Part shown: piece after piece, positions 1 through 35,353 of the stretch | How the letters are laid out: each line of letters opens with the position of its first letter | Numbering within the stretch: position 1 is the stretch's first letter | Source: a virus | DNA: 35,353 nucleotides | Strand: one strand, 5' to 3' | Virus record (IMG/VR): IMGVR_UViG_3300043313_001108 | Coordinates: 1 to 35,353 of that record | The notes under the pieces: model-generated | Database searches by the model: none | What the model was told of the DNA's origin: nothing | The model's input: only the letters and a program-made list of their open reading frames with translations | Position numbers and translations under genes: made by a program

Positions 1-109
1 GATAGGTCGTGATGTCGGTCCAGGTGTACGTGCTGGGCGCGGCGGTGAGGTCCGCGCCGGGCGCGATCCTGACCCGGATGTTGAGCAACTGATAGGGGAA
101 CTGCGCCAT
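1..109 (-). CDS. Tail protein downstream of tape measure, N-terminal fragment
   Basis: An ATG at 109 opens a frame that runs off the left edge, showing about 36 residues that begin MAQFPYQLLNIRVRIAPG and include a W-T-D-I-T stretch near the cut. It starts 3 bases after the tape measure stop, so the two are almost certainly co-transcribed. In siphoviruses the gene after the tape measure encodes a distal tail or baseplate-type minor tail protein, and that position is the main reason for the call. The visible fragment is too short to assign a domain. Confidence 0.6.
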   Translation of the reverse strand, partial: MAQFPYQLLNIRVRIAPGADLTAAPSTYTWTDITTY

Positions 110-112
110 GCC

Positions 113-2107
113 CTACCCGCCCAGGACCGTCTGGACGTTGCCGCCCTTGCGCTTGATCTCCGCGCGCAGCCAGCGGAAGAACTCATTCTTGTCGAACCCG
201 ATGGTGATGGCAGCCCCTCCCCCGCTGGCGCCACCGCTGGCGCGCACAGCCTCCGCGATGATCTGCCGCATATCACTCTTCGGAACGCCGTACTCGACCT
301 CGCCACCGTCGCCCATGATGACCGGGGTACCGCGGGACCCGTTGGGCATGACGGCGCCGCCGCCGGCCAGCTTCGGGATGCTGCCGATGGTGGGGATGTT
401 GACGCCGGGGACCTTGTTGGCTGCGCCGATCAGTGCGTTCAGTCCGCCGATTGCGCCGTTGACGAATCCGATGATCGAATTCACTGCGCCCCTTGCCGCA
501 TCGCGGCCGCGGTTGAACCCCGCCGCGATAAAGTCCCCGACAGCGTTGAACACGCCTGCCACGCGGTTCTTCCATTCAGTAAGGAATGACATCACGCCAT
601 TCCAGGCAGCCACGATTCCGTCCTTTGTGGCAATCGTCGCCTTGACCAGCCAGCCCCAGACCGCCTGGATGCCGGGCCAGAGTGTGCCCTTGATCCAGTC
701 CCAGACGATGGCGGCTCCAGCCTTGATCCCTCCCCAGGCCCAGTTCCATGCCTGCTGAAACCAAGTCGTTTTCGTGGCAATCAAAACAATGACGGCAATC
801 AATGCTAGAATGCCAATCACAATCCACGTGATGGGGCTTGCCCAGAGCGCCGCGTTGAAGAGCCACTGCGCCGCCGTGGCAGCCGCCTTCACCGCAGCGA
901 AGGCGCGCTCCGTGGCCATCCATGCCTTGGTGGCCAGGTTGACCGCGATAATGGCCACCGCCAGCCCGCCCAGGGTGAGGGCAAGAGGCTTGATCCACGC
1001 CTCATTCTTCTTGATCCAGCCACCCGCCTCCGAGAGGCTCGGCACCAGGTCTGCAGCGAGCGCCTGCGCGGCCGCCATGGCGGAGCGCTTGAAACCCTCG
1101 ATCTTCGCGGAGTCCGTCTGGCCGATGGCGTTGCCGGCCTTGTCGATCGACCCTGCCACGTTCTCGAAGGCAGCGCCGGCGGTGTTCAGGTCGAGCGCCC
1201 CCAGCGCGTCCTGGAGATCCTCGGCCTTCGTGCCGAAGAGGCCGATGGCCACGTTGTCCTTCGCCGCGCTGGCCGGCATCTTGTCCAACGCGTCCAGCAC
1301 CTCGCCCAGCGCCTTCTTGGCGTCCGGCCCGCCCTTGGCCGCCAGCTCCGAAAGGGCCTCGCCGTTCAGGCCCAACGCCTTGTAGCTCTCCAGGCTGGTC
1401 TTGCTCAGGTCCTTGGACCGGATGGCGAACTCCTTCAGGGTGTCCGCCACGGTATCGCCGTCGCGCGCGCCCGCGCGCAGGCCCTGCTGGATCAGGCCCA
1501 TGGCCTCGGCGCCGGTAAGGCCCAGCTCCCTGAACTGGGTGCTGTATTCGATCAGCGTGTCGCTGAGGTCCTCCGCCTTGTCGTTGCCGCCCTGGATGCT
1601 GGCCGCGATAAGGTCGAAACCGGACTGGGCATCGGGCACCAGCCCGTTGCGGATGAGTTGCTGGACCGCGGCCACACTGCCCTTCACGTCCTGACCGAAC
1701 ACGTCGGCCAGGATCTGGGCCCGCCGGGAGATGTCCTCCAACTCTTCCGGCGTGCCATCCTGGGTGATCTGCGCAGACGCTACCTCCTTGATCGTCTCGC
1801 CGATCGCCTCTGCCGACTCGCCCCAGTTCTCCGCGTAGAGCTTCCCCGCCAGTGCGCCGTACATCGCTGCGTCCTCGGCGCTCCCGCCCAGCTGGGCGGA
1901 GATCTTGGCACCGATGTTGTCCAGCTCCATGTTGGCGAAGATGGCGGCGCCGAACGCTGCGGCCGCTGCCAGGCCGGCGCCGGCGGCGAGGCCGGTCAGC
2001 TTGTCGCCGAACTTCCTGAAGCGGGACTCACCATCACGCAGCCCGCGCGCCATCCCCTCCGCGCCCACGCGCAGGTGCGCCACGAGCTCCCCGACGTCGA
2101 GCGCCAC
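113..2107 (-). CDS. Tape measure protein
   Basis: This 664-residue protein sets tail length and is threaded inside the tail tube. Residues 1-60 are alanine-rich and helical, followed by a long helical region (about 70-360) resembling the phage tape measure minor-tail family. Two strongly hydrophobic segments lie at about 374-394 and 427-446, as is usual for tape measure proteins that may insert into the host membrane. A Trp-rich stretch (450-500) and a Gly/Asn-rich C-terminus follow. At roughly 0.15 nm per residue it would give a tail near 100 nm (inference). The start is GTG at 2107, 6 bases after the stop of the frameshifted chaperone, which is the standard gpG-gpGT-tape measure order. Confidence 0.93.
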   Translation of the reverse strand: MALDVGELVAHLRVGAEGMARGLRDGESRFRKFGDKLTGLAAGAGLAAAAAFGAAIFANMELDNIGAKISAQLGGSAEDAAMYGALAGKLYAENWGESAEAIGETIKEVASAQITQDGTPEELEDISRRAQILADVFGQDVKGSVAAVQQLIRNGLVPDAQSGFDLIAASIQGGNDKAEDLSDTLIEYSTQFRELGLTGAEAMGLIQQGLRAGARDGDTVADTLKEFAIRSKDLSKTSLESYKALGLNGEALSELAAKGGPDAKKALGEVLDALDKMPASAAKDNVAIGLFGTKAEDLQDALGALDLNTAGAAFENVAGSIDKAGNAIGQTDSAKIEGFKRSAMAAAQALAADLVPSLSEAGGWIKKNEAWIKPLALTLGGLAVAIIAVNLATKAWMATERAFAAVKAAATAAQWLFNAALWASPITWIVIGILALIAVIVLIATKTTWFQQAWNWAWGGIKAGAAIVWDWIKGTLWPGIQAVWGWLVKATIATKDGIVAAWNGVMSFLTEWKNRVAGVFNAVGDFIAAGFNRGRDAARGAVNSIIGFVNGAIGGLNALIGAANKVPGVNIPTIGSIPKLAGGGAVMPNGSRGTPVIMGDGGEVEYGVPKSDMRQIIAEAVRASGGASGGGAAITIGFDKNEFFRWLRAEIKRKGGNVQTVLGG

Positions 2108-2113
2108 GGTGGA

Positions 2114-2835
2114 TCAGCCTGCCTTTCTGTCCTCTGCCAGCATGCGGGCCAGCCGGGTGTCCGCGGACATCAGACCTATGATCATGTGCCGCAGTGATGT
2201 CCATCGGCCTGCGCGCATTCTCGCACGGTCCCCCAGGTCGAACCCGTATTCGGAGATCAGATCGGCCCAGACCAGGTGCCAGTGCTCAAAGATCGTCTCC
2301 CAGGTGAGCGTCTGCCCGCGCGTTACCGCCTTCGTCGCGGACGGCGGCGCGTCGTACCACTCGTAGATCCCACTGGCGGGGTCGTACTCGCCGCGCCCGT
2401 ATTCGGCATTGAAACGATCCGCGGCTGAGCCGCCGGCGCCGCGCGCTTGCTCCGCCGCGGCTGCGAGGCTTTTGGGTCACCACCGCTGTTCCAGAAGGTC
2501 ATGGCGGCGTCTTCGCCTAGGCCCGTCCAGATCAGCGCGGTCAGCGCGAAGAGCCGCTGCGTGGTGAAGCCGAACCCATCCGCCGCCAGTTCGTCCCAGA
2601 CGGGGCCCAGCAGGCGGACGTACATCGCCTTCTCTTCGTCATCGTCCAGCACCAGGGGCGGAAGCTTCCGGCCGCCCAGGTCGATACCCTGATCCGCTGC
2701 GATTCCGGCCGTGCAGAATGCCGTGCACCACAAGCCCAGCTCTTCGTCCGGCTCGGGGATGTAGTACGTCTTCTCACCAGCGGGGAGGGCAAGCCTCCCG
2801 TCGAACACTTCATAGAGATTCTTGAATCCGCTCAT
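2114..2835 (-). CDS. Tail assembly chaperone, frameshifted long form (gpGT-like)
   Basis: This is the -1 frameshift product of the gene starting at 2835. The shorter frame reads through a perfect slippery heptamer, C CCA AAA (minus strand, 2476-2470). Slipping back one base gives an open frame of about 120 further codons ending in TGA at 2114-2116, just before the tape measure start. The extension is not random: it contains FNAEYGRGEYDP, a Trp/Tyr-rich segment and an acidic/aromatic helix (WETIFEHWHLVWADLISEYGF) typical of the T domain of actinophage chaperones. The T part would bind the tail tube protein while the G part coats the tape measure during assembly. It has no good start codon of its own, so it needs the shift. 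Confidence 0.87.
2323..2835 (-). CDS. Tail assembly chaperone, short form (gpG-like)
   Basis: This 170-residue protein starts at ATG 2835 (MSGFKNLYEVFDG), a beginning widely seen in actinophage tail assembly chaperones. The body is acidic and helical, with WNSGGDPKA just before the C-terminal tail. The tail after about residue 125 is a low-complexity Pro/Ser/Thr/Arg run ending in an Arg-rich stretch, the usual look of the unshifted terminus. Longer starts further upstream run into the inverted repeat at 2855-2922 and are unlikely. It lies between the tail tube and tape measure genes, and most ribosomes should make this form. Confidence 0.88.
   Translation of the reverse strand: MSGFKNLYEVFDGRLALPAGEKTYYIPEPDEELGLWCTAFCTAGIAADQGIDLGGRKLPPLVLDDDEEKAMYVRLLGPVWDELAADGFGFTTQRLFALTALIWTGLGEDAAMTFWNSGGDPKASQPRRSKRAAPAAQPRIVSMPNTGAASTTPPVGSTSGTTRRRPRRRR
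2470..2476 (-). promoter_or_regulatory. Programmed -1 frameshift slippery site
   Basis: The minus strand reads CCCAAAA, in the zero frame C CCA AAA, which allows both tRNAs to re-pair after a one-base slip. It lies about 120 codons into gpG, and the -1 frame stays open to the tape measure start. The position and the heptamer type match known G/GT shift sites. Confidence 0.85.
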
Positions 2836-2854
2836 CGCCTGCCCGTTCTGTTGG

Positions 2855-2922
2855 GTGAGCCCCCTCCCCCTGCTCGCTGATCCCGGATCTGACCGGGGCG
2901 CCTGCGCGGGGAGGGGGCTCAC
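2855..2922. terminator. Long hairpin between tail tube and chaperone genes
   Basis: A perfect 15-base inverted repeat (2855-2869 against 2908-2922) encloses a 38-base loop. It sits right after the tail tube stop on the minus strand. There is no T-run, so it may attenuate transcription so that tail tube message exceeds downstream message, or stabilise the 3' end of the abundant upstream RNA. Confidence 0.6.
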
Positions 2923-2937
2923 GTCGTGATGGTGCGC

Positions 2938-3705
2938 TTACACGTACAGGTAGTCGTCCGCCGTGGTGTTCGGGGACGCGCCCGTGGTGTTGGTGACGAT
3001 CGTCTGCACGGACCCGGCCGAGTGCGCGGGCGCGACCGCGGCGATGGTCTGGCGGTCCAGCACGTTGTAGCTGGTCGCGTTGGTGCCGCCGAAGGTGACA
3101 CCGGCCGCGCCGGAGACCACGGTCGTGCCGTTGCGGTCCTTGAAGTTGTCGCCCCGGATGATGACGAGCGTCCCACCCGCGATGCCGCCGGTGGCGGGCG
3201 TCAGGCTGGTGATGCTCGGCAGCGCGAGGGCCACCGCGTTCGGGTTGGTGATGAGCGTGGGCGCACCCTTGCCCGTGAGCGTGATCGTGATGCTCTCCAG
3301 GTCGGTCGGACTGCCGCCCTCCGGCGACCAGCCAACCTCGCTGAAGAACGTGTACGCCTCCGGCCCGCCGTCGCGGTCGTAGGTGCGGCAGTACGCCACG
3401 CCGGTCGGACCCAGCAGGTTGCTCAGAACGCGGAGCTTCTCCTGGCCCGGGTCGTAGGTCGTGACGTCGGTCGGCAGGGTGCGGCGCATGATCTTCGCCT
3501 CGCCCTTGCAGGACAGCGCCGTTTTCGTCTGGCCCGTGAATCCCAGGTCCTCATAGACGTTGTCGTCTTCGAGGTTAGGGTCGCCGGGGGTGAAGGTGTA
3601 CTCGTTGAGCCCCTTCACCGTGGTCCAGATCGGAGACGCCACGGTGCCCGTGTTCACCTCCAGGACCCACTTGCGGGAAAGGGTGCTCTGCTGCGGTTGC
3701 GTCAT
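2938..3705 (-). CDS. Major tail (tube) protein with C-terminal TIG/Ig-like domain
   Basis: This 255-residue protein polymerises into the tail tube. Residues 1-150 are beta-rich with features of siphophage tube proteins: a Lys/Trp-containing N-terminus, FTPGDPNLEDD, and a conserved SITITLTGKG strand near 138-147. Residues about 162-255 form an IPT/TIG-type Ig-like domain (PSITSLTP..GG..GGTLVIIRGDNF, then VTFGG), which would decorate the tail outside. Start ATG 3705 is preceded by AAAGGA at good spacing. It follows the tail terminator and precedes the chaperones, the canonical order. Ig-like additions to tube proteins are common and dispensable in other phages. Confidence 0.92.
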   Translation of the reverse strand: MTQPQQSTLSRKWVLEVNTGTVASPIWTTVKGLNEYTFTPGDPNLEDDNVYEDLGFTGQTKTALSCKGEAKIMRRTLPTDVTTYDPGQEKLRVLSNLLGPTGVAYCRTYDRDGGPEAYTFFSEVGWSPEGGSPTDLESITITLTGKGAPTLITNPNAVALALPSITSLTPATGGIAGGTLVIIRGDNFKDRNGTTVVSGAAGVTFGGTNATSYNVLDRQTIAAVAPAHSAGSVQTIVTNTTGASPNTTADDYLYV

Positions 3706-3762
3706 GCGCGGTCCTTTCGTCGGTCACGCGGTCGCAACCGCGGGCGCTCGTTGTGCGGGATC

Positions 3763-4212
3763 TTACTCGCGGGTCGTCAATGGCTGATTGAGCAGCGCAT
3801 AGAAGTTGCTGGAGCGCTCGTGCCGCCCGTTGCCATCCGGCCCCAGCTGCGCCTCACTCTGATGCTGCAGGTCGGTCAGGATCAGGCCCGTGCTGAGTGT
3901 GATCCTGCCCAGGGCGTGCCACGCCAGGAAGATCTGGCTGGCAACCAAGGATGCCTTCGAAGGCCCGGCATCACTGCGGACCCGGACGTTGACGCCCAGC
4001 ACGGAGTCCGTCAGCCGGGCGTTCGCCGTAACCCGGTAGTCGAACAGCGTGACGCAGAAGGCGGGCTCACTGGGGAGCTGGCGCAGGGTGATCGCCGGGA
4101 GCCCACCGGTCGCGGCCGCCACGCCGGACAGGCCCGCCCAGTTGACGATGCCGGCGCTGTGCAGGTGCTGCGCCAGGCCTGCCAGCAGGTCCGTCCCCGT
4201 GTCCGCGCTCAT
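3763..4212 (-). CDS. Tail terminator / minor capsid-type connector protein
   Basis: This 149-residue alpha/beta protein sits between the gp10-like connector and the tail tube. Its length and position match tail terminators that cap the tube and join it to the head. It starts at ATG 4212 and overlaps the upstream stop by four bases (ATGA), indicating coupled translation. The N-terminus (DTGTDLLAGLAQHLHSAG) and the central strand-rich part (LPAITLRQLP..FCVTLFDY) resemble the minor capsid/tail terminator family seen in actinophages. The assignment rests on position and overall pattern more than on a single motif. Confidence 0.75.
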   Translation of the reverse strand: MSADTGTDLLAGLAQHLHSAGIVNWAGLSGVAAATGGLPAITLRQLPSEPAFCVTLFDYRVTANARLTDSVLGVNVRVRSDAGPSKASLVASQIFLAWHALGRITLSTGLILTDLQHQSEAQLGPDGNGRHERSSNFYALLNQPLTTRE

Positions 4213-4562
4213 CCCCGCAACGCCCTTCTGATCTGATTGCCGATGATCTGCGGCGCCAGGTGCTGGCTGTCCGCCCAGGCGCTTTCCAGGTACTTCGCGC
4301 GCCGGCCGTTCGGGTGCCGCAGGGTCAGATCCTCGTGCTGCCGCACCGCGTACGGGGTGTCATAGGACACGGCGGCGGTGAGCTCGACCTCATCGACGGA
4401 CACCACGCCGGAGCGCTGGAGCGTCGCCTCATCGAGCGGCACGCGATCGTTGCTCTCGTTGAGCACGTGCTCGCCCAGGATGTTCAGCCCGCGGATGACA
4501 CCCTGCGTCATCTTCTGCGCAATGCTCGCGCCATCCCAGCGGATCGTCAGCTCCTGGGGCAC
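4209..4562 (-). CDS. HK97 gp10-like head-tail connector
   Basis: This 117-residue protein starts at GTG 4562 (VPQELTIRWDG), 4 bases after the Tad2 gene stop. Longer versions would overlap that gene almost completely and are rejected. It shows the classic pattern of gp10-like connectors: an N-terminal helix, N-E-S-N-D-R-V-P-L-D-E-A-T-L-Q-R-S-G, then VSYDTPYAVRQHED and a C-terminal GRRAKYLESAW helix. It would form part of the neck ring between portal and tail. The downstream gene begins with an ATGA overlap. Confidence 0.85.
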   Translation of the reverse strand: MPQELTIRWDGASIAQKMTQGVIRGLNILGEHVLNESNDRVPLDEATLQRSGVVSVDEVELTAAVSYDTPYAVRQHEDLTLRHPNGRRAKYLESAWADSQHLAPQIIGNQIRRALRG

Positions 4563-4566
4563 AGCG

Positions 4567-4857
4567 CTACCCCGTCGCCGAGACCGCGTACCAGTCGTCC
4601 GCCAGCAGGTCAGTCTGGCTGGCGACCCACGGGACCAGCGAGTCATCAACCGGCTTGAAGACCAGGTACGGGCGGATGACCACCTTCGTGCCCGGCGCGA
4701 CGCCGGTCACCTTGGCCGTGTGCGCGTTGGCCGGCACACCGTCCGGGTAGCCGGGCTGGAGGGCGACGTACTGCCCCTTGCCGTTCCAGCCCTGCCGGGT
4801 CACGCGGGCGCCCGCGCGCATCATGCTCAGCGCGTCGCCGAAATTGAAGGTCGTCAT
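4567..4857 (-). CDS. tad2: Tad2 family anti-Thoeris protein (DUF2829)
   Basis: This 96-residue protein carries the hallmarks of DUF2829. The N-terminal F-N-F-G-D-A-L helix leads to VTRQGWNGKGQYVALQPG (about 19-36), a central strand pair ends in RPYLVFK (about 62-68), and the C-terminal block is LVPWVASQTDLLADDW (about 74-89). Tad2 proteins form oligomers that bind and sequester the cyclic ADP-ribose-type signals made by ThsB TIR proteins, so Thoeris effectors stay silent. Some homologues also bind CBASS-type cyclic nucleotides. Binding specificity here is inferred, not seen. It is coupled by ATGA overlap to the upstream head-closure gene and sits inside the head-tail connector run, so it should be expressed with virion genes. 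That is an unusual place for an anti-defence gene. Confidence 0.88.
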   Translation of the reverse strand: MTTFNFGDALSMMRAGARVTRQGWNGKGQYVALQPGYPDGVPANAHTAKVTGVAPGTKVVIRPYLVFKPVDDSLVPWVASQTDLLADDWYAVSATG

Positions 4858-5198
4858 GCGATGAGGATCTCAAGGTGGGAGGGGACGGGCAAGTCTCCCC
4901 CGTCCTGATCGACCACTGCCAGGACGCGTGAGATCGAGCCGTCCGGCAGGGTGGCCCTGCTGTCGTTCGGGACGGCCGGGCCGCGGTCCGTCAGGAACGT
5001 GGCCTCCGCGATCACCTCATCGCCGGTGTTGGTCTGGGTCATCGCCACCCGCACCTTGCGCCGCTTCGCCATGAGGAATCCGACCAGCGTGAAGGCGGTG
5101 CCGTAGAGCGGAGCCCCCTCCCCGCTGGTGCCCGCGTACGGCTCGATCGTGACGGTGTGCTGCTGCGACTCGGGGACCATCTCACTCAGGCTCGGCAT
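4854..5198 (-). CDS. Head closure (head-tail stopper-like) protein
   Basis: This 114-residue protein starts at ATG 5198 (MPSLSEMVPE), whose ATG overlaps the upstream TGA by one base. A GTG three codons earlier is possible but less likely. The beta-rich body, with QQHTVTIEPYAGTSGEGAP near the start and LPDGSISRVLAVVD near the end, matches small head-closure proteins of siphoviruses. It lies between the gp6-like adaptor and the gp10-like connector (with Tad2 inserted). Its likely role is sealing the packaged head and docking the tail. Confidence 0.72.
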   Translation of the reverse strand: MPSLSEMVPESQQHTVTIEPYAGTSGEGAPLYGTAFTLVGFLMAKRRKVRVAMTQTNTGDEVIAEATFLTDRGPAVPNDSRATLPDGSISRVLAVVDQDGGDLPVPSHLEILIA

Positions 5199-5881
5199 CA
5201 GAACCACCCGAATCCCCAGAATTGCTGCGGCTCTCCGCCCAGCAGGCCGGCCGCCAGCAGTAGCTCACGCGCGATCGGCGACAGCACGGCGGTAGCGCTG
5301 GAGCCACCCGCGCCGGGGTTCACCGTGGCGCCCAGGCTCACGGTGCCGATGGCCACGCCGCGGGTCGTGACCGGCACACCGTTGGTCCAGCCGTTGCTGC
5401 GCGCCCAGGCCACCTGCTCGCACGTCGCCTCCGCGAGGGTGGCCAGCACCGCGGCGTCCGCCGTGTCGTAGACGGCACCGGAGATCTCACTGCGGATTGT
5501 GCTGCTCGCGACCCGGAGCAGGCGCGCCAGGTTGGAGGGGAGTGGCCCGCCAATGATCGCGGCGTACTGCGCCGACGTGGCGTAGGCGGTCGACTGGCCG
5601 GGCCCCAGCGGGGGCGGCAGGGGGTCGACGCTGATCGTGGTGCTGGTGGCGCCGGCGCCCAGGCCTGTCACAGCGTTGGTCGCGCGCCACTGCTCCGTCC
5701 AGTCGCCGGGGGCGGTCAGCGTGTACGGCGCGTTGGCGGTCCACGTGCCGGCCACGCCGGTGACCGCGGGGGTGGTGGTGACGCCGGACGGGCTGACGAG
5801 GGTGAGCACCACCACCGTGTTGACGTCGTAGACGTCGATCGTCAGCGTGGGGCGCCGCGTGTCGCCCACCTCATACGTCAT
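5198..5881 (-). CDS. Head-tail adaptor with N-terminal Ig-like domain
   Basis: This 227-residue protein starts at ATG 5881, seven bases after a GGAGG site. A TTG at 5908 would bury that ribosome site and is rejected. Residues 1-95 are beta-rich with Ser/Thr/Val repeats and a W-T-E-Q-W-R strand, resembling an Ig-like or bacterial surface fold. After a Pro-rich hinge (about 96-102), the C-terminal half is helical and matches gp6-like adaptors: SAQYAAIIG at its start, then RVASSTIRSEISGAVYDT and a long alanine-rich helix. Such adaptors bind beneath the portal. The Ig-like part is an accessory extension. Confidence 0.72.
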   Translation of the reverse strand: MTYEVGDTRRPTLTIDVYDVNTVVVLTLVSPSGVTTTPAVTGVAGTWTANAPYTLTAPGDWTEQWRATNAVTGLGAGATSTTISVDPLPPPLGPGQSTAYATSAQYAAIIGGPLPSNLARLLRVASSTIRSEISGAVYDTADAAVLATLAEATCEQVAWARSNGWTNGVPVTTRGVAIGTVSLGATVNPGAGGSSATAVLSPIARELLLAAGLLGGEPQQFWGFGWF

Positions 5882-5899
5882 GCGCCCGCCTCCGTTCTC

Positions 5900-5938
5900 C
5901 TCGAGCAATTCCTACTAGATTGGTAGACTTTGCTCGAG
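5900..5938. terminator. Nested hairpin in the connector operon leader
   Basis: A 9-base inverted repeat (CTCGAGCAA, 5900-5908, against 5930-5938) encloses a smaller CTAC/GTAG hairpin. It lies between the LamG-like gene and the adaptor ribosome site on the minus strand. It could be an attenuator or an RNA processing site. No T-run follows. Confidence 0.4.
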
Positions 5939-5942
5939 CGAT

Positions 5943-7127
5943 TCACAGTGTGCTCGCGATCAGGGTAGCGGTAGGCGCGCCGCCCGGCGTCAGGGTCGCT
6001 CGCGCGCCCGCGCCCGCGGTCAGTGCTGCCGGCGCGACGGCGCCCGGGGCGAGCACCGCGGTCCGGTAGAACGGCGCCGGGCCGGTCGCCGTAGCGGTCA
6101 GGGCCGGGCGGGAGGTGAGCGCCGCCGCGCCGGACTGTGTGCCGCCTGCTGCGGCGGCGAGCACGGCGGCCGCGGCGAGGGCGCCGCCGGGGAGCTGGAC
6201 ACGGGTGCCGGCCGCAGCAAGGGTGGGCACAGCGGACAGGCCGGCGGTGGGCAGCGCCACGCTCACGGCCGCAGCTGCCAGCGTGGCGCCAGCAGCGAGG
6301 GCTGCAGCACCGAACTGGGTTCGGGTGGCGGCGGCCGTGAGCGTGGCACCAGCGGACAGCGCAGCCGCCGCGGTGGTGATGGTGGTCACGCCAGCCGCGG
6401 TCAGGGTGCTCACGGCGGAGAGTGCCGCCGCGCCGCTCAGACTGGCGCCGCCGAAGAAGTCGCTGGTGGGATCCGCTGCGAGCGTGAACGGGGTGGTGCC
6501 GAAGCGGCCGGTTTCGTTGCCGCCGTTGCCGGTCGCGTCGTTGATCGTGCTCAGCGTGTCGAACCGCGCCGCCCACTGGATGCCGGCGGAGGCGAGCACG
6601 AGCGCCCAGGTGACCAGGGCCTCGCGCGCCGCCTGGTTCTTGTAGGCGTTCCAGATGGCGGCGGCCGCCACCCGGCCGTCCACGTACTCTGACCCCGAGG
6701 TGCCCCACCGTCCGACCTGGATGATGCCGCCGGCGCCGGGCGAGGTGCCGTCGCCCAGAGAGACCCCTCCCCCCGTCAGCGTGCCGGACGAGGGACTGCC
6801 GAAGGTGCCGCCGGAGAGCGTCATCAGGGTGTACTCAGGAGCGACCGCACCCGTGTTCTTGGAAATGATCACGATGTACCACGCGCCGGTAGTCCCCGCG
6901 GGTCCCGTGCGCGCGCCCGCGCTCGTGCCGTAGTTCCAGGTGGAGAAGATCTCCATGAAGTTGCGCGGGCTGCCACCGCTGCTCAGCTCATGGATGACTG
7001 CGCCGTCGGCGGTGCTGTCCAGGTGGACCAGCCCGAGCATCGTCATCGGGCCGCCGGCGGCGCCCTCCAACGTGGCGTTCATGGAGAAGCGCGCGTACTG
7101 ATCGCTACCGTTCAGGTCCCAGGCCAT
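5943..7127 (-). CDS. LamG/concanavalin-like virion protein with Ala-rich repeats
   Basis: This 394-residue protein has a beta-rich N-terminal half (about 1-225). The pattern (AWDLNGSDQYARF at the start, TMLGLVHLD, a W-Y-I-V-I strand, then IIQVGRW and DGRVAAAAIWN) is that of a LamG/concanavalin-like jelly roll, a fold used to bind glycans. From about residue 233 to the end runs a degenerate 18-22 residue repeat of the type A-A-L-x-A-x-A-T-L-x-A-A. It lies in the head-connector block, just after accessory head genes, so it may be a capsid decoration or neck fibre protein. Start ATG 7127; a weak ribosome site precedes it. Confidence 0.65.
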   Translation of the reverse strand: MAWDLNGSDQYARFSMNATLEGAAGGPMTMLGLVHLDSTADGAVIHELSSGGSPRNFMEIFSTWNYGTSAGARTGPAGTTGAWYIVIISKNTGAVAPEYTLMTLSGGTFGSPSSGTLTGGGVSLGDGTSPGAGGIIQVGRWGTSGSEYVDGRVAAAAIWNAYKNQAAREALVTWALVLASAGIQWAARFDTLSTINDATGNGGNETGRFGTTPFTLAADPTSDFFGGASLSGAAALSAVSTLTAAGVTTITTAAAALSAGATLTAAATRTQFGAAALAAGATLAAAAVSVALPTAGLSAVPTLAAAGTRVQLPGGALAAAAVLAAAAGGTQSGAAALTSRPALTATATGPAPFYRTAVLAPGAVAPAALTAGAGARATLTPGGAPTATLIASTL

Positions 7128-7138
7128 GCCCGGACCGC

Positions 7139-7537
7139 CTACGCGTTGAGGTTCTCGGAGAGCGCCCCGATGGCGAAGGTCAGGGTGTCACCCGCGCCGG
7201 TCGTCTTGCTCGCCGTCAGGGCACCCCAGGCGGCGCGGCGTGGGGTGCCGTTGCTGTCCCACCACTCCACCGCCGTGATGGTCGCGGCCGGCATGCCCGT
7301 GTACGTCACGGCGCCCGTACTGGTGATGCTGCCGTTGGTCGAGCCGGCGGGGATGGCGGCGGTCAAGCTCTGCGGTGTGTAGCTGCCGCCGGTCGCCTGC
7401 GTGCCGGTCGCCGCGGCCGATCCGGTCACCGTGTACAGCCGCTGCATGATCGGCGTGGTGGGGGCAACGTAGGTCGCCAGCCCCAGGTGCGCATTCTGGA
7501 GGCGCTGAGCCTCCGCCTGATCGAGCGCGTTGGCCAC
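7139..7537 (-). CDS. Small virion protein of the phage tail-fibre-like family
   Basis: This 132-residue protein starts at GTG 7537, eight bases after GGAGG. It begins with a helix (ALDQAEAQRLQNAHLG) followed by a Thr/Gly-rich beta region with GGSYTPQSLTAAIPA, and later TAVEWWDSNGTPRRAAWGAL. This organisation is recurrent in actinophage genomes in small proteins often labelled tail fibre-like or minor structural. It is adjacent to the LamG-like gene and probably co-assembled with it. The precise role is not known. Confidence 0.6.
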   Translation of the reverse strand: MANALDQAEAQRLQNAHLGLATYVAPTTPIMQRLYTVTGSAAATGTQATGGSYTPQSLTAAIPAGSTNGSITSTGAVTYTGMPAATITAVEWWDSNGTPRRAAWGALTASKTTGAGDTLTFAIGALSENLNA

Positions 7538-7540
7538 GGC

Positions 7541-7858
7541 TCAGCCCTCCAGCTCGATGATGCGGGCCGTGGTCAGGTTGTGCGGGTCGGTGTCGTCGTC
7601 ATTCGGGACGTGCTCCACCTGCACGGGCGGGAGGCTCATCACGTGCTCGCGGAACGGCTCGCCGATGACCTCTGGCCTGAGCCCCTCCCGCGCCCGCGCG
7701 CACACCATGCACCCGCGCAGGATCGCGCAGCAGTCCATATGCATCGGGCCGTTGACCTGGTCGCCTGCGAGCGGCTGGCCCTGGGCGCCGACGATCTCAT
7801 GGCGCGGGTGATCGTCGAACGTCTCGCAACCGAAGCACGGGCGCCGGGGGCTGGTCAT
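7541..7858 (-). CDS. Cys-rich hypothetical protein
   Basis: This 105-residue protein starts at ATG 7858. Three cysteine clusters can be seen: CFGC at about 8-11, a CC pair near 43, and CMVC near 50-53, with several His residues between, which suggests a bound zinc. It is not otherwise recognised. No Shine-Dalgarno sequence precedes the ATG, but TATGAT lies six bases before it, so a leaderless start is possible though the -35 is poor. It is followed closely by virion genes and preceded by the hairpin at 7875-7904. Confidence 0.65.
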   Translation of the reverse strand: MTSPRRPCFGCETFDDHPRHEIVGAQGQPLAGDQVNGPMHMDCCAILRGCMVCARAREGLRPEVIGEPFREHVMSLPPVQVEHVPNDDDTDPHNLTTARIIELEG

Positions 7859-7874
7859 GGGGCGATCATACGGC

Positions 7875-7904
7875 GAAGACCCCCGCTGGAGAACGGGGGT
7901 CTTC
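7875..7904. terminator. Hairpin terminator
   Basis: A perfect 11-base stem (7875-7885 against 7894-7904) closes an 8-base loop. It lies between the stop at 7935 and the start at 7858 of two minus-strand genes. No T-run follows on the minus strand, as is common for GC-rich actinophage terminators. Confidence 0.65.
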
Positions 7905-7934
7905 TCAGGGTGCTCCGGTCAAGACCTGCCCAGC

Positions 7935-8243
7935 CTACCGGACAGTCCAGTCGTCCGGGATGTCGCTCGCCCGATCCGCGCTCATCTCCTGCGAGATCTC
8001 TGGCGGCAGTTCCGTGCGCGCCTCCAGGGCGGAGAGCTTCCCGCTGTCCAGGTCGAGCAACTGCCCGCTCTCGACCAGCCGCGCTGCCGCCTCATACCAC
8101 GGCAGCGCCGGATCGTCCGGCGCGACCTGACGCAGGTGCGCCTTCATCGCGGCGAGCGGCAGGCGGGACACGATCTCCGCCGCGTGCTGCAGGATCTCGA
8201 TCGTCACCAGCATGTCCGGATCGATGGCGGCGGGAGCCTTCAC
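7935..8243 (-). CDS. Hypothetical protein, helical
   Basis: This 102-residue protein starts at GTG 8243, overlapping the upstream stop as GTGA. Frames that begin further upstream overlap the 200-residue gene entirely and are shadows. It is predicted to be mostly helical, with an acidic C-terminus ending DIPDDWTVR. No family is recognised. Coupling to the upstream gene and the terminator just downstream suggest a two-gene operon under the operator-type promoter at 8850-8879. Confidence 0.65.
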   Translation of the reverse strand: MKAPAAIDPDMLVTIEILQHAAEIVSRLPLAAMKAHLRQVAPDDPALPWYEAAARLVESGQLLDLDSGKLSALEARTELPPEISQEMSADRASDIPDDWTVR

Positions 8244-8842
8244 GCGCGCGCCATCCAGCGCTCGACCGCGCGGCGGTAGCAGGCGCGCTGACGCGCCGTG
8301 CCGCCCCTGATCGTGACTCCGCCGCCGTTGTCCCAGTCGCCCCGCGCGGCCATGCCGAAGGTGTCCAGCCTGCCGTTCGGGTGCTTCGGGGTGGGGGCGG
8401 CCGGACGCTGGTAGGAGGCGTCCGCACGGCGGTGCCCGCTGCGCAGGGCGGCCAGCCGACAGATGTTGACCATCAGATTGCCGGTCCCGTCCGTCATCTC
8501 CAGCCGCTGCTTCAGCTCTGCGACCCGGACCTTGCGCGCGAAGTTGCGGGCGCCGCGGTTCGGGCCGGGCACGAGCGCGCGGGCGCGTCTGGTGACCCGG
8601 GGCTTCATCGGGTCGGGGAACGGGGGGCCCCAGTCGGGCGCGTGCTCCCCGCCGGTCTTGATGTACTTCGTCAGGTCGGCCCACTCACCGGAGGCGGTCT
8701 GCACTTCGAGTCTCGCGCGTGCCTCGCCCGCCTCCATCGCGCCCTCCATGGCGCTGACCAACGCAACGGGCGTTACGGACATTCCGTACGCGCTGGACTC
8801 CACCTGCTCCCGGATGTCCGGGTCGTTCATGTCGATCATCAT
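8240..8842 (-). CDS. Hypothetical protein under operator-type promoter
   Basis: This 200-residue protein starts at ATG 8842, directly followed by a second ATG. The -10 TAAGAT ends seven bases before the first ATG, so the message is probably leaderless. The N-terminal half has an acidic helical stretch (SAMEGAMEAGEARARLEVQ). The C-terminal half is basic and rich in Arg, with WADLTKYIK, NRGARNFARKVRVAELKQR and a terminal RACYRRAVERWMARA. The basic content would suit nucleic acid or capsid-interior binding (inference). Not recognised. Confidence 0.65.
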   Translation of the reverse strand: MMIDMNDPDIREQVESSAYGMSVTPVALVSAMEGAMEAGEARARLEVQTASGEWADLTKYIKTGGEHAPDWGPPFPDPMKPRVTRRARALVPGPNRGARNFARKVRVAELKQRLEMTDGTGNLMVNICRLAALRSGHRRADASYQRPAAPTPKHPNGRLDTFGMAARGDWDNGGGVTIRGGTARQRACYRRAVERWMARA

Positions 8843-8849
8843 AAGCTGG

Positions 8850-8879
8850 ATCTTAGTGGTACGCCACTGGGCCGGTCAA
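8850..8879 (-). promoter_or_regulatory. Promoter with operator TAGTGG-N4-CCACTg (site 1)
   Basis: On the minus strand, -35 TTGACC (8879-8874) and -10 TAAGAT (8855-8850) are separated by 18 bases. The palindrome occupies 8854-8869, with one change from consensus in the outer half. The start codon lies seven bases after the -10. Confidence 0.8.
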
Positions 8880-8914
8880 CCCCTCCCGCTTCCAGGGGGT
8901 TGACCGGCCCAGTG
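8865..8914. terminator. 19-base-stem hairpin overlapping promoter site 1
   Basis: A perfect 19-base inverted repeat (8865-8883 against 8896-8914) with a 12-base loop follows the stop at 8936 on the minus strand. The distal arm carries a second, inverted copy of the TTGACC -35 box and of half the operator. It probably ends the capsid transcript. Confidence 0.75.
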
Positions 8915-8935
8915 TGCCCAGCCGCAACCGGGGGT

Positions 8936-9517
8936 CTAGCTCACCACGAAGTACGGCGTGCCGCGGCGCGCGGTGAGCGCGGGCAGCACGGACGGCGCCG
9001 TGGTGGTGTAGGTCGCGGTGGTCTCCTCGGAGATCGTGCCCTCCGCCGGCGTGCCGGTGGTGATGGGGGGCGCGATCGTGAGGCCCAGCGTGGTGGGCAC
9101 CGTGCTGGCCGCGATGCATAGGCCGACGCGGTAGACGCCGGACTGCTTCGCCTTCGCCGCTGTCGCCAGGGCGATGGTGAAGACCGTGTTGGCCGCGATG
9201 GCGCCGGCCACCTGGTCGGCCGTCTGGCCCACCAGCTTGCCATCCGGGTCGTAGAGCGCCAGCCACCAGGACGTCATCGTGGCGCCGGCGGTGCCGCCGC
9301 TCACGAAGGACAGGTAGGTGGCCGGGTCGCCGGCCTCCATGGTGACCTTGCTCAGGGTCATCTTGCCCGTGGTGGCGAGCGCGATGGTGGCATCCACCGC
9401 CTGGTCGCGGGGGAGCGACCGGCGCAGGGTCGTGTCCGGGCTGGCCGGGTCGAGCCCGTTCAGGTGCCCCATCGCGTCGTAGATGTTGCGCTTGTAGAGA
9501 CCTCGCGTGCCGCTCAT
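8936..9517 (-). CDS. Probable accessory head protein, beta-rich
   Basis: This 193-residue protein starts at ATG 9517 with an ATGA overlap. Longer frames reaching 10312 overlap the upstream genes and are rejected. The start (SGTRGLYKRNIYDAMGHLNG) is helical. The rest is beta-rich, with WWLALYDPDGKLVGQTAD (about 110-127) and a Thr-rich C-terminus ending RGTPYFVVS, reminiscent of jelly-roll decoration or fibre proteins. It is the last gene of the scaffold-capsid operon before a strong hairpin. No specific family is recognised; the role is inferred from position. Confidence 0.6.
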   Translation of the reverse strand: MSGTRGLYKRNIYDAMGHLNGLDPASPDTTLRRSLPRDQAVDATIALATTGKMTLSKVTMEAGDPATYLSFVSGGTAGATMTSWWLALYDPDGKLVGQTADQVAGAIAANTVFTIALATAAKAKQSGVYRVGLCIAASTVPTTLGLTIAPPITTGTPAEGTISEETTATYTTTAPSVLPALTARRGTPYFVVS

Positions 9518-10092
9518 GCGGACACCCCGCTCTCTGCGGCGGCCGCCGCCTTCAACTGCTCCGCGCGCTCTGCGTCGTACGCGGCGCCGTGCTGAGCGAT
9601 GATGGCCGGCTTGTCCATGGCCTTCGCCTGCTCCGCCGTCCCGCGGCCGGAGTCGACCACCCACTTGCGCCACTCCGTGACGCTGGCGGACTCCTGCGGC
9701 GGCGCCTGGAGCTCGACCTGGGTGGTGCCGGTCGCGCCGGTCTGCGCGTCGCCCTCCCCCCGCTCGTCGTCGGTCACCTTGAAGACCTGGGCGTGCAGCT
9801 TCTCGTTCTCCTTGCGGAGGTCGTCCAGCTCCAGCCGGTTCTTCAGCGACCTGTTCTCCTGGAGGAGCCGGGTGTGTTCTGCGTCGGGCGACTCGTTGGC
9901 GCGGGAGAGGACGTCGTCCACCTCCACGCCATCCAGCGCCGCGATGCCGTAGCCCGCCTGCTTGAAGTAGTAGAGGGCCGCGAGGCCCTCCGCCGTGTCG
10001 CTGGTGACCACGGCCCGGCCGCGTGCGAACGCGACACCGGCGCTGATCCCGGTGAAGCTCGCCACCGGTGCACTGACCTCGAAGCGTGCCAT
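9514..10092 (-). CDS. Accessory head protein with coiled coil and SAP/HeH-like C-terminus
   Basis: This 192-residue protein starts at ATG 10092, overlapping the capsid stop by one base (TAATG). Residues 1-65 form a beta-rich head (ARFEVSAPVASFTGISAG; VTSDTAEGLAALYYFKQAG). A Leu/Glu/Lys-rich coiled coil spans about 72-107. A Gln/Thr linker leads to a short helix-extended-helix near 140-170 (VTEWRKWVVDSGRG..AMDKPAIIAQHG), similar to SAP/HeH-type motifs that bind nucleic acid or act as peptide hooks in phage head-connector proteins. Its position right after the capsid gene suggests a head accessory or connector role. The exact role is unknown. Confidence 0.6.
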   Translation of the reverse strand: MARFEVSAPVASFTGISAGVAFARGRAVVTSDTAEGLAALYYFKQAGYGIAALDGVEVDDVLSRANESPDAEHTRLLQENRSLKNRLELDDLRKENEKLHAQVFKVTDDERGEGDAQTGATGTTQVELQAPPQESASVTEWRKWVVDSGRGTAEQAKAMDKPAIIAQHGAAYDAERAEQLKAAAAAESGVSA

Positions 10093-11099
10093 TACTGCAC
10101 CTGCACCTTCCGGTAGACGCCTGCCGCCTTCGTGTTCTCAAGCACGACGGCGAGCGGGCCCACCTCCAGCTCCGTGAGCTTGACTGCCGCCGGGCTGGAC
10201 CAGTCCGGCAGGAAGGTCTGGAGCAGGGGGACACCGGGCAGGCTCGCACCGTGCAGCGCGTCTTCGCCGAAGCTGACCGCGTAGAAGTCCGTCTCACCTG
10301 CGACGGCAGCACCGATGGGGATGATCGGCGCGGTGCCGTCCATCCGGTCGCCGATGTCGATCAGGACCCAGCCCTTGTAGTCCTCGATGTCCCGGCCCAG
10401 TTCATCGGTGCGCTGGGAGTTGAGACCTGCCCAGCGCATGAGGGACTTGAAGCGCAGGATGCCGACGGTGTTGCTGAGGATCGCGCGGGTGCCGGCGGGG
10501 ACGGCGCCGGGGACGGCGAAGTCCGAGGAGCCGACGGACGGCAGGATCGTGGCGAGCCAGGCGTCGAACTTGTCCAGCGCCTGCTGGGCGAGCACCTGCG
10601 TCACGATCGTCGCGGGGCGGATGTCCAGGGTGGCGCCGTTGACTTCGGTCACGGTGCCGGTCAGGGCCTTGCTCAGCCCGTCGAAACCGCGCGCGTCCAC
10701 GGCCGTGTCGCCCAGCACGATCTCCTGCTGGAGCCGGACGATCGTGGCCTTGCGTAGCTGGGCCAGCTGGAGCTGGATCTGATTCGTGGCCTGGGGCCCG
10801 AGGTTGCGGAGCACGCGGTCCAGCTCGAAGCTGCCACCGAACGGCTTCAGGTTCACGGTCACCTGGTCGAACGTGGCCTTGCCGGGGATGTACTCCTCGT
10901 TGATGTTACGGGGCGCGGCGCTGGCCGGCGTGACGAGGCGGTTGTAGGCGTAGACGAACGTGCCGCCGCCGCCGGCCATCGCGTTGTCATCCCAGACGAT
11001 CTGGTCCCAGAGCCATGAGCTACGGCGCAGGTTGTCCATCACGTGGAAGTCGATGGCGTTGAGCGTGTTCAGCGACGCCTGGGCGAGTGTGATTGGCAA
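10092..11099 (-). CDS. Major capsid protein
   Basis: This 335-residue protein should form the icosahedral shell with the HK97 fold. Features include an N-terminal helix, a glycine loop (NAMAGGGGTFVYAYNRLV), and an E-loop-like segment with AAPRNINEEYIPG. The helical spine carries a long Gln/Leu/Arg-rich helix (about 120-145), and the A-domain is beta-rich. It lacks a protease-type N-terminal delta domain and follows a separate scaffold gene. The start is TTG at 11099, preceded by a near-perfect AAAGGAGG at eight-base spacing, so the rare start codon is offset by a strong ribosome site. Confidence 0.9.
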   Translation of the reverse strand: MPITLAQASLNTLNAIDFHVMDNLRRSSWLWDQIVWDDNAMAGGGGTFVYAYNRLVTPASAAPRNINEEYIPGKATFDQVTVNLKPFGGSFELDRVLRNLGPQATNQIQLQLAQLRKATIVRLQQEIVLGDTAVDARGFDGLSKALTGTVTEVNGATLDIRPATIVTQVLAQQALDKFDAWLATILPSVGSSDFAVPGAVPAGTRAILSNTVGILRFKSLMRWAGLNSQRTDELGRDIEDYKGWVLIDIGDRMDGTAPIIPIGAAVAGETDFYAVSFGEDALHGASLPGVPLLQTFLPDWSSPAAVKLTELEVGPLAVVLENTKAAGVYRKVQVQ

Positions 11100-11146
11100 G
11101 AGGTTCCCCTCCTTTCGTGATCATGGGTGGTGGTCAATGGATCTTA

Positions 11147-11863
11147 CTAGCGGCCGACGCTCGCATTCATCTGCGCCGCGATCGCGTCACGCATCGAGGG
11201 CCGCGCTGTCTCACCCGCGCCGCCGCCCATACCCCCCGCGGCCGGGCCGCTGGTTCCGGGCGTGCGCGCGGGCGTGCCGGGCGTGTTCTTCAGGCGGGGG
11301 TTCGCCTCCACCGCAGCCTTGACCGCGGCTTCGACCTTGGAGCTGTAGTCCGCCGCCGTCGGGTCCAGGTCCTTCAGCGCGCCCTTGTGCGTGAGTACGG
11401 CGGCCACGGTGTCCTCATCCGCATCGAGCTTGCGGGCTGCCTTGCCGATCTCCAGCTGCGACCTGAGGCTGGCGTTCTCCACGCGCGCGGCGGCCAGCTC
11501 CTGGCCGATCTGGGCCGGGTCGACATCCTTGGGCTTCAGGCCCAAGTGCTGCGCCAGCTCATCGAGCACGCTCGCGCGCGCCTTCTCCTGGGTGCCCAGC
11601 CGTGCCTTCGCGTCTGCGTCCGCCGCCGCCTTCGCTACGGCCGCCTTGAACTCCGGCGTCTGGGTGACATCCACCACGGGTGGGGCGCCTGCCGCCGGGG
11701 GTGCTGCTGGTGGTGCCGGAGGCGCGATCGGCGCCGGAGCGCCACCGCCTCCACCGGCCGCAGCACCGGTGCCGCCGGCACCCGCGCCCGTCGCCGGGTC
11801 GTCCCGTCGCACGGGGCCGCGAACGATCGTCAGACCGCCGAGCCCGCTACGCCGCTTGAACAT
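11147..11863 (-). CDS. Scaffold protein
   Basis: This 238-residue protein begins MFKRRSGLGG. Residues about 20-65 are a low-complexity Ala/Pro/Gly region. A long alanine/lysine/glutamate-rich helical core follows (about 70-200), then a Gly/Pro linker and a short C-terminal helix (RPSMRDAIAAQMNASVGR) likely to bind capsid. It has the composition, length and position of a capsid scaffold, directly upstream of the capsid gene. The start ATG 11863 has GGAGGAG five bases before it. It is the first gene of the operon driven by the putative late promoter near 11920. Confidence 0.85.
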   Translation of the reverse strand: MFKRRSGLGGLTIVRGPVRRDDPATGAGAGGTGAAAGGGGGAPAPIAPPAPPAAPPAAGAPPVVDVTQTPEFKAAVAKAAADADAKARLGTQEKARASVLDELAQHLGLKPKDVDPAQIGQELAAARVENASLRSQLEIGKAARKLDADEDTVAAVLTHKGALKDLDPTAADYSSKVEAAVKAAVEANPRLKNTPGTPARTPGTSGPAAGGMGGGAGETARPSMRDAIAAQMNASVGR

Positions 11864-11919
11864 TGAGTCTCCTCCGGAGCGCTCTTCAGCCTGACCACCA
11901 CCGATGACCAGTGATCAGC

Positions 11920-11948
11920 AGGATAGCAGGGCGGCGTCACTAACCGCA
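11920..11948 (-). promoter_or_regulatory. Putative late promoter of the scaffold-capsid operon
   Basis: On the minus strand a -10 TATCCT (11925-11920) lies 17 bases after a poor -35 TGCGGT (11948-11943). Within the spacer is GGTTAGTGACGCC (11945-11933), identical to the upstream half of operator site 10, but the other half is lost. A leader of about 50 bases and a strong ribosome site follow. The weak -35 next to phased repeats suggests activator dependence. Confidence 0.5.
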
Positions 11949-11950
11949 GT

Positions 11951-12020
11951 GCCCGATTCGTTCCGCAGGCTCGCCGGTATGTCCGGTTCCTGGAGATCTT
12001 TTTCAGTCGTGTCCGATTCG
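11951..12020 (-). repeat. Three direct repeats at exact 30-base spacing
   Basis: Copies of G-T/C-C-C-G-G/A-T-T-C (plus strand) lie at 11951-11960, 11981-11990 and 12011-12020. Their period is 30 bases, about three helical turns, so they face the same side of the DNA. The first abuts the -35 of the putative late promoter. A fourth copy at 12140-12149 is out of phase and touches the lone operator. The rest of the non-coding stretch 11864-12234 shows no convincing gene. Confidence 0.65.
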
Positions 12021-12122
12021 GGCCGGTATCGACGTCAACCGAACGGGCAGACCTCACGCCCCCGGGGCGGAGTGTAAGGGGTTGCGAAGGGCGGGACCCC
12101 CTTGCACGGCGGTGACATAAGG

Positions 12123-12138
12123 TAGTGGAGCGCCACTA
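12123..12138. promoter_or_regulatory. Stand-alone operator TAGTGG-AGCG-CCACTA (site 2)
   Basis: This is a perfect copy of the palindrome with no convincing -35/-10 pair at the usual spacing and no start codon in phase on either strand. It is in the intergenic region between the divergent scaffold operon and the 12235 gene. Its right half runs straight into a copy of the TATGTCCGGTTC repeat. Confidence 0.75.
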
Positions 12139-12208
12139 TGTCCGGTTCGTCGCCCGCTCGCCCGGATCGCTGGCGTAAGGGATCTGCGCACATGCTGGTC
12201 AGGGGATC

Positions 12209-12228
12209 TAGTGGCACTCCACTAAGAT
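12209..12228 (+). promoter_or_regulatory. Promoter with operator TAGTGG-CACT-CCACTA (site 3)
   Basis: A perfect palindrome (12209-12224) overlaps the -10 TAAGAT (12223-12228), and the ATG of the next gene lies six bases on. The -35 position (CAGGGG or TCAGGG) is poor, so this promoter may be weak or need help. Confidence 0.7.
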
Positions 12229-12234
12229 GGAGAC

Positions 12235-12438
12235 ATGACTGACTTCGAGAACGCGCGCACGTACGCCGAACTGGTCACCCTCGCCGCGGCGCTGAAGGGC
12301 AAGGCGCTGCAGGCGGCACTGGACGCGGTGGGGCTGGACTTCCTGCGGTCGCAGAGCGTGGCCCGCAAGCGCGAGTCGCTGGCGAACTACTACGGGCGCG
12401 GGCTGGACAGCGCTGCCATCGCCCGCATGACGCGCTGA
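12235..12438 (+). CDS. Small hypothetical protein, operator-controlled
   Basis: This 67-residue helical protein is the only plus-strand gene in the virion half. The ATG is six bases after TAAGAT, so the message is probably leaderless. The sequence has an acidic N-terminus and a basic C-terminal part (RSQSVARKRESLANYYGRG..SAAIARMTR) that could form a helix-turn-helix-like DNA contact, but no family is recognised. It stands alone, bounded by the operator promoter and a strong bidirectional hairpin at 12451-12494. Isolation as a monocistronic unit on the opposite strand suggests a regulatory or host-takeover role (inference). Confidence 0.7.
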   Translation: MTDFENARTYAELVTLAAALKGKALQAALDAVGLDFLRSQSVARKRESLANYYGRGLDSAAIARMTR

Positions 12439-12450
12439 GCGCGGCAGCAC

Positions 12451-12494
12451 AGCAAGAAGCCCTCCCCGCTTGGGGGCGGGGAGGGCTTCTTGCT
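12451..12494. terminator. Strong bidirectional terminator
   Basis: A perfect 19-base stem (12451-12469 against 12476-12494) with a 6-base loop lies between the convergent ends of the 12235 gene and the minus-strand genes. The AAGAAG arm gives CTTCTT on each transcript, which partly serves as a U-rich tail. Confidence 0.85.
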
Positions 12495-12518
12495 GCGTGT
12501 GCTTCTGGTGTTTCACCG

Positions 12519-12653
12519 TCACCAGCGGCGCATCACGGCACGGGCGAACCTGGGGAGGCGACCGGGCGGGCGCTCGACACGCAGGGAGCACCCGCGGCAG
12601 ACGATCGCGCCGCCGCGCCGCCGGCGCCGGAGGTCGTGCACCAGGTGCCCCAC
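12519..12653 (-). CDS. Small basic protein with Cys pair
   Basis: This 44-residue frame starts at GTG 12653, 10 bases after the stop of the membrane protein gene. It has a run of five arginines near residue 9, a CRGC pair, and an Arg-rich C-terminus ending VMRRW. It lies before the terminator and would be the last gene of the minus-strand operon. The composition suits a small zinc-binding nucleic-acid protein, but the frame is short and could be chance in GC-rich DNA. Confidence 0.4.
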   Translation of the reverse strand: MGHLVHDLRRRRRGGAIVCRGCSLRVERPPGRLPRFARAVMRRW

Positions 12654-12663
12654 GCCCGCGAGT

Positions 12664-12966
12664 CTAGCTGGCCGGGCCGCCGCCGGGGGAGCGCAAGGAC
12701 GAGTCCCGGGGGATCGCGATCCCCCGGGAGACCAGCTCCTCCATCAGCCGCTCCTGATAGCGCTGAGCGTCAGTGAGCCGCTGGTTCACCATGACGTGCA
12801 CCTCAGCAATCTGGGCGGTGTTGGCCCGCGTGCCACGCAGGATCGGCAGCAGGACGGTGATAGACGTGATCAGACCGCCGATGGCGATGAGCACGGTCGC
12901 CACGGCGGTGATGATCCCTGCGAGGCTGGACGGATTCATGGGCCCCAGTATGGGGCCCGGCGTCAC
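12664..12966 (-). CDS. Small membrane protein with C-terminal coiled coil
   Basis: The frame starts at GTG 12966 (GTGA overlap with the upstream stop, 100 residues) or at ATG 12939 (91 residues). No Shine-Dalgarno sequence settles it; the overlap pattern used throughout the window favours GTG. One long hydrophobic segment (SLAGIITAVATVLIAIGG..ITVLLPIL) is followed by a polar helical tail (NTAQIAEVHVMVNQRLTDAQRYQERLMEELVSRG). The shape resembles small phage membrane proteins near lysis or superinfection genes, but it is far from the lysis cassette at the right end. Function unknown. Confidence 0.65.
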   Translation of the reverse strand: MTPGPILGPMNPSSLAGIITAVATVLIAIGGLITSITVLLPILRGTRANTAQIAEVHVMVNQRLTDAQRYQERLMEELVSRGIAIPRDSSLRSPGGGPAS

Positions 12967-13256
12967 CAGCTCTCACGGTGTGTGATGGCGGTGATCGCGG
13001 CGGCCGGGACGCCCGCCTTCAGCGCCGCCTTGACGATCTTCAGCTGCGCCTCCCGCTGGGCGCTCCACGAGCGGTTCTGGAGGCGGCGCTGCTCGCCCGT
13101 CTGGCCGTGCATGCCCGCCTCCAGGGCCTCCAGCTCCGTCTTAGTCCAGTCCAGCAACTCCAGGTAGTCAGCCTCCGTGATCTGGCTGAGGCCCTCCAGG
13201 CTGGCGATGGTGAACGGCACGTGGGGGGCGGGGGCGGTGGTGCTCGGCTGCGTCAT
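12963..13256 (-). CDS. Hypothetical protein, operator-controlled
   Basis: This 97-residue protein starts at ATG 13256, seven bases after the -10 TAAGAT of promoter site 4, so it is probably leaderless. After a Pro/Ala N-terminus comes an acidic helix (ITEADYLELLDWTKTELEALEAG). A basic Arg/Gln-rich helix follows (about 50-70), with a C-terminal KAALKAGVPAAAITAITHRESW. The last part looks like a small helix-turn-helix (inference). No family is recognised. It heads a three-gene unit ending at the 12451 terminator. Confidence 0.65.
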   Translation of the reverse strand: MTQPSTTAPAPHVPFTIASLEGLSQITEADYLELLDWTKTELEALEAGMHGQTGEQRRLQNRSWSAQREAQLKIVKAALKAGVPAAAITAITHRESW

Positions 13257-13263
13257 GCCTCTA

Positions 13264-13292
13264 ATCTTAGTGGCGCTCCACTAGGTTGTCAA
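13264..13292 (-). promoter_or_regulatory. Promoter with operator TAGTGG-AGCG-CCACTA (site 4)
   Basis: On the minus strand a consensus -35 TTGACA (13292-13287), a 17-base spacer and -10 TAAGAT (13269-13264) frame a perfect palindrome (13268-13283). The ATG lies seven bases downstream. The -35 overlaps the last codons of the upstream gene. Confidence 0.87.
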
Positions 13293-13474
13293 GCGGTCTT
13301 AAGCTGCACGTATCCGTTGGTCCAGCCGTTGAGTCCGCTCACGCCCACGCGCCGGACCACGTCCGTGACAAGCATGGCCATGACCTCATCACCCTCGACC
13401 GGCTTGCCGCTGTCATCGATCTTGACCTTGCCGATGACCTTGTCATGGCGCACGGACTTGACGGTAATGATCAT
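13289..13474 (-). CDS. Small hypothetical protein
   Basis: This 61-residue protein starts at ATG 13474 with an ATGA overlap with the MuF-kinase gene. It is beta-rich: MIITVKSVRHDKVIGKVKIDD, then VEGDEVMAMLVTDVVRR and GWTNGYVQL. It may be an OB-like or SH3-like small barrel (inference). Translational coupling to the minor capsid gene suggests either a virion accessory or an immunity-like partner of the fused kinase domain, but nothing in the sequence proves this. Confidence 0.6.
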   Translation of the reverse strand: MIITVKSVRHDKVIGKVKIDDSGKPVEGDEVMAMLVTDVVRRVGVSGLNGWTNGYVQLKTA

Positions 13475-15306
13475 GCGTCCTCCAGCGCCTTTAACCTCGT
13501 CAGCATGGCGGCGTACCAGTCGGCCCGGCCCATCGCTTCGAACTGCGCCTTCAGCGCGCCCAGCTCTGCCCGGATGGCGTCCGCCTCCCCGGCCCGCAAC
13601 GCACCGGACACGAAGCGCCCTGCCGCCCGGTCCACGAAGTGCTCCTCGAAGAGGTTGAGCACCAGCGGGATGCCGCCCGGCGGGTTGTACTCGTGGTGCC
13701 ACTCGAAGGCGGCGCCGTGGTCGATACCCCAGGGCGTGCCGGCGCCGTCACTGATGATCACGTTACCGGCGTTGCGGTCCATGTTGCCCATGAGCAGGTC
13801 ACCCAGCGCGATCGAGCGCGCCTCCTCGCTCTGGCGGACGGCCGTGCGCGCCGCGCCCTGGGGGAGCTCCGCCCACGTGTCGCCCTCGATGTAGGTCTGG
13901 TGCGTCTCGTTGCGGCCGGTCCGCAGCACGCGCGGCGCGCGTCCGCCCACTGCGCGCAGCACCAGCGCGCCCAGCTCCTCTGCATCCTGCTCCTCCGCCG
14001 CGCCGCCCTCGCGGCCGCGGGTGTCCTTGCTCCGCTTGCGCACCATGCGCAAGCCCTGGCGCGTCTCGACCAGGTCGACGTGCGCACTCTCGCCCCCACC
14101 CAGCGGGCGCTCACTGGCGATGCCGGAATCCAGCGCCTCGCGCATCGGGTCTCGAGGAATGTTACTGGCCGGTAACTTATCTCGAGCGTCGCCCCGCCCC
14201 GGTCTGCGCGTGTTGCCCAGGTCGATGCGCTGCCGGTCCGGCCGCGGGGTCAGCGTGTCGTTCTGCTTCAGGTGCTCCTTGATCTGGGCGCCGCGCTCCT
14301 TGACCTTCGTGGCCGCCTTCGCCTTCGCCTCGTCGGTCATGGCGCCGGCCTCGCGCAGCCTCCAGCGGCGCTGCTCGCGCTCCAGGTACCGCAGCTTCTG
14401 CCGCGCCGCGTCGCCCTCCGGGTCCTCCGTGTTGGTCGGAATCCGAGTCAGGCCCGGCAGGTAGGCGCCGAGATTATGCCGGCAGTTCGGGTGCAGCAGC
14501 CCGGCCCCTACCGCCTCCGTCACCGACCCGGCGACCTGCACCGTGACCGGCTCGCCGGTGAGCTCACTCTCCGCCTGGATCGTGCGCCGCCCGCCGGCGC
14601 CCCCACGCTGAAGAATCTTGCCCTCCCAGGGCCGGCAGCGCTCGCACTCCTGCGGGCTGTCACTGACGATGACCAGGTCCAGGCCCAGCGACTCCAGCCG
14701 GTCCAGGTGGCCCTGGATCGCGGCCTGGGCGGTCGCGGTACGGGTGGCCATCTCCGTGTAGCCAGCCGCGTTCCAGCGCCGCCCGCTCGCGTCGGTGAAG
14801 GCGGTGAACCCCTGATCGAGCAGCCCATTCCACTGTCGCTCCGCCGCCTGCCGGCGGGTGATGGCGCCGCCCAGCACGAGCGCGACAGGCGCGGCCGCCG
14901 TGCGTTGGTAGGCGTCCACCGCACTGCGCACGATCGGCGCCACCGCGCCGTCCAGGCGACCGCGGAGCGCGAGCGCCAGCCGGTCGATCCCGCGCTGTCC
15001 GGGCAGGTCGCCCCCGCGCTCCGGCCGCCCGACGTCGCGCAGGCCTTCCATCGAGCCGCGCCGGAATGCCTCCGTGACGGCGGCGCGCGAGAGGCCCGCG
15101 GCCCGGCGGGCGGCGCGGTTGGTCAGGGTGGAGGCGAAGCGCCGCACGTCACCCAGGGCGGCCAGCTTGCGCCGGGTCCAGTCGTCGGACTCCATCCCCG
15201 TGCGCAGGCGTGCAGCGAGGCCGGCCGCCAGCTCGCGCTCCAGGCCCGCATACAGATCGCCCAGCTCCAGCCCGATACCCTCCCCGAGGTCACGCCGCGC
15301 CGGCAT
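13471..15306 (-). CDS. MuF-type minor capsid protein fused to a kinase-like domain
   Basis: This is a 611-residue protein from ATG 15306, chosen because GAGG lies six bases upstream; it overlaps the portal end by 17 bases. Residues about 1-290 are the phage minor capsid/MuF part. It is helical, then SPQECERCRPWEG (CERC about 221-224) and HPNCRHNLGAYLPG (about 272-285), the usual Cys/His cluster of such proteins. Residues about 390-540 read as a protein/lipid-kinase-like fold: a Gly-rich start (PLGGGESAHVDLVE), a basic strand (GLRMVRKRSK), an Ala/Glu helix, a catalytic loop GNMDRNAGNVII (about 507-518, D and N conserved), and a metal motif WGIDHGAAFEW (about 526-536). MuF proteins can carry toxin-like domains that travel in the capsid and enter the host with DNA. 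A kinase in this position is unusual. Targets are unknown. Confidence 0.82.
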   Translation of the reverse strand: MPARRDLGEGIGLELGDLYAGLERELAAGLAARLRTGMESDDWTRRKLAALGDVRRFASTLTNRAARRAAGLSRAAVTEAFRRGSMEGLRDVGRPERGGDLPGQRGIDRLALALRGRLDGAVAPIVRSAVDAYQRTAAAPVALVLGGAITRRQAAERQWNGLLDQGFTAFTDASGRRWNAAGYTEMATRTATAQAAIQGHLDRLESLGLDLVIVSDSPQECERCRPWEGKILQRGGAGGRRTIQAESELTGEPVTVQVAGSVTEAVGAGLLHPNCRHNLGAYLPGLTRIPTNTEDPEGDAARQKLRYLEREQRRWRLREAGAMTDEAKAKAATKVKERGAQIKEHLKQNDTLTPRPDRQRIDLGNTRRPGRGDARDKLPASNIPRDPMREALDSGIASERPLGGGESAHVDLVETRQGLRMVRKRSKDTRGREGGAAEEQDAEELGALVLRAVGGRAPRVLRTGRNETHQTYIEGDTWAELPQGAARTAVRQSEEARSIALGDLLMGNMDRNAGNVIISDGAGTPWGIDHGAAFEWHHEYNPPGGIPLVLNLFEEHFVDRAAGRFVSGALRAGEADAIRAELGALKAQFEAMGRADWYAAMLTRLKALEDA

Positions 15307-16843
15307 CCACAGCCTCATCCACAGGTTGCGGAAGACCGCCACCGGTGAAGCCGCCCGGGTCCTCCGGCGGCGCGGTGGCGGCACTGATGCGCTCCACCTC
15401 TGCGTCCACGTCGATGTCCTCCCAGTCCGGATGCAACATCTGCACGAGCGTGCGGGTGCTGGCCGCCTGGGCAGCGCTGATCAGCTGGAGGGTCTGGGCC
15501 AGGGTCTGGATGTCCGGCGCCGTGCTGTCGGGCCACTCCAGCCGGACCTTGGATGCCGTCATGCCGGCCAACTGCTGCATGACCCAGAGCCCGTGCTGGA
15601 TCACCGGGGTCCAGTACTGGATCTTCTTGCCCCGGGTGGCGCGCCGCCTGCTGCCCTTGTCGTTGACCTGGGTCGCGGTCTGCATGGGGCCGATGTCGGT
15701 GTCATGGTCGCTGGTGTCCAGGCCCGCCGCGCTGGTGATCGTGCGCCAGTGCGCCGCCACCGTGTCGCGGTGCTCCTGCACCCTGATCGCGAACTGCACC
15801 ACGGTCATGGACAGCGCGCCGTCGCTCGGGATGTCGGCAGTGACCTGCTGGAAGATCTCCTGCTCCGGATCGAACGCTGTGCCCTCCCCCGCTGCGCCCC
15901 TGCGCAGGTACTCCTTCGGCACGATCACGCGGCCTTTGCCCAGCCGGATGTCCCGCATCCAGCTTGACATGGTCTCGTCCAGGGCATCCATCGCCCCTTC
16001 CGCGCCGGCATAGTCCGATCGGCCCAGCATGGTGTGCCGGAGCAGGCGGTGGGGCCGGACGTTCGGCACGTACACCACGTCGAGCAGCGACGTGCCGACG
16101 TCGATCCGGCCGCCCGGGTCGACCAGGGTCGCCAGCCGCTTGCACTCCTCGTCGCCGTCCGCCAGGGGGATGCGCCTGCCCAGCGAGGTGGAGGAGCCGG
16201 TGAAGAGCGCGTGCTCGACCCAGCACTTGCCCTCGTCCATTTCGTGTAGCTCGACGTGCCGGACCACGGGGCCGGTCCCGTCGCCCCCGCTGACGCAACG
16301 CCAGAACGCCACCCGGCGCAGGTGCGGGCCGTAGAAGTCGGGGTCCGCGTTGTCCGGCAGCAGCGCTTCCGCGACCGGCACGGGGGACACGTCCAGGTTG
16401 ACGCTGAAGCGAAGGTACCCGCCGCCGGCGGCGCTCACCTTCTCCGCCGCCTCCGCCAGGGTGGCGAGGAACTGGGACTGCTCCACGATGTCATCCAGGC
16501 GTGCCTGCTGTTCGGCCTGCTCCGTCTCGAACTTCGGCGGCTCACTGAAGAGCATGTCGGAGCTGATGACGCTGATGTCGCTGGCGGCAGGCACGTGCAG
16601 ACGCCGGGCGGCAAGACCGGCCACCGGGTTGCCCCACCACTTGCGGGAGATCCAGCCGCTCAGCCCGCCGTTGAGCTGGCTCGGGCGGACGTGCGGCGCC
16701 ATGCTCCGCGACCGATCCGCGTAGACCCGGTGGAGCTGGTCTCCGTCACCGGAGTACCAGGCCAGCCACTCCTGATAGAACGGCAGGGCGGGCACCACGG
16801 CGGGCGGGGGCCAGGCCTGATCCGGCCCGTAGTCGATAGGCAC
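15290..16843 (-). CDS. Portal protein
   Basis: This 517-residue protein forms the dodecameric ring through which DNA is packaged. It matches SPP1/A118-like portals. The N-terminal wing begins around FYQEWLAWYSGD, with a W-I-S-R-K-W-W segment. The central clip/stem region includes a helical part near DDIVEQSQFLATLAEAAE. A polar helix follows (AMDALDETMSSWMRDIRLGKGRVIVP), and the C-terminal crown helices contain TLAQTLQLISAAQAASTRTLVQ. It is acidic and Gly/Pro-rich at the end. It starts at GTG 16843 with GGAGGGG eight bases upstream, but both lie in the arm of a long hairpin. It follows terminase and precedes the MuF gene, the canonical order. Confidence 0.92.
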   Translation of the reverse strand: MPIDYGPDQAWPPPAVVPALPFYQEWLAWYSGDGDQLHRVYADRSRSMAPHVRPSQLNGGLSGWISRKWWGNPVAGLAARRLHVPAASDISVISSDMLFSEPPKFETEQAEQQARLDDIVEQSQFLATLAEAAEKVSAAGGGYLRFSVNLDVSPVPVAEALLPDNADPDFYGPHLRRVAFWRCVSGGDGTGPVVRHVELHEMDEGKCWVEHALFTGSSTSLGRRIPLADGDEECKRLATLVDPGGRIDVGTSLLDVVYVPNVRPHRLLRHTMLGRSDYAGAEGAMDALDETMSSWMRDIRLGKGRVIVPKEYLRRGAAGEGTAFDPEQEIFQQVTADIPSDGALSMTVVQFAIRVQEHRDTVAAHWRTITSAAGLDTSDHDTDIGPMQTATQVNDKGSRRRATRGKKIQYWTPVIQHGLWVMQQLAGMTASKVRLEWPDSTAPDIQTLAQTLQLISAAQAASTRTLVQMLHPDWEDIDVDAEVERISAATAPPEDPGGFTGGGLPQPVDEAVDAGAA

Positions 16844-16910
16844 TGAACGAGCCCCTCCCCCTGCTGCGATGGTGATCAGTCGCAGTGTACGGGGAGGGGC
16901 TCGCTCAGTG
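16841..16910. terminator. Long hairpin covering the portal ribosome site
   Basis: Arms 16841-16860 and 16891-16910 pair over 20 bases with one mismatch, and the loop contains a nested CTGCGA/TCGCAG stem. It follows the 306-residue gene on the minus strand, so it can end that transcript. It also contains the portal GTG and its GGAGGGG, so it may limit portal translation. Confidence 0.65.
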
Positions 16911-16921
16911 GCAGGGCTGGA

Positions 16922-17842
16922 TCAGGGGGTGCGGTTCGGGTCGGTCGCGTGCAGCGCCGTTGCGATTGTTCCCTGAGCGCCCGGGCCCACGCCGTCCATG
17001 CCGGACACCCGGACCAGCGCCTCACGCGCCCGGCCCAGCAGCGCCGCGGTACGCAGGTGCGCGGCACGCTCCCGCTCAAAGGCGATCGGCGGCTCCAGCT
17101 CCATCTCCGGGTCGCTGCCGCTGATGTGCTCGTCCAGCCGGTCCACAATCGCGCGGGAGACCACGTCGGTCCAGTCGACCGCTGCGGGTCCGCCCGTCTC
17201 GGGGTCGATGAACTGGAGCCGCGCGTACTCCAGCCCCTCCCGCGCCGTGGTCAGCTTCGCCACCAGCGCGCCCTCCTGGAGCCGTGCAACCTCCAGCTCC
17301 GCCCGCGTGGCCCGATCGGTGGTGCGGTCCATGTCGGCGAGCAGGTTCACGACACGCTGCAACAGCGCCTCGCGTGCCTGCCCGTGGCCCTGGTCGATAC
17401 CCAGGTGGGACATGAGTTCGCGGACGGTCCACCGGAGGCCCTGCAGCTCGAACCGCTCCGCCTCGTCGCGGGTCAGCGCATCCAGGGACTCCTGGATGCT
17501 GCGGCGCTGGGCGCCCAGAGCGATGGAGGCCAGCCGCTCGAACCACACCGGCGGCTCGCCCTCGCCGCTCCAGCTCACCTCGCGCGGCTCGCCGCCGGCG
17601 GCGCCCGGCACCACGATTCGCACGAAGTTGGCCGGGTTGGTCTCGTCCTGCTCCAGGTCGAAGGTCTCGACCAGCCAGCGCACCAGCGTCTCTGCGCCGT
17701 CCTCGGCGAGGTTCAGGCTGGCCAGGGTGCCGGCGGTCTTGAGGACCACGTACCCCTTACCCCGGACGTCGTGGGCGCAGGCGTTCAGCTGGCCGCCGCG
17801 GGGGTCCTGCAACGTCAGATCAATAGTCGTCATGGCGAGCAC
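16922..17842 (-). CDS. Hypothetical protein between terminase and portal
   Basis: This 306-residue protein starts at GTG 17842, seven bases after -10 TAAGTA, matching the leaderless pattern of its siblings; ATG 17833 is the alternative. The N-terminal part (about 1-100) is beta-rich with TTIDLTLQDPRGGQLNA and NFVRIVVPGAAGG. The rest is helical, with Arg/Glu-rich stretches including REALLQRVVNLLADMDRTTDRATRAE and a C-terminal ERERAAHLRTAALLGRAREAL. No family is recognised. It has its own operator-type promoter and ends in a hairpin, so it is regulated apart from the packaging genes that flank it. Confidence 0.65.
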   Translation of the reverse strand: MLAMTTIDLTLQDPRGGQLNACAHDVRGKGYVVLKTAGTLASLNLAEDGAETLVRWLVETFDLEQDETNPANFVRIVVPGAAGGEPREVSWSGEGEPPVWFERLASIALGAQRRSIQESLDALTRDEAERFELQGLRWTVRELMSHLGIDQGHGQAREALLQRVVNLLADMDRTTDRATRAELEVARLQEGALVAKLTTAREGLEYARLQFIDPETGGPAAVDWTDVVSRAIVDRLDEHISGSDPEMELEPPIAFERERAAHLRTAALLGRAREALVRVSGMDGVGPGAQGTIATALHATDPNRTP

Positions 17843-17849
17843 CGTACCA

Positions 17850-17869
17850 TACTTAGTGGCACGCCACTA
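17850..17869 (-). promoter_or_regulatory. Promoter with operator TAGTGG-CGTG-CCACTA (site 5)
   Basis: A perfect palindrome (17854-17869) lies just upstream of and overlapping -10 TAAGTA (17855-17850) on the minus strand. The -35 region is weak (only a CTGACG at a 20-base spacing). The GTG start is seven bases after the -10. The outer end of the palindrome contains the terminase stop codon. Confidence 0.75.
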
Positions 17870-19303
17870 GACCCCCGTCAGCCGTCCCTCCAGCACCGCC
17901 TCCAGTTCGTCCGGGAAGACGTCATACCACCACGAGCTCTTACCGGTGTGCGTGCCGTACCGCTCAGCGTCCAGCGAGTGATCCCCGCTCTTGATCGGGC
18001 GATCCAGGCCCTTCGCCGCGGCGGCCGGGTCCCAGGCGTAATCCGGAAACTCCCTGATCAGATCCGGACATCCGCCCTCAACCACGAAGAACTTCCCGCG
18101 CTCGACGATGGAGTGCATGGTGCCGATGCCGGCCAGCACGTCGTTGTCCGCCGCGGTCGACGTGATGCCGTGCCGGTAGAGTTGCTGGCGGAATCCGTTG
18201 GCTGAAGGGTCGACCGCCACCCGCTCCGGCCCGCCGTCCGGCATTTCCGCCCGCTGCGGGAGCCACCCCCGCAGGGCATCGGCGTACTCCAGGTCGGTCT
18301 TGCGGCGCAAGGTCTTCGTGCTGTCGTAGCGCCACTCCGCCGTGGCGTACAGCGCCTTGCCCCTCCCGCTGGGGTGCGGGCCCAGGCCGGTCGCAATGGC
18401 GCTGAAGGGGTTCGTGGTGCCGTGGTCGATCCCCACGGAGATCCAGCGTTCGATGGCGGGCGCACGCCTGACCACGTGCTTGGCCGGGTCCCAGCTGTCG
18501 TAGATCGCGCCTTCGGCCATGCACCAGCGACCCAGGATGTAGCGCTGGTAGAACATGCCCGTATAGCTACGCTCCGTGATCTGAATGAACTTCTCAGTGA
18601 GAAACTCACGGTTGTCATAGAGCGTGAAGCTATAGACGTGGATGTCCTGAGTGTCCTTGTCGTGCGCCGGGCGGCGGCGCAGCGTCCCGTCCCGGTCCAG
18701 GTGCAGCTTCGCCCGGTCGATCCAGTCCACTTTCAGGTGGTGCGTCGAGCTGGCCGGGTTGCCGGTCGCGAACCACTCGGCGCCGGGGTCGCTCAGCCGG
18801 GTGCGGGCCATGTCGAACACGGCCTTCGGCCACGTCGGCACCTCGTCCCCGTACCAGCCGACCAGGGTCATGCCCTGGATCTTGGCGACCGCGCCCTCAT
18901 CGTTGGCGCCCGCGATGTAGACGCGGCGGCCGCAGATCTCCACCTCACCCGCGCCCTGCCGGTACTTGACCGCCTTCTGGCCCAGCAGCGCCACGATGGT
19001 ATCGATGACGTTGCGCTTGAGGGTGCGCTCCGTCTTGCCGATCATCGCGAGGTTGCCGGGCGGGCCGGAGCGGATGAACCTGATCCAGCGCAGGATGCTC
19101 ACGATGGTCTTGCCGGAGCGGACCGTCCCCTCCCACAGGTGGCCGGTCGCCAGGCCCGGCTCACTGAGCGCGAAGCTGTCCTTCTGCTTGCCGCGGGCAA
19201 TAGGCTTGATCTTGAACCCGGGGTGGTCCAGCACGCGCTGGCGCTCGTCCGGGCTCATCGCCTTCCAGCGTGCCCAGGCCTGGTCCGCGAGGGCCGCGCT
19301 CAC
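17867..19303 (-). CDS. terL: Terminase large subunit
   Basis: This 478-residue protein pumps DNA into the prohead and cuts concatemers. The Walker A motif is GTVRSGKT (59-66) and Walker B ends in LVGWYGDEVP (Asp153, Glu154). The C-terminal nuclease has acidic residues in GIDHGTTNPF (Asp293), VAVDPSANGF (Asp365) and GDHSLDAERYG (Asp445). Length and motif spacing match PBSX/SPP1-like large terminases. The start overlaps the small-subunit stop by four bases. Such terminases are often headful packagers, which agrees with the SPP1-like portal (inference). Confidence 0.94.
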   Translation of the reverse strand: MSAALADQAWARWKAMSPDERQRVLDHPGFKIKPIARGKQKDSFALSEPGLATGHLWEGTVRSGKTIVSILRWIRFIRSGPPGNLAMIGKTERTLKRNVIDTIVALLGQKAVKYRQGAGEVEICGRRVYIAGANDEGAVAKIQGMTLVGWYGDEVPTWPKAVFDMARTRLSDPGAEWFATGNPASSTHHLKVDWIDRAKLHLDRDGTLRRRPAHDKDTQDIHVYSFTLYDNREFLTEKFIQITERSYTGMFYQRYILGRWCMAEGAIYDSWDPAKHVVRRAPAIERWISVGIDHGTTNPFSAIATGLGPHPSGRGKALYATAEWRYDSTKTLRRKTDLEYADALRGWLPQRAEMPDGGPERVAVDPSANGFRQQLYRHGITSTAADNDVLAGIGTMHSIVERGKFFVVEGGCPDLIREFPDYAWDPAAAAKGLDRPIKSGDHSLDAERYGTHTGKSSWWYDVFPDELEAVLEGRLTGV

Positions 19304-19800
19304 TGCCCGCCGGTCAGCAACTTCAACAGCAGGTCTGCCTGCTGGCCCGCGGCGCCGGCGCTGTCGAAGCGTTCCAGCATCGCGTGCTTGTCCAGCGCGA
19401 TGGCGGCCGCCGTCATGAGTTGGCGCTTGTCGCTCGGGCTTGCGGAGGAGGCGTCCGCCTCCGCGAAGGAGTGGAATTGGCCGCCGAAGCCGTAGACATG
19501 CACAGGACGGTGAATGGCGTCCAGTGCGTCTCGCGCCTCAGCCAGCAGGCGCGCCGCCAGTTCCTCCCTGAGCTGGGCGTTTGTCCTGGCCAGCACCTCA
19601 CGCGCGCCTTTTGTGCGGGCCTGTGCCAGTGGCTCGTCAGCGCTGAAGGAGAGTCCGGCGGCCACGGCGATGCGCCGCGCCGACGTCATGCCGATACCGT
19701 TACGATCGGCGACCTTGCGGCAGGAGCCCTGCGGAGTGCCGGCGGTCTGGCGCAGGTCAGCGACGACAGCGGCGCGCACCTCATCACTGATCCTCGCCAC
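19300..19800 (-). CDS. terS: Terminase small subunit
   Basis: This 166-residue protein starts at GTG 19800 with GGGAG seven bases upstream. The N-terminal 55 residues form a helix-turn-helix region (ISDEVRAAVVADLRQTAG..CRKVADRNGIGMTSARRIAVAAG) that would bind the packaging site. A central helical oligomerisation region spans about 60-95. The C-terminal helix (QQADLLLKLLTGGQ) likely contacts TerL. Its position directly before TerL with an ATGA overlap supports the call. Confidence 0.83.
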   Translation of the reverse strand: MARISDEVRAAVVADLRQTAGTPQGSCRKVADRNGIGMTSARRIAVAAGLSFSADEPLAQARTKGAREVLARTNAQLREELAARLLAEARDALDAIHRPVHVYGFGGQFHSFAEADASSASPSDKRQLMTAAAIALDKHAMLERFDSAGAAGQQADLLLKLLTGGQ

Positions 19801-19848
19801 CGGCGCACTCCCAGGCCTCTCGGGCGCACCACCGATGCGCCGTGACGA

Positions 19849-20004
19849 TCACGATAGCAAGAACACCGCGAGCCACACACCAGCGAACCAGGCGCCGCAG
19901 AACAGCGCCACGATCCGAGCGATGATCGAGCGCGGCCAGCGGTCCTGCACCCAGGCCCCGGCCACCACCACGGCGAACGCCGCGAACACCCACAGCAGGA
20001 TCAT
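19849..20004 (-). CDS. Small two-TM membrane protein (51 aa)
   Basis: This frame starts at ATG 20004 with an ATGA overlap with the upstream gene and ends at 19849. It reads MILLWVFAAFAVVVAGAW, then a short basic loop with QDRWPRS, then a second hydrophobic segment (IIARIVALFCGAWFAGVWLAVFLL). The hairpin topology resembles very small phage membrane proteins including some holins, but it is not in the lysis cassette. Overlap and amphipathic pattern make it much more likely than the competing arginine-rich frames here. Confidence 0.68.
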   Translation of the reverse strand: MILLWVFAAFAVVVAGAWVQDRWPRSIIARIVALFCGAWFAGVWLAVFLLS

Positions 20005-20270
20005 GTCAGGTCCACCCCGAGACGCTCAGCGATGACCTTCGTGGTGTCGCAGTCATCCGGCCACCAGGGGCCCGACCCCTGCGCGGTACCGAAGCACCCC
20101 AGGCATTCCGGGTGGGTCGGATAGTGCTGGGAGACCTCCGCCGGCACGTGTAGTTCTACCACCGCCTGCGCAACAGGCCCATTCGCCCGCGCCGCGACCA
20201 GCAAATCGCCGTACCGACGGTCACGCTCCGCCTTCAGTCTGTCGTACACCGGCTTGTGGATCACTTGCAC
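20001..20270 (-). CDS. Hypothetical protein with Cys cluster
   Basis: This 89-residue protein has a helical basic N-terminus (VYDRLKAERDRRYGDLLVAARANG). The C-terminal segment (HPECLGCFGTAQGSGPWWPDDC) has three Cys and a His and probably binds zinc. Similar small Cys-containing proteins are common in actinophage early regions, but no function is known. It is coupled to the upstream gene by a 10-base overlap and to the 51-residue membrane protein by ATGA. Confidence 0.65.
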   Translation of the reverse strand: MQVIHKPVYDRLKAERDRRYGDLLVAARANGPVAQAVVELHVPAEVSQHYPTHPECLGCFGTAQGSGPWWPDDCDTTKVIAERLGVDLT

Positions 20271-20770
20271 TCCTCACGGTACGGCGGATGCCAGTTCAGG
20301 CGCTTGTGCGCCCGCAGGCTCTGATCCTTGTTGCGCTTCAGCCCCTCCCGCGCGCACCGCTCGCAGGCGAACAGCGGCACTGCTGACGATCCCGTGGCGA
20401 TGAGCAACTCCAGGCGCTCGCGCGTCAGAATCCCACCCACGTCCGCCGGGACGATCGCGCCGTGCCAGCGCCAGTCCCACCAGAGCGCCACGCCCGCCCA
20501 GGAGCCGTGCGCGAGCACGAAGCGCAGCGCCACGCTCTCGATCAGCGTCGCCGTGGCGATCTCCTCCGCCATGGCGTAGGTCACGCCGACGACCCGGCCG
20601 CCGCTCTCCGCAATCAGCCCGGCGAGCCAGCTCACGTCCCGGAGCCTCGCGTGTAGCTCCTCCGGCGCCATCGGCCGGGCCGGGACCAGGACGCGGTACT
20701 CCGGCGCCGGCGGGCCGGGCGCGGCACGCGCGTCCTGGTCCGGCGCGTCCGGCAGATACCAGTACCTCAT
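20261..20770 (-). CDS. Hypothetical protein with C-terminal Cys motif
   Basis: This 169-residue protein starts at ATG 20770 and overlaps the preceding stop by four bases. The N-terminal 30 residues are Pro/Asp-rich. Then come a helical part (EELHARLRDVSWLAGLIAES), an alanine/valine-rich mixed region with WAGVALWWDWRWHGAIVP, and a C-terminal FACERCAREGLKRNKD segment with a further Cys near the end. It may be a zinc protein. Not recognised. Confidence 0.65.
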   Translation of the reverse strand: MRYWYLPDAPDQDARAAPGPPAPEYRVLVPARPMAPEELHARLRDVSWLAGLIAESGGRVVGVTYAMAEEIATATLIESVALRFVLAHGSWAGVALWWDWRWHGAIVPADVGGILTRERLELLIATGSSAVPLFACERCAREGLKRNKDQSLRAHKRLNWHPPYREECK

Positions 20771-21183
20771 CGCGGTGGCCCGAACCTCTCCAGGATCTCC
20801 TGTCGTGCCGCAGCAATTAGGTCCGCCTCATCATCGACCACGCGGGTCAGGAGCTCCCCGCCCAAGAGCATGGCGTCCAGCAGATCGGCGAGCGAGCGCG
20901 GTCCGTCGGTCAGCCGGTAGACCTTGTAAGCGTGCCCGCCGCGCCGGCCGCCGTTGCTGACCCGCTCCTCCGCCACCTCGATCAGCCCCGCGCGGACAAG
21001 CTCGTGGATTGGGTCGAGCTTCGCCGTCGTGCGCGGGTAACGCGACATCGGGTCCCAGGCGGCGCCGGGTGCCACGTCCACGATCTCCATCCGGGTGAAC
21101 GGGGAGCCCCAGCGCCTCGCGTAGACCAGGATCGCCTGAGCGTCCTGGCTCAGCTCCGCCTCCGTCCACTCGTGCGCGCTCAT
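20767..21183 (-). CDS. Probable winged-helix DNA-binding protein
   Basis: This 138-residue protein starts at ATG 21183 (MSAHEWTEAELSQ); longer forms would swallow the 28-residue gene upstream. Residues about 10-95 fit a winged helix: QDAQAILVYARRWGSPFTRMEIVD, a second helix around RTTAKLDPIHELVRAGLIEV, and a wing with SNGGRRGGHAYKVYRLT. The C-terminal acidic helix (DLLDAMLLGGELLTRVVDDEADL) may mediate dimerisation. It could be a local regulator, but it does not stand beside an operator site. Function is inferred from fold only. Confidence 0.62.
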   Translation of the reverse strand: MSAHEWTEAELSQDAQAILVYARRWGSPFTRMEIVDVAPGAAWDPMSRYPRTTAKLDPIHELVRAGLIEVAEERVSNGGRRGGHAYKVYRLTDGPRSLADLLDAMLLGGELLTRVVDDEADLIAAARQEILERFGPPR

Positions 21184-21266
21184 CGCCCGCACCGCTCCAT
21201 AGCCTCGGACCAGCCGACCATGAAGCCGACCGCCAAACAGGCGACCATGAACGCGAAATACCTCAC
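21180..21266 (-). CDS. Micro-membrane protein (28 aa)
   Basis: The frame runs from GTG 21266 to TGA at 21180. It overlaps the upstream stop as GTGA and the downstream start as ATGA. It encodes a single hydrophobic segment (YFAFMVACLAVGFMVGW) followed by a short charged tail. The perfect coupling on both sides and the membrane-like composition argue that it is real, although it is very short. Confidence 0.5.
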   Translation of the reverse strand: MRYFAFMVACLAVGFMVGWSEAMERCGR

Positions 21267-22165
21267 GCCGCACCGTCCCCGGGCAGCATGTACAGCGGGC
21301 GCCACGGGCCGACGTCAGCGCAGTACCGACACGCCGAACGCGATTCGATCATGACCCGGCGGCACGGCGTGTGCATGCGATACACGGCGCCGTTGGCGTC
21401 CATCGCCAGCTGCGGCGCCATGCCCGCGATCCGGTCGAGGATCGTCGCGATCTCCTTCGGCGCGTTGCCGTCCAGGAAGTACGCCTCGATCTCCGTCCGC
21501 AGCGCCGCCACCTCGTCCGCGAGCGTGGGCGCCGGAGCGCTACGGGCGGCGTCGTCCGCGAATGCGGCCAGAGCGCCGTACGGACCCTCAGGCGCCGGGG
21601 CACGCAGCGCGCGGCCGGCCAGCTGCGCCCGCAGCCCCCGCCCGGCCGTCGTCGGGTGCGCCACGATCTGGTCGCCGTCGGTCAGCGCGCGCACGCTGTC
21701 CAGCACGTGATCGGCCCGGCGCGCGGTGCCGTCCGCGCCGGCCGTCCGGGCGCGGTCCTCGGCCAAGGCGTCGGCGTGCGCGGCGTCAATGCTCGCCTGC
21801 CACTCGCCAGGCTCCTCGCGCAGCGCCTCGGCGTGCAGGATGTCGCGCGCCGCCTGATAGGTCCCGTCCGCACCGGCGTAGACCGCGAGAGCGAAGGTGC
21901 GAGCACGAGGGGTGTTCGGCACCTCCAGGATGCCCTGGCGGTCGACGTTTTCAGCCAGCGCCTCGCCGTGCAGCGCATCCATGTCGACACCTGCGGCAAC
22001 CAGGCCGGCCACGGTCGGCATGTAGTCGGCGGCGAGCCAGCCGCTGCGAACCAGGCTCTCCACCGTGTTGCGCCGCCCACAGCTCCACGCGCTGACCCTG
22101 TCGTCGTTGCGGTTCTCGAACACGTAGAGGATCGCGGTCCGCTGCGCTTCGCTCATCTTCGTCAT
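21263..22165 (-). CDS. Hypothetical protein, operator-controlled
   Basis: This 300-residue protein starts at ATG 22165, six bases after -10 TAGGAT. Residues 1-60 look like a small helical module (MTKMSEAQRTAILYVFENRNDD, then RRNTVESLVRSGWLAAD) resembling a winged helix. The middle is alanine/aspartate-rich helix. The last 40 residues hold HTPCRRVMIESRSACRYC, a likely zinc site. It is the first gene of the operon that runs down to the terminase region. No family is recognised. Confidence 0.65.
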   Translation of the reverse strand: MTKMSEAQRTAILYVFENRNDDRVSAWSCGRRNTVESLVRSGWLAADYMPTVAGLVAAGVDMDALHGEALAENVDRQGILEVPNTPRARTFALAVYAGADGTYQAARDILHAEALREEPGEWQASIDAAHADALAEDRARTAGADGTARRADHVLDSVRALTDGDQIVAHPTTAGRGLRAQLAGRALRAPAPEGPYGALAAFADDAARSAPAPTLADEVAALRTEIEAYFLDGNAPKEIATILDRIAGMAPQLAMDANGAVYRMHTPCRRVMIESRSACRYCADVGPWRPLYMLPGDGAA

Positions 22166-22171
22166 GCCCTC

Positions 22172-22200
22172 ATCCTAGTGGAGCGCCACTAACTCGTCAA
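22172..22200 (-). promoter_or_regulatory. Promoter with operator TAGTGG-CGCT-CCACTA (site 6)
   Basis: On the minus strand, -35 TTGACG (22200-22195), a 17-base spacer and -10 TAGGAT (22177-22172) enclose a perfect palindrome (22176-22191). The ATG is six bases downstream. The -35 overlaps the end of the RusA gene. Confidence 0.86.
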
Positions 22201-22632
22201 GCCCTGTTCCAGCATCGCCAGCTCACGCACGCGCCGCTGCTGCCCCGCCCAGGCCTCCAGCTCCTCAGGACTCGGCGCCCAGATCGACACCAGCACGCCC
22301 GGCCCTTCCCCCGATGCGCACGCCACCTTGTCCACGAAGAGGCGAACCACCTGGACATCATCGGCGTAGGCGCCGCTGTCCGTCCCGGCGTCCAGCAGGT
22401 TGCGGGCCAGCTTGTCCAGGTCGCCCACGTTCGGCGCGGTGGCGTCGCCCGCCGGCAGCCAGAAGCACGCCCGCACCGCTACCGCGATCCCCTTCGGGTA
22501 GTTCTGCGTGCCCGTCTGGATCAGCGCGTACGCCATGCGGCGGCGCCAGTCCTTGCTCTGTGCCGTGTCCTGGTGGAAGGCGTCCAGGCTGCCCTTCGTC
22601 CGAGGCTTGCCCGGAATCCAGACGTGGATCAT
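22189..22632 (-). CDS. rusA: RusA-like Holliday junction resolvase
   Basis: This 147-residue protein starts at ATG 22632 with an ATGA overlap. It has the RusA signature: an N-terminal VWIPGKPRTKGS strand, then PNVGDLDKLARNLLDAG (Asp71, Asp73, Lys74), followed by GAYADDVQVVRLFVDK (Asp91, Asp92, Lys102). RusA enzymes are dimeric, Mg-dependent and cut four-way junctions, resolving branched intermediates made during phage recombination and replication before packaging. It belongs with the zinc protein and helicase upstream in one coupled operon. Confidence 0.9.
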   Translation of the reverse strand: MIHVWIPGKPRTKGSLDAFHQDTAQSKDWRRRMAYALIQTGTQNYPKGIAVAVRACFWLPAGDATAPNVGDLDKLARNLLDAGTDSGAYADDVQVVRLFVDKVACASGEGPGVLVSIWAPSPEELEAWAGQQRRVRELAMLEQGLTS

Positions 22633-23117
22633 GTGGTGGCGTTCTCCTTCAGCCAGTTGCGCATCTGCCCAACGATCCGCACCCGGCCGAACGTGGCGCC
22701 GGTCGTCGGCAACGCCCTCAGCTGGGTCTTGAGATGCTGGGGCACCAGCCGCCAGCAGCGGCCGCAGGCGACCAGCTTGCGCGAGACCTCCGGCTGGCCG
22801 CACCCCGGGCAGTCCATCGTGGTGGGCGGGAGCGGGTAGGCCTCCTTGCACGGCCCGTCGTATCGGCTGGTCAGACTGACGACCGTGACGTGCTTCGTGC
22901 CGCCGGCGGCGTCGGCCAGCATCACGTCCCAGAGCTTCGTGCCATCCGGTGCGAGGTAGGTGTACGGGCGCCCGAGGTTCTCCACGACCACCCCCGAGCC
23001 GCCGCAGAAGAGGCAGGGGGACTGCGTGGCGGTCGGGTCCTTGCCGTGCCCCTCGCACCGCTTGCACACCGTGTCGAGCGCCGTGTAGCGCCCGTACACG
23101 ACCTGAACCTTTTTCAT
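22629..23117 (-). CDS. DnaJ-type zinc-finger protein
   Basis: This 162-residue protein carries CKRCEGHG (Cys18, Cys21) and CLFCGGSG (Cys35, Cys38), a DnaJ-type zinc centre. A second centre is formed by CPGC (103, 106) and CGRC (118, 121). Between them is a beta-rich region (YTYLAPDGTKLWDVMLAD..VTVVSLTSRY). There is no J domain. It overlaps both neighbours by ATGA, so it is probably made with the helicase and RusA and may help assemble or target them to DNA. The partner role is inferred. Confidence 0.75.
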   Translation of the reverse strand: MKKVQVVYGRYTALDTVCKRCEGHGKDPTATQSPCLFCGGSGVVVENLGRPYTYLAPDGTKLWDVMLADAAGGTKHVTVVSLTSRYDGPCKEAYPLPPTTMDCPGCGQPEVSRKLVACGRCWRLVPQHLKTQLRALPTTGATFGRVRIVGQMRNWLKENATT

Positions 23118-24823
23118 GACTGGTCCCTCCGTAGTTGCTCAACGACCTCATCGAACCTGCGCGAGGCCTGCTCGATCGCGATCAGATCTGCGACCTGGCC
23201 GCCGTGCGCGCCCGCAGGCACCACGACCCCGTACCGCTGCGCGTCGTGCTCCTGCACCAGCGTGACCGGGCGCGCCCGCCAGCTCCTGCCCTTGCGTGCG
23301 TACCGCGCTTCTCTGCCCGTGACGTCATCCTCTGCCCAGGCCATCAGATAGCCCTTGTCCGGGATGTCGCGCTGAATCCAGGTCGAGCCCCCACCCCGCT
23401 CGCGCGAGGCGGACACGGCGGACCAGGTGTGCGCCCGCCGGCCCGGGACGAGCGCGATGAACCGGCTCCCCGCCGGCAGGAACCAGGTCCCACCGTGCGT
23501 CACGAGCCAGTTGTTCGAGCTGGCGTGGAAGAGGTCGACCTCCACGCTCATGAGGTCGCCGTCGACCCGCTCCTCCGCCTCGAGGTCTTGTGGCCCTAAG
23601 GTCTCGAGCTTTTCCGGCCGCTTGCAGGAGCAGACGTCCGGCGCCCCTCCCCCGCAGGCGCAGTCATCCGTGCAGCGCCGCCGGCCGCAGCGGCACACGT
23701 CGCTGCCGTCGCAGGCGCAGGGCTCACGCTCCATCGCCTCCGCCGCCTCTTCACCGAACAACTCCACGCGGGCGTTGAGGCTGTGCATGGCGGTGACGCC
23801 CACGGGGTCCAGGATCAGCGCGTGCGTGTAGCCGGGGAACGGCCGGAGCACGCGCCCGGCCATCTGGATGTAGAGGCCCTGGCTGCGGGTCGGCTTCATG
23901 ACGGCCGTCTTGAAGCGCGGGCTGTCCCAGCCCTTCGTCAGCACGTCGCAGTTGCAGACGACCTGGATCTTTCCCGCATCGGCCGCCTGGAGGATGCGGC
24001 GGCGCTCGTGCTTCGGGGTGGCGCCGGAGACCCACGCGGAGGTGAAGCCGGCGGCGGTGAACGCCTCGTCCATGAGCTGTGCGAAGTGCACACCGGGGGT
24101 GAAGACCACGGTGGAGTCGTTCGGCGCGTGCTCCTGGACAGCCCGGACGATGGCCTGGGGCGCGAGGCTGGCGGACAGCGCAGCGTCAAGGTCGCTGTCG
24201 CGGTACTCCCCGCCCGTGGTGCGCACGCGGGAGAGGTCCAGCGACGGCACGCCGACCCGGCGGCCGCGGGCGTAGACCAGGTGCCCGCGCTGCTGCAGCA
24301 GGGAGAGCGGCACCCGGTAGACCACGTCCTTGAAGACCTGGCCCAGGGCGGCGCCGTCGCCCCGCATGAAGGTCGCGGTGACCCCGAGGACCAGCGCGTC
24401 CGGGAAGTGCGCGAGCACCTTGCGGTAGCTGGCACTGGTGGCGCCGTGGCACTCGTCCACCACGACGAGCGCGACGTCATGCAGCTGGCGGAGGCGATTG
24501 TCGCCGACGATGGTCTGGATCGAGCAGACCACGATGTCCGCCAGGGTCTGGTTCATGTGCGCCTTGACGATGCCCACGGTGAGGTCGGGGGACTCCCGGC
24601 GCTGGCGGGCGGCCGCCTGCTCGATCAGCTCGATCCGGTCCGCGATGATCAGCACCCGGCGCCTGGTGCGCATGTGCACCTCATGCGCATAGGTGCTGAA
24701 GATCTTCGTCTTGCCCCCACCCGTGGGGACCACGATGGCGATGCTGCGCTGGCCGGAGGCGTGGGCCGCGCGGATGGCGTCCAGGGCCTCCTGCTGGTGC
24801 TCGAAGAGCGTCTCACTGCTCAC
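23114..24823 (-). CDS. SF2 DEAD/DEAH-type DNA helicase with Cys-rich insertion
   Basis: This is a 569-residue ATP-dependent helicase. The motifs are Q-like FEHQQEALDAI (8-17), Walker A PTGGGKT (33-39), DECH (123-126), VTAT (148-151), TKGWDSP (296-302) and QMAGRVLRP (320-328), as in the RecG/UvsW/type III restriction-like group. Between about 369 and 400 is an insertion with nine cysteines in 32 residues, probably a multi-zinc or iron-sulphur site. The C-terminal 160 residues are beta-rich (NWLVTHGGTWFLPAGSRFIAL) with a final basic helix. It starts at GTG 24823 with a GTGA overlap. Likely role: branch migration or replication restart together with RusA. Confidence 0.9.
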   Translation of the reverse strand: MSSETLFEHQQEALDAIRAAHASGQRSIAIVVPTGGGKTKIFSTYAHEVHMRTRRRVLIIADRIELIEQAAARQRRESPDLTVGIVKAHMNQTLADIVVCSIQTIVGDNRLRQLHDVALVVVDECHGATSASYRKVLAHFPDALVLGVTATFMRGDGAALGQVFKDVVYRVPLSLLQQRGHLVYARGRRVGVPSLDLSRVRTTGGEYRDSDLDAALSASLAPQAIVRAVQEHAPNDSTVVFTPGVHFAQLMDEAFTAAGFTSAWVSGATPKHERRRILQAADAGKIQVVCNCDVLTKGWDSPRFKTAVMKPTRSQGLYIQMAGRVLRPFPGYTHALILDPVGVTAMHSLNARVELFGEEAAEAMEREPCACDGSDVCRCGRRRCTDDCACGGGAPDVCSCKRPEKLETLGPQDLEAEERVDGDLMSVEVDLFHASSNNWLVTHGGTWFLPAGSRFIALVPGRRAHTWSAVSASRERGGGSTWIQRDIPDKGYLMAWAEDDVTGREARYARKGRSWRARPVTLVQEHDAQRYGVVVPAGAHGGQVADLIAIEQASRRFDEVVEQLRRDQS

Positions 24824-25056
24824 GCGGCAGCACCCGGCGTCACGTAGCGCAGCGGCCGGGAGGGACGGATCGGCCTGGCGATGACGAGCTCACCCCGCTG
24901 GAGCAGGTGCGTCCAGGCCTGCTCGAAGAACAGCCGGTCCCGGGCCGGGATCGTGCGCCGGTAGTCACGCTTCGTGCGGTACCGCATCGGCCGGCGCGAC
25001 GCGTCGCGCAGAGCTGCGACGGTCGCGGCGAGGGGGTCGGGTGCGTGCACGGTCAT
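24820..25056 (-). CDS. Small basic protein heading the helicase operon
   Basis: This 78-residue protein starts at ATG 25056, seven bases after -10 TAAGCT, so it is probably leaderless. It is strongly basic: RDASRRPMRYRTKRDYRRTIPARDR, then FFEQAWTHLLQRGELVIARPIRPSR. It may bind nucleic acid (inference). It is the first gene of the helicase-zinc protein-RusA operon and is coupled to the helicase by overlap. No family is recognised. Confidence 0.66.
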   Translation of the reverse strand: MTVHAPDPLAATVAALRDASRRPMRYRTKRDYRRTIPARDRLFFEQAWTHLLQRGELVIARPIRPSRPLRYVTPGAAA

Positions 25057-25063
25057 GAGGTCG

Positions 25064-25092
25064 AGCTTAGTGGAGCGCCACTAAGGAGTCAA
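25064..25092 (-). promoter_or_regulatory. Promoter with operator TAGTGG-CGCT-CCACTA (site 7)
   Basis: On the minus strand, -35 TTGACT (25092-25087), a 17-base spacer and -10 TAAGCT (25069-25064) enclose a perfect palindrome (25068-25083). The ATG is seven bases downstream. The stop of the upstream 94-residue gene lies within the operator. Confidence 0.86.
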
Positions 25093-25365
25093 GTCCATGA
25101 GGCGCTGCGCCTCGTCCAGTTCGGCCACGAGCCCCAGGCGCGTCTCGTCCGGCACGGGAGTGCCGGCGGACAACTGGTCGCTGGCGGGCTGGCGGTTGAT
25201 CCAGCCGTGCCCGATGGCGTGCATCGTCGCCTTGACGAAGTGCGGCCGGTCGGCGGAGGCGAGGGCGTTGCGAGCGTCGGTGATGGACACCGTGCCGTGG
25301 TTGTGCGTGCGCCGGGCGATGAGCCGCGCGATACGTGCGATTCCCTGGGAGTCCGTGGATGCCAT
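25081..25365 (-). CDS. Small probable DNA-binding protein beside the origin
   Basis: This 94-residue protein starts at ATG 25365 (MASTDSQGIARIARL). No Shine-Dalgarno sequence precedes it, but TATCCT lies six bases upstream, so a leaderless start is plausible although the -35 is poor. Residues 8-50 (IARIARLIARRTHNHGTVSITDARNALASADRPHF) look like a helix-turn-helix, and the C-terminus is acidic. Longer frames reach into the iteron region and are unlikely. Its position next to the putative origin suggests a replication or copy-control role (inference). Confidence 0.55.
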   Translation of the reverse strand: MASTDSQGIARIARLIARRTHNHGTVSITDARNALASADRPHFVKATMHAIGHGWINRQPASDQLSAGTPVPDETRLGLVAELDEAQRLMDLTP

Positions 25366-25399
25366 AGGGGGAGGATAGCAGATGTAGTAGACATTGATG

Positions 25400-25662
25400 G
25401 GTTTGATGTGGACAACGAGGACATGTGGACAAGGCCCTTCAGGGGTGTCCACATTTTCTGTGACGCAGGGTGGCAGTCCGCTTACTACTGTGCAGTAGCC
25501 TCTTTACCGATACAAAGATGTCCCTAGCAGGGAATATTTACATGTATGTATGTGTGTGAGAGAGGACTCGCATAACGCGCGAGGCCGGTAGGGGCAGAGA
25601 AACAGAGACACCCCCGATGTGGACAAGATCATCTGTCCACATCGGGGGTGCGTGTCCACATC
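25400..25662. other. Putative replication origin with DnaA-box-like iterons
   Basis: Six copies of ATGTGGACA (or its complement) lie in a markedly AT-richer non-coding stretch between the 94-residue gene and the primase gene. Exact actinobacterial DnaA boxes (TGTGGACAA, i.e. TTGTCCACA) are at 25407-25415, 25424-25432 and 25618-25626. One-base variants are at 25445-25453, 25633-25641 and 25652-25660. The AT-rich core between them (about 25470-25560) contains TATTTACATGTATGTATG and could be the unwinding element. Short frames drawn across it are low-complexity and not credible genes. Confidence 0.7.
25611..25648. repeat. Perfect inverted repeat carrying two DnaA-box-like sequences
   Basis: Arms of 15 bases (25611-25625 against 25634-25648) with an 8-base loop each contain GATGTGGACA. 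It lies 20 bases beyond the primase stop on the minus strand, so it could also serve as a transcription terminator. Confidence 0.75.
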
Positions 25663-25667
25663 GAGCG

Positions 25668-28064
25668 TTAGACGTGCGTCGATCCTTTGACGAACGTCCC
25701 GTCCAGCTCCCCGAGCCAACCCCGCTCCGTAGCGACCAGCAGGGCGTCAACGACCAGGGAGCGATCCCTGGAATTGAGCACCCGGCGGATCGCGCCGGCG
25801 GTGAGGGCGCCCTCCTGCTGCACGCGCCGGGTCACCGCGAGCGCCACCCGCTCAACCTGGTGGCGCTCGCGATCCTCGCGTGCCTCCAGCACGGCAAGGG
25901 TCGCCTCCGTCTCCTGGGCGGAGTACGCCGCTCTACGGTCCGCTGCGGCTTTTCCCGCCATCGCCTGCCCGAAACTGACCAGGTGGTCCTGGACCCGGCG
26001 CGAGGTGTCCCAGACGATCCTGGCCAGCCGCCAATCCTCGGTGGTCACGTCCCGTCTGCCGTCCAGCTGGGCCAGCAGGGTGGAGAGCTTCACCAACATC
26101 AGCGGCCGGTGGGAGTCCAGAGGCGGGAGCACGAGCTCCCCGCGCGCCACCGCACGCACCTCAGGCTTGATCTCCGCGATGATGGCCGGATCGAAGGTGA
26201 CCGGCCGCAGATCCGCCACCGCGGCCCCGATGATCCAGGCGTTGCCGTCCGACTGGCTGGCCGGCCAGACGTCACGCAGCCCCCCGGGGTCGGGCACATC
26301 CTCATCCGGGATGGTCGGGTCTGATGCCCAGCACCACAGGAAGCGCTGAGGGGTGCCGGCGGCGCTGTCCGCCAGCAGGGGCTGGGCCGTCTCCGGCTGG
26401 AACCCGATCAGCATCCCGAGCGAGTAGCGCCCCTGCTCGATCACCCGCGTGGTCTCCACCCGCCCGTTGCTCTGCCCGATCGTGCCGCCCACCCAGGCCC
26501 GGCGCAGCGTCTCGCCCACCGTGGAGCCGGAGCGCTCGATCAGCTTGGCCAGAGCCTCCCCCTCGTCGGCGTGCATGAGGGCGTTGTGGATGACCTGGGC
26601 GCGCACCTTCTCCGTCTTCACCGCGCCCTTGAGGTCCTGGAGCGGAACTCCGTGCTCCAGCTTGGGCACGCTCTTCGTGCCCATGTAGACCTCCGCGATG
26701 CCCTCCCCCGTGCCCAACGGCCGGTCGTCGGCGTAGGCGGGCCGGTCCAGCCACGGGGGCCGCGGCAGCAGGGAGCGTGCCACGCTGATCCCCGAGGTCT
26801 TGCCCGATCCGGACGGGCCCACGGTGGCGCTGAAGAGGTTGGCGCACGCGCCGTCCTTGATCCCATTGTTGATCTTCAGCTGGTGCGGCCAGAGGCTGGC
26901 CAGCCGGGTCAGCACGGAGTGCAGCACGACGTCCGCCCCGACCAGGCGGGAGTGTGCCGCCAGCTGGATCTGCTTCAGCACGGGCCGGGCGCCCCAGAAC
27001 TCAGCCGGGAGGTTCAGCCCGATCGGCGACGTCGGCGAGCCAGTGATAGAGGGGTGCAAACCCGGGGGTGCCGGATCGGCGAAGACGAATCCATCCGTTG
27101 CTGGCGGGGATGAGCCGGACGCTGCCGTCGGGCCCTGTGGAAAATCCAGGCGCTCACCGCCCCAGGTGTCCGGCGGCAGCTCCGCCGCCTTGTCCATCGT
27201 GCGGTGCGCCGCGTTGCGCCAGACCCCGTCCGCCTCGTGCTGGCCGAACGGGTCGACCTTGTTGCCGGACGCCTGCTCCGCCGCGGCGAGGTAGGCATCA
27301 TAGGTCGCGTCGTACTCCAACCACCCCGCGTTGAGGAGCTCGTGCAGGCGGCAGGCCACCACGAAGGCGCGGGAGTTGCGGGAGCTGGACTCCTGGGCCA
27401 GCTCGCGGAGCACCGCGTCCCTGGCCCTTACCGCGTAGGCGGCGGCGCGGCTGTCCAGCGTGACCGGATCATGGGCGACGACGGCGGGCCGGTCATACGG
27501 CAGGGGCCTGATGTCGTCCAGGAGCCAGTGCGGCGCCGCCCAGGGGATCGCATCCCGGGTCACCTCATAGGCACCCTTGTCCGTGATCGAGGGGGCCAGC
27601 ACAATCTGGCCACCGGTGCCCCGGATGTCCAGGCCCGCGCCCAGCCGCCCGGTCGCGTTGGTCGGCTCGAAGTCGGCTGGCATCGTGAAGAGGCAGTGCA
27701 GGCCCTTCCCGCCCGTGCGCTGCTCCCAGGTCGGCGGCAGCAGGCGGCCGGCCCGTTCGTACTCCTGGAGCGTGAGGAGCCCGCCGTTCTTCGGGTCCAC
27801 GTCGAGCGCGAACACGCCGCTGGGGCGGCCGGTGGCGAGGCCCACGTTGGTGGGCAGACCGCGAGCGAGGCGCCAGCCGGAAATGGCGTTCCAGACCCCG
27901 AGGTCGTTGATCGGGACCTTCTGCCAGTTGCGGTAGAGCGGGTGCTTTCCGGCGTTCTTGCAGGCCTGCCCGAGGTCGCATGTGCAGACGCCCCCCACGA
28001 CACCGTGAAGGGCGACGATGGACCAGCCTCGTGCGAGGTAGCCGGTAACGCTATCATCCGTCAT
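25668..28064 (-). CDS. Primase-polymerase / ATPase replication protein
   Basis: This is a 798-residue protein. The N-terminal prim-pol domain (about 1-190) has the Cys/His-containing start ending AGKHP, FALDVDPKNGG (Asp88, Asp90), GGKGLHCLF (118-126) and a DIRGTGGQIVLAPS block, as in the bifunctional primase/polymerase family. A helical linker (about 205-300) joins a DUF3987-like P-loop ATPase with GPSGSGKT (416-423). A C-terminal helical region includes a likely winged helix (TRRVQQEGALTAGAIRRVLNSRDRSLVVDALL). It would make primers and unwind DNA at the adjacent iteron region. Start ATG 28064 has AGGACG upstream. A shorter start would break the prim-pol domain. Confidence 0.88.
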   Translation of the reverse strand: MTDDSVTGYLARGWSIVALHGVVGGVCTCDLGQACKNAGKHPLYRNWQKVPINDLGVWNAISGWRLARGLPTNVGLATGRPSGVFALDVDPKNGGLLTLQEYERAGRLLPPTWEQRTGGKGLHCLFTMPADFEPTNATGRLGAGLDIRGTGGQIVLAPSITDKGAYEVTRDAIPWAAPHWLLDDIRPLPYDRPAVVAHDPVTLDSRAAAYAVRARDAVLRELAQESSSRNSRAFVVACRLHELLNAGWLEYDATYDAYLAAAEQASGNKVDPFGQHEADGVWRNAAHRTMDKAAELPPDTWGGERLDFPQGPTAASGSSPPATDGFVFADPAPPGLHPSITGSPTSPIGLNLPAEFWGARPVLKQIQLAAHSRLVGADVVLHSVLTRLASLWPHQLKINNGIKDGACANLFSATVGPSGSGKTSGISVARSLLPRPPWLDRPAYADDRPLGTGEGIAEVYMGTKSVPKLEHGVPLQDLKGAVKTEKVRAQVIHNALMHADEGEALAKLIERSGSTVGETLRRAWVGGTIGQSNGRVETTRVIEQGRYSLGMLIGFQPETAQPLLADSAAGTPQRFLWCWASDPTIPDEDVPDPGGLRDVWPASQSDGNAWIIGAAVADLRPVTFDPAIIAEIKPEVRAVARGELVLPPLDSHRPLMLVKLSTLLAQLDGRRDVTTEDWRLARIVWDTSRRVQDHLVSFGQAMAGKAAADRRAAYSAQETEATLAVLEAREDRERHQVERVALAVTRRVQQEGALTAGAIRRVLNSRDRSLVVDALLVATERGWLGELDGTFVKGSTHV

Positions 28065-28093
28065 AGGTCGTCCTGCCCGTTCGACTCGTGAGC

Positions 28094-28118
28094 CCCCGCG
28101 GGGAACGACCGCGGGGGT
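28094..28118. terminator. Hairpin between the primase and the 108-aa gene
   Basis: A 9-base GC stem (28094-28102 against 28110-28118) with a 7-base loop follows the 28134 stop on the minus strand. It is extended by imperfect GAG/CTC pairing. It probably ends the short upstream transcript. Confidence 0.6.
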
Positions 28119-28133
28119 CTCTCATTGTGCACC

Positions 28134-28460
28134 TCAGGCCGCGACGGACTGAACAGCAGCCATCGGCCTGCGGGCGGCGGCGCCCTTCGGCATCGGATTG
28201 ACCTTCGCCCAGACCTCGCGCTCTGCGGCCGGCACGCTGGCGAGCATCCCGCCCCAGTGTTCCCCCGCGGTGAGCGGACCGTACGTGGAGATCAGCTCCG
28301 CCCGGACGACCGGCCACGAACGGTTGAGCGCGTCCCGGAGCAGACGGGAGATGGTGCCGGACTGGCCGCCCATCTTCGTCGCCCAAGCGCGCACCTCTCC
28401 CGTGTACTCCACGGACTGCATGACGATGAGCTGCGCGTACAGCTCCTTCTTGCCTGCCAT
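28134..28460 (-). CDS. Hypothetical small basic protein upstream of primase
   Basis: This 108-residue protein starts at ATG 28460 with GAGAGGA ten bases upstream. The first half is helical (MAGKKELYAQLIVMQSVEYTGEVRAWATKMGG..SRLLRDALNRSW) and could hold a small DNA-binding fold. The C-terminus is Pro/Arg/Ala-rich. It is divergent from the 28544 gene, and the two -35-like boxes lie back to back (TTGACC for this strand at 28501-28496). No clear -10 follows at standard spacing, so its promoter is uncertain. Confidence 0.65.
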   Translation of the reverse strand: MAGKKELYAQLIVMQSVEYTGEVRAWATKMGGQSGTISRLLRDALNRSWPVVRAELISTYGPLTAGEHWGGMLASVPAAEREVWAKVNPMPKGAAARRPMAAVQSVAA

Positions 28461-28506
28461 CGCTATCTAGTCCTCTCGATCATGTAACTTCCGAGGTCAA
28501 CACTAC

Positions 28507-28535
28507 TTGACGACTTAGTGGCGCGTCAATAAGAT
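28507..28535 (+). promoter_or_regulatory. Promoter with variant operator TAGTGG-CGCG-TCAATA (site 8)
   Basis: The -35 TTGACG (28507-28512), a 17-base spacer and -10 TAAGAT (28530-28535) enclose a palindrome whose second half has drifted (TCAATA for CCACTA). It may bind the regulator more weakly. The ATG is eight bases downstream. Confidence 0.82.
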
Positions 28536-28543
28536 GGACGTTC

Positions 28544-28897
28544 ATGAGGGTCGGGGACCAACGACGAATCGGCGCCGCGCTGGTGGGCGTCATGGTGATC
28601 ATGCTCGGCGTGATGATCGCGCTCTTCGTCCAGCTGCCCGCGGGGACGGCGCCGGCACGGCTGGCCCCCACCCCGGTGCGCGTGACGGAGCGGGTGGCCG
28701 CGGTGGAGGCGGTGTTCTGCGACCTGCTGGCCGACTCGCCGGACCTGGACCGCCGGATGGGCACCGCGCTGAACGCGAGCGGCGAGCTGCAGCACCGCAC
28801 GCTGGGCGCGCTGGCTGCCGAGTGGAGCCGGACCGGGGCCGCGGGCGCGCGCGCGCAGGTGCTGCTGGAGTGCCGCCGCCTGGGGCTGATCGCGTAG
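28544..28897 (+). CDS. Small membrane-anchored protein, operator-controlled
   Basis: This 117-residue protein has one N-terminal transmembrane segment (GAALVGVMVIMLGVMIALFVQL, about 10-31) after a short basic tail, so it is likely anchored with a 85-residue domain on the far side. That domain is helical and has two Cys (FCDLLADSPDLDRRM; LLECRRLGLIA). It is the first gene of a three-gene plus-strand unit. No family is recognised. A superinfection-exclusion or envelope role is possible from topology and control only. Confidence 0.68.
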   Translation: MRVGDQRRIGAALVGVMVIMLGVMIALFVQLPAGTAPARLAPTPVRVTERVAAVEAVFCDLLADSPDLDRRMGTALNASGELQHRTLGALAAEWSRTGAAGARAQVLLECRRLGLIA

Positions 28898-29115
28898 TGG
28901 CGCAGCTGCGGGAGGAGTACTGGTGCCTGGTGCCGGACTACGCGCAGATCGTGGGCGCGGGCGGCGCGCTGCTGACCGTCACGCCCGCGGTCAAGAAGGT
29001 CTATCCGCTGGACGCCTGGGCCCGTGTGACGATGGTCGAGCCGGAGATGAGCGATGCCGTGGTGGCGCTGATGGTGGCGTTCCCCGGCGCGACGATGGAG
29101 GTGCTGGAGCCGTGA
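28897..29115 (+). CDS. Small hypothetical protein
   Basis: This 72-residue protein starts at GTG 28897, overlapping the upstream TAG by one base. It is a compact mixed fold: LREEYWCLVPDYAQIVGAGG, then LLTVTPAVKKVYPLDAWARVTMVEPEMS and a terminal hydrophobic helix. A longer frame starting before the previous gene is a shadow. Coupling on both sides (TAGTG before, GTGA after) supports it. Function unknown. Confidence 0.62.
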   Translation: MAQLREEYWCLVPDYAQIVGAGGALLTVTPAVKKVYPLDAWARVTMVEPEMSDAVVALMVAFPGATMEVLEP

Positions 29116-29738
29116 CCGTTTTCGCTGCTACGTGGTGCTACGCCCTGCTGGCCTGGGTGCTGCTGGAGCTGGGCCTCAAGGCCTGGCGGGCGCCGTGGCG
29201 CATCGTCGGCCTGCTGCCCGGTGGCATGGTCGGGACGCTCCCGGTGCGCATCGAGCCGGGGGAGATCGTCTGGCAGGCGGCGGCCGGCCCGCCGGAGTCC
29301 GGCATGGTGCCGATGATCAGCAGCAACGGGGCCCCGTACTGGTATGCGGCAGAACTGCTCCGGCCCGTGGTGGACCCGGTGCACGTCGGCGCCACGGAGG
29401 AGTGGTCCCCGATCGCGGAGGCGGCGGCCGCCACAGCGGGACGGCTCCCGCTGGACGACGTGGACGAGTGGCTGGCCGGCCGCCTGCGTGACTACGACCA
29501 CCAGCTCTCCCGCATCGAATCCAGCCCGCGGCTGCCGGACGGGCAGCGCGCGAGCTTCCGGGTCCTGATCGGCGAGGAGCCGCCGGAGGGCGCGCGCACC
29601 GTGACGGAGGAGCTGGAGCGCTTCCGTCAGGGCTCGATGGCGCTGCACGAGTACCGCTCGATGATCCTGGAGAGCACGGGCGGATACACGATGCGTGAGG
29701 CAGCGCTCGTGGAGGCGCTGGTGCTGGCCGCGGCTTGA
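29112..29738 (+). CDS. Hypothetical membrane-anchored protein
   Basis: This 208-residue protein starts at GTG 29112 (GTGA overlap). One N-terminal hydrophobic segment (FAATWCYALLAWVLLELGLKAW, about 3-24) is followed by a short beta region (GMVGTLPVRIEPGEIVWQ). A large polar helical domain with acidic/aromatic stretches (LDDVDEWLAGRLRDYDHQLSRIE; VTEELERFRQGSMALHEYRSM) makes up the rest. It may be a peripheral envelope protein. The stop overlaps the -35 of promoter site 9. Not recognised. Confidence 0.62.
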   Translation: MTVFAATWCYALLAWVLLELGLKAWRAPWRIVGLLPGGMVGTLPVRIEPGEIVWQAAAGPPESGMVPMISSNGAPYWYAAELLRPVVDPVHVGATEEWSPIAEAAAATAGRLPLDDVDEWLAGRLRDYDHQLSRIESSPRLPDGQRASFRVLIGEEPPEGARTVTEELERFRQGSMALHEYRSMILESTGGYTMREAALVEALVLAAA

Positions 29739-29764
29739 CAGACTTAGTGGCGCGCCACTATCAT
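29735..29764 (+). promoter_or_regulatory. Promoter with operator TAGTGG-CGCG-CCACTA (site 9)
   Basis: A consensus -35 TTGACA (29735-29740), an 18-base spacer and -10 TATCAT (29759-29764) enclose a perfect palindrome (29745-29760). The ATG is six bases downstream. Confidence 0.87.
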
Positions 29765-29770
29765 AAACGC

Positions 29771-29977
29771 ATGACCAGCTATCGAGTCCAGTACACCGAA
29801 CGCAAGCCCGGCGGCAGCCTGGTCGACCAGGACGAGCGGATCACCGGCACGCTGGACGACGTTCGCGACCTGCTGGACTACCGACCGGTAGCCGGGCACA
29901 TCGCCCCGATGGTCACGGAGTACACCGAATCAGACAGCGTCGGCCGCATCGTGCCGGCATCCGAATGGGACATCTAG
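29771..29977 (+). CDS. Small hypothetical protein heading the nuclease operon
   Basis: This 68-residue protein starts at ATG 29771, six bases after the -10, so it is probably leaderless. An earlier TTG in the same frame lies inside the promoter and is rejected. It is acidic with a beta-rich start (MTSYRVQYTERKPGGS) and a helix near ITGTLDDVRDLLDY, ending VPASEWDI. No family is recognised. It precedes the nuclease gene by 14 bases. Confidence 0.65.
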   Translation: MTSYRVQYTERKPGGSLVDQDERITGTLDDVRDLLDYRPVAGHIAPMVTEYTESDSVGRIVPASEWDI

Positions 29978-29991
29978 GACGGGCAGGCGTA

Positions 29992-31740
29992 ATGGCGGAC
30001 AAGGGAACCCTGGAAGCGATCGAGAAGCTGAGGGCGGCACGGCCGCGCCAACTGCTCGATCTGATTGACGCGCTGGTGGCGACGCAGCAGAACTTCACGA
30101 CCACGCGGGAGGGGCTCGTCGCGGGCTTGCGCTTCCTGGTGGGGGACTTCCGACAGCAGGCCGACCTCGTCATGGACAGCGGGGCGCGCGGCAAGGGTGC
30201 GGAGGCGACCGCGCTGCGCGCCACCGCGTCGAGCCTGAGCCTGCTCGCCGACGCGGTGGAGAAGATCACCCTGGACGGTACGGGCGAGGTGCTGCCACAG
30301 GTCTCGCGCGGCGGTCCGTCAGTACCTGCCGAGTGGTGCCGCAAGACGGAGGACCACGGCCCGCACTTCTGGGAGCTGCCCCTCCCGCCCGGCGGCAACC
30401 CCCTGGAGCGTGGCCCGCTGCGGCGCGAGTGCACGGGGCACCACGAGCGCGACCTGACCGGGCTGAAGGCGCTCGTGGCGGAGCGGTCCGCGGGGGGTGT
30501 CAGGCTGCACGAGGGGCCGGACGGCAGCATGGTCTCCGACCCCTTCCCGGTCGTGGAGGTGACCGCGTTTCAGTTCGCCGACCCGGCGGGCACGGCGGCG
30601 GTGCGCCGGGACGGAGAGCTGGAGGCCTGGCTGTCCGGCGAGACGAACGTCATGCCGCCGATCCGCAACCACCGCGAGGACGGGCCAGTCTCGGGCGTGG
30701 CGGCCGCCGTGCTCCAGCTCACGGAGGCCCAGAGCGAGGCCTTCGTCACCCCCCGCGTGAACACTCCTGACCAGCGAGAGGCTGCCGCCGCGATGTTCGC
30801 CGACCCCAAGCCACTGCCCGGCGCCGCGCCCCCGATGCCCGGTCGCGTGCTGTCCTGGGCGGACGTCCGGAAGGCACCCACGCTGGAGCCGCCGGAGCAC
30901 CTGAGCTTCAGCCAGGGCGGCACGCTGGATGAGTGCGGCATGCAGTACCGGCTGCAGCGCCTGGAGCCGGACGTGGTGGGGCGGCCGCATTGGGCGAACG
31001 TGGGTGGTACGGCGCTGCACGCTGCGGTGGAGTGGTTCGAGACGCAGGTGGCGAAGGCGCCGGGCGATGCCGTGTACGCGAAGGCGCGCATCGAGATCGC
31101 CGGTGGGTTCGGTGCCATCTGGGCCAAGCACTTCGCGGAGGCCCTCACTGCCCAGGTTCTCGAGACCCCCGCCGTGCCGCCGGCGCACTGGAAGGCGGGC
31201 GGAAGGGGCCAAAGCGAGGGCTGGACCTGGTGGCAGGTTGAGGGTGAGGAGATGCTCAGGCGCTACCTGGAGCCGCGGCTGGAGGACATGGGCCGGGCGA
31301 TCGCGAGCGCGCTGGACGGCGCGCCGATGGTTGAGCTGGAAGGCGTGCTGGACGTCGAGGGTGTTGCATACAAAGTCGTGATCGACCAGGTGTGGGACGG
31401 CGAGAGTTTCGGACTCCCGCCCGGCTCGCTGGTCATAGACGACCTGAAGTCCGGCGCCTACGCACCGAAGGGCACCTACCAACTGGGCGGATACGCGTGG
31501 TACCTGCGCCTGGAGCAGGACGTGGAGCAGGTCTACGGGCGGTTCTGGGACGCCCGTACCGGGAAGTACAGCGAACCGGTGAACCTGCTGGAGCTGCACC
31601 CCTGGGACGAAATCGTGGTCCGGGTGCACGGGCAGGCGGCCAAGAAGGCGGGCGGCATCTTCACCCCGGCGCCGGACTGGAGTCGCTGCGGTGGCTGCTC
31701 CCTGAAGCACGCCTGCCCTGCGGCGCTGACCCGTGGGTGA
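29992..31740 (+). CDS. Cas4/AddB-like PD-(D/E)XK nuclease with long N-terminal extension
   Basis: This is a 582-residue protein. The C-terminal half (about 300-582) is a RecB/Cas4-family exonuclease: LSFSQGGTLDECGMQYRL (Cys315), GTALHAAVEWF (339-349), VIDQVWDG (Asp465), VIDDLKSGAY (Asp484, Lys486) and QLGGYAWYL (497-505). It ends in CGGCSLKHAC (Cys566, 569, 575). Together with Cys315 this gives the four-cysteine pattern of an iron-sulphur cluster. The first 300 residues are unusual: an acidic/helical region with CRKTEDHGPHFWELP and CTGHHERDL Cys/His stretches, matching nothing recognised. It would resect DNA ends for the 32641 protein to coat or anneal (inference). Confidence 0.85.
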   Translation: MADKGTLEAIEKLRAARPRQLLDLIDALVATQQNFTTTREGLVAGLRFLVGDFRQQADLVMDSGARGKGAEATALRATASSLSLLADAVEKITLDGTGEVLPQVSRGGPSVPAEWCRKTEDHGPHFWELPLPPGGNPLERGPLRRECTGHHERDLTGLKALVAERSAGGVRLHEGPDGSMVSDPFPVVEVTAFQFADPAGTAAVRRDGELEAWLSGETNVMPPIRNHREDGPVSGVAAAVLQLTEAQSEAFVTPRVNTPDQREAAAAMFADPKPLPGAAPPMPGRVLSWADVRKAPTLEPPEHLSFSQGGTLDECGMQYRLQRLEPDVVGRPHWANVGGTALHAAVEWFETQVAKAPGDAVYAKARIEIAGGFGAIWAKHFAEALTAQVLETPAVPPAHWKAGGRGQSEGWTWWQVEGEEMLRRYLEPRLEDMGRAIASALDGAPMVELEGVLDVEGVAYKVVIDQVWDGESFGLPPGSLVIDDLKSGAYAPKGTYQLGGYAWYLRLEQDVEQVYGRFWDARTGKYSEPVNLLELHPWDEIVVRVHGQAAKKAGGIFTPAPDWSRCGGCSLKHACPAALTRG

Positions 31741-32110
31741 CGTCGGGCACGTGGTGCACATCGAGCGGTTGGAGGGCCACGGGGTCAGGGTCTGGCTGGA
31801 CGGTGTGCCGGTCAGGAAGCTGATCGGCTGGTCCCTGGTGGAGGAGCTGCGGCCACCGTCCACGCTGACCCTCACGATCAAGACGGACGCGATCGTCTGG
31901 GGTCCGCCCACCCCGCCAGCGCCTGACTTCGCGGACGATGGCCTGGAGCACTTCGTGGTGACCGGCCCCAGCGGGCGCCGCACGCCGTCCGGCAAGTACG
32001 CCTGCCAGACCTGCGGTGAAGCCTGGGTGTGCAGCACCGCGACCCGACGTCTTGACAGGGTTAGTGACGCCCCACTAGGATCAGAGCATGGCGACGAAGG
32101 GCACCACTGA
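31733..32110 (+). CDS. Hypothetical protein with CxxC motif
   Basis: This 125-residue frame starts at GTG 31733 and overlaps the nuclease stop by eight bases; GTG 31751 is an alternative. It has a beta-rich N-terminal half (VVHIERLEGHGVRVWLDGVPVRKLIGW; STLTLTIKTDAI). The C-terminal part has CQTC and another Cys and is likely zinc-binding. Its last 60 bases contain promoter site 10, and it overlaps the next gene by 23 bases. Not recognised. Confidence 0.62.
   Translation: MGDVGHVVHIERLEGHGVRVWLDGVPVRKLIGWSLVEELRPPSTLTLTIKTDAIVWGPPTPPAPDFADDGLEHFVVTGPSGRRTPSGKYACQTCGEAWVCSTATRRLDRVSDAPLGSEHGDEGHH
32052..32081 (+). promoter_or_regulatory. Promoter with variant operator TAGTGA-CGCC-CCACTA (site 10)
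   Basis: A consensus -35 TTGACA (32052-32057), an 18-base spacer and -10 TAGGAT (32076-32081) enclose a palindrome with one drifted base (32062-32077). The ATG is six bases downstream. It is inside the coding end of the upstream gene. Confidence 0.85.
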
Positions 32111-32270
32111 AGACGGACTGCCGAAGCGCGATCGCGAGGCGGGGCAGAAGGCGATCAGTGAAGAGCTGGCGCGCGAGCGCCTGCGGGAGCTGGAGCACAA
32201 CCACGATGGATTCAGCGTCGGTGGCCGGGACAACGCCAGCCCGGACGGCTGGACCGGGCGCGACCGATAG
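32088..32270 (+). CDS. Small charged hypothetical protein
   Basis: This 60-residue protein starts at ATG 32088, six bases after the -10, so it is probably leaderless. It is very polar, with a helix around KRDREAGQKAISEELARERLRELE and a Gly/Asp-rich C-terminus. It has no recognised domain and may be largely disordered. It is the sole gene between promoter site 10 and the hairpin at 32276-32308, so it is a separately controlled small unit, though readthrough would continue into the tRNA-like gene. Confidence 0.62.
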   Translation: MATKGTTEDGLPKRDREAGQKAISEELARERLRELEHNHDGFSVGGRDNASPDGWTGRDR

Positions 32271-32275
32271 ACTCC

Positions 32276-32308
32276 GTGCGGCGGCAGGTTCACAGCCCGC
32301 CGCCGCAC
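32276..32308. terminator. Hairpin before the tRNA-like gene
   Basis: A 10-base GC stem (32276-32285 against 32299-32308) with a 13-base loop follows the 60-residue gene. It ends 7 bases before the tRNA-like sequence, so it may be a terminator or a processing signal. Confidence 0.5.
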
Positions 32309-32315
32309 GTGACAG

Positions 32316-32389
32316 GCCCAGATAGCTCAACGGATAGAGCACTCGCCCAACTGCGCGAGGGTTCCTGGTTTCAAATCCAGGTCGGGGCA
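32316..32389 (+). tRNA. tRNA-like gene with 8-base anticodon and T loops
   Basis: A full cloverleaf can be drawn. The acceptor stem is 7 bases (32316-32322 with 32382-32388, one A-G mismatch). The D arm GCTC/GAGC has an 8-base loop, and the anticodon stem is CTCGC/GCGAG (32342-32346, 32355-32359). A four-base variable region and T stem CCTGG/CCAGG (32364-32368, 32377-32381) follow. The anticodon loop (CCAACTGC) and the T loop (TTTCAAAT) are both 8 bases instead of 7, and position 33 is not T, so the specificity cannot be assigned. CCA is not encoded. It may be a decayed tRNA or a functional odd one. No gene is seen in 32390-32640. Confidence 0.65.
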
Positions 32390-32640
32390 CGCGAGGCACC
32401 GTCGACGTCTACACCAGGCCGCAGGCGGTTGCCGGACCCGTGAGCGTAGCCGCGCTGGCCGATGGCAACAGGCGGACATACGCGAACGGTGGCGACGAGA
32501 AGAGGGGCGCGGCGTACCGCGCACGGTGATCTACCCGGAAGGCGCCAGGGACGGAGAGCCACAGCGCCACGCGGCCGCACCCCTCGACTCGCCACCAAAC
32601 CCAACATGATCCAACCCAACCCACCGGAAGTGAGCACAGC

Positions 32641-33468
32641 ATGACCGCACCCGCACAGTCCCCCGCCGCCGGCGAGGTCATGGCCGCCTTCGCCGACCCG
32701 TCCGCGATCGGTGGCACCCGGCCCGCCGTCCGCGACCTGGTCGGCCGGGTCGTCGTGATCAAGCCGACCCGCTACGAGGAGCGCGTCCCCGGTGTCGACC
32801 CCGGCACCTTCCAGGAGCGCATCACGGCGGACGTCCTGATCCTGGACGGCGGCCACCTGGAGTTCGGCGGCAACCCCACCCGCGGCCGGCCCAACCTGCT
32901 CGCGGTCAACGCGCCGTACCTGACGCAGGGGATGTACATCAGCAACACCAACATCGTCGGAGCGGTCCGCGACCAGACCGGCAAGGGCGTGGTCCTGGGC
33001 CGAATCGTCCAGGGCCGCAGCAACGACCCGAAGCGCAACGCACCGTACAACCTGGTCATGCTGGACGAGGCGGACCCGATGCGCGCGGCCGCCGCGCAGC
33101 TCTACACGACCGTGCTGAAGGGCACCTTCGTGAACCCGGAACCCGTGAAGATCGGCGCCGTCATCACCACGGGCGCCCCCGCGCACGTGCAGAACGCTCA
33201 GGTTCAGGTTGCCGCGGCGGCTGCGGACCCGGAATTCCTGGCCTGGAAGAAGGCGCAGGCGGCCGCCGCGGCGCCGGTCGAGACGCCGGAGCAGGCGGCG
33301 CAGCGGAAGTTCGCGGAGTGGCAGGCGGCGGAGGCCGCGAAGCTGGCCCCCACCGCTCCCGTGGAGGAGATCCCGGAGGCGCCGACCGGCTGGGACGCAA
33401 CCATGTGGCGCAGCCTCCAGCCGGAGCAGCGCCGCCAGGTGCTGGAGGGCGCGCCGCCGTTCAAGTAG
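32641..33468 (+). CDS. Possible ssDNA-binding/recombination accessory protein
   Basis: This 275-residue protein starts at ATG 32641 after a GGAAGTGAG site. Residues about 25-175 are beta-rich and could be an OB-like core: VRDLVGRVVVIKPTRYEE, ITADVLILDGGHLEFGGN, then GMYISNTNIVGAVRDQTGKGVVLGRI and LVMLDEADP. The remainder is an Ala/Glu/Pro-rich tail ending GAPPFK, like the disordered acidic tails of SSB proteins. Proteins of this shape sit beside Cas4-like nucleases in other actinophages. The ssDNA role is inferred from context and fold pattern, without a decisive motif. Confidence 0.6.
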   Translation: MTAPAQSPAAGEVMAAFADPSAIGGTRPAVRDLVGRVVVIKPTRYEERVPGVDPGTFQERITADVLILDGGHLEFGGNPTRGRPNLLAVNAPYLTQGMYISNTNIVGAVRDQTGKGVVLGRIVQGRSNDPKRNAPYNLVMLDEADPMRAAAAQLYTTVLKGTFVNPEPVKIGAVITTGAPAHVQNAQVQVAAAAADPEFLAWKKAQAAAAAPVETPEQAAQRKFAEWQAAEAAKLAPTAPVEEIPEAPTGWDATMWRSLQPEQRRQVLEGAPPFK

Positions 33469-33476
33469 GCACCACG

Positions 33477-33511
33477 GAAGAGGGCCCCAGCATCGCGCTG
33501 GGGCCCTCTTC
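33477..33511. terminator. Strong bidirectional terminator
   Basis: A perfect 15-base stem (33477-33491 against 33497-33511) with a 5-base loop separates the convergent 32641 gene and the lysis-side minus-strand genes. Its ends are GAAGAG/CTCTTC, giving a U-containing tail on each side. Confidence 0.85.
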
Positions 33512-33528
33512 GCATGCGGGTGCGCGGA

Positions 33529-33723
33529 TCAGAGTCCGTACTGCTCGGCGTGGCGGGCGTTGCGCTCCTGCTCCGACATGGCGGCCGGGTCGGGATTGCG
33601 AGCGGTGACCGGGTCCTCGTCGGGGGAGAGCGGCGCGGCGCCGTCGTCCTCCGGCTCGATGGCCTCGGAGGCCTCGGTGAGCTCGTCCGGCTGTTCCTGC
33701 GGTTCGTGGGTCGCGTCAGTCAT
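33529..33723 (-). CDS. Small acidic hypothetical protein
   Basis: This 64-residue protein starts at ATG 33723. It is very acidic and proline-containing (EPQEQPDELTEASEAIEPEDDG), so probably disordered, with a slightly more ordered C-terminal SEQERNARHAEQYGL. It is the last gene of the lysis-side operon before the terminator. Small acidic proteins at this site are common in actinophages and have no known function. No Shine-Dalgarno is visible, and the ATG lies just after CGCCACT, resembling half an operator, but no full site or good promoter is present. Confidence 0.6.
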   Translation of the reverse strand: MTDATHEPQEQPDELTEASEAIEPEDDGAAPLSPDEDPVTARNPDPAAMSEQERNARHAEQYGL

Positions 33724-33748
33724 AGTGGCGAGCGTACCGCGCCGGCGC

Positions 33749-33955
33749 TCAGGACGCAGGTGGGGCGGGGCTGTTCGGCACGGCCCAGACGAGCACGCCC
33801 GTCACGATGGTCACCACCGCGATGTTCCGCCATTCGCCCGCCGTCACACCGTCACCCGCCGCGCTGCTCGCCGTGGTTGCCAGCTGGTACAGGCCGAACC
33901 CGGCGCTCACCGCCGCCGCTATCGCCTTCGTGTACTTGCTTAGGTTGATCTTCAT
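33749..33955 (-). CDS. Holin
   Basis: This 68-residue protein starts at ATG 33955 (MKINLSKYTKAIAAAVSAGFGLYQ). It matches the small actinophage holins: a short basic N-terminus, one hydrophobic helix (about 10-30), a Gly/Asp-containing turn with DGVTAGEWRNIAV, a second hydrophobic helix (about 45-60), and a WAVPNSP end. It would form membrane lesions that release the endolysin. It begins inside the coding end of the upstream membrane protein gene and lies close to the probable endolysin fragment. Confidence 0.88.
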   Translation of the reverse strand: MKINLSKYTKAIAAAVSAGFGLYQLATTASSAAGDGVTAGEWRNIAVVTIVTGVLVWAVPNSPAPPAS

Positions 33956-34256
33956 TTTGGATGCCTCCGATTTCGCGCTGCCGCCGCACGAAGAGCACGG
34001 CCAGCCAGAGCGGCATGACGTTGATGATGCACATCAGGAAGAGCCGCGCGGTCAGGGCTACCGGATGCGCGTTGCCCAGCCACGCCGTGATCACCCCGAC
34101 CAGCAGGGTCAGCAGGGGGACCAGGCAGAGACCCATGATCCAGGGGCCCACCCTGCTGCGCCGCCAGGCGCCGCCGGTCCCGAAGTGGTAGATCACCGCG
34201 AAGGCGATCCACCCGCTCAGCCCCGTGTTCCGCAGCAGGTTGATTAGGTCCATCAT
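33852..34256 (-). CDS. Three-TM membrane protein of the lysis cassette
   Basis: This 134-residue protein starts at ATG 34256 (ATGA overlap). Three hydrophobic segments can be seen: SGWIAFAVIYHFG (about 14-26), IMGLCLVPLLTLLVGVITAWL (about 40-60) and LFLMCIINVMPLWLAVLFV (about 72-90). A charged C-terminal tail follows. The last 104 bases overlap the holin gene in another frame, which is unusual in this compact genome. It may be a second holin or an antiholin-type partner (inference). Confidence 0.65.
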   Translation of the reverse strand: MMDLINLLRNTGLSGWIAFAVIYHFGTGGAWRRSRVGPWIMGLCLVPLLTLLVGVITAWLGNAHPVALTARLFLMCIINVMPLWLAVLFVRRQREIGGIQNEDQPKQVHEGDSGGGERRVRPVPAGNHGEQRGG

Positions 34257-34516
34257 CCGGCCCCTCCCCCGCCCATGCCCAACGCCTGATCGAAGAGTTC
34301 GCCCAGGCCGTTACGAGCCAGCTGCGCGCGTGCGCTACGCACGCGCGCGCGCACCACCGGTTCCCGCGCGCGCGCCTGATCCAGCATCCTGCCGGCCTCT
34401 GTCGCGCGTGCCTGCGCGATCCGGACGGCCAAGTCTACGGTGACCTCTTCGGCTGTCCTCTCTCGCGGAGGGGGTGAGGGCTCAACGTGGCGCCACCTGC
34501 TCAGCCACATGATCAT
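34253..34516 (-). CDS. Small basic protein, resembles actinophage lysis-cassette family
   Basis: This 87-residue protein starts at ATG 34516 (MIMWLSRWRHVEP), overlapping the upstream stop as ATGA. After a short Trp/Arg-rich start it is a long Ala/Arg/Glu helix (TVDLAVRIAQARATEAGRMLDQAR..VVRARVRSARAQLARNG), ending in a Gly-rich tail. This composition and place match short helical proteins found between endolysin and holin in many actinophages (DUF7620-like). It could be a regulator of lysis or membrane partner; no function is proven. Confidence 0.62.
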   Translation of the reverse strand: MIMWLSRWRHVEPSPPPRERTAEEVTVDLAVRIAQARATEAGRMLDQARAREPVVRARVRSARAQLARNGLGELFDQALGMGGGGAG

Positions 34517-34830
34517 GTCACCCTCTGCCGTAGGGACTCGATCAGCCGTTCCGTCAGTTCCTGGCCCGTGGCCAGCCGGGCGTTCTGGTCCGCCGTCAGC
34601 CGCGCCGTCTCGCTGAGCGTGTCGTTCGCCCGTGCCTGGAGGTCGTGCGCGGCGCGCCAGCTGTCCGCCTGCTCCCGCTCGCGCAGGAGCTGCGCCTCAT
34701 ACTGCGCCACCATGCGATCGACCCAGGCGCCCGGCACCAGCGCGCCGGACTTCAGCGCCAGGAAGAGCCCCCCGATCGCGGCGACCAGAGCAGCCAGCGG
34801 GCCGCCCACGGACAGCAGTTCGGGGGGCAT
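34513..34830 (-). CDS. Membrane-anchored coiled-coil protein of the lysis cassette
   Basis: This 105-residue protein starts at ATG 34830. One hydrophobic segment (GPLAALVAAIGGLFLALKSGALVPG, about 9-33) is followed by a long polar helical tail (MVAQYEAQLLREREQADSWRAAHDLQARAND and onward) likely to form a coiled coil. The same layout is found directly after the endolysin in many actinophages and may be a spanin-like or holin-associated factor (inference). It is coupled by ATGA overlap to the next gene and begins five bases after the endolysin-frame stop. Confidence 0.68.
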   Translation of the reverse strand: MPPELLSVGGPLAALVAAIGGLFLALKSGALVPGAWVDRMVAQYEAQLLREREQADSWRAAHDLQARANDTLSETARLTADQNARLATGQELTERLIESLRQRVT

Positions 34831-34835
34831 CCTCG

Positions 34836-35353
34836 CTACTCCTGCGGGGCGAGCTTCGTGCGGTCGAGCTCGACACGAACGGCGGCGCGCAGCTCTCCGG
34901 CGCCGACGACCACCGTGCCGCCGCCCTGGAGGGTGCGCACGTCGATGCCCCAGACGTCCGGGTCCCCGCCGGACTCGAAAACCTCGCCATCCCAGCCCAG
35001 TTCACCCAGAATGCCGGCCTGGTGGATCTGCTCATTGGTGATGGGGCCAGCGACCGTCACGGCTTTGGTCTTCTGGTCCGTGACATAGACCCAGGAGGCC
35101 GGCACGGGCCGGCGGAACGTGCCGTCCGCATACCAGATCTGCTCCGGGTCCGGCTCGAATCCCCTGACCAGTACGGGCTTTCCCATGGTGTCCTCGCCTT
35201 CGTTGGTGTCCAGCCCGAGCATGCGCCGGATCGGGTCGTAACCGTCCGCGCGTGCGTCGTCATCGACGTCGCTGCGGCCGCTGATGTGGATGTGCCCGCG
35301 GTCCGTGCTGCTGCGCGTGGTCCGGCGCAGCGGGTTGGCACTGTCGGTCCAGC
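34836..35353 (-). CDS. Probable endolysin, C-terminal part (cut by right edge)
   Basis: A single open frame runs from the right edge to the stop at 34836, about 172 residues. Its first part contains STDRGHIHISGRSD with an H-I-H-I-S pattern like the end of a zinc-dependent peptidoglycan peptidase or amidase domain. It is followed by an acidic linker and then a beta-rich C-terminal region (PVLVRGFEPDPEQIWYADGTFRRPV; GPITNEQIHQAGILGELG) that could bind the cell wall. Place beside the holin supports endolysin. Alternatively a separate 116-residue gene starts at ATG 35186, where GAGG precedes the codon. The catalytic core is outside the window. Confidence 0.55.
   Translation of the reverse strand, partial: WTDSANPLRRTTRSSTDRGHIHISGRSDVDDDARADGYDPIRRMLGLDTNEGEDTMGKPVLVRGFEPDPEQIWYADGTFRRPVPASWVYVTDQKTKAVTVAGPITNEQIHQAGILGELGWDGEVFESGGDPDVWGIDVRTLQGGGTVVVGAGELRAAVRVELDRTKLAPQE

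Follow-up and report, generated by a model that had tools for sequence, protein, structure and literature searches.

One palindrome in nine promoters of a phage of a GC-rich bacterium, where a single DNA-binding protein could probably control much of the gene programme

In many well-studied phages, gene control takes the form of a cascade that begins at a few early promoters. The closest precedent for the arrangement described here is the temperate mycobacteriophage BPs, which has integration-dependent immunity; its repressor gp33 binds five regions across the genome and regulates four promoters, with an operator between the -10 and -35 of PR in which the 12-bp palindrome CGACATATGTCG is one of two half sites, the other being a variant at a distance of 5 or 8 bp, and its divergent control region adjoins the repressor gene (PMC4557955). 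Microbacterium phages of cluster EG such as Hyperion carry 8-10 copies of the inverted repeats GATCAACC-NN-GGTTGATC upstream of starts, typically at a distance of 14-22 bp (PMC7302621), and the asymmetric Start-Associated Sequences (SAS) of cluster K lie immediately upstream of gene starts (PMC3203893). In cluster O mycobacteriophages (Corndog), more than 30 copies of the 17-bp repeat TGTTCGG-N3-CCGAACA are found mostly off promoters and a role in transcription initiation is considered unlikely by the authors; leaderless SigA-like promoters are predicted in these phages (PMC4351075). Finally, in L5-type phages one repressor acts at many dispersed sites, the cluster A stoperators, which are asymmetric and also stop elongation (PMC9283540, PMC6550527), and dispersed repressor sites are likewise known in phiC31 (introduction of PMC4557955).

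We analysed a viral DNA stretch of 35,353 nucleotides (the window; positions 1 to 35,353 of IMG/VR record IMGVR_UViG_3300043313_001108), belonging to a phage of a GC-rich bacterium, and found in it ten copies of the 16-nt palindrome TAGTGG-N4-CCACTA, seven perfect and three with one or two changes (Table 1). All ten coordinates given in a preliminary description of this DNA were right. The biggest family of dyads with identical 6-bp arms (gap 0-10) has seven members in the window and at most three in 100 dinucleotide shuffles. Nine of the ten copies end 10-12 nt short of a start codon (GTG at 17854, ATG elsewhere), and the tenth, at 12123, is the lone copy that the preliminary description had reported. 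As had also been claimed, the sites serve both strands and both early and structural units: one symmetric spacer site heads nine of them, including helicase, packaging, portal, tail and exonuclease blocks. The TAG of the operator coincides with the terminase gene stop codon at 17854, with the RusA gene end at 22176 and with the end of gene 25081-25452 at 25068. Beyond the two genes led by the 13268 operator lies a strong hairpin (12450-12495), past which are the scaffold and capsid genes.

Table 1. Palindrome copies, the genes that they head and the candidate regulator region in the window
Feature	Position	Strand	Elements and context
Operator CAGTGG-CGTA-CCACTA (1 change)	8854-8869	-	-35 TTGACC from 8879, spacer 18, -10 TAAGAT
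Gene of operator 8854	8240-8842	-	start codon 11 nt on; upstream of connector and tail genes
Lone dyad, perfect	12123-12138	none	no promoter fits it; 86 bp from operator 12209 (start to start), the nearest pair of copies
Operator, perfect	12209-12224	+	-10 TAAGAT, no TTGAC
Gene of operator 12209	12235-12438	+	start codon 10 nt on; 67 aa
Operator, perfect	13268-13283	-	-35 TTGACA from 13292, spacer 17, -10 TAAGAT
Genes of operator 13268	12963-13256, then 12664-12966	-	start codon 11 nt on
Operator, perfect	17854-17869	-	no TTGAC; weak in-register -10 TAAGTA
Gene of operator 17854	16922-17842	-	GTG 11 nt on; upstream of portal and minor head
Operator, perfect	22176-22191	-	-35 TTGACG from 22200, spacer 17, -10 TAGGAT
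Gene of operator 22176	21263-22165	-	start codon 10 nt on; upstream of terminase genes
Operator, perfect	25068-25083	-	-35 TTGACT from 25092, spacer 17, -10 TAAGCT
Gene of operator 25068	24820-25056	-	start codon 11 nt on; upstream of helicase
Candidate regulator gene	28134-28460	-	108 aa; between divergent promoters and prim-pol (25668-28064)
Predicted leftward promoter TTGACG-18-TAGTGT	28500-28529	-	overlaps operator 28516; faces gene 28134-28460
Operator TAGTGG-CGCG-TCAATA (2 changes)	28516-28531	+	-35 TTGACG from 28507, spacer 17, -10 TAAGAT
Gene of operator 28516	28544-28897	+	start codon 12 nt on
Operator, perfect	29745-29760	+	-35 TTGACA from 29735, spacer 18, -10 TATCAT
Gene of operator 29745	29771-29977	+	start codon 10 nt on; upstream of exonuclease
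Operator TAGTGA-CGCC-CCACTA (1 change)	32062-32077	+	-35 TTGACA from 32052, spacer 18, -10 TAGGAT
Gene of operator 32062	32088-32270	+	start codon 10 nt on; upstream of 32641-33468

The palindrome is tightly fitted into promoter-like sequences. TTGAC lies 9-10 nt before it at all promoter sites except 12209 and 17854, leaving spacers of 17-18 nt; TTGAC occurs 45 times on the two strands of the window, and a simple binomial gives about 2e-19 for seven such placements in nine. An in-register TANNNT -10, sharing the last TA of the dyad, is present at eight of the nine sites. The pairing of -35 and -10 at seven sites thus agrees with the preliminary description, which had also credited 12209 and 17854 with a good -10 only; this holds for 12209, but at 17854 the hexamer is weak. 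The window has eight TTGAC-17/18-TANNNT promoters, and every one overlaps an operator. One of the eight is the back-to-back reverse partner at 28516, where the two changes in the palindrome create the -35 TTGACG (28529, minus strand) of the predicted leftward promoter. In a separate sigma-70 scan of 12101-32100, five promoter-like sites were obtained against 0.9 expected, and all five were operator sites. The gap from -10 to start codon is only 6-8 nt, so that the mRNAs would be leaderless. Consistent with leaderless starts, Shine-Dalgarno-like 4-mers were few at operator genes (2/9, both being AGGA within the -10 TAGGAT) compared with 16 of 27 other starts picked by the analyst. Judged from the sequence, the promoters look leaderless, of the actinobacterial type (-10 at 6-8 nt from the start, no Shine-Dalgarno), with the operator filling the spacer.

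The preliminary description had proposed a search of relatives, and the dyad is indeed kept at orthologous positions in two of them, L119 and G11 (terminase identity 98% and 58%). L119 has three operators shared with the window and one extra; G11 has counterparts of 13268 and, by position, of 17854, and its copy at 1984 has no TTGAC and ends 19 nt before the start codon. Both are fragments that do not include the early region. The window record is itself probably incomplete and seems, by synteny with the relative G2, to lack mainly the tail-tip segment. G2 (48% terminase identity) has unrelated dyads that are centred on the axis used in the window, at 6 nt before the -10, indicating that in at least one related phage the layout is kept with different switch sequences. 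Among 70 promoters from 137 GC-rich loci, 18 had at least five of six dyad pairs about this axis, while the same count at eight shifted registers gave 0, 0, 0, 4, 0, 0, 2 and 0; six of the in-register promoters with at least five pairs are in G2 and one in G3. Arm changes occur in five of 16 aligned sites and none is compensated (four break the pair and one gives G-T), a pattern of DNA sites rather than RNA stems. At all three sites shared with the nearest relative, DNA identity is 89-96% up to the operator and falls to 57-63% directly behind it; in a rough control on six gene starts, in which minor head (wrong register) and RusA (no upstream DNA) were unusable, identity at the non-operator starts of terminase and portal was high around the start and low 100-200 nt upstream. 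Homologues in six relatives were found for none of the nine operator-led genes against 25 of 40 others, although most operator-led genes are short and their homologues therefore harder to detect.

Taken together, we consider it probable that the palindromes are DNA operators of a repressor regulon, in which one dimeric DNA-binding protein would act on operators built into the spacers of promoters of the host (sigma-A) type, which give leaderless mRNAs. Once bound, the protein would lie over the spacer together with the start of the -10, keeping RNA polymerase off, and one regulator, which we infer to be phage-encoded, would switch or tune nine transcription units heading most functional blocks. 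The two sites of nine that lack TTGAC, the poor -10 of 17854, the promoterless copy at 12123 and the G11 copy at 1984 count as evidence against this proposal.

It is unlikely, in our opinion, that the dyad is instead an activator site or a phage-specific promoter part, at which a spacer-bound phage protein would recruit or remodel RNA polymerase and turn the nine units on. Promoters 12209 and 17854, lacking TTGAC, would need such help, and a site at the head of most modules is what a middle or late activator would show. However, the other seven promoters have both elements at 17-18 nt, whereas MerR-type activators that bind the spacer need one of 19-20 nt, and a dyad overlapping the -10 is in the usual position for repression.

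A host-encoded regulator borrowed by the phage, which would put the phage units under a host signal, appears less likely still. The record contains no recognised repressor gene, and G2 combines in-register dyads with no detectable homologue of the phage candidate described below, both of which suit a host protein. Yet G2 has different dyads in the same place, and a scan of one genome per species (84,980 species) with TTGACN{4,5}TAGTGGN4CCACTANNAT, a strict pattern that would miss host sites with other flanks, returned one match, in a Lewinella MAG, which is probably due to chance; this makes a host regulon less likely. Viral contigs scanned with TTGAC gave seven stretches: L066, L157 (which is G11), the AT-rich L154, L156 and L158, with a single dyad or a second one with two changes and taken as chance, and L153 and L155, from another GC-rich element, whose TAGTGGGTACCCACTA-type sites come in pairs and were regarded as a separate system. 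At least 118 stretches were obtained without the -35, L066 being the only GC-rich one among the 30 listed that were richest in matches, and dyad, -10 and ATG together gave four, L066 and three AT-rich ones. Among 50,697 phage records, window positions 10001-35000 had no DNA match and terminase relatives were all below 60% identity.

Very improbable, finally, is that the repeats are RNA hairpins, start-associated translation signals or mainly recombination boundaries for gene exchange: the identity drop and the missing homologues would fit a boundary, but the RNA structure is rejected by the uncompensated arm changes and by the position of the dyad, left untranscribed if the transcript starts at the initiation codon as predicted, the strict -35/-10 spacing and the axis common to different sequences point to transcription, and boundary behaviour may be a by-product of the exchange of promoter-plus-gene cassettes.

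Within the repressor regulon that we favour, the best candidate for the regulator is the 108-aa product of 28134-28460, a tentative assignment that we hold to be possible rather than probable. It makes doubtful the earlier statement that the regulator is not in the window: this small gene, whose DNA binding is putative, has relatives beside back-to-back promoters. It is the sole window match to a profile built from four relatives' genes (E 0.0017). The profile-matching records are six (window, G6, G13, G14, G19, G20), four of them being the profile's own sources; among 17 further records, 16 had no match at E 0.1 and the seventeenth was a profile source. One back-to-back promoter pair, always with an offset of 22 bp, was found in five of the nine records scanned (window, G13, G14, G19, G20), and all five have the matching gene, 14-93 bp from the pair in four of them; in G19 a distance of 72 bp separates the gene from its nearest promoter, and one of about 350-370 bp from the pair. 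The candidate would be self-regulated, since its gene adjoins the pair containing operator 28516. Against it stands G2, which despite its in-register dyads gave no match to the profile (none at E 1 in G2, G3 and G21). Candidate gene and dyad register were found together only in the window, L119 and G11 lacking the early region; in G6, G13, G14 and G19, of which partial stretches were scanned (G20 also partly), no promoter had at least five in-register pairs, and the best dyad axes were 7.0 (G13), 12.5 (G19) and 14.5 (G14). The candidate shows modest homology to its relatives, with an hhalign probability of 23% (E 9e-4) and a BLASTP E of 0.002 against L145. The protein had no match in Pfam, NCBIfam or the 50,697 phage records, a best E of 0.044 in PHROGs, and its profiles found nothing below E 0.11 among PDB sequences. 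By eye only, it resembles ribbon-helix-helix proteins; RHH_1 gave no match at E 10 in all nine records, and Foldseek gave no significant match with AlphaFold models that are weak (pLDDT 64 and 71).

Other genes were considered as well. Gene 12235, with two dyads upstream, has no homologue in eight relatives and is replaced by a different gene in G11; the winged-helix-looking genes 25081 and 24820 have neither a match over a curated cut-off nor homologues among the relatives. The small genes that precede prim-pol in G2 and G3 were unsupported as kin of the candidate by profile comparison and were left out of the counts. The preliminary description had proposed looking for a co-occurring helix-turn-helix gene; PF01381 (HTH_3), expected of a CI/HTH_3-type repressor system, had no match in the window record and among nine records matched only G021. 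Neither integrase nor resolvase (PF00589, PF00239) was found in the window record, which is probably incomplete; therefore lysogeny, which is what such regulons usually serve, finds no support here.

Most blocks have their own promoter with the same built-in operator, which could allow a single protein to control them simultaneously. A relative that keeps the axis but has a different sequence provides a natural series in which to study the co-evolution of operator and regulator specificity, and the compact stop-operator-start modules might find use in GC-rich bacteria as regulated leaderless promoters that come ready-made. A broader reading, rather doubtful, is that of an integrase-less phage lineage with module-wise control by a single small repressor that regulates itself and belongs to an undescribed family, in which the axis stays fixed, the operator sequence diverges and cassettes act as gene ports; it is made less probable by G2, which has the same axis but gave no match to the candidate's profile. 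If true, phages would gain new regulatory specificities with an unchanged promoter architecture, and operator-plus-start cassettes would be ports for plugging in new genes.

Compared with the systems described above, the window shares with L5-type phages and phiC31 many dispersed sites for one, here inferred, repressor, but unlike stoperators its sites have dyad symmetry, and nine of the ten are embedded in promoters. As in cluster O, a dyad-symmetric repeat is dispersed through a genome with predicted leaderless promoters, with ten copies here, nine of them promoter-linked, instead of more than 30 mostly elsewhere. Like SAS, the repeat is fixed before starts of different gene families in different phages; it is nevertheless symmetric and has flanking promoter elements, none being reported for SAS in the parts of PMC3203893 that describe them. 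With cluster EG it shares one inverted repeat close upstream of starts, kept where neighbouring genes differ, at a shorter distance (10-12 nt) and with promoter elements: in Hyperion 30000-61769, none of 11 repeat sites (at most three changes) had TTGAC in the 30 nt upstream, and by eye repeat and start are often separated by purine-rich stretches resembling Shine-Dalgarno sequences. The preliminary description had called both the sequence and the promoter geometry distinct; for the geometry this is only half right, since the operator of BPs already lies between the -10 and -35 of PR. Differences from BPs are the apparently single 16-bp dyad (no second half site with at most three changes lies beside the promoter sites, although a strongly diverged one would escape the search), the nine promoters at most block heads, the leaderless starts, and the integrase, not found in this probably incomplete record. 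What the two have in common is a palindromic operator between -35 and -10, here at the seven sites with both elements, the dispersal of sites over the genome, and divergent promoters beside the regulator gene, in our case a candidate.

A pattern search of the window for TAGTGG-N4-CCACTA with up to two changes returned ten copies, confirming the palindromes of the preliminary description: nine at promoters (see table) and a lone copy at 12123. Tolerating a third change added four matches, which is at chance level (mean of 5.3 per shuffle). The biggest family of exact dyads with 6-bp arms comprised seven copies, while 100 shuffles never gave more than three. Oriented along their genes, these nine sites match almost column by column: TTGAC, 4-5 nt, the dyad, AGAT or a variant, 6-8 nt and a start codon. 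The dyad's final two bases double as the start of the -10 hexamer, so that the spacers are 17 or 18 nt long. TTGAC is found at seven of the nine sites and an in-register TANNNT at eight, in agreement with the seven complete promoters first proposed; 12209 and 17854, described as having a good -10 only, indeed lack TTGAC, but the -10 of 17854 is poor. Conversely, each of the eight TTGAC-N-(16 to 19)-TANNNT promoters of the window overlaps an operator and has a spacer of 17-18 nt, and a separate sigma-70 scan of 12101-32100 gave five sites, all of them operators.

All nine sites stand upstream of a start codon (ATG, except GTG at 17854), which begins 10-12 nt after the palindrome. Shine-Dalgarno-like 4-mers precede two of the nine operator genes versus 16 of 27 other starts of our own choice, and in both operator cases the 4-mer is the AGGA of the -10 itself. 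As judged from sequence, this geometry is that of a leaderless promoter, from which we infer that the mRNAs begin at the start codon.

The window is a single linear virus record of 35,353 bases with about 70% G+C. PHROG matches include tape measure, major tail, head-tail adaptor, scaffold, portal, terminase, helicase, prim-pol, exonuclease, minor head and major head, and RusA was recognised through Pfam. Judged by synteny with the relative G2, what the record lacks seems to be tail-tip DNA, and its early region is therefore probably complete. Gene coordinates and annotation place leftward and rightward operators before early and structural genes alike, as had been claimed.

Operators of the window with the genes that they precede, and example dyads of G2
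Site	Direction	Genes or remark
25068	leftward	helicase-RusA
22176	leftward	packaging genes
17854	leftward	portal-minor head
13268	leftward	12963 and 12664
8854	leftward	connector-tail genes
28516	rightward	28544 onward
29745	rightward	exonuclease
32062	rightward	32088 onward
12209	rightward	one small gene
L146:200-240, L147:17870-17910		G2 (L146-L148), register as in window

The operator TAG is the stop codon of the upstream gene at 17854, 22176 and 25068, and the TGA within TTGAC plays this part at 13268 and 29745. The scaffold and capsid genes sit past 12664, farther from operator 13268. The leftward genes are separated from the rightward gene 12235-12438 by a perfect inverted repeat (12450-12495, arms of 20 bp), perhaps a two-way terminator; since it may stop transcription ahead of scaffold and capsid, we do not count these two among the genes served by 13268. 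Another hairpin, of 19 pairs with a T-rich tail (25608-25651), follows the prim-pol gene and exceeds in length the five other terminator-like sites listed. The minor head protein (13471-15384, minus strand) is extended at its C terminus by about 240 residues, in which kinase-like motifs can be read by eye; in tblastn, the match to the relative G11 includes this part and those to six distant relatives leave it out.

Searching relatives for the 16-mer, as the preliminary description had suggested, located it at orthologous places. The contig L119 (shared with L066; 9,078 bp), whose terminase is 98% identical to that of the window, contains four perfect copies: three are the orthologues of 22176, 17854 and 13268, and one is extra. 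At each of the three, the 100 nt leading up to the site are 89-96% identical in DNA sequence and the 100 nt that follow are 57-63% identical (random baseline 0.49, maximum 0.54 over 50 draws). G11 (L157/L162; 9,959 bp; terminase 58% identical) keeps sites ahead of the 12963 homologue and of the positional counterpart of 16922, which gave no tblastn match to 16922; a third copy lies 19 nt ahead of another start, without TTGAC. Among viral contigs, the pattern with TTGAC occurred in seven stretches, L066 and L157 being of the same kind as the window, and a search of 84,980 species (one genome each) for -35, dyad and -10 together gave one unrelated match. None of the nine operator-led genes had a tblastn homologue (E 0.01) in the more distant relatives G2, G3, G6, G13, G14 and G19 versus 25 of the 40 others on our gene list (Fisher p 6e-4), which is only indicative of operator-led genes being poorer in homologues, as short genes are harder to detect.

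G2 (41,563 bp, terminase 48%) has six promoters with dyads between TTGACA and TAGGCT or TAGGAT. Five are GCCTACATG-N4-CATGTAGGC (four perfect, one with left-arm changes) and one is CCTACAGC-N4-GCTGTAGG. For G2, as for the window, L119 and G11, the best axis of symmetry falls 6 nt ahead of the -10. We scored 70 distinct promoters from 137 GC-rich loci, drawn from the window and L119-L323 after 15 loci that were duplicates, references or from other elements had been set aside: 18 had at least 5/6 pairs in this register (window 6, L119 3, G2 6, G11 2, G3 1) versus 0-4 in eight shifted registers. In G3 the best axis is 2.5 nt, with 6.0 second, and those of G13, G19 and G14 differ from 6 nt; a common register is thus clear in four phages and weak in a fifth, and our claim extends to these five. 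Promoters of similar appearance occur in G20, where at least one has the leaderless form also seen in G2 and G3. Promoters of L324 (G13), L328/L329 (G19) and L326 (G14) show recurring TTGAC-like half sites, one used as -35 and one inverted beside the -10, a different operator layout. Paired sites of the TAGTGGGTACCCACTA type, the first covering a TTGAC and the second a little way past it, occur in two further GC-rich viral records (L153:511-550 and L155:6770-6809) and probably belong to a separate regulator.

A dimeric repressor site best fits the dyad, since its half sites are one helical turn apart and it overlaps the -10 in a standard spacer; bound there, the repressor would exclude RNA polymerase. 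Activation instead of repression is a possible reading, and the regulator could possibly be host-encoded. Searches of the window for integrase, resolvase and HTH_3 genes gave no match, and among nine records searched G021 alone yielded an integrase together with an HTH_3 gene. A lead for the regulator is gene 28134-28460 (minus strand, 108 aa), between divergent promoters and prim-pol. It is the sole window match (E 0.0017, cut-off E 1) to a profile of G6, G13, G14 and G19 genes, which G20 also matches (4e-4). G2, G3 and G21 gave no match (E 1), nor did 16 of 17 further records at E 0.1, the 17th being G13, a profile source. A back-to-back promoter pair, always offset by 22 bp, occurs once each in five of the nine records scanned (window, G13, G14, G19, G20), 14-93 bp from the candidate start in four of them; in G19 the pair is about 350-370 bp away and the nearest promoter 72 bp, and G6 has a single promoter at 44 bp. 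The pair of the window includes operator 28516, whose two consensus departures make the leftward -35. Counting against the candidate, it was seen alongside in-register dyads only in the window, among genomes whose early region was available. A by-eye reading of it as ribbon-helix-helix-like received no confirmation from databases or models.

Within a partial coverage of the literature, the matches listed describe neither the TAGTGG-N4-CCACTA palindrome nor a leaderless, module-by-module operator set. The closest case described there is that of the mycobacteriophage BPs with its repressor operators (PMC4557955), followed by the Microbacterium phages of cluster EG (PMC7302621).

Follow-up and report, generated by a model that had tools for sequence, protein, structure and literature searches.

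What recognises the six short repeats that lie just past the primase-polymerase (prim-pol) gene of the virus IMGVR_UViG_3300043313_001108? The window analysed here is the whole of this IMG/VR record, 35,353 bases, which comes without a host. An initial annotation took the repeats for a phage replication origin built from host-type DnaA boxes, while naming a phage protein, such as the 94-residue neighbour, as another conceivable reader. Comparison with related loci indicates that, very probably, 25406-25661 is the phage's own iteron origin and the winged helix at the prim-pol C-terminus its reader.

Results

Gene setting of the repeats

Family scans detected tape measure, tail, head, portal and terminase proteins among the minus-strand genes of the window, and because of this gene content the virus is assigned to the tailed siphovirus-like phages. 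The end of the record either cuts inside the tape-measure gene or adjoins it. The minus strand carries most genes left of 28100; plus-strand ORFs, scanned for context, gave no family hits, and a distant nucleotide search of 24800-28100 against phages returned no match. The prim-pol gene (25668..28064, minus strand) belongs to the same gene run as an SF2-type DNA helicase recognised by family match (ResIII / phrog_16; 23114..24823, minus strand), and the six repeats sit between the prim-pol stop and the gene for the 94-residue protein (25081..25365, minus strand).

A second, dispersed motif was noted along the way. The palindrome TTAGTGGCGCGCCACTAA occupies about ten sites of 18 bp each genome-wide (window positions 8853, 12122, 12208, 13267, 17853, 22175, 25067, 28515, 29744 and 32061), with 12 matches at up to five mismatches against about one expected in shuffles, and is found in none of six related loci. 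Several sites lie just 3' of a TTGAC(A/T) hexamer, a short distance ahead of a start codon, and they look like operators of a phage repressor placed inside promoters, comparable to stoperators.

Six iterons flank an AT-richer core in mirror orientation

The repeat ATGTGGACA is present in six exact copies, starting at 25406 (+), 25423 (+), 25446 (-), 25617 (+), 25634 (-) and 25653 (-). Followed along the prim-pol strand, iteron 1 (25653..25661, minus strand) runs in the sense of the gene and starts 7 bases past its stop; then come iteron 2 (25634..25642, minus strand, sense), iteron 3 (25617..25625, plus strand, antisense), the core (25455..25616), iteron 4 (25446..25454, minus strand, sense), iteron 5 (25423..25431, plus strand, antisense) and iteron 6 (25406..25414, plus strand, antisense). 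The resulting pattern, ++-|+--, is a mirror. Counting non-overlapping copies within 260 bp, the most frequent 9-mer reached two or three in 60 dinucleotide shuffles, compared with the six observed, so the cluster of six within about 255 bases described by the initial annotation is real. Its AT-rich core is likewise borne out by GC content: the spacer, the presumed unwinding element, has 52% GC, with a lowest 40-bp stretch of 35%, vs 71% further downstream. That no 40-bp stretch of the core falls below 35% GC nevertheless counts against the origin reading.

The perfect 15-base inverted repeat attributed to two of the boxes is present as well (CCCCCGATGTGGACA at 25611-25625 and TGTCCACATCGGGGG at 25634-25648), with iteron 3 in its left arm and iteron 2 in its right. 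Together with their C/G flanks, iterons 2 and 3 form a perfect hairpin of 19 pairs with a 6-nt loop (25608..25651, minus strand; fold z -3.1). Because this hairpin also resembles a terminator for the prim-pol transcript, that transcript may end within the origin itself. A simple terminator was considered and rejected, the hairpin using only two of the six copies.

Position and anatomy are conserved in related loci while the word drifts

Direct searches yielded one close viral relative, locus L004, whose prim-pol is 47% identical. It has the same anatomy past the prim-pol stop, but carries the word GGCGTACA and, over its full 13.6 kb, no copy of TGTCCACA. TGTGGAC words occupy the same place in a Streptantibioticus prophage-like locus (L038) and in a 59-kb Nonomuraea plasmid with terminase genes (L045), and the viral relatives L050 and L052 carry GTGTACA and L051 CGTGGACA. 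The Nonomuraea locus (NZ_LT559120.1, 12048-23325) belongs to Nonomuraea gerenzanensis plasmid III, which is annotated as a plasmid and encodes its own DnaN; given the terminase genes beside its prim-pol replicon, it is probably a phage-plasmid. Outside this group, repeats again lie directly 3' of the prim-pol gene in Dulem virus 32 (CGTGGCCA), Gordonia phages Reyja (CCTGGAAA) and Francois (CCAGCAAAC) and Mycobacterium prophiGD12-2 (GTCGGCCA). Two loci depart from the layout. The Tsukamurella plasmid L046 shows no clear iteron cluster beside its prim-pol, and in the Corndog-type Mycobacterium phage Firecracker TGTTGTACA repeats flank AT-rich DNA in a 500-bp gap between divergent genes (L058:4362-4680). 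This gap, a probable origin of Corndog-type phages, lies upstream of the prim-pol gene, at a distance of about 3 kb, instead of following it, a placement that counts against the proposed origin reading.

We then drew on a larger set of about 107 loci, assembled with a profile and by searching related Streptomyces-type genomes, in which the relatives' words were extracted automatically and oriented with a template. A significant iteron cluster was found in 66 of the approximately 107 loci, its first iteron starting a median of 8.5 bp past the prim-pol/helicase stop. Two iteron groups are present in 62 of the 66, separated by a core with a median length of 112 bp and 49% GC vs 69% outside; the first iteron is sense in 55 of these 62 loci and the last antisense in 55, many of the loci being exactly ++-|+--. 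Between families the word drifts (TGTGGACA, GGTGGACA, GGGGACA, GTGTACA, GGCGTACA, CGTGGCCA), and TGTGGACA is kept in only 3 of 55 alignable families. With position and anatomy conserved in some 66 loci, the annotation of a replication origin beside the prim-pol gene is well supported by comparative evidence.

The repeats might instead serve transcription alone, as a terminator of the prim-pol transcript together with operators for the 94-residue gene. The terminator-like hairpin fits this idea, as do iterons 4 to 6, which lie 41-89 bp upstream of that gene's start codon; yet 62 loci keep the mirrored pair of iteron groups around an AT-richer core, and the word tracks the replication protein, as described below. 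We regard a purely transcriptional role as extremely improbable. It is possible, however, that the repeats serve both replication and transcription.

The iteron word does not follow host DnaA

Much about the locus recalls a bacterial oriC: clustered 9-bp boxes lie beside an AT-rich element, and the three exact TTGTCCACA boxes of the initial annotation do exist, on the minus strand at 25407, 25424 and 25618. They are the only copies in the 35,353-base record, span about 220 bp beside the AT-richer core and match the actinobacterial DnaA box, on which host-family oriC boxes centre. Recruitment of host DnaA to all six sites to open the phage origin would account for this much. The repeats, however, conform poorly to such boxes. 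What all six have in common is TGTCCACAT, the copies include GTGTCCACA and CTGTCCACA, and the first T of the DnaA box is found in only three of the six. The base after the box is T in 6/6 window iterons, whereas among 64 boxes located past the dnaA genes of seven related Streptomyces-type genomes (at most one mismatch to TTGTCCACA) it is G in 49 and T in 6, although these are hosts of the relatives and may not match the host of the window phage.

Those seven genomes have nearly identical DnaA C-termini. The prim-pol loci of the prophages within them nevertheless carry four words, namely TGTGGAC in one, GGTGGACA in two, GGGGACA in three and CCTGTACA in one, so that the site is not conserved across relatives in hosts with the same DnaA. 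The word at this position varies with the phage protein domain and not with the host. Host DnaA boxes were rejected on the ground that the word differs among relatives despite near-identical host DnaA C-termini, and we consider DnaA-driven opening of this origin highly unlikely. Because four words stand against one near-constant DnaA, a flanking T against G, and because TGTGGACA persists in so few families, the resemblance to TTGTCCACA is best explained as a chance outcome within a drifting word family. Host DnaA could still touch the three matching sites of the window incidentally.

The prim-pol ends in a winged helix with stand-alone relatives

The proposed initiator is a protein of 798 aa that matches PF09250 (E 1.1e-30) and PF13148, DUF3987 (E 8e-10), the latter being its sole Pfam match past the primase domain. 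The top structural matches of the helicase part, as an AlphaFold model, are all MCM (VIA Z about 15 over about 265 residues); by sequence, this part has no close relative among solved structures beyond P-loop matches. At the C-terminus, a sequence profile and an AlphaFold model both place a winged-helix domain (25671..25829, minus strand). This small domain carries an X-R-D-R/K motif, here S765-R766-D767-R768 (25761-25772, minus strand), the proposed base-reading motif.

The gene downstream of the origin encodes, as its 94-residue product, a free-standing member of this winged-helix family with the motif SADR. It was recognised by a leave-one-out profile (E 3.8e-12) and by a profile of prim-pol C-termini alone (E 7.7e-15); it has no match among the viral contigs searched. 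AlphaFold predicts a winged helix, with three helices and two strands, for both the prim-pol part and the stand-alone copy. For the latter (pLDDT 87, H-H-H-strand-strand), motif residues 37-40 form the N-terminus of the modelled recognition helix (37-52). The nearest solved structures are the winged-helix domains of Rpa2 and cullin (Z 9-10), generic winged helices that do not discriminate. An adjacent 78-aa ORF (24820..25056, minus strand; motif ARDR) is a probable second stand-alone copy by profile match, with E 5.3e-5 for a broad profile and E 0.11 for a narrow one. With this ORF as an apparent second such copy, one DNA-reading domain may be present in the window in three versions. A profile search of iteron-bearing relatives found stand-alone winged helices near the origin, besides the two window ORFs, only in L052 and L131. 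In L052 a convergent gene directly behind the prim-pol (2276-2932, minus strand) encodes a protein with this winged helix at its C-terminus (SHRDR) and a different N-terminal part.

Two winged-helix residues covary with two iteron bases

We scored 383 alignment columns covering the helicase and the winged helix as predictors of iteron bases, using consensus words in template orientation, treating T and G equally at both tested positions, and correcting for the tree by paired contrasts and helicase control columns rather than by a full phylogenetic model. Scored in this way, iteron base 3 is predicted far better by the R/K column of the motif (z 35.5) than by any other column (runner-up z 6.8), and column X is, narrowly, the best predictor of base 5 (z 4.3 vs 3.8). 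The counts come from 48 families with an X-x-D/E-R/K motif. K is paired with G at base 3 in 16/16 families (GGGGAC-type words), and R with T in 31/32 (GTGGACA), the remaining one having C; all six tree-independent K/R contrasts (6/6) run in the predicted direction. At base 5, a small X (S, G or N) is paired with G in 34/39 families (GGAC) and any other X with T in 8/9, Y, H, K and M being mostly paired with GTAC. This second rule is broken in 6 of the 48 families, and most of its contrasts agree, the exceptions being L096, L113/L144, L139/L142 and L081/L153. L126, L132 and families without RDR, which have other words or motifs, do not fit the code.

Two close pairs illustrate the switch. Between L121 and L122 the helicase is 92% identical and the winged helix 60%, and a G-to-M change accompanies GGAC to GTAC; between L045 and L050 the figures are 83% and 60%, and S to Y accompanies the same change of word. 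The covariation looks like that of an initiator co-evolving with its own binding sites. We advance a further idea tentatively, as something short of probable: two residues, X and the R/K of X-R-D-R/K, would set the iteron word, with the stand-alone copies acting in trans as regulators of copy number or superinfection. If such a code holds, a few substitutions would switch origin specificity in proteins that otherwise remain about 80-90% identical.

The 94-residue protein could alternatively be the main reader and recruit the prim-pol. It is a clear member of the winged-helix family and adjoins iterons 4-6; against this, no stand-alone copy was detected near the origin in most iteron-bearing relatives, it is the domain within the prim-pol that the iteron word tracks, and families with an x-ADR motif like its SADR (L112, L081) have altered words. 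We therefore consider it very unlikely as the principal reader. The earlier suggestion that a phage protein reads the repeats thus holds in kind but shifts in its candidate, from the 94-residue neighbour, a stand-alone copy of the domain, to the winged helix of the prim-pol itself.

Discussion

The prim-pol and its iterons most likely form a self-contained initiator-origin pair. In the mechanism that we propose, the C-terminal winged helix would bind the ATGTGGACA iterons, with host DnaA presumably unneeded for reading the sites. The MCM-like character of the helicase part makes it natural to suppose a ring helicase that is loaded through the protein's own origin-binding domain, and, as the two sets of three iterons mirror each other across the core, two rings could assemble on the iteron groups facing each other. 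The MCM-like AAA+ domain (DUF3987) would then melt the AT-richer core, the N-terminal prim-pol domain would make primers, and replication of the phage would start at 25406-25661. The 94-aa winged helix, and probably also the 78-aa one, are plausible trans-acting regulators of the origin; in what is the least certain step, they may compete for the iterons and thereby tune initiation or their own transcription.

These findings correct a tempting DnaA reading. They also point to where replication probably begins in a large group of elements, comprising actinobacterial phages and prophages and a single phage-like plasmid, for which we found no origins described. The proposed initiator-iteron recognition code is testable by single substitutions and, if true, would make origins predictable from protein sequence. 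It also suggests how replicons of the same family may become compatible or incompatible in one host. In the limited open-access literature covered, we found neither this type of origin nor such a code described for actinobacterial phages, and the published account of PICMI satellites, which have DUF3987 primases, is silent on iterons.

Several known systems share parts of this design. SaPI Rep recognises, through its C-terminal domain, iterons located immediately 3' of the gene that encodes it (PMC7581432, citing Ubeda 2007). SaPI Rep/ori, and SCCmec Cch2 with its downstream repeats, resemble the proposed window pair in combining an initiator helicase with a C-terminal domain that reads short iterons directly 3' of its gene. 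Here the first box lies 7 bases past the stop (median 8.5 in 66 loci), and winged-helix residues covary strongly with iteron bases, so that the C-terminal domain may set specificity here. The SaPI helicase, however, is of the DUF927 or D5/Primase_Cterm type, whereas the window has PF13148 DUF3987 with an MCM-like fold; the SaPI and SCCmec elements are from Firmicutes, with a separate primase in some, whereas the window type belongs to actinobacterial phages, fuses an AEP prim-pol, a DUF3987 (MCM-like) helicase and a winged helix, and has its own winged-helix motif.

In P4 alpha, as described in PMC4234260 and references therein, primase, helicase and winged helix share one polypeptide and the winged helix reads origin repeats. 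The window protein has the same C-terminal winged helix fused to primase and helicase, but P4 alpha uses a TOPRIM primase and the window an archaeo-eukaryotic prim-pol (PF09250). ORF904 of pRN1 also combines an AEP prim-pol, a helicase, described as SF3, and a C-terminal winged helix in one protein, with an essential origin element just 3' of the gene (PMC4234260), as in the window. That element is a single stem-loop of about 100 nt without iterons (PMC4234260), unlike the six iterons in two mirrored groups and the 19-pair hairpin with a 6-nt loop found here. For the prim-pol of pTN2, a C-terminal winged helix has likewise been suggested as the origin reader (PMC5862659). By analogy, the window pair appears to work like SaPI Rep/ori and P4 alpha, yet it falls outside both families, because its helicase type differs from that of SaPI and its primase type from that of P4.
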